From Chloranthus sessilifolius (Eukaryota > Streptophyta > Magnoliopsida > Chloranthales > Chloranthaceae): a stretch of DNA of 64,000 nt. Below are positions 1 to 64,000 of the stretch, piece after piece. The position numbers were made by a program, and so were the translations under genes. A model generated the notes under the pieces. That model was not told the origin of the DNA, did not search any database, and saw only the letters and a program-made list of their open reading frames with translations. Numbering within the stretch: the stretch's first letter is position 1; each line of letters opens with the position of its first letter. The stretch lies in assembly GCA_021018995.1 (NCBI GenBank), contig CM037585.1, positions 66,900,646 to 66,964,645 on the forward strand, given 5' to 3'.

Positions 1-168
1 AAAAATAAACCCCTCACCCTTACTCCTTTCCCTCTTTTTTTATTTTCCAGAAAATTTCTCGTTCATACAATTTGCTTTCGTAATTCTCCATGCTATTATT
101 TTTTCATTGCTTTTCCCTAATAACTGACTATGCCACCACCTTTGAACCAGGAGGACACCGCTCCTCAT

Positions 169-1717
169 AGGTTTGGGGTGTGGCCATGTGTCCCGCCAAG
201 GAATAGTTAACCTAAGGACAACAGAATCACCTAAGTAATCGTGAAATGAATTATTTTACTTAAGAATCATGACAATGTGGAAATTTTAAAATTTTCTTTG
301 CAAGAATTTAGACATTCTAAACCATATATTCTACATTTCCATGATGATTACACCATAAAAACATACCGGTATCAAAGACATAGTAAGTCAAAAGGAAGAG
401 AAAAGGTAAAGATATACTTAAAAGCTCAAGGAAAAACCATAACCAAAGTGAGAATTGAGCCCATATATTTTCCATCTCATTGAAGAGTGATCGAGGCAAT
501 TTTTTCCGATTCAAAGGATTGGTCGAGGCATTAGATCCACTAGAAGTTAGGAAACTCCAAATTAAAACAAGTAACAAGACTCATGAAACCGAGGAAAGAT
601 CAAGGCCTTCTTTGGACAAATTTTGAACCTATGAGAACCAACCAAGAAAAATCTGCCTGCTTTGTACCCCATTTGAGCTATAAATCCTACAATTCTTCAT
701 CAAAATACCCAAAAGTACTTGCACCGAACCTATGGAACTAATTCAGCCTTCCCTCACTCGAGAATTCGTGGAGGTAAAGGAGAAAGAATCAAGATGGACC
801 ATTTCGGGCAACATCAAGAAAATGAAGAGAAAATACCTCAAAAAAAAAGTAATATGGTGATCGAGAAAGAAGAGACAAACAATGTGAAAAGTTAAAGCAA
901 AAAGGCAAAAAGGGACCTTATAATGCAAGATCAAAGAAAGAACTGATCACCGTGGAATGTGAGAATCTCAAAAGAAGAAGAAAGAAGCTAAACTCAAAAG
1001 GTGGAGCTGCGAACCATCTCCTGCACTTCCTGAGATTTCAAATTCAAACCTCTGCTCAAATTGCCTTCCCTTGAAACTTCACTCCATAAGCCATACAAAC
1101 AAACCTAGATTAAAAGCCCTTGTAATCCAAAGTTGAGTGAGCTGTCATGTGGAGATGAGAAGTGACCCAATCTATGGTGAGGAGATGTCAATGATGCCAT
1201 TGCCTAAGAATCATGCCTATGCTCATGCTTAGATCCATTTGGGAGATGTAAGCGCTCTTGAGCTTGAGTGAAAATGAACCCCTCAACAAAAACAGATGAG
1301 AGTATACCGTGAGTGTTTGGGTTGGAACTTGAGCACCTTAAGTATGACTTATAACCTAATTTTTATCCATAGGATGAGCTTATCGGCACATTTGTATGAT
1401 TTTCTATGACTGCTCACTGATTGGAAATATTGAAACATTCATGAGGTTTATAAATGTTTAAATTCGCAAACAATAATCAAATTTTCTGTTTCATCATTGA
1501 TTCAAGAGTAACTAACCCTGCTCCTTGATTGCTCATTTGATAATATTGCACTGATGTTAACTGTTTCATGGAGAAGTTTGTGGGTACCTTCACTGAAAAC
1601 CCTCAGGAGACTTCACTCCTCCTCTAGGGATCACCTAGGGGTTTAAAAGGCTTGTTGCATATGCTAAATGCACCTGTGCTTCCTACAAAAGTGGCTCTCT
1701 ATTTTGCTTTTACCTTT
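169..1717 (+). other. Conserved 3' noncoding block of element A
   Basis: Noncoding stretch between an internal PPT-like motif (AGGTTTGGGGTGTGG, 169-183) and the pre-PPT hairpin. It shares a series of ungapped blocks with the same place in B, C, D and H: a GTGAGAWTTGRGCC block near 450, ACTAGAAGTTAG near 540, GTCATGTGGAGATGAG near 1145, CCTATGCTCATGCT near 1215, GCTCTTGAGCT near 1255 and a three-way fold at 1597-1644. No ORF is conserved, so the constraint, if real, is at RNA or DNA level. Confidence 0.7.
1597..1644 (+). other. Predicted three-way RNA fold (A)
   Basis: The outer stem AAACCC/GGGTTT encloses two hairpins, AGGAG-ACTTCA-CTCCT and CTAGG-GATCA-CCTAG. The same arrangement occurs at the same distance from the PPT in B, C, D and H. 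Confidence 0.55.
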
Positions 1718-1752
1718 CTTTGCTTAGGGACTAGCAAAGCTTAGGTTTGGGG
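1718..1752 (+). other. Pre-PPT hairpin and polypurine tract (A)
   Basis: CTTTGCT/AGCAAAG, a 7-bp stem with an 8-nt loop TAGGGACT (1718-1739), is followed by the purine-rich plus-strand primer site AGGTTTGGGG (1742-1751). Compared with C and D, a few bases (GTGT) are missing at the PPT/LTR border, so the terminal TG of this LTR is lost. Confidence 0.7.
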
Positions 1753-2004
1753 TTAAGTAGTGAAAAATACCATTTTTGACCCCTAAACAGGAGCCTTGAA
1801 AGACCCTTGAGAGGACTAAATAAGTGCTTTAGTGTTCATATTGCAGCTAACCCAAAAGACAGGTCCAAATCCGAAAACCATCTTAAAATGATCAAAAAGC
1901 CGACAACGCATGTCAAACTCAAAGAGGGAGTGAAGAAATAGCCTCAGCAATGGCTAAAAAGGTCCTAAAAGAGCAAGAAAAGACCTGAAAAGAAGAAGGA
2001 TCCA

Positions 2005-2595
2005 TTCGCAAAGAAGAAGTGGAAGCTAAAGCTCAATTAGAAAAGAATCTCTTCAATTCGCAAAGAACCTTGAACTTTGCTAAAGAAGAAAACACTCCTC
2101 GAATAGAAGATTTACCTCTGCGAAAAGAAGAGAAGTCCTCTGCGAAAGAACTTCGCTGCAAAAGAACTTCGCTATGAAAAGAACTTATGCTTTGCGAAAA
2201 GAACTTCGGAGCCAACCTACTTTTGAAAAGACCCTTAAACTCTGAAAATGGCATCATCGGGATTTACACCACTTTGAAGGGCATTTCAAGAACTCGACGC
2301 GCCTAATGTAATTAAAAGCCCAGACATTCCTAAAGATTCCAAGCACAAACCAAAGGCATATTCACCACGTGAAAACCCAAAGATGAAATCACTTGGCGGG
2401 AACTTCTAGAAGCTCAAACAAACTTTTGAATTCCCATAAGAATTGATGCTTCTAACTGATTGGTGAACCAGATCGAGCATTTTCATTGGCGAAATGTATC
2501 TGGATCCCGTGCTCAACACCATTGGGCAATACAGATCTGAGCACTTCTGATTGGTCAATTCAGCCTTGTGCAGGATAGAGGGAAAGCTATAAATT
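2005..2595 (+). promoter_or_regulatory. U3 promoter of A with reiterated TTCGCAAAG/GCGAAAAG motif
   Basis: A run of motif copies at about 2005-2229 (for example ATTCGCAAAGAA at 2007 and 2048, TTTGCGAAAAGAACTTCG near 2190) is followed, after about 350 bp, by TATA box TATAAATT (2588-2595). The same motif family fills the U3 of D and the internal promoter of D. Confidence 0.65.
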
Positions 2596-3007
2596 GAGAA
2601 GACATTTGCCCAATTGGGGCATCCAGATTTTGAGTTTTCATCTCTGTTTCCCTCCTTCCGGTCAGATACATGCACTTGTAATAGCTTCTTTTGTATTTGC
2701 TTTTGAGAGTTTCGAGCTATTTGTAACTCCAAGGAGATTGGATTCAAGACGCAAGTCCGAGGTATCTAGCCGTGCTCGTAATTGTAAGATTGAATTTAAA
2801 GGTTGTCAGAACGTGTTTTCTCCATTGGATTCATGTCAAGGGTTCTTATTGATCACCTTAGTGCATTAGACTCCTTTAGATTCACTACTTTGCATGCAAT
2901 TTCCCTTGATTCTTTACTCTGCATTTAATTAGCGTTGGTAACCTAGTTCGACAAAGACTTGCAGTGATGTTCATGTTCTGAATTGTGGATAGGTCAACAA
3001 CTATTGG

Positions 3008-3039
3008 ATGATCTGTGACCATTTAAGTGGACAGATCAT
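3008..3039 (+). other. Conserved bulged leader hairpin (A)
   Basis: Perfect 9-bp stem ATGATCTGT/ACAGATCAT, GA bulge, 3 bp CCA/TGG, loop TTTAAG. It lies about 420 nt downstream of the TATA box, hence in the transcript leader. Equivalent folds with compensatory changes occur in all the related LTRs. Confidence 0.65.
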
Positions 3040-3548
3040 AACCATAAGTCCAAATCCCTTCCTTAATTCAGATTTATTTCCCTTACATCTGTCGGTAGCC
3101 GATGAAGATTGAATCAACTCATTTAGTTGCAGATTCTCCATTAAAATTCAAAAGCGTAAATCACGTAAAGTTATTATTTCTCCATTTGATTTATTTTAAT
3201 CACTTCCCCAACTTGGATCTGGATCAGTTAGTTAGTTCTTTTCTTTATTTGCTTTTAGTTAAACGTGACAAAACCCAACACTCTCTTTTTATCTGCTTTC
3301 TAGATAATTATAGAGCCAGATCTGGTAGCACAGATCTGGAGGTCTATCTCATATTTCAGACAAATTCTCTGTGGACGATCTTTAATATACTTACTTTTAA
3401 AACTTGCTACAATTGGCCCTGATCTTGCAGGCTATTGTTAGCCCTCAATGTGCTGATATCTCTTTCATAATTTAAAATTATGTAACTTAATATTCATTAA
3501 TTCGTCATTCAAAACACACATAAATCAGGCACATGTTAGGCAACAACA

Positions 3549-3832
3549 CACTTATCCTATCCCTTATCCATGACATCCAATCCCAATTATCCACCACTAC
3601 CCAAACACAGGACCAGATGCAGATTGAACTCACATCCATCCAATCCACCCTTCAGACATTAACCAACCCACCCATCACTCAACAATTCCCTACAACCCCC
3701 CTAGTCCTTTCCACTGACAAAGAGACCCAGACAGACTTCAACCTTGACTCACAACGCCCCCCACCACCAACAATCCCTTTCATCCCCACAACCCCCCACC
3801 ACCAACAATCCCTTTCATCCCCCCTAGTCCTT
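3549..3832 (+). pseudogene. Fragment of an Athila-type accessory 3' ORF (Pro/Gln/Thr-rich part)
   Basis: An open stretch continuing from the LTR of A encodes a helical segment followed by a Pro/Thr-rich tract (residues like SLIHDIQSQLSTTTQTQDQ). This resembles the part of the accessory ORF of D around 48180-48330 (NQILAYLQSIQAQLQ). It is only a piece: upstream it is replaced by the LTR of A, downstream it jumps at about 3832 into sequence matching element H/B. It probably represents the element into which A inserted, later joined to B by deletion. No start codon of its own. Confidence 0.5.
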
Positions 3833-3963
3833 CATTTATTGTGCGCTCTCTTTTCCCATAATCGGTTGTGCGTTTCTTCATTCCCCACATAATGATCATT
3901 TATTGCCAAGCTTGGAAAGGGACAAAACTTTAAATTGGCCGATTCATGTTCCACCGTCCAACT

Positions 3964-3974
3964 CTTTTAAATAG
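3964..3974 (+). promoter_or_regulatory. Internal TATA box for the small 3' ORF (B)
   Basis: CTTTTAAATAGG, 67-77 nt before the ATG at 4041, followed by a pyrimidine-rich, 5'UTR-like stretch with CTAACCCTAGTAGTCC. H has the equivalent CTTTAAATACA at the same place, with the same leader bases. The motif cluster expected further upstream has been lost at the 3832 junction. Confidence 0.55.
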
Positions 3975-4040
3975 GCCCTTAGTTCCTCTTCGTCTCATCC
4001 TTCATCTTCTAACCCTAGTAGTCCATACCTCCTCACAACC

Positions 4041-4310
4041 ATGGCGAATGACAAACCCTTCGAGTTCCCCATCAAATTCTACCCCATCTGGGAAGATCCC
4101 CCACCGCCCAAGGAGTCAGACCCGTTGTAATTTCTTTGGGATGAGTATGAAAAAGTCCAACGGATCCTGGCAAAGGAGGAGAAGAAAAAGGAGAAGAGAG
4201 CGAAGAAGAAGCAAAAGATTGACCCCCATGCATCTCCCCCAACCCTCCCCCACCGACCCCCCCATGATCCCTGTTCTTCCCCACTCTCTTCTTCTTCATT
4301 TTTTCTTTAA
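4041..4310 (+). pseudogene. Small Lys-rich accessory 3' ORF (B copy), interrupted by a conserved TAA
   Basis: The ATG lies just after the leader; 29 codons (MANDKPFEFPIKFYPIW...) are followed by TAA at 4128-4130. The same frame then stays open for about 59 more codons, encoding FLWDEYEKVQRILAKEE, a strongly basic run of Lys/Arg and a Pro-rich tail. Element H carries the same ORF with the TAA at the same position and similar residues on both sides. No signal peptide or membrane segment is seen; the basic run could be a nuclear signal or a nucleic-acid contact (inference). It sits where C and D carry their long accessory ORF, so it may be a reduced version of it. I do not recognise the family. 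Confidence 0.5.
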
Positions 4311-4469
4311 TAATTTTTCTTTTATAATGCAAGTTTTCTTTTTGATCTATATTGTTCAGTGTAGCATTTTTTTTTTATTTCTATTTCTCAGTTTTCTTCT
4401 TTGTTTCTTTCTTATCTGTAGTATCTACTGCACTTTCTCACCTTTGAACCAATGAGGACACTGCTCCTC

Positions 4470-6082
4470 ATGGTTTGGCGGTATGGCAGGATAGATCTGC
4501 CATTAGAATAGTTAATTTTAGTGTAGTAATGGTGGTATAACTGGGATGAATAAAGTCAATTTCCACTTAACTTGATACAATGAGGAAACTTGTAAAAAAT
4601 TAAAATATTTTTGCAGACTTTTTGAAACTGAAAAAGTTAAATCTTGATACCACTATGAAGCTAATATCAGAAAATGTTTTAGTTAATACTCAGTGAACCT
4701 AAGAGGAGAGAAACAAATGAAAATACACCCCATGGGTTGATTTGAGGACCATACCTAGTGAGATTTGGGCCCATCATTTTCTTTTCAAGAGTGTTTTTGG
4801 CATTATTTTTGCTCTGAGGACTGATTGAATCAAGACTTTTTCATTAGAAGTTGTGCACCTCCAAATCAAAACTAGTTGACCGCACTCATGATACTAAGGA
4901 AATGACCCAAGGCCTTCATTTGGACAGTCTGAGCCTAAAAATCCAACCCTTTAAAAGCTGCCCTTTTACATACACCAGTTGAGCCTTAAAATCATACTTT
5001 TCATTCACAAACACCAGAATACTTGCACCTTAACCTCATGACCTGATTCAACCTCACCCTCACTCTAAGAATTCAGAAGGTAAATGAGGAGTTAAAGATA
5101 ATGAGAATGGTCCAACATTCTGTGAAAGGTAAAGAAAAGCAACTTGTGAACAACAGTGTACCAATGGCAGTTGTGTGGCAGTTCATTGTAATAAAAATAA
5201 ATAAATATAAAAAAAAAATGAATGAATAAAAACAAAAAAAAGCGAAAAAAAAGAAAGGGAAGTCTAGAGAAGAACAACATCTGAAAATTGAAAAGAAGAG
5301 GAGAAGCTGGCCACTTTGATTCTCGAATATATCAAGTAAGATGAAGTTTTGCTGAAATGAAGGTTGTGAAGTCATGAATCACTCCTTATCTTGTTGATTT
5401 CTTAATTTGGATTCCCTTTTGTTTTTCCTTTACATCCCTCACCCATAAGCCGCATTACAACCCATTTAAAAAGACCTTGTGGATCCAAAGTAAAATGAGT
5501 TGTCATGTGGAGATGAGGAGTTGTCCAATCTATGGTGAAAATTCATGCGGATATCATAAATTAAAAGCTTTGCCTATGCTCATGCTAGCAGGCCCATTTG
5601 GGGTTTGTAACTGCTCTTGAGCTGTTGTGAATGTGACCACCCTAAGATTGTTGATGTTGAGAGATAGCCCTAGTGAGAATTGGGTCTGAATTTAAACCTC
5701 ATTGGGGTTGTATCCAACCTGAATTTTGAATTAAAGGCAAGCTGGGTACTGATTTTTATACATTGAAATTCTAATGTTAAATGATTGGTGGTAAGGCAAA
5801 CACATGTTAACTTTTAAGTTTTAAATGGCCTGCAACATTGCTGCAGTTTTCTCTAAGTGTTAAAAAAAAAATGGGTGTGGAATGAAAATTTAAACATTTA
5901 AATCTGTGTTGTCATTAACTGCACTATACTTAACTATTCTAGTGGTGAAGTTTATGGGTGTCTTCATTGAAAACCCTCAGGTGACTTCACTCCTCCACTA
6001 GGGATTACGTAGGGGTTTAAAAGGCTTGGTACATATGTTAAATGTACCCGTAATCCGTACGAATGTGGCATTTAATTACAGT
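4470..6082 (+). other. Conserved 3' noncoding block of element B
   Basis: It starts with the PPT-like TGGTTTGGCGGTATGG (4471-4486) just downstream of the small ORF, preceded by GAGGACACTGCTCCTCA as in A, D and H. It carries the same blocks as A: GTGAGATTTGGGCC (4759), ACTAG-type block near 4850, GTCATGTGGAGATGAGG (5503), GCCTATGCTCATGCTAG (5572) and GCTCTTGAGCT (5613). There is an A-rich stretch at about 5195-5265. No conserved ORF. Confidence 0.7.
5971..6018 (+). other. Predicted three-way RNA fold (B)
   Basis: Outer stem AAACCC/GGGTTT is intact. The inner hairpins AGGTG/CTCCT and CTAGG/CGTAG each have one mismatch compared with D. Confidence 0.5.
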
Positions 6083-6119
6083 TTTGCTAAGGGACTAGCA
6101 AAGATTAGGTTTGGGGGTG
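6083..6119 (+). other. Pre-PPT hairpin and polypurine tract (B)
   Basis: TTTGCT-AAGGGACT-AGCAAA hairpin (6083-6102), then AGGTTTGGGGGTG ending at 6119 immediately before the LTR. Confidence 0.75.
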
Positions 6120-6359
6120 TGTACAGACCTGAAAAATACCACTTTTCACCCCTGAACTTAATCTCTATTAGACCCTTAATCATTTAATAAATGTGTTTTA
6201 AGTCTATTCTGTATGTAATAAGTAGCAGCTGTAAATAAACCCCTAACCATGCCAAGAAGCCTACTGCAGACCCAGAAGCCTCTTAGAAGTGTAAAAATTG
6301 AACCCAGACAGAGAATTGGCTGCAGCAGAGGCACAACAAAGTAGAAATAAATCAAGAGG

Positions 6360-7100
6360 ATTACCTCACATAGATGTCACAGGGCTCAATTGAACCAAAA
6401 GGAATGCGTTGCACAGTTGTCGCGGGCATCTGAAGGGAGCACCCGAGCTGGTCGCACAGTTTTTGCGTCGTTCGTGCGTAGATGGATGTCAGCAAGGAAT
6501 AAAAAGTATACTTCGCGCGGTCCTCGCGAAGGTCAGTCTTAAGCGCGCTCAAGAGATGAGTTTTCAACCTTTGCGCGATTTAATGAATAGAGAGAGCTCC
6601 AGGCCTTCCTGCGCGCGGCTACCGCGCAGTGGCCACAGGACACATACTTTTAAGGAACTGCTCACGCGATCCAGAAGCCTATGTACATTATTTTCTTCGT
6701 GAGGATCGCCACGGGATTCATCAAAGAACGAATTGCGCGCGTAATTCTCGCACCATTCAAATGGAAAGACCAATCCCGTGATGACCAAAGCATCCCCGCG
6801 ATGACCAAAGTACCAACCCCGCGACTGTAAGAGCCTCAAGTCAAAGCAACCCTGCGACTCCAATTCTACCACGTGGCGAGATCTTGAAATCTTTTCTACC
6901 CAGTAAGGATCAGGTTCTAAACTTCTCCCCACTTCAGCAAGGGCAATCTGGGAACTTCCAGCAATTAGGGCATGCACTCCAATGCTCCAATCTCAGTGCA
7001 CATGCCTCGAGGCATCCAAGGGACAAGAATGGGCCGTAATTGTATTAAGGAAATTGAGGTTTTCCTAACCCTAATTCACAAAGAGCCGACTGCTATATAA
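6360..7100 (+). promoter_or_regulatory. U3 promoter of B with reiterated TCGCG/GCGCAG motif
   Basis: A locally GC- and CpG-rich stretch (about 6400-6900) in AT-rich surroundings, made of many short variants such as TTCGCGCGG, CCTCGCGAAGG, GCGCGCGGC, CTACCGCGCAG and TCACGCGATCC. TATA box TATATAA is at 7094-7100. The same motif type is found in the LTRs of E and H and in front of the accessory ORF of H (56385-56720). Confidence 0.65.
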
Positions 7101-7534
7101 GCCTAAGCCTAGCTATGGTTTAAGGGACTTTGGGTCTTGGCTTCTACACTCCTTCCTCAATCAACTGTAGAATTATAGTAGGCTAAGGTTAGGGCTTAGG
7201 AGGTTTCTTTTTCCTTTTTCCTTCTCTCCATAGTCTAGCACTTGCTGGCTATGCCTTTTGTATGATTATTTGGTATAGATTTAATGGAGTTTTGTAATAG
7301 AATCTATTTTATGTATGGGATTGATGTGTTGTGAGTTGTGCTGTACAAGGCTGCTGTCTTGGGATCCAAGTGACCTATGTGTCTAGGTTAGGCACATTGC
7401 AGGCCTTCCCCCACCACAGGATCCACTAAATCTGAATCCCCATGGGAGCTTGAGCTGGTAGCCTTGTGAACAAGGTGGCGGCAGCAATGTTCTTGTTCTG
7501 TCTTAGACATCTGTGAGGAGGATAGCCTCTGTGG

Positions 7535-7566
7535 ATAGTCTGTGACCATTCAAGTTGACAGATTAT
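7535..7566 (+). other. Conserved bulged leader hairpin, copy 1 (B)
   Basis: ATAGTCTGT/ACAGATTAT stem with one G-T pair, GA bulge; the inner CCA/TTG has one mismatch. Confidence 0.55.
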
Positions 7567-7961
7567 AGGCTTAGGGTGAGGCCAATCCACAGATCTAAGA
7601 CAGATTCTTCTTCTCTGCACTTGTGCTTGTAGCTTTATGAGAGATTGTGAAGAGACAGACTCTCCTGTATTTGTATAGACCCACCATCAGATTGCAGATC
7701 TGATCTGGCTGTAGAGATTGTAAGCTTGTGACTGGATCACTGCTGTCTTCCTAAAGTAGTGAACAGCCAAGTTTAAAAGCTAGTAATCAAACTCTTGCTG
7801 GTTCTGTGTGTCCAGGCTAGTGCACGTTGTAGGCTTAGCCCCACACACAGAACTTTAGAGGTTGAGGTTCCTATGGATTCTTAAGCTTGTAGCCTGGATG
7901 AAGTAGTGCCTACAATGATAATCTTGTTCTGACCCATCTCTGGATTGTGGTTCCCCTATTG

Positions 7962-7995
7962 TATAGTCTGTGACCATTTAAGTGGACAGGTTATA
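7962..7995 (+). other. Conserved bulged leader hairpin, copy 2 (B)
   Basis: Stem TATAGTCTGT/ACAGGTTATA (10 bp including two G-T pairs), GA bulge, CCA/TGG, loop TTTAAG. Confidence 0.6.
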
Positions 7996-8529
7996 GCCAT
8001 AAGGGATTGGATCATGGCACAGGGGTGAGTTGGATCCTTTCTCCTCTTTGGTGATAATGTAGCCATTGGACAGGACTTCTATAGCAGCAGATCTGAGTCT
8101 GAGTTATAAGATCCATCAGATCTGTACCCAATAGCATACTTCTCACCCTTTTATATTTATTTTCTCACGCTCCATCCTCTTTCTTCACCCTTTCTGTAGT
8201 TTAGACATTAAGTTACCTTAGGATTTAGATTATAGTGACCTTAAATCCCCTTCCATTTAGGGTTGCCAGATCTATAGTCAGATATGGAGAGCCTACTAAA
8301 GATAGCTCCCTTGGAGCTTTAGATCAACTTTCCCTGTGGGACAAACTCTTACTTATCAAAACTTGCTACAATAGGCCCTTTATCTTGCAGGACTGTGTAT
8401 TTTTAGGCTTGCTGCTCTGTAATTTTCACTCTACCTTTCATTCATTTTCATTCACCCCATTCTTATCACTGTCTCCAATAAAGTCAATAGCAAGCACTTA
8501 AAATAGCCTAACTGAAGGTTAAGCTGAAT

Positions 8530-8757
8530 GTGTGTAACACTGGCCATCAACCCTCTCCTGAAGAGGCTTGCTTTTCCATTAATGCCCAAAAGAAAGTGAT
8601 GCATGATAATCCACATTGGCTGGTGCAAGACAAGGCTTGGCTCGCAGCTAGAAGACTGCACCTAGGGAATGGACACTGGCTGAGGAAAAGATCAATGAAA
8701 AGTGCCATGTTTGATGAGCCTGAGGAGACTATTGACCTTCCAAACCCTCCAAATTAG
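8530..8757 (+). pseudogene. C-terminal tail of pol/integrase (element C)
   Basis: An open frame of 75 codons ending in GNGHWLRKRSMKSAMFDEP and ETIDLPNPPN. This matches the position and pattern of the pol end of Athila-type elements: D has KVNGQRLKPCIENTQEPVLP and H has KVNGQRLKICVEQSVELP. Only the last part (about 8655-8757) is recognisable; the N-terminal half is not alignable by eye and may be rearranged. It is followed by a 280-bp AT-rich spacer without ORF. Confidence 0.5.
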
Positions 8758-9042
8758 CCCCGATTGTCAGTATGTATCATATGTACCATACTCTATTTTT
8801 ATTTTAGGTGTTTACTTTATTGTTAATCGATTCTTTTTTGCAATATGAAAAGAAAAAAAAAAAAGTGGGAGAGAAACAAAACTGCCATGCTTAATACTAG
8901 GCCGTCATTTCAGTATTACCAGTTATCCTCAAATAATGGGAGCTTGGCCATAGGAACAACAAACAAGAGCAAGCGATCTTTGAGCCAGCCTAATGCTAAA
9001 CTAAGCGAAAGTACAATCGTAGCCTTATTTGATTTTTAAAAA

Positions 9043-9396
9043 TCTTCGACAGGTCGAATTCACCTTTCGATAGGTCCCATGGCGATTTCGACAGGATGTT
9101 CGACGATTTCGATAGGCACTAAACTTCTCGACAGGAGAAACTAACTTTTTGATCAGTTAAAAAGAGCAAAATGGAGATTTCGATAGGTTCTAAATACTAA
9201 TCAGGAACCTATCAAAAGGAAGACTCAACTGTCGTTTAAACTGATCAAAAGGATAGTTCCGCCTATCGAGATCCTATCGAATCATCCACTTTCAAAATTT
9301 TGTCTGCTATGTTTTCGATAGGACGCACGAACCTATCGAAACCATCTAGTTCATCCTATCGGAATCTTATTTCAACTTTTATATACCCGTCGATAG
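9043..9396 (+). promoter_or_regulatory. Internal promoter of C with reiterated TTTCGATAGG motif
   Basis: About 14 copies or variants of TTTCGATAGGTTC, in both orientations, between 9043 and 9396 (for example 9064, 9086 as TTTCGACAGG, 9107, 9178, 9205 inverted, 9261, 9272, 9313, 9329 inverted, 9389). TATA box TTTATATAC is at 9378-9386, followed by a pyrimidine-rich leader with AAAACCCTAG at 9428, typical of plant 5' UTRs. It lies about 310 nt upstream of the accessory ORF start. The same motif reappears in the LTR of C (14555-14950). Confidence 0.7.
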
Positions 9397-9696
9397 GTCA
9401 TTTGTGCCTCATTCCATACCTTCTGCAAAACCCTAGTTTTTTTTTCTCTCTGTCGCCTCCCTCTTTCTTCACTAATTCCTCATAGAACCTTTAGCTGTTC
9501 AGTCTGCCTCTTTGCCAGTACATTCAGCTTGCACATAGGAGCATTTTGCCCCTAATTTTGGAAAAATTAAAGCTGTGCAGTGCGATTTCAGTTAAACCCT
9601 AGGTATTTTGAGGTCAGTTGCCTTCCCACCATCAATCTATCGATCCTCTGATTTTTAAACCTCAAACTTCGCTTGAAGTTGGTGAGTGCCTAATTT

Positions 9697-12502
9697 ATGA
9701 AGAGTAAAATGGATGGGCCGGAGGAAACTCTCGCGAACATACGCCGGAGAACAACTACTTCCACCCCCAAACCCTCCAAGAAGTCGAAGCCAATCGACAC
9801 ACCACCTGTCAAGAGGAAGCTCACTGAGATGTCACCCAAAAAAGAGTCCTAAAGCTAAGAAAGCCAAAGTTGTTGAGATTCAGGAGCCTAGAGCTGCCCC
9901 TCCAGTAGAGCTGCTGGTGGGGTTAACTACCCCAAATGAGTTTGTAGAAAAATTAAGTCTTGTCCCTGAGACGAATTTTGATCTGGCATATTTTGCCAAC
10001 ATTGGGGAGTGCCAGGGGACATTGGAATATTTGAAAAAAGAAGGTCTGCTACCCCTGCTTTCACCCTTGAAGGAAAATGTCTATCCCAGGTTAGTGAAAT
10101 TGTGGTACTAGAACTTGACAAAGAAGGTGGTACCTGGAGCTGAGGATACACTGGAAATCTCGATTGATGATTGAAAGCTGACTGTTGATTGTAGAGATAT
10201 TGGGATGGCTTTGGGGGTCCCATATTAATTTGACTCCACCGGAGCTGAGGGAGCACATATAGGGGCCACATTTCTGGAAATGGCTAAACAGGTTACTAAT
10301 GGAATAGTGGGCTCTGGTGAATCCTTGATGAGAAGAGACCTCCATCCTACCCTCCGACTCATTGATACCATTCTGAGGAAAAATGTCTGTCTCTGGCCAT
10401 TTGCAAGAGAGAAGGACCCCTTTAGTGGATGCACTGTACTTTTGTTCAAAGGGGCAATTTGTTAATGCACCTAAGCTGATTTTTGAAATAATGGTGGACA
10501 TCAATGACAAGGTGCTGAAGAGGCAAGCTTTTGCTAAAGGAGGTAGCCTGCCTTTTTACAGACTCATCACATGTCTGCTCAAGACTGGAAAATATGTGAT
10601 TAAGCAATCTGAACCAATGGAGAAGCTGACCTTTAAATTGTATGGTAAGCGAGAATGGTCAACCAGCCTCACCTTGATTAAGAAAGACCAACCAGTTGGA
10701 AGGGAGGCGGCTGAGAAGACAACCACTACCGTGGCAGCAGAGACTCCTGCAGAGATACCCTTATCTACCCCTCCACCTACTTTACTTTTTCTGTTTGTAT
10801 CTGTCCCTCTTCAAATAGACCTCTCTCCACCCACCTCAGAACCTGTTTCCACTTCAACCACCTCTCATTTTTTCCAACCTTCCATATTGGACCTCCCACA
10901 TTCCTCGAGACAATCCCCTTGCATCCACAGGGCGTGGACCTGTTCACCACTACTGCGTTCACGGCCCTCATGACCTCAATTGTGGAGGATGTTGCTCATG
11001 AGTACACTCCACTTCTTGACTCCCCACACCCACTCTTCCTCATTTTAACCATGCACCATCTTCTCCCTTCCAGCATGTCCAAGCACCAACCCCTTCTACC
11101 CCCACCAGGCCTGACACCCTCACTCAAATCCTTTCCGTCTTCCAATCCATTAAGTCCTAATTAACCATCAACACCGACACCCAACCCTCATGAGCTCATG
11201 TCTCCAATCAATTCAATCCATCCTTATCTCATCCTCTTCCACTCCTCAACCCCCTCACCTATCCCCTCCTGTTTCACCCATACCTACTCCACAACACGCA
11301 GCTGCCCAACCTGAGGAAGTAGCCGCACCAGCTCTCCCCATACTTTCCTCACCACAGGCCACTTTACCCTCATCCACAGATTTACTGACCTCCCCAGCAG
11401 CTGAATCCCCTCTACCCTTCACCACCCCCCACCTATTTTCCAGGATGCCTCCACCTAAACTGATCCATGGGAGGGTCTGGTTCTTTCCACCCCCTCTACT
11501 TCTTCCACTCCACCCTTGTCCTTGCCTATTGTCCTTCGCCAATCCATGCACATACCTCCTACCTCACCCTGTTGTATGCCATGAGGGATAACCCTTACAT
11601 TCATAGGGATGTCCTGAGAGGTATGGCTGCACTTCGAGCTTCCATTGAGGCCCCTTATGAGGCGAGGATTGCCACCATCGAATTGGAGCACCGAATTCAG
11701 CTCCAAGATATCTCTCAAGGGTGGTTTGAAATTCTGACTCGTTATGAGTTAGTAAAACAATTGGCAGCTACTAAGAGCCTCATTGCCAAATATGAGAAGA
11801 AGAATTCTGAGCTTCTCAAGAAAAAACTGGCCAATGCTCAAGAGATACTCAAGGCCACCAAGGAACTCTCTGATGGCAACCTACTCTATGCTACCAAATA
11901 AATTGATATATTGGAGAAAAAGGTTGCTTCCCTTACCTCTCAGCCATTTCAGCCTACCCCTCTCACTACTGTACCCCCTCCTACACCTCCTTCCACTCAA
12001 TCTTGTCCCCCCCTACAACTCAACCTCCTCCCACCTCCCCTGTGGATGTGCACCCTCCTCCAACCTAGGAACCTCCCCCCACTCAACCTGCCCCTCAAAA
12101 ATCAAAAAGGGCTCCCCCCAAGAAGAAATTCACTGTAAAAGATCTGCTCCCTCTGCTACCCCTGCCAAGAAAGGAAAGAGGCCTGTTGCCCAGTCTAAAG
12201 CCACACCTCCCACCCAGCCCCCACCCCAACCTGATACCTCTTTCACCTTACTATCTAAGGAAGAAAGGAGGAAGGCTGCTGCGGCTCTCAGATTGGACCC
12301 CACTACCCTTTTTCCATCAGATTCAGATTTCGATTCTGTTGCTGCTGTTGACCCCAAAGGTAAACAACCCATTGCCCAGTCTAAGGAGGCAGCAACGAAG
12401 CCGTAACCGAGGGCTAAATCTAAAGGCAAAGCTACCTTATCTAAGGATGAGCTGAAAAACCTGGCTGACCTCTATGAATGGCCAGATGATGCCTGTAAAT
12501 AG
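9697..12502 (+). pseudogene. Accessory 3' ORF of element C (putative plant transposon protein type), broken
   Basis: First ATG after the leader is at 9697. Order of parts: basic N-terminus with Lys/Arg clusters (9750-9890); a globular domain (about 9900-10720) sharing KENVYPRLVKLWY, IGMALGVPY and SLMRRDLHPTLRLIDTILR-like segments with the accessory ORF of D; a long Pro/Ser/Thr-rich linker (10740-11560); a charged, predicted coiled-coil segment (11580-11940, with DVLRGMAALRASIEAPYEA); a second Pro-rich stretch; and a basic tail ending ADLYEWPDDACK. Breaks: frameshift near 9845, TAG at 10109, TGA near 10173, TAA near 10227, frameshift near 10410 and more. Several stops replace Gln codons present in D, consistent with C-to-T decay. 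No signal peptide or membrane segment. The domain resembles what databases call a putative plant transposon protein; its function is unknown. Confidence 0.7.
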
Positions 12503-13360
12503 CTATGCAGTTTTGTTGTTTTCGTTTCTCCCTCACTTGTCTCATGTATCTATTTATCTTGTTAATACAATTTTGTCTTCACGTAGATTTGTTATTTTGT
12601 CTTTCTGTATCACTCTTTTTCCCCCGCATGCCTCTCTCCTACTTTCATAGTGTAAAATAGTGAGGACACTGTTTAGTTTAGGTTTGGGGGTATGGCATGT
12701 ATGTATGCCAATAAATTAGTTACTTTTAGTACAACTAAGCTAAAATGAAGTGTTTGGAATTAATTAGAGTAAATTCTCACTGGAATTTTTGTAAAAAGAG
12801 GATATTAAGAGAACAACTTTTTAAAATTGAAATGAGTTGTAGTTTTAACATTTTTCATGAAGCAAATGTCAAGTATTTTTTAAAAAAATTGGTGTTTAGT
12901 GAACCTGAAATGAGAGAAAACTGTGAGGATACCCCCCAAAAATTTTGATGGAAGACCATACTCAGTGAGATTTCGGCCTGAAATTTTCTTTTATTTCTTT
13001 GAAGAGTGCCTGGGCAATTCTTCTGCGCTATGGACTGATTGGATCTAATTCTAATCACTAGAAGTTAGGCAATTCCAAGTTGAAACAACTTGACAACATT
13101 CATGACGTAAGGCCATCCCTTGGACAGTTTGAGCTTAAAATGTCCCACCTTTAAACTGCCCTCGATGCACACCACTTGAGCCTCAAAAGTCCAAACTTTC
13201 TTTGAGGAAAACCAGAAATGTTAAACCCAAAACCTTTTGACCTATTTCAGTTCACCTCCAATCTGAGAAATTAGGAAGAGAAAGGAGAAGTGAGATTAGA
13301 GGAAGATGTTAAATCTGGTTGAAAGAAAGGAGAACACATTCTGTGGTGTTGTAGTATTCC

Positions 13361-13365
<5 letters not shown>

Positions 13366-13404
<39 letters not shown>
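13366..13404 (+). repeat. Poly(A) tract of about 39 nt
   Basis: Homopolymer A-run in the noncoding block of C. Element D has a 23-nt A-run at the equivalent place (49839-49861), and A, B and H have A-rich stretches there too. Confidence 0.9.
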
Positions 13405-13406
<2 letters not shown>

Positions 13407-14130
13407 AAAACAGAGCAAAAAGGATGAGAAAGAGAAATCACCTCACTTGAAAATCTACAAGAAGATAAGAAGCTGATCACTTCAAGTTTGAAAATTCAAA
13501 AAAAAAAAAAAAGTGAAAGGGTGCTGAAATGAAGGTGTTGTCTAGACCACCTCCTTACCTTCACTGATTTATCAATTTGAACCCCTTTACCCTTTCATTT
13601 TCTTACAAATCTCATCCCTAAGCCACATCACAACCCAATAAAAAGACCTTACTGATCTGAAATAGATTGAGTTGTCATGTGGAGATAAGGATCTGTCTAA
13701 TCTATGGTGAAAAGAGACAAAAATTATAGAAATTAGAGCAATGCCTATGCTCATGCTTACAGCCTATTTGAGGACTGTAACTGCTCTTGAGCAGTGTGAA
13801 ATTCTGCACCCTTCATTATTGTTGTGAGTTAACAACCCTGGTATGACTGGGGCCTGAAATCCAATTTGATGGGGGTAGTATCAAAACAGAACTCTCAAAT
13901 GAAAGGTGAGCCATGCATCAATCTTCAGACGTAATACCTTGACATGAACTGATTGACGATGAAGAAATTACTGCAAAATTTCATGTTTTAAGTTGGTGAC
14001 TTTTCTTCTAAAAACCCTCAAGAACTGAAAAGACATGATGAGAATTTATTCTAGTTTACTGAAATTCGGTGTAGCAAGATGTACTATTATTAACTAACTT
14101 TATTGGGGAAGTTTGTGGGAACCTTCACTA

Positions 14131-14178
14131 AAACCCTCAGGAGACTTCACTCCTCCACTAGAGATCACCTAGGGGTTT
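14131..14178 (+). other. Predicted three-way RNA fold (C)
   Basis: AAACCC/GGGTTT outer stem; AGGAG/CTCCT hairpin intact; second hairpin CTAGA/CCTAG has one mismatch. Confidence 0.5.
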
Positions 14179-14243
14179 GGTGCATATGCGAAATGCATCC
14201 GTGCTCCCTACGAATGTGACATTTTTATTTTCTTTTTATTCTC

Positions 14244-14281
14244 CTTTGCTCAGGGACTAGCAAAGCTTAGGTTTGGGGGTG
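14244..14281 (+). other. Pre-PPT hairpin and polypurine tract (C)
   Basis: CTTTGCT-CAGGGACT-AGCAAAG hairpin (14244-14265), then AGGTTTGGGGGTG directly before the LTR. Confidence 0.75.
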
Positions 14282-14554
14282 TGTTAAGTGGTGAAAAATG
14301 CCACTTTTCACCCTATAACCTGATCATTGATAGACCTATGAGCACACTAATAAGATTTTGTCAAGTGCATTTTGTAGACAGTAATAAAAGAAGATACTCA
14401 TGCAGAAAAGCACTCAAGAATGCCCAAAAAGGAGCTATCTCTCAGCACAGGAAAAACCCAGCAACAGCACAGCAGAGTGTAGCACATCACTGGACCCTTG
14501 GAGCGCGTGGCTACAGCAGGGCAAGGCGAAGGAAGTGAGAACAGGTTGAAAATG

Positions 14555-15160
14555 TCCTATCGATTGGTCACCTAAAGGCTTCGATAGGAGCTGAAAGCAA
14601 AGAAAGGAAGAATTCGTGCAGTTGAAGAGGTCTTCAATAGGATCTGAAGGCAGAAGAAAAATGAATTCGTGTGGATTAAGGAGTTCAATAGGATCTCAGA
14701 ATCTATCGAGTAGCTGAAAGGAAAGAAGAAGCCATCCTATCGAAAATATGGCTGAAGTGTCAAAGGAACCTATCGAATGGTTTCTTGAACCTATTGAGAT
14801 GAAAATGCTAGAATAGAACCATTCAAAGGGTGATTGAGCCTTTTGATAAGACTGAAAGCAAACCTATCAAAATGGCAGAATGCAAAGCAGAACCTGTCGA
14901 AATGGTTTTCCAATCGGTCGAAAGCTTCCTGAACCTGTCGAAATCGTGTGTAAAACTTCTCAAAATTCAGCTGTGCACACGTTGTGATTCAGTGACCTGC
15001 TACACACAACCCGAGACACTTGGTGACCGACACGACGGTTCCAGAAGATGCCCTAGAAAACCGTAACCGACCCACGTGCTTTAACAGAACTCTAACAAAC
15101 TCTGACAACCTTCTAGAAGGGATTTTTGGTAGGAAAAACAAAGGAGAAAGCTATATATAG
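14555..15160 (+). promoter_or_regulatory. U3 promoter of C with reiterated CCTATCGAAA motif
   Basis: About 12 variants of CCTATCGAAA/TTTCGATAGG between 14555 and 14950 (for example 14555, 14580, 14699, 14731, 14768, 14861, 14889, 14930), then TATA box TATATATAG at 15152-15160. The motif is the same as in the internal promoter of C but absent from the other families. Confidence 0.7.
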
Positions 15161-15649
15161 AGACCCCCAATTGCAATTGAGGGGGGGATCGAGATCTGAG
15201 CCAAAATTTGGAGATTAGAGCTTGCAAAGAAATTCCATTTCCCTCCTTTAGCCCAACCATGGTTGGCTAAGTCCCTTGGAGTAGCGAGGAGCAAAGTTAG
15301 ATCTGTAATTGGGTAATGTTAAGAGTGCTATTGTAGGTTCCTAGCTGCACAGACTACAGATCTGAGAGTATTTCCATTATAGAGTGTTCTTGTTTGCAAT
15401 GATAATGCTATTTTTAATGCTTTAATTAGATTCAAATTTCTTTTGGTTCCATTTGGTGATCAATCTGATCTGTGTAGAGGAGTCTATATATCAGCTCACC
15501 CACTTAACTGGTAGACCTCTTAGATACCATCTGATCTCCCTGGATCTGATGCTTCTGTGATTCCTTAAGTCTGTGACCTGAGAATTACAACATCTGCAGT
15601 GGTTTTAATTATTCTAATTGATGCTCTGGCTTTGAAGGAGATCCCTAGG

Positions 15650-15681
15650 ATGGTTTGTGACCATTAAAGTGGACAGATCAT
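15650..15681 (+). other. Conserved bulged leader hairpin, copy 1 (C)
   Basis: ATGGTTTGT/ACAGATCAT stem with two G-T pairs, GA bulge, CCA/TGG, loop TTAAAG. Confidence 0.6.
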
Positions 15682-15763
15682 AACCTTAAGATGAGTCTAA
15701 GCTCAGGCTACAATTGGATTCATCTGCTGCAATCCAATCCATGGATTCGATAAAGTCTATCGG

Positions 15764-15795
15764 ATCGTCTGTGACCATTAAAGTGGATAGATCAT
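15764..15795 (+). other. Conserved bulged leader hairpin, copy 2 (C)
   Basis: ATCGTCTGT/ATAGATCAT with one mismatch and G-T pairs, GA bulge, CCA/TGG, loop TTAAAG. It lies only about 115 bp after copy 1. Confidence 0.5.
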
Positions 15796-16240
15796 AGCCT
15801 TAAGACAAGGTGGATCTTATGATTTGGAGTGGAATTTATACCCTGCAGCTGTGCTTATAGCCAGTTGAGGGAATTGTGTGCTCTGAACCTCTGTAGCATG
15901 ATTAATCAAATTCGAGTTTAGTGAAAACCAACCTCCAAGCTACTCTTCGCCATTTTATGCTTTTTACTCTCTTCCCCTGCAAGATCTAAGCTCCTAAACT
16001 CGATCCAATTTAGCTTATGTTTAATTTTAGCTTAGTTTAAGTGACAATCAATTTCAAACCTCGCCCCTGTCTTTTAGCTAAATTAGTAATAGTTAGGGTG
16101 CCAGATCTGACATAGATATGGAGATTTATCATATTTCTAACCAACCTCCCTATGGACATTCCCTTACTCACCATTCTTTTAAAGCTTGTTACAACAGATT
16201 CTGAATACTTATAGGTCTGTATGAGTGTGTCTGCCTAGTT

Positions 16241-16870
16241 TTATTGATGATTTTAGACCCTCATTTGAGGGAAGGCAAATACGCCAACAATTTCTCATGG
16301 TCTCCAAATACCCGCAATGGTTAGCTAATATTGTACCAGTACCAAAGAAGGATGGGAAGGTCCGTATGTGCATTGACTTTCAAAACCTGAACAAGGCAAG
16401 CCCGAAGGACGACTTCCCATTATCGCACATTGACATCTTAGTCGACAACATTGCTAAGCACGGGATGCTCTCCTTCATTGATGGATTCTCTGGATACAAT
16501 CAAATCAGGATGGCGGAGGCAGATCGAGAGAAGACAATATTTATTAGCCCCTGGGGAACTTATGCTATCGAGTCATTCCATTCGGGTTGAAAAATGCTGG
16601 TGCAACATACCAAAGAGCAATGACAACACTCTTCCACGATGTGATGCACCAAGAAATTGAGGTGTACGTCAACGACATGATCACCAAGTCACCGGATCAA
16701 AGTGACCATCTGATAAACCTCCAAAAGTTGTTTGAGCGGCTGAGAAAATATAGGTTATGTCTGAATCCTCAAACATGCACATTCGGCGCCATGTCAAGAA
16801 AGTTGCTAAGATTCATCGTCAGCAGGAGAGGCATCGAGGTCGACCCAGTCAAGGTATAGGTCATCACGGA
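16241..16870 (+). pseudogene. Tat-type reverse transcriptase fragment (element F)
   Basis: Conserved RT segments are readable across two frames: KYPQWLANIVPVPKKDGKVR, CIDFQNLNKASPKDDFPLSH, LSFIDGFSGYNQIRM, then after a frameshift near 16588 KNAGATYQRAMTTLFHD and EVYVNDMITKSPDQSDHL. The active-site box normally reading YVDD is YVND (AAC in place of GAC, 16672-16674), so the enzyme would be dead even in frame. The region before 16290 does not match RT well and is the truncation joint. A stop interrupts at about 16857. Confidence 0.85.
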
Positions 16871-16884
16871 AATTCTACCACCGT

Positions 16885-17500
16885 CTATTGAAAAAGAGGT
16901 AAGAGGTTTCTTGGGCAGGATACAGTACATCAGTAGGTTCATTACACATCTCACTCCTATCTGCACATTGGTCTTCAAGCTGCTAAAGAAAGATTCTCCC
17001 GTTGAATGGAAAGACGACTGTCAAGCGGCATTCGATAAAATCAAAGGCTTCCATCTTAACCCTCCAATATTAGTACCACCTAATCTGGGGAGACCACTCT
17101 TAATGTATCTCTCCATGACAGAAGTTTCAATGGGATGTGTCCTAAGGTAGAATGATGAGACAGGAAGAAGCGAGCAAGCCATTTTCTACCTGAGTAAGAC
17201 CGACTACGAGACGCGCTATTCTCATCTGGAGAAAGCATGCTTGGTTCTTGTGTGGGCCACATAGAGGCTCCGTCACTACTTGCTATCCCAAGTCATTCTA
17301 CTCCTAACACGCATGGATCCATTAAAGTACCTATTCAAAGAACCAGCCATCACTGGGCGAACTACGCGCTGACAGCTCTTACTATCTAAATTTGACATCA
17401 CCTACGCCACTCAAAAGTTAATCAAGGGGCAGGCGCTCGCCGATCATCTTGCTGATAATCCCTTACCCGATAATGAACCTCTAAGGACCAAATTTCCAAA
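16885..17500 (+). pseudogene. RT connection and first RNase H domain (element F)
   Basis: EVRGFLGRIQYISRFITHLT, CQAAFDKIKGFHLNPPILVP and LMYLSMTEVSMGCVLR are followed by an in-frame stop, then EQAIFYLSKTDYETRYSHLE and LLSKFDITYATQKLIKGQ. These are the usual thumb/connection and RNase H landmarks of gypsy pol. The first catalytic Asp, normally in a YLAVS/D-type segment, cannot be assigned with confidence. At least three stops are present. Confidence 0.75.
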
Positions 17501-17538
17501 CGAGGACATCTTGTTCATGACAGAGGATGATACAGTAG

Positions 17539-17930
17539 AGACAGAGGTGTCCTGGGTGATGCACTTCAATGGAGCGACAAATGTCGAAGGTCAAGGAGTT
17601 GGCGCTATCCTAATCTCACCAAAGTGGTCCCACGTACCAGTTTTTTTCAAACTCAACTTCCCCTGCACTAACAACATGGCTGAATATGAGGCATGCGTAG
17701 TTGGCTTACAAGAAACTCTAGACCTGAATGTAACTCACCTCAAGGTGTTTGGAGACTCACAATTGATCACATGCTAGACAAATGGAGATTGGAAAAAGAA
17801 GGATGAGAAGTTGATCCCATACCATGAACACCTTGAAGATCTAATAGCATGCTTTGATGATGTAACTTTCACCTATGTCCTGCGAGTAAGAAATTGATTC
17901 GCCGATGCCCTGGCAATATTGCCATCAATG
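17539..17930 (+). pseudogene. Second (archaeal-like) RNase H domain (element F)
   Basis: WVMHFNGATNVEGQGVGAIL, NNMAEYEACVVGLQETLDLN and LKVFGDSQLITC follow the order of a type-I RNase H of the archaeal-like kind that Tat elements acquired in addition to the retroviral one: a D-like first strand (here HFNGA where HFDGA is usual, so the first catalytic Asp is Asn), E in NMAEYEA, D in FGDSQL. A stop follows at 17775, and RN-FADALA ends the domain. The dual RNase H places F in the Tat clade. Confidence 0.75.
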
Positions 17931-18215
17931 GTGGAAATTCTCTATGGTGTTGAGATGAAGCCGATCATGATTGAACAGAGGAACGAGTCGGTCTTCTACC
18001 TCCAGATTAAGGAACCCTCAAGGTTATATGATGAGCTACCGTGGTTCTCAGATATCAAGAATTTCCTCAAAACTCAAGCATTTCTTGAGGGGACATCCAA
18101 AGAGGACAAGCAAACCATTCCATGTTTAGCAGTAAACTATGTCATCTGCGGGTAGTATCTCTACAAGCGGTCATATAAAAATATCCTGCTCCAATGCCTA
18201 ACTAAAAGCGAGGCA

Positions 18216-19290
18216 ACGAGCATCATGAAAGAGATTCATGAGGGAGTGTGGGGCCCATATCAATGAGCACATGCTTGCCAAAAAGATCCTACGGTAAGGG
18301 TATTTTTGGATCACCATGGAAACTGACTGTTGCAAGCATGTTCAGAAGTACTATAAATGCCAAGAACACTCCATTCTGATCCATACTCTGACTATAGATC
18401 TACATAGCATGACCACTCTATGGCCATTTGCCACTTGGGGCCTTGATGTTGTCAGGAAAGTCAATCCGAAAGCATCAAACGGACATCAATTCATCTTGGT
18501 TGTCATTGAATACTTCACCAAATGGGTAGAGGCAGCATCCTACATGAGCATCACGAGCCAGCATGTTGAGAAATTCATCAAAAGTAATATTGTTTGCTGA
18601 TTTGGTGTACCCAAGAATATCATCATGGACAACGGCATGAACTTTGTGAATAAGCACATCAAGGCCATCTGTGAGCAGTACAAGATCAAATATCATTGCT
18701 CGTCACCATATCGGCCACAAACCAATGGGGCTGTGGAGGCTGCTAACAAAACGGTCGTCCACATCCTTGAGAAGATGGTTGTCACCTATCGAGATTGGAG
18801 CAAAATGTTACCATTCGCTTTATGGGCCTATAGAACATCGATCCCCGCCACTATAGGGGCAACACCGTTCTCCCTTGTATATGGAATTGAGGCCGTCCTG
18901 CCGATAGAGGTTGAAGTACCCTCGCTTCGTATACTCCTTGAGTTAGGCCTACCCAAAGCAGAAAGGGAGAGATTCCGCTTTGAGCAGTTGAACTTGCTGG
19001 GTGAGAAAAGGCTTCTAGCCTTTTGTCATACCCAGGTGTACCAAGGGAGAATCGCACACACTTACAACAAACGTGTTCTCGGTCGAGATTTGAATGTAGG
19101 AGACATCGTACTCAAGAAAATCTTCCCATCCCTCTACACCGATTCGAGAGGGAAATTAAAGCCTAACTAGAAAGGACCTTATGTCATCTGAGAGGTGCTC
19201 CCGGGGATACACTATCCTCCTAGCCACCATGGACAGGGATCACTTTCCTCAGCCCATCAATGCTGGATACGTCCGACGATTCTACTCCTA
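18216..19290 (+). pseudogene. Integrase (element F)
   Basis: A zinc-finger remnant (IHEGVWGPY..., HVQKYYKCQEH) is broken by stops near 18265 and 18297. The core has GLDVVRK (first Asp), IIMDNGMNFVNKHIKAI (second Asp), PYRPQTNGAVEAANKTVVHI (catalytic Glu), then LPFALWAYRTSIPATIGATP and the C-terminal ILKKIFP/GKLKPN-KGPYVI segment ending about 19290. One stop (TGA at 18598) separates the two core halves. All three D,D-35-E residues are still encoded. The spacing after integrase to the accessory region is about 1.5 kb. Confidence 0.85.
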
Positions 19291-19299
19291 GTCTCCGCG

Positions 19300-20849
19300 G
19301 CAAGGTAAGTATTGACAAAAATAGATACGTGACTGCTTAAGGATACTTTAACAAGAGGCCATCATTTCTAAATTTAGTAGCTAAAAAGCGTCCCTGAATA
19401 CTCATACCTCTTGCTACACCAGTTGAGCCGTTAACCCTTCTGTCATCAACTCTTTCCAAACTAAAAAAATGTGTGTATATACCAAACAAAAAAAATAAAA
19501 AAGAGTTACCATTAAAATCCAAAAGAAATTAGAAAAGTAAAATCCTAAAAGAGGATAAGCAAAAAAGGAATAAAAAAAATAGAAAAGAAAAAGTGGGGCA
19601 TGTACAGTCAAAACCCCCATGGAAGACGTGTATTATGGCAGCCGGAACCCAATCAAGGAAACCTTTTTGAAAACCTAGAATACCTTCAAAATTCCTAACC
19701 TATCCCATGGCCACGATACATTCCAAGAAAAAACCCTATTTAAGGTCTACAAGCAGTCATAGTAGCCATTGAGTCAGCGCAAGCCAAGCTGAGAGACAAC
19801 AAAAGAATTCCATCTAGCCGGCTATGACAGAATCGACGTTCATGTTGTGGCCTTTGATAAGATAAATGAAAATAAAATAAAAATATACAAGCTCAAACCA
19901 AGAGGGCATTGTGAAAACCCGAAAGGGCGCCGTGGATAAAAATAGCAAGCTTGTGCGGACCAGGTGAAAACCTGGAAGGGCACCTAGGGTAAAAATGAAA
20001 ACCCATAGACATAGTGAAAACCTGAAAGGGCACTACAGGTAAAAAAGAGGGCAACAACGGGCACGGCAGAAACCCACCTTAGGCGTTGTGAGTAAGAATG
20101 TTGTAAAGGAGAAATGAAAAAGAAAATAAATAAGATCCCCTCGGTTCCCCTCCTGCATTACTCGATTCTCGATGGGGCCGCTCATGTTAGCTCAAATCCG
20201 AGTCCCGACCAATAATGCTTTCGTAACTACACCGTCAAACGTATGACCATGGGTAAGGAGAAAAAGGTCAATTCAATCCAAAGGAATAAATGTCCCAGCC
20301 TTGGCAAAAATTGTTGAACTTCACTAAGGACCAACCATGAAAGGGGGTTAGACCATGCTCAAAAGGGGACCCGTCATCTCCCCGGTAATTAAGACATCGC
20401 CAAAATAAAAAAAGAGGGCAAGGAGACCATTTTTATCAAAGATAACAGATTTCCCTTCCCCATTTTCACACCCACATTGTGTGCACCATCATAGGGAAAG
20501 GAGCCCCTTTTTGCAAGAGATAATAGAGTTTATTTTATGTGCCCATACTATGCACTTTCCATCTCAAAAGAGGTCTGTCAATCAAAGAAAGGAGAAATAA
20601 CATTGTTTTGTTAGATAATAGATTTTTGTTTCTCATGTACAAACCTGTATACAGCTGACACCACATCCCAGAAAATAATATGTGAGATGTCTAGCTTCTT
20701 TCTTTCTTTCCTTCTTTTTCTTTACAAAAAGTGCAAAAACAATAAAAACATAAAGAAAATATGTATACCAAAAAGATATCTCTAATTAGGGGTTTCTTAC
20801 GCCCCTTTCTATGATTTTAATCTATGTAAAAAGTATGTGCAGGAGGGTA
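19300..20849 (+). other. Post-pol spacer of F with GTGAAAACC repeats
   Basis: No sense-strand gene. Contains three imperfect repeats of about 50 bp at 19912-20050, each with GTGAAAACC-GAAAGGGC-C and a GGTAAAAA tail, a kind of repeat I associate with the 3' region of Tat/Ogre elements. The rest (20100-20849) is A-rich noncoding DNA with no clear structure. Confidence 0.55.
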
Positions 20850-22454
20850 TCAACGACCCAACTCGTGCTTTAGGGCATGGATCTCTGCACGTAAAGCATC
20901 CCCCCAAACATCCCGCTTTGTCATCCAGAGGCCATGAAGACTCCCATACTACTTCCAGGAAGCATCATTAGCACCAAGAGCATCACTCAACAACCCTTCC
21001 AGACGAAGGACCTCACACTCAGCTACATCGGCTCTAGCTTCTGCCACCTCTGCTCTAACCATCTATTTCTCTAATTTCTCATGCAAGATTCGCTTCACGT
21101 CCATTAGTAGCTCAATATGGCTCTGAAGCATCAACTCCTTCCTTGTCCAAGGCCCCGCCGTATCACTGCTCTCTGCCTGATCCAAGTGACCAACAGTAGA
21201 CTTCTCAGATAGTAGCCAAGCTTCGTATTTTGGGGAGGACATAACCGAATTTGCCTGCTCTAAATTACATATGAGCATCGCCTAACGCATCTCCCAGAGA
21301 GCAACTATCCTATCCATGTCCCCAAAGGACCCCCGAGAAAAGATCAAATCACATAGAGGAGGTTTCACCGCACAGGGCACCTGCTGAGAACAACCAAACT
21401 GGCGTAACACTCAAAATGGGAAGTAATAAGTGCTACTGGTCAAACCAAGGAGAGTGATGCCCTCGTAATCTCTTGAGCGGACCACCGAGAAGGTCCGATC
21501 TAACCAAGGAAGCCTCCACACCAACACGACTTCGGCCATCCAAAGCTTTAAACCCTGCATGTCTCCCAGTGGAAGCATATGGCATCTGCCCAGAAAGCAG
21601 CGGGTCACCGCACCACGAGCAATATAAAAATAAGGCACAGGCCCCAAAATGGCAAGGTGCTCCCCTAGCCAAACCTGAAATAGAAGCAGGCATCCCCTAA
21701 GGCACACCACCTTGCCCAAGGCAAAAGCGTCGAGGCAACGATAAATCTCTGCTAGGATTAGATGCATCACAGAGCAGCCTCCCTCCAATTCGGTCAAGAC
21801 ATTGCAGAGTGTAAGCGAGAAACTTTCTCCCCCAATGAAGAAAAGAACCTCAGAGATGAGACCAAGAGCAAAAGCCTTCACGTTATAAACATTTCTAATT
21901 GGCAATTTTTACAGGCTCTCATCACCAAAAAGTTCTCTCAAGAATTTCATCGAACACTTGGTGGGCCCTCCCATGAGACTTTTTCCATAATCAGATTTCT
22001 TCAATCCCAAAGTCCTTTGGATGGCTTTGGCGTAACTCAGCTTCGGCATTACCCTCGTAAGACCTCTGTGTAGCTTCAAACCCGACAGGCTAGAGAGTTC
22101 TTCAAGTTTGGGAGACAACTCATGGTTCCCAAAATGAAAGACATGGGTATCCACTTCCCAAAAGGAGACCGCCGCATGAAGAAGGTCCCATAGTGGAGGA
22201 ATGCCAAGAAAAGATGAGAGGCGGGCCAACCCAAGCTCATTCAAACCCACGAGCTCTCTCTCATTCAAACTCTCTGACCACTTTTTTAGGAAACTGGACC
22301 CCATGCACAAAGAGGGAAGTATAGCAGTCTCGGGCCCCCCATGAGAGGTGGGGTTCGAAAGTGGGTCCATTGATATACAAAGATGTTCCCAAGGATACAA
22401 ATTCAATGTAGGATGATGGACCCACCCTTGAGAAAGCATGGAGAAAAGCAGCAT
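20850..22454 (-). pseudogene. Antisense accessory gene 1 of F (DUF7745-like, with C-terminal coiled coil)
   Basis: Read on the minus strand from ATG at 22454. About 535 codons are in one frame apart from a few stops, the first a TAA near 21907. Segments match the plant domain I know as DUF7745: LWDLLHAAVSFWEVDTHVFH then FGNHELSPKLEELSSLSGL; LILAEIYRCLDAFALG; VVLVWRLPWLDRTF; ITLLGL. The last 150 residues are charged and helical (for example LMDVKRILHEKLEK and ADVAECEVLRLEGLLSDALG), a likely coiled coil. It runs opposite to pol. A TTTTAAG box and four copies of a palindromic repeat lie directly upstream (22505-22710), so it has its own promoter. Function unknown; not an enzyme by any motif I can see. 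Confidence 0.6.
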
Positions 22455-22504
22455 AAAAAAGTACCAACCCTAAGTTAAGAGAGAAGGAAAAGAGTGCATT
22501 CTCT

Positions 22505-22710
22505 GACTTAAAAGGCCCAACTTTCCTCAGGAAGGACTTGGCATGTGTATTACATGCGCCAGAGCATTTTTTCCCAGGTTTGGACTAGCACATGTATTGC
22601 ACGCGCCAGAGCATTTTTTTCTCAGGTTTGGCTTGATGCATGCATTACACACACCAAGCATTTCTTTTCCCAGGATATGCCTGGCTTGTGTAATACACAA
22701 GCCAGACCGC
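22505..22710 (-). promoter_or_regulatory. Palindromic repeat cluster in front of antisense gene 1
   Basis: Four copies, about 48 bp apart, of a palindrome with arms TGGCTTGTGTA and TACACAAGCCA. The best copy (22681-22705) is symmetric except for its centre; the others (near 22538, 22588 and 22637) are degenerate. CCTTTTAAG at about 22506-22515 could be the TATA element for the minus-strand gene starting at 22454. An equivalent cluster lies at 26540-26706. Confidence 0.6.
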
Positions 22711-23189
22711 TAATGCCCCCACAAGAAAGATAAGGTTTGGGGAGGGGCCTATTCTTGCTGGCCCCCTAGCCAGCCCACCTGCATTTCCAGCCCTTTGCTT
22801 AAAAAAAAAAAGAGAAAGAAAAAAGAGCGTGCTAGAAAATATATAGGGATAGAAATTTTGGTCATATTTAACTTATATACATTTCTCCATGTAGGAAAGG
22901 CCCGCACAGATAAGAAAATGGTGGCCAAGTGTTATCCGAGGGTATAGCCCCAAGGCTTTTTCTTGCTATCAATTGAATCCGCCTTGCAAAGAGAACCGAT
23001 ATACCACAACAAAGATGGAGCAGACAACAATGAGGGAAAGCAATAAACATTCATCCAAAGGAGTAAAACCAAAAAAATAATAATAATATAGCATCACATG
23101 GTCCCTTACATATTTCCAAAATAAAAAAAAATGTATATGTCCCAAAAGTCTCAAAATTTATAAATCCAAAAGCAGAGTGTAATCCTTAT

Positions 23190-26100
23190 TGGCACCCTTG
23201 AACTTCCTTAAGCCTACACGAAGAGCTCTGATATGTCCTACCATCTCCCACTTGGGCCCACGCCTGAGAAAGTCGGCTAAGCAGGGAGCACGACTCCTTT
23301 TCACGAGCACGCTGCAGGTTGTGCCCAAAGTCAACAATCACAATCCATCAAAAGATAAAAATAGCAAGGCAATGATTGAAACCAGTCAATATGATACTCA
23401 CCACTTCCATGCCCCGAAGGCCAAAAATATTACGGTAATACTCCGCCTGGTTCACCGCCGACTCATAGTCCTACACAACAAGGAAAGAGGCATTAGCTAC
23501 AGGAGCCACATGCACCAACACATGCATTTTCCTGAGAAATAAGCATGCAGAAAGAAAAAAAAACTTGCTTACCCTAGGAACCAATTCAGGAGGGGGGATC
23601 TGGATTGCTTTAGCAGATATGCGGGCCTGCTTCTCTACGGTTGTACATAAACCCGAAAGAAAGGCGTCATCAAGGCGTCTAAAAGTCTCTTGGACCTTAG
23701 CAGTCGAACTTTCAGAGGTACCCGTACCAGAGGGGTCTGAGGGACCAGCTCCCATAGCTCAATAGTACTCGTCGCCGCCTCGTCATCATCATCAGAGTCA
23801 CCTCCCTGGTTGAACTATGAAAAAGAGCAGAGTTTCAGTCAGCAGAAGAAAAAATTGAATCAGAACCACTGAAAATTTGCCTAAGGAAAAGGGAACCACC
23901 TGAGATCGCAGACCGCCAAAGCCTAAGAAATTAGCACCAGGGATGAAATGCGGCAGAATGGACTGGTAGGGCAAGGACTCATCCATAGTTGGTACCCCTC
24001 GGGCATGAGGAGATCATTGACAGGGACCCTATGATGAAGAAACCAAGATGAGAGCTCCTCAATAGTACCCGTAGGAGCCATAACATCCGCAGAAGGAGCC
24101 TGCGGCACGATATAGTGATCTCGATACTGATGTACCACTCTCTCTCCCAGGTAATACACCTGGCCCATGCCCTGTAGAAGAAGACGATGCGGCAGTCAAC
24201 AAAGAAACCAGACGGACCCACGGTGACTCGATCCCAGAAGGGAGAACCAATGTAAGGGTCATAGATGACAAAAAGTCTCCCATCAGTTAAACCGGTAGCA
24301 TAAAAAGAAAAAATGAGAAAGAAAAGATAGAAATAGCCATACCTGCTCCGGGATTAGTAGATCAAACTGGAACCGCAGGCCCATCTCTAAATGCTTCATA
24401 CCAACATCCCTACAGTGGTGTGTGTTTCAGTTACTCATGAGTGGATAGGTGGATACATCAGAGTGAAGGAGGGGGTGGCCACGCTGGAAGTGCAGATATC
24501 CCCAAACCTAAAAAGAGTGGTATACATAAAAAATGTGTCACAGGCAGTGAATGACTAGATAATAAACCAAGGAAAGCAAAGGAGCCATGGGTTACCTCTA
24601 CGGTAAGCTAAATGCCGACAATAGACTTTGCATTCCCGACTAAAACCCGATCTAGGCTAGACATTAGCACGGTGTATCCGGCTCCGCCCTAGTCATATCG
24701 GTGCACATCACCCCAATTGTCCATAAGGCTAAGCAAAGAAAATGAGACCCGCCCACCACTGGAGTTCAAAAAAAGAGTCTTGCCCAGCAGGAAAAGGAGT
24801 GAGATACGAGCCAACATCGCCGCATGCTCAAGCTGAATGAAGATGTCCGCATCAGGCTGGCCCAAATCCACAAGTTCATTCTCATCAAACAGATCAGACA
24901 TCCATAACATTGTAACCTCAGAGCCATGAAAATTTATGGAGGTGGGATAATCCCTGATTAGTTGAACCACCTGATCCCGACCGGGCATGGGAAGGTTAGT
25001 CACCGGTATACCCCCCATCTGAATCCCCGTAATCATCGGCCAATCGACAGGGGTAAGAGTAATCTCCGCCATGGCCATGTTAAATGTCATAGTCTCGGGA
25101 TGAAAGTGATCAATCAAGGCCCTCAGATAGGCCGCGTCGGCCCGCATGGTGGGGCACGAGAGGAAATCCTCGAAATCGGCTTCGGTAAGAAGGAACTTCA
25201 CGACCGGTGGGAGGTAGAGATAGAAGCGCTGGAGGTTCAATGAGCCTCCTCAGAAGGTGATGGAAGGCAAGTCCTGCATCCAAATAAAGAGGTATCAGAT
25301 CCTGAAGATATTGCAAGCTTGTACAACGAACAACAACAAAGCTTTTTACCTTGCCGGTGATCCCAAAATTCGAGATATAAGCATATTGCTGATGAAGGAG
25401 ACCAGTACGGGTGGCCTCGCCTTGCATTTCAAATCAGGTACCGAAAGAGCATTGCACCACAAAAATTTGCTCCCCTGGGGAACCATAGACCTCTTCTAGC
25501 CCCTCCTCTTGCCCATGCTCTTCCTCACTCGACATTCTGAGACGGACACAAGCAATGATATCAAGGTATGTCAGTAACGAGACATAAGCAGGTAAGTATG
25601 CCCCTTTTATTTTTCCATCAATCTTAAACCATCATCATTGCAAAAAAATAATACATCAAAAAAGGAGAGAGTGGGTGAGGCCCAAAACCCCCACAGTTCA
25701 AAAAGAGAGTACAATAAAAGCGAAAATAAAAAGAAAACAAACAATATATATATATATATATACACATACAAAAATCTAAAAAAAAAGAAAAAAGCAAAAA
25801 AGCAAAACATGGATAAAAATACAAGAAAGAGAGTCTTTCTTTTCCAAGCAAACAAAAATAAAATAATATATATGCATACACAATAAACATACAAAAATCC
25901 AAAAAAAAAGAAAAAAGCAAAACATGGATAAAATACAAAAAAGAGTCTTTCTTTTCCCAAAAAACAAAAAGAAATATATATACATATGCATACACAATAA
26001 ACATACAAAAAAACAAAAGCAAAACATTGATAAAATACAAAAAAAGAACCTTTTTTCCAACAAAAAAAAATCATCACAATCATCTTGCATTGCAAGAAAA

Positions 26101-26457
26101 AAAACAACAAAACACCATCTAGATCCACACAAAAAAAAAAAAGAAGAAAGAGTAGGGCATCACCAAAAAATCATATTTTTGCTCAAAATCGGGACCAATG
26201 CACATGGAATAGATCAAGGAAGAGATGAATAATCATACTTGCAAGAGGAATCACTCATTCTTCATTCAAAAAATAAAAAATCTTAACCACATTGCAAATT
26301 ATTCAAGAAAAATCAAAAGAAAATGAGGTTAAACATCGATTACCTTAAAGAAAATTAATCCTTGATCCGGCGTGGAGCGTGTTTGATTGGCATGAGCAAA
26401 CTTTGGTGATGAAATGAGGTTCAAGCAATCCAAGGAAACCCTAGAGGGAGGTTCCAT
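23190..26457 (-). pseudogene. Antisense accessory gene 2 of F: multi-exon plant-mobile-domain (PMD) gene
   Basis: Minus-strand gene with several exons and canonical borders. Exon 1: ATG 26457, MEPPSRVSLDCLNLISS... to donor AAG/GTAATC at 26344. After a long A/T-rich intron, an exon from 25535 (MSSEEEHGQEEGLEEVYGSP) runs to donor AAG/GTAAAA near 25350. The next exon (about 25274-24594) carries the domain core: RADAAYLRALIDHF, ETMTFNMAMAEITLTPVDW, MITGIQMGGIPV, a pattern typical of the plant mobile domain. Later exons hold VWGYLHFQRGHPLL (about 24510), GQVYYLGERVVHQYRDHYIV (about 24178), KVQETFRRLDDAFLSGL (about 23690) and AVNQAEYYRNIFGLRGMEV (donor GTGAGT near 23398). Several stops show decay. 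The PMD family includes host silencing-related proteins such as MAIN and MAIL1; whether this copy acted similarly is unknown. Confidence 0.6.
25738..26050. repeat. A-rich tandem repeat inside the PMD gene intron
   Basis: About 2.5 copies of a 113-121-bp unit (starts near 25764, 25885 and 25999) containing ACATACAAAAATC, GCAAAACATGGATAAAA, GAGTCTTTCTTTTCC and TATGCATACACAATAA. A (TA)n run lies at 25743-25761. The Phe/Tyr-rich minus-strand frames here are a product of base composition. Confidence 0.75.
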
Positions 26458-26520
26458 TTTGGTTTGGATAGAGGGGGAGAGAAAGATTTTGAAAATAACC
26501 GTCTTTGGCTCGGGCTCGGC

Positions 26521-26706
26521 CGTTTTAAAAGGTCCCCCAGTTTTGGCTTGGCGTGTGTAATACACAAGCCAAGCATTATTTGGCCCCATTTTGGACTGGC
26601 ACATGTATTACACACGCCTGGCTATTCCTGGCCAGATTTTGTTTGGCGTGCGTAAGGCTATTCCTACCCCTTTTTTGCTTGACTTGTATATTACACACAC
26701 CGAGCC
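26521..26706 (-). promoter_or_regulatory. Palindromic repeat cluster in front of the antisense PMD gene
   Basis: Four copies of the same palindrome as at 22505-22710: the best is 26547-26573 (arms CTTGGCGTGTGTA and TACACAAGCCAAG), others near 26595, 26640 (half) and 26680. A TTTTAAAA box at 26523-26530 lies between the cluster and exon 1, about 70 bp before the ATG at 26457. Confidence 0.6.
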
Positions 26707-26837
26707 TGATCTTCCTCGAACCCGAGGAGGTGCACACGCCCCCAAACGACACACCAACTTCCATTTGACCTACCCGGGAGGTTGTGGTAAAATAAACGGT
26801 TCCAGATCAATGAGCTTGCTCAAAATCCTAACACACA

Positions 26838-27035
26838 TAAGATTCCACATAAAATCACACAAAATAATACAAAAGTCCACATAAAATAACAAAAAATTTC
26901 ACATAAAATCACAAAAAAGTTCACACAAAATAATACAAAAATCCACATAAAAAAAAAAAAAAATTTCACATAAAATCACAAAAACAATTCCCACAAAATA
27001 ATACAAAAATCCATGTAGAATAACAAAAAATTCTA
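26838..27035. repeat. Three tandem copies of an about 66-bp A-rich unit
   Basis: Units begin near 26838, 26898 and 26964, each containing TTCACATAAAATCACA, ACAAAATAATACAAAA and TCCACATAAAA. They lie just upstream of the presumed 3' end of F. Confidence 0.75.
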
Positions 27036-27480
27036 CATAATTATAAACGAAAGGCGGCATGTACTCCCAAAAAGCGTTGCAACATCAATTCGCTCTACTC
27101 AGGTAGTCATGCTAAATCATTTTCGAGATGGATGGGTTTGCCCAAAGACCTCGAACCCTGCTTCATGCAGGGGCACCCATGGCCAGTCACATGGGGTAAT
27201 CAATGCCTCACATGATTGGATACAAATCGTGGACCTTCGCATATCTGCTTCGCGCATATCTTTAAGCATGAGTTGATTACCCTCTCACTTACAGAGCTGT
27301 TTTATTCAGAATGAAACTTGAACATCGAACATCTTCAACCATCACGAGAAGTGGATGTTTTTCCCAGCATATTGGGCTTTCGCAACTCGCTCCACCTCGG
27401 TTATGCCCAGTAATGTCGCTAAGAACTTGGGGACCGATAACCTTGAGAAGCAGACATTTTTCCCGACATATAAAAAAGAT
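27036..27480 (+). other. Presumed 3' terminal region of F
   Basis: No ORF. Includes GAACTTGGGGACC (about 27424-27436), a purine-rich site resembling Tat-type polypurine tracts, and two similar stretches (GAGAAGTGGATGTTTTTCCC at 27340, GAGAAGCAGACATTTTTCCC at 27444). The element/host border is not resolved. Confidence 0.3.
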
Positions 27481-27491
27481 TTAGATCTATA

Positions 27492-27922
27492 AAAACCACA
27501 AGGTCCCACTCCCAAGCCCTCAAAATTAGCTTGGTGAGAAAGCTTTGGGAAATAACTACTTGAGCTATAGCAGCAAGCACTCCAGTGTGCATGCTATTAG
27601 TTGATACAACAGATGAAGGCATCACAGTTTGTGGTCGGATAGCACAAACTATATATGATCCAATGAGTAGCAACCATACTTTGCTAAACCCAATATATAT
27701 GTTGCCCATCTATTTGACAACATTAGAAGTGCTTGATCATTTGAATAAATTTGGGTAGGTTTTTAATTGGAAACAAAATAGGTAAATTTGGGTAGTAAAA
27801 TTTACCTTCATCTGGGTGCGCCTATTCTGAAACAAGTAGTTGACTTGCCTACTCTCCAAGCAAAGCCTCCTGCTCAGTTCCAACCTTTATTTCTCAACAG
27901 GATGAGGGCATTCTTTGAATAG
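27492..27922 (+). pseudogene. Possible host-gene remnant (two exon-like open stretches)
   Basis: A frame from 27492 to 27758 runs for 88 codons with a single TGA (near 27562) and has ordinary protein composition (for example STPVCMLLVDTTDEGITVCG and LLNPIYMLPIYLTTLEVLDH). A second open stretch, 27812-27922, reads LGAPILKQVVDLPTLQAKPP and AQFQPLFLNRMRAFFE before a stop. Between them is AT-rich, intron-like DNA, but I see no clean acceptor. Neither piece resembles retroelement proteins and I do not recognise the family. Both look like eroded coding exons rather than chance, but chance cannot be excluded. Confidence 0.35.
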
Positions 27923-29964
27923 GCTGAGATAACCAAAAACAAAGAAAAATCTCATTAGAAAAGAGAAAAGAAAAATCTCTTAACTCTTTCGGAGAGTGAA
28001 AGAGCTGAATTTGTGTATCTTTTAAAAGTTAAATTTAAACCTGCTCTTTTAAATGGGCTGCTCTTTTCCTCCAAAGAGCAATCCCAAACACAGCCTAAGT
28101 GTGTTACATGGGACCTTTTGTTTATATAGTAATTGCATCATATCCTAATTTCCTCTGTAGATGATAAATTGTGATGCTTTGGACCGCTTAAAACCAAAGT
28201 CTCAGTGAGATACTTTGGACAACTTGAAAACCAGAGTCTTAATTGGATTCGTCTTTGAGTGCAGGATATAGGCATGTTGCTTGATGGAAGACCAAAAACC
28301 AAATCCTTTTCGTTCTCTTTGTTGTTGTGTTGATTTTCATCATCTAAAGTAGAAAGAACTTGCCAGAATGTCGAGAGTAGACCATCAAGTAAAATTAAAT
28401 TTTGTGCTCGATTTGTAGCCTATTGGAATTTGGGTTTAATTTTTAATTACAAATTGATTTTTAATCATTGAATCCTTATACTATTTCACCAGCAGTTTTA
28501 ACCATGCTTAACCACAGTTACAACATATACCTACATATACTTATGCATATGTAGTTGATAATTCATATGCTATCTACCAAACCTGCAATTTATGTTGATA
28601 TCTTTAAGCATAGATTCAATATGTTGTTTTCTTATCAGAAGTTGATGTATAATTGTAGATGTATCAGACCACTTAAACAATAGACAAATCAGCAGCTTCT
28701 TGAGGTAATTCAAATATTACTACTTATGCCTTTTTGGCTTTCCACTATTATGAAGAAAAAACCACTTTTGCATGTATTGAAATTAGTTACAATCTAGCCT
28801 ATAAGATGGATTCAAAAAGAGAACATCAGCGTAAATCTCCAATGAGCTTGTGTCAGATGTTTACACGCATGGATCTGAATAACTGGTTGAACAGGGCAGG
28901 GATACCATGCATCATGGCATGAATAATTGTGGCCTGTGGAGAAATTGAAGGTATAATTTTCCCTACATGATATAATTTTAAATGGAAGGACGAGATGGTA
29001 TCGGTTAATTATATAGTCTTTAAGATTTGCATTCCATATGTTCTATTTTCGTTTTGCTAACTTCCAAGCTCACTTACCTATGAAGGAAATGAATGCTGAT
29101 ACTATTGTTCAATGGAAGAACGGAGATTGGGTGCAGGTGCGTGATGAGTGACTTGCTCTTTACAGAAAGGATTTGCTTAATATTTTCATTCGATTGTAAT
29201 ATTTTCATTCGATTGTAATATTTTCTATTAATGAAACGGGATGGGACCCCTTAACCTCGCTTACCAATACAAAAAAATAAATAACATCGAATAGAAGGTT
29301 AGATGTAAAGCTTGAATTTCGTTAACAAAATCGGATTTAGTGTGAGGTCATATTTAAACAAAAATCAAAAAAGAAATTAAAGAAAGGTATAGATTAAAAT
29401 TGCAAGAGAACACGGATAGAAAAGTACCACCTTAGCAAGCCCTCCCCTTCATTTTCTGCAAGTACCTTTGTATTAGCCTTAAAACTTTTCTTCGCTACAC
29501 TTATTTCGAAACCCTCCTTTTCAGCTTTCTCTCTTGCTAATAGCTGCAATAGATTTACGTAGACAATTGAAACTAGGGTAATATATTACTGCTCAAAGGA
29601 GAGGACATACTTCAACAATCTAATGAAGAGGGAGGTATGGTATCTAATTAATATTGTAGATGCTCAGACCAAATCGAATGAAGTTTCGACAGACATGATC
29701 GAATGGAGTCTATTGATGAAAACACAAGTCAAATGGAAAATGAAGATGAATCGCCTCACAAATCTAGGGTGAGCGCGAGATCGAAGATGAATCGCATTAT
29801 ATCGGATAGGTTTAGAGCAGTTAGGGTATTGAAGAGAGAGAGGGAGAGATGCGTGAGGATCACTAATGCGAGAAGATCTTTGATGCGTGAATCATGATGA
29901 TCTCTGACGCATGAATCATGACGATCACTGAAGCATGAATCATGATGATCTCTATGACAAGCAG
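27923..29964. other. Unassigned AT-rich DNA between F and G
   Basis: No recognisable gene. A direct repeat of about 21 bp (TTCATTCGATTGTAATATTT) occurs twice at 29186-29224. A stretch at 29226-29282 ending in an A-rich run could be a decayed LINE tail, but no RT is visible. The open frame at 28734-28922 has no recognisable motif. Tandem repeats at 29879-29951 are listed separately. Confidence 0.4.
29879..29951. repeat. Three tandem 24-bp repeats next to the end of G
   Basis: Unit close to TGAYGCRTGAATCATGATGATCTC, three copies with a few substitutions, ending 13 bp before the LTR of G. Confidence 0.8.
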
Positions 29965-32306
29965 TGACAGCCCAAATTTCGACACCCCGAAACTCATGCC
30001 ATCGATACGACCCTCGAGGCCGCACCCCGTATATCACACAGGACACTTGGTACATCCACACACAAGGCAGAACAAATCATAAAGCTAAAAACATAGATAG
30101 AGGCATCATACTAAAGGAATCTCTACTTCTATACTCACACTAATAAATAACTCAAAAGACGGTTCTAATCCCCTGCCAAATGCATGGGTAAAAGAACCGA
30201 ACCAAACCATCAGTGATAGCCAAAAGTCACCCTATGATGGTTCGCCAAAATGAATACAATATCTCATAATTACATGATGGCTGGACGTACCAAGCCTTAC
30301 AAAACAAATCTTAAAATAACGCAGTAGAGTCCACTAGAAGAAATCCTCTAGAGGGGACTCTATCTCCTCTCTAGCAATGTACTCAGAATCCTCTAGGTCT
30401 AGATCCCCAGTACCCGCTGCATCCTTAGAACCTATCACATATAGTCGAAGGGAGAGCTACATCATAGCTCAATAGGGAAAAACTAATATAGCATGTATAT
30501 TTCTAACATCACACATATCTTTCATGGCATAACACATCTCATTGCTTTCTTAATGAAAAACACAATTTAATACCATATAAATTTACTGAAATGGAGAACT
30601 AATGCATATTTTGAAAGTCACACTTAGCATAACTCATAAATCCTTTTCTTACTTCAAAAAACTTAAATCAATCACTTAAATAGTTCCCCGAGCAAGTAGA
30701 GCATCGAGCCCTGATGGAATACCTACCATCGCCATTCAATTGAACCCTTTGCACAAATTACACAAGTCCCTCCCCCAATGGGGTGACTTGCTGAACACAT
30801 TACCGCAGACTGGTATTCAAAGAGTGGATATCCCACCGCTTCGGAGCACAAATTGTACGGATATCCCGCCGTACCGGTCACGGATATCCCGTCGTGTCCG
30901 TCACGGATATCCCGTTGTGTCGGTTGGGTATTAACACGAAAACCTTAAATCAAAGTGCTAAATCTACATATAGTTATTCATCGTGAGTTTGTGATAATTA
31001 TAATAGGTTTTGACTTCAATGTTCTCACACATATTCACATCTTGATGATGTCACAAGGCACACATATCTCTGATTTCTTGCCGAGAACATACACATACTT
31101 ATTGTTCTTCACACACACACACACATTTTATCTTAGTGATTACACATATCATACTTGTACATTCAAAATATGATGAATCCATGCTATGGAAAAACATATC
31201 GTAAAACACACATTCATGTCATATCACTACACCCATGCCTGCTCTAATCAAATACACATGCTAAGATGTTTTCCCTACCTCACACGAAGTCGCACTATAA
31301 TCCTTTTAGCTCATAGATGCTTTTCTAATCCATTGTTCAAGCTCACACTTACCATACACGAATTTATAAACAAAATGTCAAAGATGAAGTAAAATAGGAA
31401 GGTACAAAGTTTCCCAAAAGTTCCCAAGTTAAAACCAAAATAAAGCTCTGAACTATAAAAACTCGACCAGTCAATTCCTCGATCGACCGGTCGGTTTTCA
31501 AAATCGACCGGTCGATTTCCATTCGACCGGTCGGTTTCTCAAAAACCAACTTTACATGCTCACTATTTTTCTAAATCGACCGGTCAATGCTACTTTTGAC
31601 TGGTTGGTTTTCCAAATTGGTCGACCGATTTTTACTCGACCGATCGGAATCACGTAAGGCCCTGATATTTTCAGGTCATGTCAAAATCGACCGGTCGGTT
31701 TAGGATTCGACCAGTTAGTTTTTGACAGATTTCACCTAGCTTGGGTTTGTTCTTCTTAAACCTATTTTCTTAAATCTTCTCTCACTCCTCTTTCAATTCT
31801 TTGCCCACTATCGTAACTAAGCTATCAACTTAATCCTTACTAAATTTACACAAATCTTACCTTCTTAAATCGATCGATTCCTCGATCTAAGCTTCACAAT
31901 CTGGCTTCGTAGCTTGAAGTCTTCACTAATTCCACACAATCAACTCTCAAATTTAATACGCCATCATAACTCTTCATACACACTCTCACATGACCTTATT
32001 AATTGTTCTTCCATCTTCTCTCTCTCTTAATAACCCTCTCACCAACAATTTCACAAGAGAAATAAATTCTCTTTTGGTTTCCTTTACTTATATAGCTATA
32101 GGTTTGGGTGTTAAGCTCATACACCTATTCTAGGTGTGTCGAAACTCATTCAATGATCCATATATAATCTTTATTCATTCTCAATATCACTTAACACATG
32201 TCCCAACACGACCTATCCCTTACATTCACAAAGTCGGGCTCTTGACCTAATGGGCACACACACCGAGGTGTACTATTCAAAGTCAAATTTTTTTTAGAAC
32301 ATTACA
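29965..32306 (-). repeat. 3' LTR of element G
   Basis: On the minus strand it starts TGTAATGTTCTAAAA at 32306 and ends GGGCTGTCA at 29965, about 2.34 kb. It is preceded by the typical chromovirus context CGCGGACAAAAATTC..AAGGTGGGAAGAA. Candidate TATA GCTATATAAG lies at 32086-32096 and a second TTTATAAATT near 31366. There is a cluster of TCGACCGGTCG motifs at 31460-31735. Four GGATATCC boxes near 30825-30915 form a further small repeat. Confidence 0.75.
31460..31735 (-). promoter_or_regulatory. Reiterated TCGACCGGTCG motif cluster in the LTR of G
   Basis: About nine copies or variants of ATCGACCGGTCGATTT (31462, 31481, 31503, 31522, 31574, 31596, 31619, 31637, 31686, 31707). The core ACCGGT is palindromic. 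The identical motif family is reiterated in front of the accessory ORF of G (34381-34640). Confidence 0.65.
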
Positions 32307-32320
32307 TTCTTCCCACCTTA
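32307..32320 (-). other. Polypurine tract of G
   Basis: TAAGGTGGGAAGAA on the minus strand, immediately before LTR start TGTAAT. Confidence 0.7.
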
Positions 32321-32717
32321 AGAATTTTTGTCCGCGAAAATATACTAAGGTGCTTTGTTTGGTAGGGGTTCCCCACACACTACAGTGTCAATCACACATA
32401 CGAAACAAATGCAAAGGTGTCCCCTTTTATAGAACCCAATCCGTTAACGAGGACTTAATAAGTCATAACTAACATAAAATTCCTGGCCAAGGCTAGGCCA
32501 AACATTTTACTAATCAATTACCATACATCACAAGCAAACATCCTTTTCCGTTCACATCCAAAAAGTTATTGACATGAAAATAAACAGTGTGGCAACCATA
32601 CCACAATAGTTTCAACCCATAAACATAACATGTGTTAATTACAAAATATTCCAAAAAGATAACCATAAATTATCTCAGCAAACCATAAAATAGACACTTT
32701 AAATCCATAATCGTAGC

Positions 32718-34121
32718 TCAAGTCTCCGCATCTCCCGACGGCACATCGTCCTTAGCAGGACCAGCCTCCCTCTCAGCTGACATGTCGTCGTCTCTAACAC
32801 CGCCAAAAGAAGATGCTCCAGTGAAATAGTACCATGGATCAGGTACGTATGCCCAAGCGTCCGCAAGGTGTGTCATATAATCTTGAGGGTATGTGTGTTG
32901 CATCCATGGTGTATAAATACCCTCGTGGTAATCAATCCAACGATGTAACAATCTATTGCTCTCTTCGAGCTGAGTCATGCGAGCGAGAACATCGTCAATA
33001 GTAGCTGAAGCATGCTGTGGTGGTAGAGGCATATCATATTGAGCTTGCTGCTGGATTGGTGGTACTTGAACTGGTGGCACAGGTTGTTCCTGCTATTGGA
33101 CTTGTTCTCCTTGTGCTGGTTGGCCTTACTGGGCATTCAAATTAGGAGGTGGTACTTGATCTCCAGCCGGAGGTAACACCTTTCTCAATTGGCTATTAGT
33201 TCGGTTCCAATTCGCGAAGGTATAGAATAAGGCATGGTCAGTCCTTTTTAGTTCATCGTCAGAGATTTGGTATGCGTTTGCCTCTGAATATCCATCAAAC
33301 ATTACTGATATCAGCTGAGCGTATGGAAGCTTATAATTTGGTTTCACTCCTCCTTCCATTAACTTCTCTTGTATATATCTCATTCCTTCAAAAACCATCT
33401 TGGTCGCACTAAACTATCGACCCCTAAGTGCTGCATACAAAGCCCGCTGAACCTCTCCTACCCTTTTGGTGTTGTGGCGTAAAGGGTAAAGGTTGCATTG
33501 ATAATTGTGTCTAACATCCATAGATAAGGGGCAAATCAATCCTCCTAATAGCCATACTGGACCCATGTCGTCCTTGGGTCATCTGCCGTCTAATCTCCAA
33601 ATAATCTACGGGTGTCGGAAATGGGGGTAACGACTATAGATTACGCTCGTATTTGTCATAGCATTCAAGGGCACAAGCAGCGTGCACAAGAGTGAACCTA
33701 TACTCATGACCGTCCACCTTGGTCACAATCGTGTCATCGGAACCTCCCAATCGCATATGTTGGTAGAACAATCACACCAATCATGGATAATAATACTCAT
33801 TCAATGTCCTTAAAATATTCTCTAAACCAGCTCTCTTGAGATATTCTCTTTAAAATATTCATTGATTACATACTCATCTTCAAAGGCCTTACTCGTCCAC
33901 CACTCATTGGGCTGCTCCAAATGTGGTGATGGTGGTGGCGAAGAGTGTCGCGAAGATGACTCGGAAGACGAAGAAGAAGATGAAGAAGAAGACTACGGTG
34001 ATGATGGTGGCGATGGTGATCGCGGCGGTGATGGAGGTGGTGGTGGTCTAGACGCACTAGGGCGTTGAAAAGGAAGCTTCGACGCCGAAGCCTTCGTGGC
34101 TTGACGAGTTTTGGACGACAT
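32718..34121 (-). pseudogene. Accessory 3' ORF of chromovirus G, broken
   Basis: Minus strand from ATG 34121 (MSSKTRQATKASASKLPF...). A Pro/Ser-rich N-terminus with a run of Ser residues is followed by SKAFEDEYVINEYFKENI, a frameshifted middle (FYQHMRLGGSDDTIVTKVDG; VDYLEIRRQMTQGRHGSS), then MVFEGMRYIQEKLMEGGVKP, LKRTDHALFYTFANWNR and a C-terminal part with TIDDVLARMTQLEESNRLLH (helical). The general pattern recalls the accessory ORF1-like plant transposon proteins, not gag or pol. Stops and frameshifts lie near 33995, 33810, 33600 and 33100. Chromoviruses normally have nothing between integrase and the 3' LTR, so this extra gene, about 0.75 kb after pol, is unusual. No signal peptide or membrane segment is seen. 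Confidence 0.55.
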
Positions 34122-34359
34122 TTCTAGATTTCTTCAAGCAAATAGGAAGTAGGGCTCCAACTAAAAATGCAAAATTCAAATAGTAAAGGTTTAGAAACTA
34201 GGTCTTACCTTTTGGATTTGATTTTGATTCAATCCCACGAAAAATCCGAGCTCAAAACCCTCGAAAACCCTTCTTCTTCCGCTCTCAAGATCACCAAGGG
34301 AAACCCTAAGCCCAAAGCCCCAACTTCTAAATTTTCGAATTAACAACCAAAAAACCTAA

Positions 34360-34640
34360 CTTATACTCATCTGTCACAAATCGACTGGTCGAAATAAAAA
34401 ATTGACCGGTCGGTTTTTCACTTAAAACCTCAGCTTCACAATTTCGACTGGTCGAACTAATTTTGAATGGTCGGATTCCAAAATCGATTAGTCGGTTTGG
34501 GGTTCGACCTGTCGATTTAAACCTATTTTAACTTAGTGTAAACTTTGCTCTCTATTTTCTCAAATTCAACCGGTCAATGCTATTTTCGACTAGTCGGATT
34601 CAACATCGACCGGTCAATTTGACTCTTGACCGGTCGATTT
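34360..34640 (-). promoter_or_regulatory. Internal promoter of G: TCGACCGGTCG cluster before the accessory ORF
   Basis: About ten variants between 34381 and 34640 (for example 34381, 34403, 34444, 34463, 34483, 34503, 34566, 34585, 34605, 34627). A weak TATA-like AGTATAAG lies near 34362, then about 240 nt of 5'UTR-like sequence to ATG 34121, with AGGGTTT stretches on the minus strand. Confidence 0.6.
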
Positions 34641-34878
34641 TAACCTAAAAGTTCCAGTCTATGTTTTTCTCTTTAATTATTTTGAAACCTTCACTAATTA
34701 ATGTAATTGACTCCTTACACATTCTGTCATGTTACACATAGGTACTAACACTTCAAATTCCTTTACAACTTAAACTTATTCATTTATAACTCATACACTA
34801 ATTCATACATTAGTTCATTAACTAGTTCATTAATGAACTTTTTACAAGAAAAATTTACATTACAAGTACAACTTTTGT

Positions 34879-36839
34879 TCAACTCTCTACAAACAATTGG
34901 GGGTATTGTTCTTTAACCTCAGCCTCGCGCTCCTAGGTAGCCTCTTCAGCTGGATGACTTCCCCATTTTACAAGTACTAAAGGGATAATCTTAGTACGTA
35001 AAATTTGCTATTTTCTATTGAGAATTTGGACTGGTTCATCTATCATGGTCATATCTTCATACATCTCATTCGATTGATCGTCCAAGATATGCATAGAATC
35101 TTTAACATACTTCCTGAGCATGGATATATGAAACACATTATCTACCCGGTCAAATAAAGGAGGTACTCCAATTCTATAGGCAACCTCCCCAACTCGACCC
35201 AAAACCTCAAAGGGCCCAAAATAACGAGGGCTTAACTTTCCCCTCTTTCCAAATCTCATGACACCCTTCATGGGTGATATCTTAATGAATACATGATCGC
35301 CAACCTCAAAATCTACACTCGCTCTCTTAATATCGACATAACTTTTCTGCCTGCTCTGAGCTGACTTAATTCTTTTTTGAATCACACGAACAATAGTGGC
35401 ATTGTCTTCAAGTATTTCCAGACCCAATATGAACTTTTCGCCGGTCACTTCCCAAATGATAGGTAATCTACACCGCCGTCAATAGAGTGCCTCATAAGGT
35501 GCCATACCGATACTCGTTTGAAAACTGTTATTGTATGCAAACTCGATCAACTGTTAGTGTTGATCCCATAAGCCCTGAAAATTAAGCATACATGCTCTGA
35601 GCATATCTTCTATAATCTAATTTACCTGCTCTGTTTGTCCATCCGTCTGCAGGTGGAATGCCGAACTGAAATCCAATCGTGTACCCATACCCTCTTTAAA
35701 CATTTACCAAAACTTCAAAGTATATAAAGGGTCATGATCTGAAATAATGCTAACTGGAATACCGTGCAATCGGATAATTTCTTTCATATATAACTCTGCA
35801 AGTCTCCCTACCGTATAGGTAGTGTTGTATGGCAAAAAGTGGGCCGACTTGGTTAATCGGTCAACGACACCCAAATGGCATTGTGTCGCTTTGCTGTCCG
35901 TGGTAATCCCACAATGAAGTCCATTGAAATCTACTCCATTTTCACTTTGGTATAGGTAGAGGTTACAATAATGTAGGATGTCTATGATCTACTTTCACCT
36001 GCTGACATACTAAACACTTCGAAACATACTCAGCAACATCCTGTTTTAAACCTCTCCACCATTACTTCTTTCTTATATCCTGATACATCTTAGTACTACC
36101 AGGGTGAATAGCATACTTAGACATATGAGCTTCATCTAGAATGGTCTGCCATAGATCAACATCAATTGGTATACATAGACGTCCTCTAAATAATAAGGAA
36201 CCATCTTTCTTAACAGAGAAATCGAGTCTACTGCCGTATTACAACTTGTCTAATCTTTTCTAACTCTGGGTCTTTCATCTGCAATTCTTGAATGTGCTCA
36301 AAGATCGTCGGTCTAACTGTAATGTTGGCCAACAAGGCTCCTGAAGCTTGCACTTCGATCTTTGCATCATATAAAGAAAGATCCTCTAGAATTTCAATCT
36401 ATGAATTCCAGCAACAAGGCTAGACAATAAAACTGAACTCTTTCAACTCAAGGCATCTATTATAACATTAGCCTTGCTTGGATGATATTGAATGGAGCAG
36501 TCATAGTCCTTGAGAAATTCCATCCATCTACTGTGCCTCATGTTCAGTTTTTTCTGTGTAAATAAATATCTGAGGCTTTTATGATCTGTGAATATCTCAA
36601 AGGTCTCGCCTTATAAGTAGTGCCTCCATATCTTTAGTGCAAATATAACTACTGCTAGCTCCAAATCGTGAGTTGGATAATTCTTCTTGTGGCCTTTCAG
36701 TTGTCTTGACCCATAAGCAATCACTTTCTTATTTTGGTTGAGCACACAACCTAACCCACTGTGTGAAGCATCACTGTAAACAATAAATCCTCCACTTCCT
36801 GAAGGAATAGCTAATACTAGAGTTCTCTTCTTGAGTTCT
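34879..36839 (-). pseudogene. pol fragment of G: RNase H and integrase with chromodomain-like tail
   Basis: Minus strand. RNase H (about 36830-36420): [20 protein letters not shown] (catalytic Asp in SDAS), [53 protein letters not shown], with one stop. Integrase (about 36180-35010): YAIHPGSTKMYQDIRKK and CLVCQQVK zinc-finger half, SIISDHDPLY (second Asp), LQTDGQTEQVN (Glu), AYNNSFQTSIGMAPYEALY, then an open 146-codon stretch 35448-35008 and a tail ILRTKIIPLVLVKWGSHPAE...EREAEVKEQYPQLF of chromodomain-like type ending at 34879. Frameshifts and stops are frequent between 35450 and 36400. Cut at 36839 by the insertion of H. Confidence 0.85.
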
Positions 36840-37373
36840 TGTTATAATTATTTCGAGACTCTTGCTGCTATTTTATTAAGAACAATGGAGAGAATAAATT
36901 AAGAGTGGGGAATTGGAGATGGGTCAGCACAGCAAGTCTGAAATACACACAGTCCTGCAAGATACAGGATCTATTATAGCAAGTTTTGATAAGTAAGAGT
37001 TTGTCCCATAGAGAAATTAGTCTAGAACCCAAAATGGGCTATAATAGTAGGCCTCCAAATCTGGCTACAGATCTGACAATCCTAAAGAAAGGGAGTTGGG
37101 TGTCACGACTACACTAAATTAATCTTAAAATCAGAGAAATTAAATAGAGCCCTATCCTAAAGAAAGGGTTAAGAGGAAGATGGTGGTAGTGTGTACCAAA
37201 ATAAAATACAAAAAATTATGAGAAGTAAGCAGGTTGAGCTAGAATTAATGATGCAGTAATGTAACTCAGATTTAGTCTGTCTCTGCAGTGCTCCTTACTG
37301 AGATGCTATTAATAGCCTCAACAAGGTATAAGCTCCCAGTTTAACCCATGCTATTTGGGGCGCTCTTAGGGCT

Positions 37374-37405
37374 ATACTCTGTCCACTATAATGGTCACAG
37401 GGTAT
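37374..37405 (-). other. Conserved bulged leader hairpin, copy 2 (H)
   Basis: On the minus strand ATACCCTGT/ACAGAGTAT (one mismatch), GA bulge, CCA/TGG, loop TTATAG. The outer pairs ATAC/GTAT differ from A, D and E but still pair. Confidence 0.6.
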
Positions 37406-37890
37406 CCGATAGAGTCTGTCAAATCCCGTTAGTTAAACCAGAAATTAGCTAGTCTAATCCAGAAGAGTGGACTGATCATTTCCACAACCACTAGACCAGC
37501 TCTAGCCATGAATACTATTGCAGCACTATGTAATGCTAATGCTATAAGCTCTCTAGATCTGCACACAGACCTGGCTGACATCTATAGGTATTCCAACCCA
37601 TAAGATCCTAAGTGCTTTGCTAAGGCTAACTGCTCACTAGTGCCCGTAAAAAGGACCATGCAATAGGTTGAATAAGGCCTTTAGCTCAGCTGGTCATTGC
37701 TACAAACAGCCTGTAATGACTCAGCCTCAAGCTACAATTACAACAAGAGATCAGATCTAGCATCTGATATCAATTAGGTAGAACAAAGGGGAGCCAGTTA
37801 CTATACAAACCTCCTCACAAGGCTCTAGAAGCTCATGTGTAGAGGAGAAGAATCCTTCTCAAATATGTGGATGGACACAACCTTAGGGCT

Positions 37891-37922
37891 ACACTCTGTC
37901 CACTTGAACGGTCACAGGGTAT
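37891..37922 (-). other. Conserved bulged leader hairpin, copy 1 (H)
   Basis: ATACCCTGT/ACAGAGTGT (one mismatch, one G-T), GA bulge, CCG/TGG, loop TTCAAG. Confidence 0.55.
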
Positions 37923-38212
37923 CCCATTGGTTTGTCCATCCCACAGAGGCCTAAGAAAGAATATGAAAAATGCTACAACCACCATGGTTTGTAGGCCTCC
38001 GAGCTCCCTGGATCTCACTACAGATCTAGCATTACTTTCCATGTGTCTATCAAACCAAGGGAAATCAGATGGTAAAAAATAGGCCTAATAGAAACTGAAT
38101 GGGCTAGTCCAAAATACATGGATCCTACAGACATCTAAAGAAACCATAAGATCTATAGATTTGATTAAGCATTAAAATAGCAGTTCATTTATAACAGTAA
38201 AACTTACAATGA

Positions 38213-38217
38213 ACTAT
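38213..38217 (+). repeat. Target site duplication of D, left copy (ACTAT)
   Basis: The ACTAT directly before LTR start TGTTGAGAAC is identical to 52566-52570 directly after the 3' LTR. Confidence 0.9.
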
Positions 38218-38504
38218 TGTTGAGAACTGAAAAATACCATTTTTCACCCCTTAACTTGAGTCTTGATAGACCTTTGAGAGAACTAAATAACTGTTTTAAG
38301 TGCTTGTGTTGCAGCTAACAATAAAGACAGGCTTAACCTTAAAAGCAGCGTAAAAGTGCCAAAAAGATGACAATCCATGTCAATCCAAAGGAGGAAAGAG
38401 AAGAAACAACCTCACTAGCTGTTGAAAGGTTTGAATTGAAGAGGCAAACACCTGGTCTCAACCCAGAAAAGAAGTATGGAGCAATTCGAACAGAAAAATG
38501 CACT

Positions 38505-39108
38505 ACAGAGTACTTTTCGCAAAGAACTCCGAATCGCAGAAGAACTCGATGCTCAGAAAACTCGAACTCTGCGAAAAGAACTAAAACTCCAGGCTTAGCT
38601 TTCGAAGAGCATCTGAACTCTTCGAAGAGATGATTGACCTTTTCGAAAAGAAGAAAACTCAATTCGAACAGAACCAGAACATTGCTAAAAGACCTTCAGG
38701 AGTTACAACACCTTGCGAAAAGCCCCCTAAGCTATGCGAAAAGGTATTCTGGAGATTCCCAGCTTTTGCAAGGGTAATTCAGTAATCTGTTTCACGCATC
38801 CCAATGCATTTAAAAGCCTAAGGACATTCCAGAGGATTCTAAACATGAAGCGAAGGCATATTCCACCCCACGTGAGCACCCAGAGATGAAATAATTTGGA
38901 GGGAACTTCTAGAAACTCTAATAGACTTTCAAAATGCATAACAGAATTGATGCCTTTTTCACCAGATTGGTTGAACTAGATCGAAGAATTCTGATTGGCC
39001 AGAACAGATCTGGATCCTCGTGCTTGACTACCATTGGTCAATACAGATCTGAGCACCTCAGATTGGTTGATACACATCTGAGTTGGACTTAGGGAAAACT
39101 ATAAATAG
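38505..39108 (+). promoter_or_regulatory. U3 promoter of D (5' LTR) with reiterated TTCGCAAAG/TTCGAAAAG motif
   Basis: Motif variants CTTTTCGCAAAGAAC (38512), CTGCGAAAAGAAC (38568), CTTTCGAAGAG (38597), CTCTTCGAAGAG (38616), CCTTTTCGAAAAGAAG (38638), CCTTGCGAAAAG (38711), ATGCGAAAAGG (38733). TATA box TATAAATAG is at 39100-39108. Confidence 0.7.
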
Positions 39109-39544
39109 ACGAACCATTTGCCCAATTTGGGCATCCAGATTTTGAGTTTCATTCCTAATCCCCCATTTCCAAATCAGATAGTTTGTCTGAAATCCCTGTA
39201 ATAGCCTCACTTTTTACTTGCAATTGAGAGCTGTGAGATACTTCTGTAATTCAAAGGAGAGTTATATTCAAGACTACAAATCCGAGAGCTGTTTAAGCTG
39301 TGCTCTGTAATTGTAATGGTGTATTTGAAAAGATTGCTGTAAACCATGCATTCTCCATTGGACTCATGTTAAGGGTTCCCTCTGATCTCCTTATTGCATT
39401 AGACTCCTTTAGATTCACTATTTTTCATGCAATTTCCCTTGATTCATTAATCCTGTGGGAGTTAGTGTTTGTAACCTAGTCTCTCCCGACATTTGTAGTG
39501 ATGTTTCTTATTCTAAATTAAGGATTTGGATTAAAGACTATTGG

Positions 39545-39576
39545 ATGGTTTGTGGCCATTAAAGTGGACAGACCAT
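39545..39576 (+). other. Conserved bulged leader hairpin (D, 5' LTR)
   Basis: ATGGTTTGT/ACAGACCAT stem, GG in the bulge, CCA/TGG, loop TTAAAG. Compared with A the A-T pair of the middle stem is replaced by G-C, a compensatory change. Confidence 0.65.
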
Positions 39577-40110
39577 AGCCATAAGAGTGAGCCTAATCCT
39601 TGAAGTAGATTTATTTCTCTTACACCTGCGCTTGTAGCCAGATGAAGATTGGATCACCTCCCTGTTAAGCTGCAGTCATTCTCATTAGATTACAAGGACC
39701 AAATCGAAGTTAGATATTACTTCTCCATCTTTTATAAGTTTACCTCAAACGTTCCCCCAACTCGGATCTGGATCATTTAGTTTAACTTTTACTTTTTATC
39801 ATTTAGTTAATGTGACAAATTCAACCTCCCCATCTTATGTGCTTTCTAGATAGGATAAGAGGCCAGATCTGGTAGCTCAGATCTGGAGGTTTATCTTGCA
39901 TTTTAGACAAATTCTCTGTGGACGATCTTTCACTCACTTACATTTAAAACTTGCTACAATTGGCCCTGATCTTGTAGGCTAATTCACTTCTACCTGTGCT
40001 GATATTTCTTTACTCTTTTTAATATTCTAGATTCATTATAATTTAGCAGTTTAAAACCTGTTTTCAAAACACACATAAATCAAGCACACTAAGAAGCAAC
40101 AACAAGTTTT

Positions 40111-40128
40111 TGGCGCCGTTGCCTAGGA
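40111..40128 (+). other. Primer binding site of D (tRNA-Asp type)
   Basis: TGGCGCCGTTGCCTAGGA, 6 bp after the LTR. It is complementary to the 3' end of plant tRNA-Asp at 16 of 18 positions (as I recall that tRNA end). Confidence 0.8.
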
Positions 40129-40302
40129 TTTTGTTCTAAAATAGGTAGACCTAAGTTTTCACTTTAATTTTTATCAGTACTAAACTATTCTATTGTTTAT
40201 ACCTGTGCAGTTATTCATGTCCAATTTTTGAAGAAGGGAAACTACTTAAAAAGGAATTCTGAAGGTTTGCTGTGAATAATCAGATTTTTTGTTCTGAGTT
40301 GT

Positions 40303-41860
40303 ATGTTTGGTAGGAGGACTCTCAGCCCTGAGATTGTCCCACTGAATTTAGAAGTTGAAAGGCTACTACGAACCAAACAAACAACACAGAATTCTGCTAC
40401 TATGGGTGAAGAACCTCGACTTTTGAGGGATTACTTTGCACCTGGTGCTTATAATTCTCCCTTTTGCATTCAATTTCCTACTGTTGAAGGAAATTATGAG
40501 ATCAAATCATCAACTATCCAAATGCTTCCTTCCTTCCATGGGTTGAGTAAGGAAGATCCATACAAACATGTGGATGAATTCTTGGCTCTTTGCACCACAT
40601 TCAACATAGCTGGACTTGGTCCAGAAGCAACCAAGCTTAGGCTCTTTCCTTTTTCATTAAAGGATAAAGCTAGAGCATGGTTATCTATGTTAGCACCAAA
40701 TAGTATCACTTCTTGGAATGATTTGCAGTGTCAATTTTTAGCCAAATATTTCCCAATGTCTAAAACAAGCCAATTGAGACAAAGTATCATTTCTTTCTCA
40801 CAAAACTCAACTGAAACTTTCCATGAAGCATGGGAACGATTTAAGGAACTTTTAAGGCAATGTCCTCATCATCAAATTCCCAGATGGCAGCTGGTTCAAA
40901 GCTTCTATCAAGGAATTGATCAAAAGGCAAAATATGGTGGATGCCTCTGTGAGGCACTTACTTGCAAAAAATAAAGGAGGTTTGGGACTTATTTGAAGTA
41001 ATTGGTGAAAACTCAACTCAACAGAATCTCCTCACAAGAGATATTGAAAATCTGCTAGGTTGAACAATCAGCAACCCACCAAAGGGAAGATTTATGAGGT
41101 GAATGAGTTGGAAAGAAAGATGGAAAATTTAACCACAAAGTTTGATAGATTGATGGACTCACTTAAAAATCCAAATGTTGCAAGAGTAGAGGAGGCATGT
41201 CTGATATGCCAGTCCCCTACTCATTCAATTGACCAATGTCCTGCTGCACCACAGATCCCAGATTTAATGGTAGAACAAGCTCATGCTGCTCAATCATTTG
41301 GACAGATGCAGTTAAATGAATATCCATGGAGAGGACACCCCAATTTGAGGTGGAACCAAGGGAATTATCAATCCCAATAGCAGCAACAACCAAAGAACCA
41401 AATGCCTTTCAAAAGCTATGACCTTATCGAAATTTTTATGCCAAGCCAAATTTTCAGCAGCCCATTCCACAACAACTTGTGCAGCAATCTGCCCCAGTTC
41501 AAACCCCTTCCAGGACCCCTTCTTTTGAAGATCAAGTCCTAAATTCACTCTAGAATTTAGGATCTTTAACTCAGACTGTGAATTTTCACAGCCAGGGCAT
41601 AAAGAAGATTGAAGAAACATTGGGACAGCTTTCAAATACTTTGGCAAAAAGAGAGGAAGGAAAGTTACCCAGCCAACGTTTGAACAATCCCAAAGGACAA
41701 TTCATGGTTGGAGAAGCTTCTAATTCACATGAAGAAGTAAAAACTGTTACCACTTTGAGAAGTGGAAAAATCATAAATAACAAAGTGGGTACTGAAGAAG
41801 AAAAAAATGAGAAAATGATAAAGATATGCAAAGAAGAGCAGATAGTGATAGCGTAAGTCT
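40303..41860 (+). pseudogene. gag of D, broken
   Basis: Start ATG 40303 (MFGRRTLSP), which also matches E (MLGRRSLSP). The capsid-like retrotransposon gag domain is in the first 223 codons: MLPSFHGLSKEDPYKHVDEF, TKLRLFPFSLKDKARAWL, QLRQSIISFSQNSTETFHEA, WERFKELLRQCPHH. After a frameshift near 40940 comes a zinc knuckle CLICQSPTHSIDQC (CX2CX4HX4C, near 41200), then Gln-rich sequence, and IKKIEETLGQLSNTLAKREE with TTLRSGK at 41578-41856. Role: virus-like particle assembly and RNA packaging. At least one frameshift and several stops (41378, 41553). Confidence 0.85.
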
Positions 41861-42146
41861 TGATGGACCTCAGAAAAATAAAAAAAATGAAAAAAAAAAA
41901 ATCCAAAAAGTTTCTGAAAATGCTTCCAAATCTGTAGATGAAGGACTAGTTCCTCATTTACCATTTCCTCATGCAATGAAATCTGTATCCCCTTTTAATA
42001 AAGGGAACACAAAAATAGATGAAATGATGGAGACTTTCAAGCAAGTCAAGATAAATCTACCTTTGCTTGAGGTAATCAAACAAATTCCAGCATATGCAAA
42101 ATTTTTGAAAGATGTTTGCACTCACAAAAGACAGTCTAGGATATAG
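41861..42146 (+). pseudogene. gag-protease linker of D
   Basis: Frame 41826-42146: Lys-rich N-terminus, then SVSPFNKGNTKIDEMMETFK, INLPLLEVIKQIPAYAKFLK, DVCTHKRQSRI, the usual segment between gag and protease in Athila-type elements. Ends at a TAG (42144). Confidence 0.75.
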
Positions 42147-42707
42147 TTGTCCAAGAAGGTCTTTGCTATAGAAAGAGTTAATCAGGTGTTATCCATTGCC
42201 ACACCTCCTAAACTTCAAGATCCTGGAATCCCCACAATCTCTTGTATTATTGGGGAACATACCATTGAAAAGGCTTTATTAGATCTGGGTGCTAGTGTCA
42301 ACCTACTTCCATATTCTGTATATGAGAAACTAGGTTTGGGAGAATTAAAACCCACTCATGTGGTGTTATAACTAGCAGACAGATTTGAAAGGAAGCCAGT
42401 TGGGATGATTGAGGATGTATTGGTGGGAGTAGATAAATTTTTCTATCCTACTGATTTTCTAGTTTTGGACATAGAACCAACCAAAAGCAAAACTTTCATC
42501 CCTGTCATTTTGGGAAGACCATTCCTGGCTACAGCAAATGCTTGCATTCAATGCAGGTCTGGTATTATGGAAGTCTCTTTTGAAAACATGAAGGTAAAAT
42601 TAAATGTTTATAATGCAGTCACACAGCCTCAATTAAGCTTTGAAGAATGTTTTCATGTTGATCTATTGGATGAACTTGTAGAAGGGACTTTGCAACAGTT
42701 TCTGTAG
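42147..42707 (+). pseudogene. Aspartic protease region of D
   Basis: LQDPGIPTISCIIGEHTIEK is followed by the active-site box ALLDLGASVNLLPYSVYEKL (DLGAS in place of DSGA/DTGA, usual for this clade). TAA at 42369 is followed by KPVGMIEDVLVGVDKFFYPT, DFLVLDI and FIPVILGRPFLATANACIQC (the ILGRPFL box that closes the retropepsin fold). The catalytic Asp is intact. It processes the gag-pol polyprotein. Confidence 0.85.
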
Positions 42708-43061
42708 TGTAAAGATTTCACCACAAATGCTAAAGATGCTTGGGAAAATTCTGAAGAAGAAACAGTTTGTATCTCAAATTTTGAGGAAATAAATGTTGTG
42801 CAAGGAACTCATAATCAATCAGCAAGTTTCTCTTCTTGGAAACCTCCTACTCTCCCCCTTCCACAAACAGCTAAGGTACCTTTGTTACCTTCTTTTCTTA
42901 GCCCACCTGATTTAGAACTAAAGCAGCTACCAGAAAATTTGAAATATGTGTTTTTAAGAAATCATAAATCATTGCCTGCAATTATTTCTTCCTCCCTCAC
43001 AAAGGAGCAAGAGGAAGCGCTGTTGATAGTTTTGAAAGAGCATAGAAGGGCAATTGGCTAG
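42708..43061 (+). pseudogene. Protease-RT linker of D
   Basis: Variable linker ending in SWKPPTLPLPQ, DLELKQLPENLKYVFLRNHK, SLPAIISSSLTKEQEEALLI and HRRAIG, then TAG at 43059-43061. Element E has a TAG at exactly the same codon. Confidence 0.75.
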
Positions 43062-43736
43062 ACTATTGCTGATTTGGGAGGAATCAGTCCAGCTGTTTGC
43101 ATGCACAAAATCCATTTGGAAGAAGATGCAAAGCCTTCTAGGGAAATGCAAAGGAGGCTGAACCCTCATATGCAAGAAGTGGTCATGAAAGAGGTTGTTA
43201 AGTTGTTGGATGCAGGGATCATTTACCCCATTTCAGATTCAGCTTGGGTGGCACCTACACAGGTGGTACCTAAGAAATCTGGGATCACTGTTGTAACCTC
43301 AGATTCTGGTGAGCTTATGTCAACCAGACAAACAACTGGGTGGAGAGTCTGTATTGATTACAGAAAATTAAATGCAATGACCAGAAAAGACCATTTCCCC
43401 CTCCCATTCATTGATCAAATTTTAGATAAGCTAGCAGGAAAAGCTTATTACTATTTTCTTGATGGTTACTCTGGTTACAACCAGATTCCTGTGTACCCAC
43501 AAGATCAGGAAAAGACCACATTCACTTGCCCTTTTGGCACTTTTGCCTATAGGAGAATGCCTTTTGGTCTTTGTAATACTCCTGCTACCTTTCAAAGATG
43601 CATGTATTCTATTTTCTCTGATATGATTGACCAATTTATGGAGATTTTTATGGATGATTTTTCAATCTACGATGCTTTTTCCGATGTTTACATCATCTCA
43701 AATTGGTATTACAGAGATGTGAAGAAACCAATCTAG
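43062..43736 (+). pseudogene. Reverse transcriptase of D
   Basis: TIADLGGISPAVCMHKIHLE, MKEVVKLLDAGIIYPISDSA, WRVCIDYRKLNAMTRKDHFP, YFLDGYSGYNQIPV (first catalytic Asp in FLDGYSG), FGTFAYRRMPFGLCNTPATF, and the active-site box [10 protein letters not shown] (FMDD intact, near 43650). About ten codons later the frame shifts (near 43680), and the thumb continues in another frame at 43703. Makes cDNA from the element RNA. Confidence 0.9.
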
Positions 43737-45379
43737 TTTTGAGCTGGAAAAAGAGCCATTTCATGGCCACCCAAGGCATTGTCCTTGGCCATGTTGTTTC
43801 CCACAAGGGCATTGAGGTGGACAGAGCAAAAATTGATTTAATTGCACATTTACCACCTCCCAAAACTATTAAACAAATCAGAAGTTTTCTGGGACATGCT
43901 GGATTTTACAGAAGGTTTATTAAGGACTTCAGTAAAATAACCAAACCTCTTTGTCATTTGTTGTGCCAAGATGTCCCTTTTGTTTTCAATAATGAATGCA
44001 TGAAGGCTTTTGAATTCTTAAAAAACTGTTTAATTTCAGCTCCAATATTGCAATCTCCAGATTATTCACTACCTTTTGAACTGATGTGTGATGCATCAGA
44101 TTATGCTTTGGGAGCTGTCCTTGGACAGAGAAAAGAAAAGCTGCCTCATGTCATAGCTTATGCCAGTAGATCAATGATTGATGCACAACTCAATTACACA
44201 ACAACTGAGAAAGAGTTGCTGGCAATTATTTTTGCCTTAGAGAAATTTAGGTCATATGTCTTGGGTTCACAAATAGTGGTGTTCACTGACAACTCTGCCT
44301 TGAAATACCTTTTATCTAAGAAGGATACCAAACCAAGATTAATCAGGTGGATTCTCCTATTACAGGAATTTGATTTACAGATCAAAGATAAAAAGGGGGT
44401 GGAGAATGTGGTGGCTGATCACCTGTCTAGAATTTTAACTGCTGAGATTGATAGGCTGCCTATCAATGAATCTTTCCCTGATGAGCAACTTTTTGCCATT
44501 AGTGTACAAACTCCTTGGTTTGCAAACATAGTCAACTTTTTGGCTACTGAAAGAATTCCTCAACATTGGAATAAAATGGATAAAGATCTTTTCTTCTCAA
44601 AGGGTAAACATTTCATCTGGGAAGATCCTTATCTATTTAAGAGTTGTGCAGACCAAATAATAAGAAAATGTGTCCCTGACCAAGAATTTCATATAATACT
44701 TTCTATGTGTCATGAACAGGCCTGTGGAGGTCATTTTAGTGGAAACAAAACTGCTGCAAAGGTTTTGCAGTGTGGATTTTATTGGCCTACACTTTTCAAA
44801 GATGACCTGCAGCATTGTAAGTCTTGCCAGAACTGTCAGAAATTGGGCAACATTTCCAAGAGAAACTTAATGCCTTTACAGCCTATTTTGGTAGTTCAGT
44901 TGTTTAATGTTTGGGGGATAGACTTCATGGGTCCCTTTCCTCCTTCCAATGGGTGTAATTTCATTTTAGTAGCTGTGGATTATGTATCCAAATGGATTGA
45001 AGCCACAACCACTAAAACAAACGATCACAAAGTGGTTCTTAAATTTCTTAAGGATCACATTTTTTCCAGGTTTGGTTTTCCTAGAGCCATTATCAGCGAT
45101 GGGGGAAGCCATTTTTGTAATAAACATTTTGAAACTTTATTGAAAAAATACTCTGTGACTCATAGAGTAGCCACTCCATATCATCCACAAACCAGTGGAC
45201 AAGTGGAGATTTCTAATAGAGAAATCAAACATATTTTGGAAAAGACTATGAAGAAGGACAGAAAGGATTGGTCCTTTAAGCTGAATGATGCATTGTGGGC
45301 ATACAGGACAGCCTATAAAACCCCAATTGGTAGTCCCCATTCAGGTTGGTCTATGGCAAAGCATGCCATTTTCCAGTAG
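43703..45379 (+). pseudogene. RT thumb, RNase H and integrase of D (558-codon open frame)
   Basis: Thumb/connection: [40 protein letters not shown]. RNase [21 protein letters not shown] (catalytic Asp), [20 protein letters not shown] (Glu), [17 protein letters not shown] (Asp), and [11 protein letters not shown] (Asp). Integrase: zinc finger [20 protein letters not shown]...CKSCQNCQ (HHCC), core [13 protein letters not shown] (Asp), [15 protein letters not shown] (Asp), [20 protein letters not shown] (Glu). This is the best preserved stretch in the window. It ends by a frameshift at about 45335-45379. Confidence 0.95.
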
Positions 45380-45799
45380 AGTTAGAATATAAAGCTTTTT
45401 GGGCCATTAGAACATTGAACATGGATCTAACTACTGCTGGTAATCACAGAAACCCAACTTCGAGTTGGAGGAGCTGAGAATGGATGCATACACAAATTCA
45501 AGATTTTACAAAGAGAAAGTCAAAACATTCCATGATAAAAATTTATTGAGAAAAGACTTCACAGTTGGCTCTAAGGTATGGTTATTTAACTCAAAACTCA
45601 AGTTTTTCCCAGGAAAGCTGAGATCCAGATGGGAAGGGCCATACATCATTATTCTGATAGCCCTTCTGGAGTCATGACATCCTTGATCCAAGTAATGGAA
45701 GAATCCTGAAAGTAAATGGTCAGAGGCTTAAACCATGCATTGAAAATACCCAGGAGCCTGTGCTGCCCATCTGTCATCACGAACCTCCAAAAATATGAT
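45380..45799 (+). pseudogene. Integrase C-terminus of D
   Basis: Continuing in other frames: [66 protein letters not shown], and after another shift GRILKVNGQRLKPCIENTQE ending PICHHEPPKI then TGA near 45799. It matches the tail in H (57165-57530). Confidence 0.85.
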
Positions 45800-45884
45800 G
45801 GTAGATAACTGTACATTATGTTTTTATTTCATAGTTTTTGCTTAGTTTCTTTGTTTCTATTTTTATTCATGATTTGTCTCTTTT

Positions 45885-46203
45885 CGCATGGTTTAAATAT
45901 GCTCCAAGTTAAGTCGCAAAGTAATAATTCTCTCTTCGCAAAGTTCAATTTACTTTTCGAAAAGACTCTGGATTTGCAACGAACTGCTTGAAAGCAAGGA
46001 TTTGCTTTTCGAATAGTTGGTTCTGAAGCTATTTTCTTTTCAAAAAGATATTTCTGAAGCTAGTTTCTTTTTGAAAAGATGTTTCTGAAGCTATTAACTT
46101 TTTGAATGGTACTGATGCCATTCGCAGTTGTAAAAAGGTCTATTTTGGAACTTTTCGAAAACTTAAAAAGAACTTTGCGAAATTAACTCTAAGTATATTT
46201 AAA
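45885..46203 (+). promoter_or_regulatory. Internal promoter of D: TTCGCAAAG/TTCGAAAAG cluster and TATA before the accessory ORF
   Basis: Copies CTTTTCGCATGG (45890), AGTCGCAAAG (45912), CTTCGCAAAG (45933), CTTTTCGAAAAG (45953), CTTTTCGAATAG (46004), TTTTGAAAAG-type variants (46030-46080), CTTTTCGAAAAC (46151) and CTTTGCGAAA (46173). TATA box TATATTTAAA is at 46194-46203; further CTTTCGAAG at 46206. Then about 310 nt of leader with AAAACCCTAGATCTC, up to ATG 46512. The same motif is in both LTRs of D. Confidence 0.7.
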
Positions 46204-46511
46204 CCCTTTCGAAGTAGGGGTTTCATATTCGAAATCTTTCTGAAGAGCGACTTGTTCCACAGAAACCCTATTTCGTTCTTTCCTTGCGCGATTTGAGAAG
46301 CTTGCTACATTTTTCTTCACCTTTGTTCGATCATTTGAGTTTTTAGAGAAGGATTTTAGCTTCTAGTCTGGGGGATTTCTGCAAGCAAACAACTCGTTCA
46401 ATCAAAAACCCTAGATCTCGGTATTTCTCTGCACATTCTCTCTGTTTATCATTTGGAAAAGTTAATTTTGTGTCAGCATCTGTTGTGGGCATTTTCATAC
46501 ATCCATTTAGA

Positions 46512-48973
46512 ATGGGAAAAGCTGAGAAATCGTTGGCTGCCATGTTCCCAAAATCCTCTGCTAAGAAAGTTAGCAAACCTAACCTAAAAGGAAAGGCCAA
46601 AACTTCAGCCAAAAGAAAACTATCTATGGATAAAGCGGATAGGGTAGAGAAAGGAAAGAAAGTTCGACATGAGGAACCCATCCCTGCTGCTGCTAGCCCT
46701 GAGCCTGAGCTTTCTCCTCTGCCTATACATTTGGTACTACCAAATCCATTCATTGAAGCTCAGAAGCTAATTCCTGAGCTGATTGTGGACGAAACATTTT
46801 TCGTCAACAAACCGGATTGCCTGTTATCTTTAAAATACATAAGAGATGCCTCACTAAGCAATATCCTTACCCCCTTGCCAGAGAAAATTTACCCACGAAT
46901 GGTGAAGTTATGGTACCAAAACCTAATCAAGGTCACTGAAAGAGATGCTGATGTCCCTACCCTGGTTATCTTTATTGATGATTGCGATTTTACTATCACA
47001 TTTGAAGACATAGGGAATGCTTTGGGGATACCCTTCCAATTTGATCCTTCTGGTCCATTGGCTGCTCCAGAAACAGCCTCCTTTAGAGAAATGGCTGCAC
47101 ATTTAACCGAAGGAATTGTGGGCACTGGATAGTCCATCATGAGGAGAGACCTAGCCCCCCAATTTCTATTGATGGACTCCATTTTGAGGGGAAGTTTTTA
47201 TGTCACCGGGCACAGCCAAGAGAGGAGAACACCAATTCTGGAGGCTCTCTTTCATTTTTCTAAGGGGCAGTTTTTCAATGCCCCTATGTTAATTTTTAAA
47301 GCCATGGCTGATATTAGTGCCAAGTTGAAAAAGGAGCAGAAATTAGCTGGCCTCCCATTTGGTAGATTGATCACAGCCCTCCTAAGAGCCAAGTTTGACA
47401 TTGATAATGAGGAGCCATTTGAAGTCATTGCTCCTCACAATTTTGGGAAAAAGGATTGGACTACAAGCCAAGCCATGCTGAGAAGAATGAGAGAGGAAGG
47501 TGAACCTGCACCTGCACCTACAGCTATTTCTGAACCTACCCCTGCAGTTCCCTTAGAACCGGTTTTGCCAAAACCTATGGTGACCAGCTCTTTAGCTGCA
47601 CCACTTCTTGAAGCGGTTTTGCCAGACCCTGTGGTGACCAACTCTTTAGTTGCACCCATTTTTGAAGAAACTATCCTTCCCATGGTGACCAGCTCTTCAG
47701 CTGCACCAATTCTTGAGGGAGTTAGCCTTTCACCCTCCTCCCCTATTCCAGCCCCTGCCACTTCACCTATCCCAGCTGTCCCATCTCCCATACCCTCCAT
47801 TATTCCAATTATAGATTCCCCCTCTACACCAACCACTCCAACCATACTCACACCACCAATTTCTCCCACTAATGCCCATGTTTTAGCTGCAGACTTTATT
47901 TCCCCATCTCCCTGCACTCCTCTGCTCCAAAGCCGCTCAAATTCACCTGCTCATTCATCCCACACACCTGAAGTATCCCATACACCTGAACCTGAGCCTT
48001 TCACTACAGAGGCTTATTCTTCCTTAATGGGATCTATTTTTGAAACCATGGGGCTTGAACCTATCCCTATACCTGACCCTCATCATTTCACTCACTTACC
48101 TACTTCTCCCTTCTGACCATTGCACCCCACCCTCCACTTGATTGTACAGTCCACATGCCCACCTACCCCCACTGCATCTATTAACCAAATACTTGCCTAC
48201 CTCCAATCCATCCAAGCCCAACTCCAAATCAACACAGAAAACCAGTCTGTGACCAATGACCTACTCCAAACCTTAGCCTCCACATCCCACACAACCACCA
48301 TTACCCCTGTACCTACCTAAACTGAACCAGAGGTAGTATTGGTTGATCTGCCCACCCCCACCACTCACATCCATGCAACCCAACCGAACAAGTCCCTCTG
48401 GTTGCATCCCCTTCACCACTCCCCACTTTCTCTGAGCAAGCCACTCAGACCGACCCTGAAGTCCTCCTTCTGGACACTTCTTCTCCCCCTCCCACAGCTG
48501 GGACACCTTTGGTCCCCTACCATTCCATTCCCCTTCCCAGATTTGCCACCCTTAGAAGAGACATGGAAGAAAATCGTTATATCTGTCGAGATGTTCTAAA
48601 GGGGTTAGCTGATTTACAAGCCTACATTCGAACCCCTTATGAAAACCAGATTCCATTTATGAAATTTGAGAGAGAGAAAATGAAGGACTTGTTGGGTCAA
48701 ACATTTCAGATGGTTCGGAGTGAGCATCACAAGGTGACCATGTTGCAAGCACAGCTTGACCAAGAAAAACTGAAGACCACTAGACTTGGCAAGTACATTG
48801 GCCTCACCAAAAAGATAAAATCAGAGGAATACACTGAGCTACAAAACACAATCCAGGAGAAAGCTCAATCAAGTTCAGACTCCAATACTGATTCTAGTTC
48901 TGATTCTGACAGTGACTCCAGTTCTGAGCCAATTGAACCAACTTATGATACAGATTTTGACACCAGTTATTAG
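46512..48973 (+). pseudogene. Accessory 3' ORF of D (putative plant transposon protein type)
   Basis: First ATG after the leader is 46512 (MGKAEKSLAAMFPK). Parts: Lys-rich N-terminus with a likely bipartite nuclear signal (KVSKPNLKGKAKTSAKRKL); globular domain about 46790-47480 (SNILTPLPEKIYPRMVKLWY, FEDIGNALGIPFQFDPSG, after a TAG at 47130: SIMRRDLAPQFLLMDSILRG, APMLIFKAMADISAKLKK, LITALLRAKFDIDNEEPFEV); a long Pro/Ser/Thr-rich linker (47490-48330) with a three-fold KPMVTSSLAAPLLEAVLP-like repeat; then, after a frameshift, a charged coiled-coil segment (48510-48850, DVLKGLADLQAYIRTPYENQ) and an acidic Ser/Asp tail (SSSDSDSDSSSEPIEPTYDT). No signal peptide or membrane helix. Athila 3' ORFs have been called env-like; this one looks nuclear instead (inference). 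Confidence 0.75.
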
Positions 48974-49838
48974 ATCACATTGTACTTATCTGTGTTATGA
49001 GTTTGTAATATAAAATTTTGTTGTTTCTTGTGTAATTACTGTGCATTTCTGTCTGTCCTCTTGTCATCATGAATTTTTTTTTTTTTTTTTTCTTGCTTAT
49101 ATCTTTTCTTTGCTTTGGACCAGTGTGGACCCTGCTCCCCTTAGGTTTGGGGGTGTGGCAGAAATGTCAATAATTGAGTTAACATCAATGCAGCTTATGA
49201 TCAGTGGAATTTTTGAAAATGAAGTATACTCACACTTGCTGTTTTGAAAAATAAGGAAGTTAAATTTTTTTTTAAATTGAATTCTAGTATAATTCTAATA
49301 CTTTCATGAAGTGAATGTCAGGAAATTTCTAAAAAAAAATTGATGTTTTAGTAAACCTTAAAAGAGAGAAAACAGTGATGATATACTTCAGGAATTTGAT
49401 AGAAAACCATATCCAGTGAGATTTGGGCCTGCTGAAATGTATTCTTTGGAGGTATGAATTGGCAATTTTTTCTACTCTAGGGACTGTTTTAACCTGCTTG
49501 TCATCACTAGAAGTTACACATATCCAAGTTAAAATAGCTTGACAGCAATCATGATATTAAAAACATGATGTAGGGCCTTCTTTTGGACAGTTTGAACTTC
49601 AAGAAGCCCCACCATTTAAAACTACCCTTGATACACACCGTTTGAGCTTTATAAATCTAAAATTTCTTTGAAACCTCATCAACCTCATTTAGCCTAACCC
49701 TCACTCTGAGAATTCAGAAGGTAAAGGAAATGAAGCTGAAGAAAGGAGAGTTGGGTATCAGTTTGGTAAAGAGAAAAATAAGTGAAGGCAATGATGTATC
49801 AGCAGAAGAAGTGTGACATTCCAGTCAATGTCATTTTG

Positions 49839-49861
49839 AAAAAAAAAAAAAAAAAAAAAAA
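49839..49861 (+). repeat. Poly(A) tract of 23 nt
   Basis: Homopolymer run in the noncoding block of D, at the place equivalent to the 39-nt run of C. Confidence 0.9.
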
Positions 49862-50559
49862 GAGAAGTCATTTCATTGGAAGTTTGAAAAAGAAAGAGAA
49901 AAAGATGGCCACTTTGGCTCTGAAAATTCAAAGAAGAAGATGGAATTGTGCTGAAATAAAGAAGGTGTCCATACCACCTCCTTACCTTAACTGACTTCCC
50001 AATTTTGAACTCCATTCCACCCCTTTATTCTTGATAAATTTCACCCATAAGCCACATTACAACCCAAGTTAAAGTCCTTACTGATCAATGATGGATTAAG
50101 CTGTCACATGGAGATAAGGATTTGTGTAATCTATGGTGAAAAGAGCAGTGAATACATAACCAAAAAGCAATGCCTATGCTCATGCTTACAGTCCTATTTG
50201 TGGTCAGAATCGCTTCTGAGCCGTGTGAAATAGTACAACCCTCTTACTTGCATGTTGAGTGAAAACCTGGTGAGAGTTGGGTTTGAAATCGACTTATTTG
50301 GGGTAACATCAAAGCTGGATTCTCAAATAGAAGGCAAGCTGTTCATTAATTTTTCTTGTAAAGAACTTTTTGACACAAATTGAGTGAATGGTAAAAGGAA
50401 TTACAGCAGAATTTCAGTTTTGAACTGATGTTTTCTTGAGAATCCTCTTATAGCTTGAATGATACAGGTGTGAATAAACTGATTGGATGAAAGTCTGTTT
50501 AACAGAACTGCTTTGATCTTAACCGATTTATTGGAGAAGTTTGTGGGTACCTTCACTAA

Positions 50560-50607
50560 AAACCCTCAGGAGACTTCACTCCTCCACTAGGGATCACCTA
50601 GGGGTTT
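50560..50607 (+). other. Predicted three-way RNA fold (D)
   Basis: AAACCC/GGGTTT outer stem; AGGAG-ACTTCA-CTCCT and CTAGG-GATCA-CCTAG hairpins, all perfectly paired. Confidence 0.6.
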
Positions 50608-50682
50608 AAAAGGCTTGTTGCATACGCTAAATGCAACTGTGCTCCCTACAAAAGTGGCTTTTTACTTTATTTTTAATTTTGT

Positions 50683-50720
50683 CTTTGCTCAGGGACTAGC
50701 AAAGCTTAGGTTTGGGGGTG
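50683..50720 (+). other. Pre-PPT hairpin and polypurine tract (D)
   Basis: CTTTGCT-CAGGGACT-AGCAAAG (50683-50704), then AGGTTTGGGGGTG up to 50720, directly before TGTTGAG. Confidence 0.85.
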
Positions 50721-52565
50721 TGTTGAGAACTAAAAAATATCATTTTTCACCCCTTAACTTGAGTTTTGATAGACCTTTGAGAGAACTAAATAAGTGTTTT
50801 AAGTGCTTGTGTTGCAGCTAACAATAAAGATAAGCTTAACCATAAAAGCAGTGTAAAAGTGCCAAAAAGATGACAATCCATGTCAATCCAAAGGAGGAAA
50901 GAGAAGAAACAACCTCACTAGCTGTTGAAAGGTCTGAATTGAAGAGGCAAAGACCTGGTCTCAACCCAGAAAAGAAGTATGGAGCAATTCGAACAGAAAA
51001 ATACACTACAGAGTACTTTTCGCAAAGAACTGAAGCTGATTAAAGAACCTGAACTCTGTGAAAAGAACTAAAACTCCAGGCTTAGCTTTCGAAGAGCATC
51101 TGAACTCTTCGAAGAGATGATCGACCTTTTCGAAAAGAAGAAAACTCAATTCGAACAGAACCAAAACATTGCAAAAAGAGCTTCAGGAGTTACAACACCT
51201 TGCTAAAAGCCCCCTAAGCTATGCGAAAAGGTATTCTGGAGATTCCCAACTTTTGCAAGGGCAATTCAGTAATCTGTTTCACCCGTCCCAATGCATTTAA
51301 AAACCTAGGGACATTCCAGAGGATTCTAAACATGAAGCGAAGGCATATTCCACCCCACATGAGCACCCAGAGATGAAATAATTTGGCGGGAACTTCTAGA
51401 AACTCTAACAGACTTTCAAAATGCATAACAGAATTGATGCCTTTTTCACCTGATTGGCTGAACTAGATCGAAGAATTCTGATTGGCCAGAACAGATCTGG
51501 ATCCTCGTGCTCGACTACCATTGGTCAATATAGATCTTAGCACCTCTGATTGGTTGATACACATCTGAGCTGGACTTAGGGAAAACTATAAATAGACGAA
51601 CCATTTGCCCAATTTGGGCATCCAGATTTTGAGTTTCATTCCTAATCCCCCATTTCCAAATCAGACAGTTTGTCTGAAATCCCTGTAATAGCCTCACTTT
51701 TTACTTGCAATTGAGAGCTGTGAGATACTTCTGTAATTCAAAGGAGAGTTATATTCAAGACTACAAATCCGAGAGCTGTTTAAGCTGTGCTCTGTAATTG
51801 TAATGGTGAATTTAAAAAGATTGCTGTAAACCGTGCATTCTCCATTGGACTCATGTTAAGGGTTCCCTCTGATCTCCTTATTGCATTAGACTCCTTTAGA
51901 TTCACTGTTTTTCATGCAATTTCCCTTGATTCATTAATCCTGTGGGAGTTAGTGTTTGTAACCTAGTCTCTCACGGCATTTGTAGTGATGTTTCTTGTTC
52001 TAAATTAAGGATTTGGATTAAAGACTATTGGATGGTTTGTGGCCATTAAAGTGGACAGATCATAGCCATAAGCGTGAGCCTAATCCTTGAATTAGATTTA
52101 TTTCTCTTACACCTGCGCTTGTAGCCAGATGAAGATTGGATCACCTCTCTGTTGAGCTGCAGTCATTCTCATTAGATTTCAAGGACCAAATCGAAGCTAG
52201 ATATTACTTCTCCATCTTTTATAAGTTTACCTCAAACATTCCCCCAACTCGGATCTGGATCATTTAGTTTAACTTTTACTTTTTATCATTTAGTTAATGT
52301 GACAAATTCAACCTCCCCATCTTATGTGCTTTCTAGACCAGATCTGGAGGTTTATCTTGCATTTTAGACAAATTCTCTGTGGATGATCTTTCACTCACTT
52401 ACATTTAAAACTTGCTACAATTGGCCCTGATCTTGCAGGCTAATTCACTTCTACCTGTGCTGATATTTCTTTACTCTTTTTAATATTCTAGATTCATTAT
52501 AATTTAGCAGTTGCAAACCTGTTTTCAAAACACACATAAATCAAGCACACTAAGAAGCAACAACA
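50721..52565 (+). repeat. 3' LTR of element D
   Basis: TGTTGAGAACTAAAAAA...AAGAAGCAACAACA, 1845 bp. Differs from the 5' LTR by scattered substitutions and by deletions near 51030 and 52336. U3 motif cluster 51015-51230, TATA TATAAATAG 51587-51595, leader hairpin 52032-52063 (ATGGTTTGT/ACAGATCAT, where the 5' copy has ACAGACCAT). Confidence 0.95.
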
Positions 52566-52570
52566 ACTAT
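52566..52570 (+). repeat. Target site duplication of D, right copy (ACTAT)
   Basis: Identical to 38213-38217; LTR sequence of H continues on both sides. Confidence 0.9.
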
Positions 52571-53884
52571 CTCCTGGCTACAGCCCATACACAACTGCTC
52601 ATCCACGATCGCAATGTATACAAAATCTATTACAAGACTGAAACAAAACTAAACCTAGATGCTTATAGGGGGATTAGGCAGCAAGAGCTGAGCTAAGAGA
52701 GAAGAAAAATAAGAAAAAGAAGTGATGAAACCCTAACCCTAGCCTGCTAGAGCTCTTAGCCGGCAGAGGATGAAGGAAAGATCAAAATAATAAACTCTAA
52801 GTCTAGCTTATATACTTTGTCAAAATGGCCTTGGCTCTAAAGAGATTAACCCTAACTTTTCCAACAGACGTGGCACTGTTACAACCCTTGAATTCCTCGA
52901 GATGTGTACTTCAAAATCCATGCCTCAAGAAGTGTGCCCTAACCTTGGGAAATTCCTAAAAGGTCCCTGAGTTAAACTGAGAAGTGGAGAGCCTGCGCTT
53001 TGCAGGGCTGGCAGGTGTTTTAGTTTACTCACACAGTTGCTTTGCTTTCACAAAGTTACCTTTGGCTGATGGGAATGGCACATTCGTGCAGTAAACTTTT
53101 AGTGAATTACGCAGTTGCTTCGTGTCATAGTGCTGTCGCAGAGATGATCTGGAGAGCCAGGGTGTTTCGCACAGTAGAGCTTCAGGAGCTCTCTCTCGCT
53201 AAGTACTCGCGCAGGTGGGCTCCTGCGCTCGCGTAGTAACTTGTAAGGCTCCAGAGTGTGCGAGATCTGCGCGAGGGGAATTTTGGGTGTCTCTCTCTTC
53301 CAGGGCCATGCGAGAACTCCGTGAGGTGACTTTTTGTTCTCTATGCACATGCACTCGCTGGGTTCTTCGCGTGGTTGCTTTGAGGCTTGATCTCCGCGAG
53401 AGCTTCATGACCACGAATTCTGAAGGTTTCACACTTTGAGATCTTCACGATGTCTTTACAACTCTCCTCTTGACTGCACGGCCTATCTGTGCGAGAGCTT
53501 CTTCCACAGCAACTTTAGCTTCGCGAGGAGGCTTCTCAACTCTACGAGGTCAGTTTCTTGGCACTTTGCTACACTACACTTGCTGTTATTGCAGCATCCT
53601 TCCTTCTCAACTGACTTTAGTCATTTGTTAGACTTTAGGTAAATGATGATCAGCAACAGTGAGTCACCATAGTGAGCACTACAAAGGTGTTCCATTAGGC
53701 TTTGGCTTAGTTACCAACTTTGCTTGTATTCTCTCTCTTTGGGCCAAAATGCCAGGATTTTGTATTAAGCTGCACATTTTATTACTAACTGCAAAACATA
53801 CTTAACAAATGATTATTTGTGGGCTTCAAGGTCCATCAAAGGCTAGGTTAAGAGGTGAAAAGTGGTACTTTTCAGTGAATAACA
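52571..53884 (-). repeat. 3' LTR of H, proximal part (U3 and TATA)
   Basis: Read on the minus strand it starts TGTTATTCACTGAAAAGTACC at 53884, goes through the TCGCG-type motif cluster (53535-52960) and TATA box (52815-52806), and is cut by D at 52571. Confidence 0.8.
52806..53535 (-). promoter_or_regulatory. U3 promoter of H with reiterated TCGCG-type motif
   Basis: CpG-rich cluster between 52960 and 53535, with minus-strand variants such as CCTCGCGAAGC, TCTCGCGGAG, ACGCGAAGAAC, CTCGCGCAGATC, CCTGCGCGAG and TACTGCGCG. TATA GTATATAAGC is at 52815-52806. The cluster lies upstream of the TATA as in B and E. Confidence 0.6.
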
Positions 53885-53922
53885 CATCTCCAAACCTAAT
53901 CTTTGCTAGTCCCTGAGTAAAG
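53885..53922 (-). other. Polypurine tract and pre-PPT hairpin (H)
   Basis: Minus strand: CTTTACT-CAGGGACT-AGCAAAG (53922-53901, one mismatch in the stem) then AGGTTTGGAGATG before the LTR. The G-run of the PPT is interrupted (GGAGATG). Confidence 0.7.
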
Positions 53923-55561
53923 GAAAAATTAAAACAACTACTTCTAAGAATTGAAATGCCACTTTCGTAGGGAGCACGAATACATTTAGCATATGTACCA
54001 AGCCTTTTAAACTCTTAGGTGATCCCTAGTGGAGGAGTGGAGTCTCCTAAAGGTTTTCAGTGAAGATACCCACAAACTTCTCAATGAAACAGTTAACAAA
54101 GGTGCAACATTCTTAGGTCAGCTGTCAAGAAACAGAGCATCAGTTCACCTTTGATTCAATAAAAATGTGAGGCATTTGGACATGAAAAGCACAAATATTT
54201 AATCATCACAAACTCTACCTGAGTGCACAACATTTCCAATTAGCTCACAATAAGGGAGACAACACATGTATATCACCACTGAGCTCATTATTAATTCAAA
54301 AATTAGGTTATAGGCTATGCCTAATACATTCAACATCAGACCCAATGCTCACCAGGGCATACTCTCACAAGGGACCTTGAGGGTTTCATTTTTACTCAAG
54401 CTCAAGAGCAGTTACAGCCCCCAAAGGGGTCTGTAAGCTTGATCATAGGCAAAGCATCTAAGTCCTGGCATCATTGGCAGGTCCTCACCAAAGATTGGAC
54501 AACTCCTTGTCTCTTCATGATAACTCATTTAACTTTGGATCACAAGGTCTTTAGCTGGGTTGTAATGTGGCTTATGAATTGGGTTATAAAGAATGTAAGG
54601 TTGAAAAGGGATTCAAAGTTGAGAAATCAGTAAGTGAAGGAGGTGATTCATGACTTCACCTCTTTGTAGTTCAGTCCCTTTCATTTTGTTTCAAAATTTT
54701 CAGACTTGAAGTGGCTAGCTTCTCCTCTTCATTATGATTTTTCCAATGAACCGTTCCTCTTGACTCCTCTCTCACTCCTCTTCATTATTGTTTTTCTTTT
54801 TTTTTCTTTCATTTTTCTTTTTGTTTGTATTTTTATTTTTTGTGTTTGTGACTTGCCATCTCTTTCCTCAGCTGCTACACTGCTCAACTTTAGGTATCTC
54901 TTCTCCATTCACCCAATGTTGATAATAACTTATCCATCTTCAGCTCCTTCTCCTTTACTTTACCTTCTGAATTCTCAGAGTGAGGGTAGGTTTGAGTTAG
55001 GTCCATAGGTTCAGGTGCAAGTACTCAAGTGTATTTTGAAAAAAATTGGAAATGAAGGCTCAATAGGTGTGTGCACAAAGGCAGTTGATTAGGATTTGGT
55101 CTGTTTAAGCTCAAATTGTCCAAGAGAAGGCCTTGATCCTTTCCTAGGTTTCATGAGTGTTGTCAGTTGTTTTAACTTGGAGGTGCCTAGCTTTTAGTGA
55201 GGGCATTGCCTCAGCCAGTCCTTAGAGCTAGAAGAATTGCCTCAGTCACTCCTCAAAGGAAAGAAATTTTTTTTTTGTAGGCCCAACTCTCACTGGTTAT
55301 GGTCTTAAACTTTTAAGTATGCCCTTACCTTTTTCTCTCTTTAATGCTTCACTCAATACTGATACAGGTATGTTTACTTCCTGTACACATCATGGAAAAG
55401 TTCAAATTTAAAAGCTTGTAATGCCTAAAGGTCTACCAAATTTTAAATTTCTCATTTTTCTAATGATCCTTAGGTGAACATGGTTCTGTTTCTGTCTTAC
55501 TTGAATCTGCTGCACTTAAGTTAACTATTTCATTAGCAGAACCTGCCACACCCCCAAGCCT
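53923..55561 (-). other. Conserved 3' noncoding block of element H
   Basis: Minus-strand counterpart of the blocks in A-D: GCTCTTGAGCTTGAG (about 54400), the TCATGAAGAGACAAGGAG region (about 54510), GTGAGAGTTGGGCC (about 55290), and the internal PPT-like TAGGCTTGGGGGTGTGGCA (55562-55544) preceded by GAGGACACTGCTCCTCA. The three-way fold is at 54009-54056 (outer stem and second hairpin each with a mismatch). Confidence 0.65.
54009..54056 (-). other. Predicted three-way RNA fold (H)
   Basis: AGGAG-ACTCCA-CTCCT is intact; the outer stem AAACCT/GAGTTT and second hairpin CTAGG/CCTAA are weakened. Confidence 0.4.
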
Positions 55562-55915
55562 ATGAGGAGCAGTGTCCTCACTGATTCAAAGGTGAGATGT
55601 GCAGCAGGTATAAAACCTAGAAATTAACAAAACAAAAACTACAAAAGAGAAAAAAGAACACACAAAAATGAACAAGGAATTACGCACATGTATAAGCAAA
55701 ATAGTGATAGATTGTCGACAAAAGAGATTTTATTATAGATACAAAAGCAAACACAATACAAAATATAGAAAATTATAAACCTAAGAACAATCTAAGCAAA
55801 GCATCCTGTCAAACAAAATGGTTCTTCCTCCTGGCTCAGGGATGCCCTCAACCTACTGTGGAAGAGGAATTGTAAGCTAGGAGGAGGTGGAAGACAAGGA
55901 TCATGGAGATGGGTA

Positions 55916-56149
55916 TTAAGCAACTGGTGAGGGGTTTGAAGAAGATGGTGGGGGAGATGCCGGTGGTTCGGTTTTTTACTTCTTCTTCTTTCCCTTCTCC
56001 TTTTTCTTCTCCTCTTTGGCCAGGATCCTCTGGACCTCTTCGTACTCATCCCAAAGAAATTATAGTGGGTCCGGCTCCTTAGGTGGTGGGAGGTCCAACC
56101 ACATTGGATAAAATTTGTTTGGGAACTTGGTGGGTTTGTCATCCGCCAT
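55916..56149 (-). pseudogene. Small Lys-rich accessory 3' ORF (H copy), interrupted by a conserved TAA
   Basis: Minus strand from ATG 56149: MADDKPTKFPNKFYPMWLDL, PPPKEPDPL, then TAA (56062-56060) and, in the same frame, FLWDEYEEVQRILAKEE, a Lys-rich run, a second stop, and TEPPASPPPSSSNPSPVA before the final TAA at 55916. It matches the B copy (4041-4310) including the first stop. It is preceded by a TATA box (56224-56217) and a TCGCG-type cluster. No homology recognised outside this family. Confidence 0.5.
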
Positions 56150-56216
56150 TGTTGTGAGTAAGGAGGGACTACTAAGGTTAGAGGAGAATGGGTGAGATGA
56201 AAATGAACTGTCTGTG

Positions 56217-56720
56217 TATTTAAAGTACTTGGATGGTGGAATACGGATGGGCACATTAGCTTTCATCTCTTTCCGAGCATGACAATAAATTGTGATTATT
56301 CTAGGAATGATAAATCGCACAACCTATTTAGGGAATGAGGGCTCACAATAAATGGTGGTCTAATTTTGGCATTGGGAATTAAGGCAATCCCGTGTTTCAC
56401 AGAGTTTTCCTAAGTGCTCGCGAAGTAGAATTCTCGAGCAGTACAGATGTACCTCGGCAAGAAGGATAATCACGCAGAAGCAAATAGCTCCGCAAGTACA
56501 AAATCAAAAACATTGTGTGCCTCACGAAGTTATTTCACGGAGTAGACGTTGGGATTGAGCACGCGAAGTCATCTTTCATTTCTCGCGCAGCTTAGCTGGG
56601 GATCTCTGTGAAGAACATCCATTCGGAGTTTCAAAGGTCTCACAAAATAGAATGTTTTGAAATTTACAATTCACGCCCCTATGACTCTGCAAGAAAGTGG
56701 TGAAATGGTCTGCGACAATG
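56217..56720 (-). promoter_or_regulatory. Internal promoter of H: TCGCG-type cluster and TATA before the small ORF
   Basis: Minus-strand motif variants between 56720 and 56385 (GCTGCGCGAGAAATG, GACTTCGCGTGCTC, AACTTCGTGAGG, CTTGCGGAGC, CTGCGTGATTATCC, CTTCGCGAGCAC). TATA CTTTAAATACA is at about 56224-56217, then a pyrimidine-rich leader with CTAACCTTAGTAGTCCC shared with B, and ATG 56149. Confidence 0.6.
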
Positions 56721-57164
56721 AAAATTAGGCCATTCAACCCCACGAGAAACCAACAGTCAATCTCTTTACACCATTTGTGCTTAGGCCTGTGCTTGCACAA
56801 TGTCTTGCACCCATTCAGGGGTCATCAGCACCAACCCTTCACATGTATTCCTTTTCCAAATGATAATAACCTCCCTAATACTAGCATAGGCATAGCAAAA
56901 ATTTCAAATGATAAAGGACCTTGATGAAAACAGATACTAAATAATTACAGTGCTAGTACTTTGCTCACACTTCAGAAAGAAGTATCATACATCTCCCATG
57001 TTACTGACAAAAATGAATAATACTAAGACTAAAACCTATAAAGTGATTGAAAATAAACAAGCACATAGAACAGAATAGAACAAACACACAAAACAGATAT
57101 GGCACACATAATACAAAGCTGTCGATCACTAATCGGTGGGAGGTTCATGTAGGTGAATGGTCTA

Positions 57165-57530
57165 AGGAAGCTCCACTGATTGTTCTACACAAATCTTGAG
57201 CCTCTGACCATTTACTTTCATGATCAGATCAGACTTTGGGTCCAAGATCTCCATAGCACCAGATGGGGAGGCTTTGATGACAGTATAAGGTCCATCACAT
57301 CTAGATTTTAGCTTCCCTAGAAAGAATTTAAGTCTGGAGTTAAAAAGCCAAACCTTGGTGCTAGAAATGAAGTCCTTCCTTAACAGCTTCTTGTCAAAGA
57401 ATGATTTTGATCTCTCTTTGTACATTGTGGCATTGGCATAGGCTTCTAGCTTCATTTCATCAAGTTCTGCCATTTGCAACTTCCTGTGAGAACCATCAGC
57501 AGTTAGATCTATATTCGTTGCCTTGATAGC
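57165..57530 (-). pseudogene. Integrase C-terminus of H (cut by E)
   Basis: Open minus-strand frame: LTADGSHRKLQMAELDEMKL, EAYANATMYKERSKSFFDKK, KVWLFNSRLKFFLGKLKSRC, GPYTVIKASPSGAMEILDPK, IMKVNGQRLKICVEQSVELP. The same segments occur in D at 45440-45790. Upstream it is interrupted at 57530 by the LTR of E; the open frame running further into the LTR is accidental. Confidence 0.9.
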
Positions 57531-57769
57531 TGTTAAGACCTGAAAGTAGCACTTTTCACCCCATAATTTAATCTCTGTTAGACCCTCAATCATTTAATAA
57601 ATGTGTTTTAAGTCTATCCTATAGGTAATAAGCAGAAGCTACAAATAAGCCCCTAACCATGACAAGAAGCCTACTATTGCTCCAAAAGTCCCTCAGAAGA
57701 AAGGAGGTTGAACCCAAACGAAGAGTTGGCTGCAGCATAGGCACAGCAAAGCAGAAAAATGTCAAGAAG

Positions 57770-58527
57770 AATGCCTCGCGCAGATGTCGCAGGGCTCAAT
57801 TGAACTAGAAAAAATGCGTACGCAGTTGTCGCAGACTTTTGAAGGGAGCACAACAACTGGTCGCGCCGTTCGCGCGCAGGTGGATGTCCGCAGGGAGTAA
57901 AAAGCATACTTCTCGTGGTTCTCGTGAGGTTCAGTCTTAAGCGCTTGCGAAGCACTCGTGCAGTCTCGCACAGCTCAAGAGATGAGTCTTCAACCTTTGC
58001 GCAATTCACTCAATAGAGAGAGCTCCAGGAATTCTAGCGCGCAGCTGTCGCGCAGTGGCCGCGGGACACATACTTTCAAGGAACTGCTCGCGCGATCCAG
58101 AAACCCATGTACATTATTTTCTTTGCGAGGATCACCGCAGGATTCATCAAGGAATGAACTGAGTGCGAAATTCTCGTGCCATTCAAATGGAAATACCAAT
58201 CCCGTGACGACCAGAGCATCCCCGTGATGACCAAAGTCCCAACCTCGCGACTGCAAGAGCTTCAAGTCCAAGCAACCCCACGACACCAATTTAATCACGC
58301 GATAAGACTTGGAATGCTTTTCTACCTAGCGAGGCTCAGGTTCTTAACTTCTCCCCACTTTTGCAGGGGCAATCTGGGAACTTTCAACAATTAAGACACG
58401 CACTCCAATGCTCCAATCTTCGTGCACACACCCTGAGGCATCCAAGGGACAAGAATGGGCCACAATTGCATTAATGAAATTTGGGTTTTCGTAACCCTAA
58501 TTCACAAAGAGCCGACTGCTATATAAT
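57770..58527 (+). promoter_or_regulatory. U3 promoter of E with reiterated TCGCG-type motif
   Basis: CpG-rich cluster with CCTCGCGCAGATG (57774), GGTCGCGCCG, TTCGCGCGCAGG (57868), TAGCGCGCAGCTGTCGCGC (58035), GCTCGCGCGATCC (58087), CCTCGCGACTGC (58243), ATCACGCGATAAG (58294). TATA at 58520-58527. Confidence 0.65.
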
Positions 58528-59023
58528 CCTAAGCCTAGCGTAGGTTTGGAGGACCTTTTAGACTTGGACTTGACTTCTGTACTCCTTGAAATCGACAGTA
58601 GAATTACAGAAGGCGAAGGTTAGGGTTTAGGAGTTTTCTTTTTCCTTTTTCCTTCTCTCCATAGTCCAGCACTTGCTGGCTATGCCTTTGTATGATTATT
58701 TGGTATAGTTTTCTGGAGTTTTGTAATAGGATCTATTACATGTATGGGATTGGAGTTTTGTGAGTTGTTCTATGCAAGGCTGCTGCCTCGAGATCCTCCA
58801 TTGCTAAGTTGTATTGTAAGCAATGGAGGATTGTCTTTAAGGCTTTACTTAGATCCAAGTGACCTGTGTGTCCAGGTTAGGCACATTGCAGGCCTAGCCC
58901 CACCATAGGACCCACTAAATCTGAATTCCCATGGGAGCTTGAGCTGGTAGCCTTGTGAACATGGTGGCAACAGCAATGTTCTTATTCTGACTTAGATCTC
59001 TGTGAGGAGGATATCCTCTGTGG

Positions 59024-59055
59024 ATAGTCTGTGATCATTCAAGTGGATAGATTAT
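59024..59055 (+). other. Conserved bulged leader hairpin, copy 1 (E)
   Basis: ATAGTCTGT/ATAGATTAT with G-T pairs, GA bulge, TCA/TGG, loop TTCAAG. Confidence 0.55.
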
Positions 59056-59451
59056 AGCCCTAGGGTGAGGCCAATCCACAGATCTAAGACAGAATCTTCT
59101 TCTCTGCACTTGTGCTTGTAGCCTTGTGAGAGATTGTGCAGAGACAGACTCCCCTGTATTTGTATAGACCCACCATCAGATGGTAGATCTGATCTGCCTG
59201 TAGAGATTGTAGGCTTGTGACTGAATCACTGTTGTCTTTCTAAAGTAGTGAACAGCTAAGCTTAAATGCTAGTACTCAAACTCTTGCTGGTTCTGTGTGT
59301 CCAGGCTACTGCACATTGTAGGCCTAGCCCCACACACCGAGCTTTAGAGGTTGAGGTTCCTACGGATTCTTGAGCTTGTAGCCTGGATGAAGTAGTGCCT
59401 ATAATGATAAACTTGTTTTGACCCATCTCTTGATTGTGGTTCCGCTATTGG

Positions 59452-59483
59452 ATAGTCTGTGACCATTCAAGTGGACAGGTTAT
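59452..59483 (+). other. Conserved bulged leader hairpin, copy 2 (E)
   Basis: ATAGTCTGT/ACAGGTTAT with two G-T pairs, GA bulge, CCA/TGG, loop TTCAAG. Confidence 0.6.
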
Positions 59484-59996
59484 AGCCATAAGGGATTGGA
59501 TCATGGCACAGGAGTGAGTTGGATCCCTTCTCATCTTTGGTGATAATGTAGCCATTGGACAGGATTTCTGTAGCAGCAGATCTGAGTCTGAGTTATAAGA
59601 CCCATCAGATCTGTACCTAATAGCATACTTCTCCCCTTTTATATTTATTTTCTCACACTCCATCACTCTTCTCCACCCTTTCTATAGTTTAGGCATTAAG
59701 TGACCTTAGGATTTAGACTATAGTGACCATAAATCCCCTTCCATTTTGGATTGCTAGATCTATAGCCAGATCTGGAGGGCCTACTAAAGATAGCTCCCTT
59801 GGAGCTTTATATCAACTTTCCCTGTGGCACAAACTCTTACTTATCAAAACTTGCTACAACAGGCTCTGTATCTTGTAGGACTGTGTATTTTTAGGCTTGC
59901 TGCTCTTGTATTCATCTTTGATTTTCACCAACCCAATTCTTATCACCATCTCCAATAAAGTTAGTAGCAAGCACTTAAAATACCTCAACAAGTTTT

Positions 59997-60014
59997 TGGC
60001 GTTAGTGCCGGGAA
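59997..60014 (+). other. Primer binding site of E (degenerate tRNA-Asp type)
   Basis: TGGCGTTAGTGCCGGGAA, 6 bp after the LTR as in D. About 13 of 18 positions match the tRNA-Asp complement, so it is mutated or adapted to another tRNA. Confidence 0.6.
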
Positions 60015-60300
60015 ATCTTGATCTATTAGATTTTTGTATTCTTTACTCTTTGATAACTGTACTTGTGAATAATTGATACTGCTGATTTACATTTGGAATT
60101 TTTCTTGCAAATCTGGACAGCAGCAGAGAAGGAAAGTAGAACTGCACTGGGAGTCTAGCTACCTCTGTTTGCACTTCTCTAACCCTTAAAACTCAGTCTA
60201 TTTCTCCTTTGAAAATTCCATAGCAGTTGATTAGGGTAGTTGTAATTTTGTTAAGTGCAATGTGTGTGCAAGTAGTCTTCCCTGCTGTTGGTGCGTATGC

Positions 60301-62040
60301 ATGTTAGGAAGGAGATCCCTTAGTCCTACATCAGAGCCTCCTAACCCTGGGATAGAAAGGGGTAGAAGACCGAGAAGGCACAGACACACCACAGTCGAGC
60401 CCCCTATTGAAATTGAGACAACAGACATGGGTGAAGAGCAACCCAGAACATTGAAGGAATTAAATGCTCCTGATCATTACAATTCTCCATTCAGCATTCA
60501 ATTCTCAGATGTTCAGGGAAACTATGAGATTAAAACCTCCATCATCCAAATGCTTCCCTCTTTCCATGGGCTTAGCAAGGAAGACCCTTATAAGCACATT
60601 GACTAATTCTTAGCCCTATGCACGACATTCTCCATTACTAGTTTGGGACCAGAAGCCACTAGGTTAAGGCTTTTTCCTTTCTCCCTAAAGGACAGGACAA
60701 ACACCTGGTTGTCTACTCTCCCAAACAATAGTATCACTACTTGGAAAGACCTCCAGACAAGATTTCTGACCAAATTTTTTCCAGAGACCAAAATCAGCCA
60801 GTTGAGGAAAGCAATACTTGCTTTTGCCCAATTCCCAACTGAAGATTTTAACCAATCTTGGGAAAGATTTAAGGAGATGCTCAAACAATGTCCCCACCAC
60901 AAGATCTCAGAATGGCAGCTTGTCCAGAGCTTCTATAATGGGATTGATGAGAAAAGTAGAGACATGGTAGATGCCTCTTGTGGTGGAACGTACATGCATA
61001 AAATAGCTGATGAGGCATGGGACTTGTTCGAGGTTATCAGTGAAAATGCTTTCTAGAAGATGTCCACATCTAAAACTGTTCAAGAGCCTTCTCCTAAGCT
61101 GGGGCTTGCGGAAACCTCTAAAGGAAAGATGTATGAAGTTAGGGGAAATGATGACTTCAGAATACAGATGGCAATCTTTCGGATAAGTTTGATAAACTTT
61201 TAACTTTGGTGCAGCCCCGAATGGCTGCACAAGTGATGGAGGCATGTCTGATATGCCAATCTCCACAGCACACAGTGGAAGAGTGTCCATCTGCAGGTCA
61301 ATACCCTGAGTACGTGATGGAACAGGCTGCTGCTGCCCAATCATTTGGACAGTAATAATCTGGTGGCTACAACAAATAGTCATATGGATACCAACATCAA
61401 AATGCTGGTTACCAATGGAGAGACCACCCAAATATGAGGTGGAGACAAGACAAGTATATGCAGCCACAACAGATATTGGCCTTACCTCAAAGGCCACAGC
61501 AGCAGTTTAACCAGTGATATGCCCCAAGGTTAAATTTCCAACATCAGCAGCAGCCCCAGCAGTAAAATCAGTTGGTAGTTCCCCCACCTCAGCCCCGAAG
61601 TGCTTCTTTTGAGGACCAGGTTTTCACCCAATTGCAAAGCCTTGGACCTTTGAATTAGACTGTGACTTCTCACAGTCAAAGCATAAAGAAAATAGAAGAA
61701 CAGTTGGGCCAAATTGCCAATGCCTTGGCCAAAAGAGAAGAGGGCAGGTTGCCAAGCCAGCCAGTAGCCAACCCTAAGGGCCAATATTCGATTGGAGAAG
61801 GCTCCTCAAATTTTGAGGGGGCTAATGCCATCACAACCCTAAGTCTGGCAAGCTGGTAGACAACCAGGTGGGAAAGGAACAAGGAGAGGTCATTCCCAAA
61901 GAATTGTCGAGTGAAAGTGATAAGGACTTTGTTAGAGCACAGAGTTAAGAATTACCTGCTACCCTTCAACAAGGGAAAAATAAAGAGACTGTAGTTGAGC
62001 CTCAGCAGAAAATAAAAGAAAAAAACAAAAGTTCAGTCAT
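60301..62040 (+). pseudogene. gag of E, broken
   Basis: Start 60301 (MLGRRSLSPTSEPPNPG) by homology with D, although the frame is open from 60262. Capsid domain: NYEIKTSIIQMLPSFHGLSK, stop TAA at 60603, TRLRLFPFSLKDRTNTWLST, ISQLRKAILAFAQFPTEDFN, WERFKEMLKQCPHHKISEWQ, DMVDASCGGTYMHKIADEAW. Zinc knuckle CLICQSPQHTVEECP near 61243. Then Gln-rich sequence and IKKIEEQLGQIANALAKREE (61680). Stops at 61054, 61354, 61501, 61561 and more. Needed for particle formation; not functional here. Confidence 0.85.
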
Positions 62041-62262
62041 AGGCTTGCAGCTGAGGAACCAACAGTCCCTCAGCTGCCATTTCCTCAAGCTTTGAGTGGC
62101 CCTGTCCCTTTTGATAAGGGGAATACACAGATAGAGGAAATGATGGAGACCTTTAAGCAGGTAAAAATCAATTTACCCCTGCTTGATGCTATCCGACAGG
62201 TCTGAGCCAATGCAAAATTTCTGAAAGACCTTTGTACTCAGAAAAGGAAAGCTTGAGGCCAT

Positions 62263-62839
62263 TTGTCCAAAAAGGTCTTTGCAACTGATATAGTTAATTC
62301 TATATTAAGCATGACAATGCCTGAGAAGTTGCAAGACCCAGGGATACCCACTATTCCCTGTATAATTGGTGACCACACAATTGGAAGGACCATACAGACC
62401 TTTGCCGCCATAGGTGTGTATCTGACTAGGTTTGGGGAGCCAAAAACCCACCCCCATTGTGCTATTGATGGCTAATAGGTCTGAGAGGAGACCCATGGGA
62501 GTTTTCAAGGATGTCTTAGTAGGGGTAGACAAGTTCTTCTACCCTACAGACTTCCTTGTTTTGGGCATGGGCTGCAACAAGAGTACATCCCTGATACCTG
62601 TTATTTTGGGCAGACCATTCTTGGCCACTGCTAATGCATGCATTCAATGCAGGTCTGGGATCATGGTGGTAACTTTCGGACATATGAAAGTTGAGCTTAA
62701 TGTGTACAACAGTGCAAAGTACCCTCAGCTGGATAATGAGGAATGCTTTATAGTGGATGTACTAGAAGAAATTGTTGAAGAAGAACTGCCCACTCTACTA
62801 GAGTGGGGCAACATTATCACAAATTTAACTGAAGTTTAG
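62263..62839 (+). pseudogene. Protease region of E, active-site segment lost
   Basis: Starts SKKVFATDIVNSILSMTMPE, KLQDPGIPTIPCIIGDHTIG as in D, but the DLGASVNLLPYSVY segment is missing or scrambled (the frame reads RTIQTFAAIGVYLTRFGEP and ends at TAA 62473). The second half is in another frame: RPMGVFKDVLVGVDKFFYPT, LIPVILGRPFLATANACIQC. Without the catalytic Asp the protease cannot work. Confidence 0.8.
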
Positions 62840-62842
62840 AAC

Positions 62843-63151
62843 ATGGTAGAAGAAGGAAGCCCAGCTTTAATGCTAGAAGACATGTCCCCATTGAAGTCTT
62901 CAGTGGGCTCAGTGCAGCATTCTAGCTGGAAACCTACATTGCTGCCCCTTCCTCAAAGCAACAAAGCACAAATCCTGCCATCCATCCAACAAGCCCCTGA
63001 TCTGGAGCTCAAGAAGATTTCAGAGACATTGAAATATGCTTTCCTTGAGAAAGATGAAAAACTTTCTGTAATTATCTCCTCTTCTCTCACCAATGAGCAA
63101 GAGGAGGAATTGCTAACAGTTTCGAGGAAGCACAAGAAGGCAATTGGCTAG
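62843..63151 (+). pseudogene. Protease-RT linker of E
   Basis: Contains SSWKPTLLPLPQSNKAQ, DLELKKISETLKYAFLEKDE, VIISSSLTNEQEEELLTVS and HKKAIG followed by TAG (63149-63151), the same codon as the TAG of D at 43059. Confidence 0.75.
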
Positions 63152-64000
63152 ACTATTGCTGATCTGGGAGGGATTGATGCATCAATTTGTATGCATAGGA
63201 TCCATCTAGAGGAGGGCTCAACACCCTCTAGGGAAATGTAGAGGAAATTGATTCCTCACATGCAGGAGGTGGTCCTAAAAGAAATCATCAAATTACTGGA
63301 TGCTGGGGTAATTTACCCCATTTCTGATTTTGAATGGGTGGCACCTATTCAGGTGGTGCCCAAGAAGTCTGGCATAATAGTGATAACAACTGAGTTGGGA
63401 GAGCTGAGACCAGCCAGGGAGACCACTTGCTGGAGAGTTTGCATCGATTATCGAAAGCTCAACTCCAAGACTAGAAAAGACCACTTCCATCTCCCCTTTA
63501 TTGATCATATTTTGGATAAGTTGGTTGGGAAAGTTTTTATTATTTTCTTGATGGGTACTCAGGGTACAACCAGATCCCTGTGCACCCTCTCGATCAAGAG
63601 AAAACTATATTTACTTATCCTTTTGGCACCTTTGCTTATAGACGGATGCCTTTTGGGCTGTGTAATGCCCCAGCCACCTTTCAGAGGTGTATGTATGCCA
63701 TATTTTCTGATATGATTAACAAATTCTTTGAAATTTTTATGAATGATGTTTCTATTTATGGGGACAGTTTTGGCTAATGTCTGCAACACCTCAACCTGGT
63801 CTTGCAAAGATGTGAGGAGACCAATTTGGTCTTAAGTTGGGAAAAGAGCCACTTCATGGTAACACAAGGAATTGTGTTGGGCCATGTAGTCTCTAAAGAT
63901 GGAATTGAGGTAGACAAGGCTAAAGTTGACCTCATTGCAAATTTTCCCCCTCCAAGAACAGTCAAACAAATCAGATCCTTTCTTGGACATGCTGGATTCT
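63152..64000 (+). pseudogene. Reverse transcriptase of E, partial (window edge)
   Basis: TIADLGGIDASICMHRIHLE, stop at 63239, LKEIIKLLDAGVIYPISDFE, WRVCIDYRKLNSKTRKDHFH, frameshift near 63530, then FGTFAYRRMPFGLCNAPATF, EIFMNDVSIYGDSFG with FMND in place of FMDD (GAT to AAT), stop at 63775, [33 protein letters not shown] at the window end. Same domain order as D; dead by the active-site change alone. Confidence 0.9.

Follow-up and report, generated by a model that had tools for sequence, protein, structure and literature searches.

Paired CpG-rich motif arrays in the LTRs and before the accessory ORFs of Ty3/gypsy elements of Chloranthus sessilifolius: candidate sites for family-specific factors

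In foamy viruses, the regulator Tas/Bel1 binds response elements in an internal promoter as well as in the LTR (cited sections of PMC517496 and PMC4929722), and the accessory ORF at the 3' end is placed under its own internal promoter (cited section of PMC7828637). The VANC proteins of VANDAL transposons are described together with short noncoding motifs, YAGTATTAY for VANC21 and AGTTGTCC and AGTTGTAC for VANC6, which are family-specific and differ between related families (cited part of PMC5735166). Among plant LTR retrotransposons, the 3' accessory ORF (aORF) of sunflower Athila carries a partial Transposase_32 match and a nuclear localisation signal, as far as the cited part of PMC11728184 describes it; gene23 of Grande, an accessory gene, has a promoter of its own and encodes a nuclear protein, and the antisense ORFs of Retand are predicted to bind DNA (cited parts of PMC7264820 and PMC11963269).

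The sample is one 64-kb stretch of one genome (the window; Chloranthus sessilifolius, GCA_021018995.1, contig CM037585.1, 66,900,646-66,964,645), where 14 arrays from the elements A, B, C, D, E, G, H and T were analysed (Table 1); array borders were set from the original finding and from CpG peaks, and the motif consensus strings were chosen by the authors. D is a Ty3/gypsy LTR retrotransposon, as it has two LTRs (38218-40104 and 50721-52565), a TSD (ACTAT) and, in a scan covering the pol domains, the order RNaseH, H2C2, rve, where RNaseH precedes integrase; we provisionally take the lineage of these elements to be Athila. With the LTRs, TSD and integrase of D, and LTR and 3' blocks common with D in the other elements, they do not fall within VANDAL, and a Pfam scan of 18 frames matched no Mutator-like transposase. 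As the sequence-only reading had stated, the arrays are swapped within conserved flanks: LTR-start and 3' noncoding blocks align across families, whereas none of the matches listed (>70 bp, E up to 1e-8) joins the U3 and internal arrays of C, D or H.

Table 1. Motif arrays and accessory reading frames in the window
Feature	Position	Strand	Details
A U3 array, D-type motif TTCGCAAAG/TTTTCGCAAAG	1980..2260	+	7 sites, spacings 52,21,41,22,52,29
B U3 array, CTCGCG type	6400..6880	+	41 CGs; 4 CTCGCGMAG-like matches
C internal array TTTCGATAGG, preceding the accessory ORF	9040..9400	+	13 sites, both orientations; CpG o/e 1.54
C accessory ORF, interrupted	9701..10973	+	frames 9701-10111, 10377-10973; lysine-rich frame 9694-9852
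C U3 array TTTCGATAGG	14540..14960	+	11 sites
T array TGTRTTACACRC before antisense ORF	22500..22760	-	z = 15 for 8-mer sharing with 26500-26760
T second array, motif TGTRTTACACRC, upstream of another antisense ORF	26500..26760	-	
G array, palindrome ATCGACCGGTCGAT, presumed LTR (one LTR copy in window)	31430..31730	-	9 sites; TATAAA 31368
G accessory ORF remnants, pol to presumed LTR	32718..34123	-	frames 34123-33866, 33413-33126, 33092-32718
G internal array, palindrome ATCGACCGGTCGAT	34350..34650	-	10 sites, spacings 21,42,19,21,20,62,20,20,20; TATAAG 34365
D 5' LTR U3 array (TTTTCGMAAAG)	38490..38770	+	8 sites, spacings 54,31,20,21,41,31,21
D internal array, pol-to-accessory-ORF gap	45880..46290	+	8 sites, spacings 52,21,52,31,31,84,22
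D accessory ORF	46512..48116	+	in-frame stop at 47130; N-terminus lysine-rich
D 3' LTR U3 array	50990..51250	+	LTR copy 94.5% identical; model tops on D internal array
H U3 array, CTCGCGMAG type	52960..53560	-	29 CGs; 8 CTCGCGMAG-like matches
H region downstream of internal array, small lysine-rich frame	55792..56256	-	ATG at 56149
H internal array	56385..56730	-	17 CGs, CpG o/e 1.03
E U3 array, CTCGCG type	57770..58330	+	41 CGs

With at most one mismatch, TTTCGATAGG was matched 19 times in the 64 kb against 3.3 expected, and 16 of the 19 matches lie inside the two C arrays. TTTTCGMAAAG, a near-palindrome many of whose sites are therefore counted on both strands, was matched 29 times (4.6 expected), with 27 matches inside the A, D LTR and D internal arrays, while CTCGCGMAG was matched 27 times (5.1 expected), 24 of them inside the B, E and H arrays, which bears out the earlier claim of a TCGCG-type motif in the LTRs of B and E and in H. 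Sharing was measured as 8-mers common to the U3 and internal arrays of an element, relative to dinucleotide shuffles, and was in excess for C (z = 13.4 and 16.6) and D (z = 5.3 and 5.6). The coordinates and motifs given by the sequence-only reading are correct, with H as the weak case. The comparison with shuffles, which that reading had itself proposed, gave no excess for H (z = 1.0 and 1.3). The H U3 array shares more 8-mers with the D internal array (z = 2.9) than with the H internal array, which is neither among the ten best windows for H U3 nor among the 30 best pairs listed in an untargeted all-vs-all ranking of window pairs. An unconstrained EM motif search recovered motifs for C and D; on A it returned an A-run, and on B, E and H it degenerated into base composition. 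A CG-anchored model was therefore adopted, whose consensus has a TCG core in most arrays. When four internal arrays were compared, the CG-anchored U3 models scored highest on their own family's internal array in 8/8 cases, including the A model on that of D and the B, E and H models on that of H, and the internal arrays had their own U3 as best match in 4/4; applied to the H internal array, the model built from H U3 gave p = 7.5e-8 against background CGs. The claim that H carries its motif at both sites is favoured by the CG-anchored models and fails the 8-mer test, and the pairing of family-specific arrays is strong for C, D and G and weak for H.

Element G, together with the helical phasing and the CpG-island character of the arrays described below, is an addition to the sequence-only reading. 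The untargeted ranking placed the G pair first; the C model of the motif search had also matched 31451 and 34351, where G was recognised ahead of that ranking. Some of the G sites contain TTGACC. By its pol, G is probably a different kind of Ty3/gypsy element, possibly Tekay/Del; its pol frame has a Tf2-1-like SH3 domain, and no chromodomain match was found in that frame. Since G has it, the paired-array pattern probably extends beyond Athila. One G accessory frame (33413-33126) is weakly similar to the D accessory ORF (E = 0.010). In T, the ORF at 22454-21909 (-) has a weak PMD match (E = 0.0084), and the ORF at 25240-24689 (-) matches PMD at E = 3.5e-10.

On the transcribed strand, 11 of the 14 arrays scanned have a TATA-like pattern at or past their end, such as TATATA at 9380 for the C internal array; that of the H internal array is only TTTAAATA. 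The two T arrays have none, and the TATATT read in the D internal array (46194) lies within the array. The earlier statement that each cluster lies upstream of a TATA box holds for most arrays rather than for all. The order runs from array to TATA to ORF. Tandem units were detected by TRF in 5/14 arrays. With o/e values of 0.75-1.74 in the ten measured, the arrays form CpG islands inside CpG-starved elements, as in the D internal array (1.24 vs 0.07 in leader and gag-pol) and the U3 arrays of B (1.25 vs 0.08 elsewhere in the LTR) and E (1.12 vs 0.14 elsewhere in the LTR); a separate measurement gave a CpG peak for the A array too, and CpG is retained at the arrays. Compared between its two LTRs, the D array is no better kept (18 substitutions in 281 columns) than the rest (51 in 1612).

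In A, C, D and G, 49 of the 59 spacings between motif centres are within 1.5 bp of multiples of 10.5 bp, which places the sites on a single side of the double helix. This set comprises seven of the 14 arrays (A U3, both sites of C and G, D 5' and D internal); T was omitted, the D 3' LTR likewise because it duplicates the 5' LTR, and B, E and H were tested separately. Among all periods of 5-40 bp, the best for the 59 successive spacings is 10.5 bp (R = 0.77), where random placement gives a mean maximum R of 0.19 at 9.5-11.5 bp and 0 of 2000 sets match the observed value; the three motif families taken singly give 10.5-10.6 bp each. R is 0.76 without tandem arrays (54 spacings left) and also after further removal of look-alike spacers (37 spacings left), and spacings of at least 28 bp (n = 27) give R = 0.70 at a best period of 10.8. 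Scanned over periods of 5-30 bp with 300 shuffles, motif-free distances between CGs have their maximum at 10.2 bp for B/E/H (global P 0.01) and at 10.5 bp for A/C/D/G (global P 0.027); when the scan starts from 4 bp, the strongest period in A/C/D/G is 4.0, not 10.5. For the CTCGCGMAG sites of B/E/H phasing is not clear, as R(10.5) is 0.21-0.40 and other periods fit better, and the T spacings are 47-49 (about 4.5 turns), plus one of 83. The 133 spacings of the control windows also have a weak maximum (R 0.27) at 10.2 bp, and a small part of the periodicity may therefore be general.

The accessory ORFs in the window are broken or short, and the accessory region of E lies beyond the window edge. 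The D accessory ORF has a weak Transposase_32 match (PF20167, E = 0.003, 17.9 bits vs a curated cut-off of 45), and no match was found in the two C frames scanned, both other than 9701-10111; the C and D ORFs agree at 44% over 129 aa and 41% over 75 aa. Two pieces of the D accessory ORF, separated at the in-frame stop, gave nothing at E <= 0.001 in a homology search, where the length limits of the search may hide full-length relatives; a PDB sequence search gave nothing below E = 0.7, and one scan of viral contigs with a D pol piece gave no match. In B and H, which belong to another motif class, the array is followed by a different, small basic frame, which is lysine-rich, common to H (ATG 56149) and B (ATG 4041) with a shared in-frame stop, and differs between the two by 10/5/17 at the three codon positions over 171 nt. 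B and H seem to be without the larger accessory protein; under the wider proposal below, a relative such as E might supply the protein that drives them.

The sequence-only reading took the arrays as binding sites for an element-encoded factor. Because the family motifs occur at both sites, in both orientations in C and with palindromic cores in D and G, and are phased, a sequence-specific DNA-binding factor at both putative promoters is strongly suggested for C, D and G. An even chance is given to the reading of the arrays as targets of a factor specific to each family, which would most simply be the accessory product at work on both promoters; where its ORF lies, the many lysines near its N-terminus, and the fact that another ORF follows the array in B and H would all fit this role. 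We infer that the factor would be encoded by the element, that the internal region would be a promoter, that binding would be dimeric and cooperative, and that the effect would have the direction proposed here. CG-cored, often palindromic site arrays would be the targets of a family-specific nuclear protein, and would precede the TATA boxes of two promoters, that of the LTR and an internal one driving the accessory 3' ORF. With sites on one helix face and at least two turns apart in most families, a dimeric protein may bind cooperatively; the accessory product from the internal promoter would feed back on that promoter, and would activate the LTR of its own family or free it from silencing, like foamy-virus Tas. 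Protein and site would diverge together, by which neighbouring families would be kept from cross-activation. The wider proposal, in which more than one Ty3/gypsy lineage has a self-encoded, family-private circuit, where the accessory protein on phased CG-cored palindromes at its own promoter and at the LTR shields both from methylation and activates its own family only, is tentative, and its chances are put a little short of even. To our knowledge, no self-switching circuit of such layout is known from such retrotransposons.

The arrays may alternatively be bound by host transcription factors, one adopted per family for both promoters, with the accessory ORF serving otherwise; this is rather unlikely. 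Identical phasing and CpG retention would be predicted, and the TTGACC of some G sites is the WRKY core. The same change of factor would, however, be needed at two separate promoters in several families, and the TCG core of most arrays hints at one related protein family; no plant factor known to us has such consensus sites. Host factors are recruited by other plant LTRs, namely HSF at ONSEN and WRKY at EVADE (cited part of PMC12786077). Anti-silencing proper of the VANC type, where an element protein on the arrays removes DNA methylation and activation is secondary, is improbable, although it agrees with the family-specific motifs of VANC21 and VANC6, with the CpG retained at the arrays, and with the low LTR methylation in all contexts of a sunflower Athila clade (cited part of PMC12844716). 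VANC targets are described, in the cited account, as tandem repeats, whereas TRF units occur here in the minority of arrays given above, and the phasing is independent of tandem arrays; moreover, 5/22 core sites of C have TG or CA instead of CG, and this C copy was therefore probably methylated after insertion.

The 137-bp alignment of the G arrays (70%, E = 6e-12) and the 73-bp alignment of the T arrays (79%) would also be expected if array motifs were alike by copying of one site from the other and recombination, with no protein involved. This is very improbable, as the C and D arrays share mostly 9-34 bp pieces, which are scattered over many diagonals and found on either strand (in C, one piece reaches 52 bp at 69%), and copying leaves phasing with dissimilar spacers, CpG retention and TATA order unexplained; a simple array duplication was set aside for C and D. 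Chance, or a compositional artefact of CpG-rich patches, would account for the collapse of B, E and H in the unconstrained search and for the missing 8-mer excess of H, but is opposed for C, D and G by dinucleotide shuffles, all-vs-all ranking and cross-family controls, and is hardly credible overall, though less surely so for H. An RNA-level function of the arrays was set aside, the C sites being in both orientations.

The predicted target sites now cover three motif classes within a single lineage, plus one element that probably belongs to another. If the self-encoded circuit is true, very abundant plant repeats would govern their own transcription via an encoded regulator, like complex retroviruses, and DNA-binding specificity would diverge family by family inside one genome.

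Grande and Retand are similar to the T element with its antisense PMD ORFs; their accessory genes are antisense to gag-pol, and a shared LTR motif is absent from the cited parts of their descriptions (PMC7264820, PMC11963269). The Transposase_32 match of the sunflower Athila aORF is partial, and that of the D accessory ORF is weak and below the curated cut-off. The cited part of the description of the sunflower Athila and Tekay aORFs (PMC11728184) does not include motif arrays or an internal promoter, and places the Tekay aORF on the 5' side, whereas the G accessory ORF comes after pol. VANDAL elements are DNA transposons with other motifs, whose tandem repeats occur in introns and upstream regions with no pairing of LTR and internal promoter, unlike the arrays here. 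VANC, named by the sequence-only reading as the closest parallel, remains apt for the swapping of short, concentrated noncoding motifs specific to a family (with H weak in the 8-mer test), but the anatomy is nearer to foamy-virus Tas, a parallel absent from that reading, in that the accessory ORF would have an internal promoter of its own with sites in common with the LTR. The foamy virus is a vertebrate retrovirus, whereas the arrays here are many-site, CG-cored, mostly phased and known from sequence alone; the likeness lies in sites common to the LTR and the region upstream of the accessory ORF, strong in C, D and G and weak in H.

Nested LTR retrotransposons crowd the window, which is plant DNA judging by its content, and motif arrays lie mostly in the LTR U3 (U3 arrays) or between pol and the accessory 3' ORF (internal arrays). 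Among the presumably Athila-type elements (A, B, C, D, E and H), D appears, going by the matches to either side, to have inserted within the LTR of the minus-strand element H. The minus-strand element G, of the Ty3/gypsy type but probably outside Athila, is arranged in the order RNaseH and integrase-end domains, array, accessory-ORF remnants and presumed LTR.

Coordinates of elements, arrays and associated features within the window
Feature	Position	Strand	Remarks
A, B, C			3' parts, each with one LTR
B, small lysine-rich frame	4041-4210	plus	
D, LTRs	38218-40104 and 50721-52565		flanked on each side by ACTAT, the target duplication
E	from ~57537		extends beyond the window
G	~29970-36900	minus	absent from the sequence-only reading
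G, arrays	31430-31730 and 34350-34650	minus	paired-array layout as in the other elements; perfect palindrome ATCGACCGGTCGAT
G, presumed LTR	from ~32306		begins after a purine-rich stretch; single LTR copy within the window
H, small lysine-rich frame	56149-55980	minus	
T, arrays	22500-22760 and 26500-26760	minus	each array precedes an antisense PMD-type ORF; motif palindromic, around GTGTAATACAC
Element with sense pol pieces	16250-25540		antisense PMD ORFs (PF10536)
AT-rich tandem repeats near T arrays	25740-26110 and 26850-27040		units of ~100 bp and 22/67 bp

The motifs lie where the sequence-only reading had located them, and the counts of TTTCGATAGG (19 matches, 3.3 expected), TTTTCGMAAAG of A and D (29, 4.6 expected), CTCGCGMAG of B, E and H (27, 5.1 expected) and TCGACCGGTCGA (15, 0.25 expected) are far beyond chance, each being equalled in none of 100 shuffles. 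That reading also held that both sites of an element share one motif, which by 8-mer sharing is borne out for C (z = 13.4/16.6) and D (5.3/5.6) but is weak for H (1.0/1.3). H U3 is closer in 8-mers to D internal (2.9, reverse 1.6) than to H internal, a point against the H pairing. The two sites of G (14.1/18.6) and the two arrays of T, an element with antisense ORFs (14.6/15.6), likewise share 8-mers. Most cross-family comparisons gave z < 3, with A versus D among the higher values (5.3-10.7), while B, E and H reach z = 30 among themselves (B with E, close copies) and B or E versus H internal gives 2.9-3.5; A U3 versus G U3 (3.6, 2.3 in reverse) and D internal versus E U3 (3.0, 2.9) fit no kinship.

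All 300-bp window pairs (202,566, minus those less than 600 bp apart) were ranked by shared 8-mers, pairs with sharing concentrated on a single diagonal being dropped; the ranking was given no target positions, though G was known before it was made. The arrays of G, C and T took the first three places in that order. Ranks 4 to 6 went to A U3 paired with either D LTR or with D internal, and ranks 8 and 12 to pairings of D internal and D U3, while the H pair is missing from the best 30 window pairs listed. In a gentler test for H, models of the bases around CG were trained on each of the eight U3 arrays and scored on the four internal arrays, where the top score fell on the own family's internal array in 8/8 models (A and both D LTRs on D; B, E and H on H) and the own U3 was the best match for all four internal arrays; C and G are mutually similar, each runner-up behind the own match.

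Successive site centres are mostly ~21, 31, 42 or 52 bp apart, with a best period of 10.5 bp (R = 0.77; 59 spacings in seven arrays of A, C, D and G; periods of 5-40 bp scanned). Random placement gave a mean maximum of 0.19 at 9.5-11.5 bp and reached the observed R in 0/2000 sets, and 49 spacings are at most 1.5 bp from a multiple of 10.5 (expectation 19.7). Each motif family has a period of 10.5 or 10.6 bp (C, P = 0.0016; G and D+A, 0/5000), and R is 0.76 both without tandem arrays (54 spacings left) and when look-alike spacers are removed as well (37 left); spacings of at least 28 bp (n = 27) give R(10.5) = 0.70 and a best period of 10.8 bp. A small part of the periodicity may be general, because the 24 of 120 control windows in which the commonest 10-mer occurs six or more times, pooled, peak weakly at 10.2 bp (0.27; R(10.5) = 0.23). 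CTCGCGMAG-like matches in B, E and H show no clear phasing (R(10.5) 0.21-0.40). Motif-free CG-CG distances peak at 10.2 bp in B/E/H (global P 0.01) and at 10.5 bp in A/C/D/G (global P 0.027; both 5-30 bp scan, 300 shuffles); when the scan begins at 4 bp, 4.0 bp ranks first in A/C/D/G, which is attributed to CG pairs within the motif. Sites on one face of the helix, as in A, C, D and G, meet the need of a protein binding DNA cooperatively.

Spacings in the T arrays are 47-49 bp, plus one of 83 bp. The layout of the element with sense pol pieces presumably resembles the TAT/Retand type. The T motif includes GTATTAC, which recalls, possibly by chance, the VANC21 motif YAGTATTAY (PMC5735166).

Each cluster had been placed upstream of a TATA box, and a TATA-like pattern does stand at or beyond the array end in 11 of 14 arrays, but that of D internal (46194) lies inside the array and none was found for the two T arrays. 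C and D have accessory ORFs that resemble each other (44% over 129 aa, 41% over 75 aa), both starting with a lysine-rich stretch and both interrupted; that of D has a weak match to Transposase_32. G retains only remnants, one weakly similar to D (E = 0.010), and the accessory ORF of E lies beyond the window. H and B contain a different, small lysine-rich frame, in which the differences over 171 nt fall more often at third codon positions (17) than at first and second ones (10 and 5); the two share an in-frame stop, across which the lysine-rich frame is conserved.

The ten arrays measured are CpG islands with an o/e of 0.75-1.74, whereas the values are 0.07-0.33 in the regions of B, C, D, E and H measured outside them and 0.55 in G pol. 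The core CG is intact in 17 of the 22 C sites and replaced by TG or CA in five; four other core changes looked for in these sites were not seen. Methylation of this copy following its insertion is therefore probable. CG would then be maintained by selection during replication, by germ-line protection from methylation, or both. Between the two D LTRs the array is preserved no better than the remainder (18 substitutions in 281 columns versus 51 in 1612; CG to TG/CA in one copy at 3/13 versus 7/20 sites), as expected of a copy that has already landed.

From sites, pairing (weak in H), phasing (A, C, D and G) and CpG retention, all observed, we infer a family-specific, probably dimeric protein that would bind the arrays at the LTR and at a putative internal promoter, the accessory product being the simplest candidate and the direction of its effect presumably transactivating or anti-silencing. 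Host factors binding the arrays are the main rival, since plant LTRs recruit such factors (PMC12786077). A sunflower Athila clade is reported to have low LTR methylation in all contexts, its authors leaving a role of encoded proteins to future investigation (PMC12844716). Among the matches listed, the available passages of the plant-retrotransposon literature describe neither arrays common to LTR and internal site nor helical phasing; what would be new is a self-encoded transactivator or family-specific anti-silencing, both known ideas, in elements where those matches describe neither. According to the cited passages, VANC proteins are a plant precedent, with family-specific motifs and removal of silencing (PMC5735166), and foamy virus Tas/Bel1 binds elements in internal and LTR promoters alike (PMC517496, PMC4929722), one protein acting at both promoters as may be the case for the arrays here.
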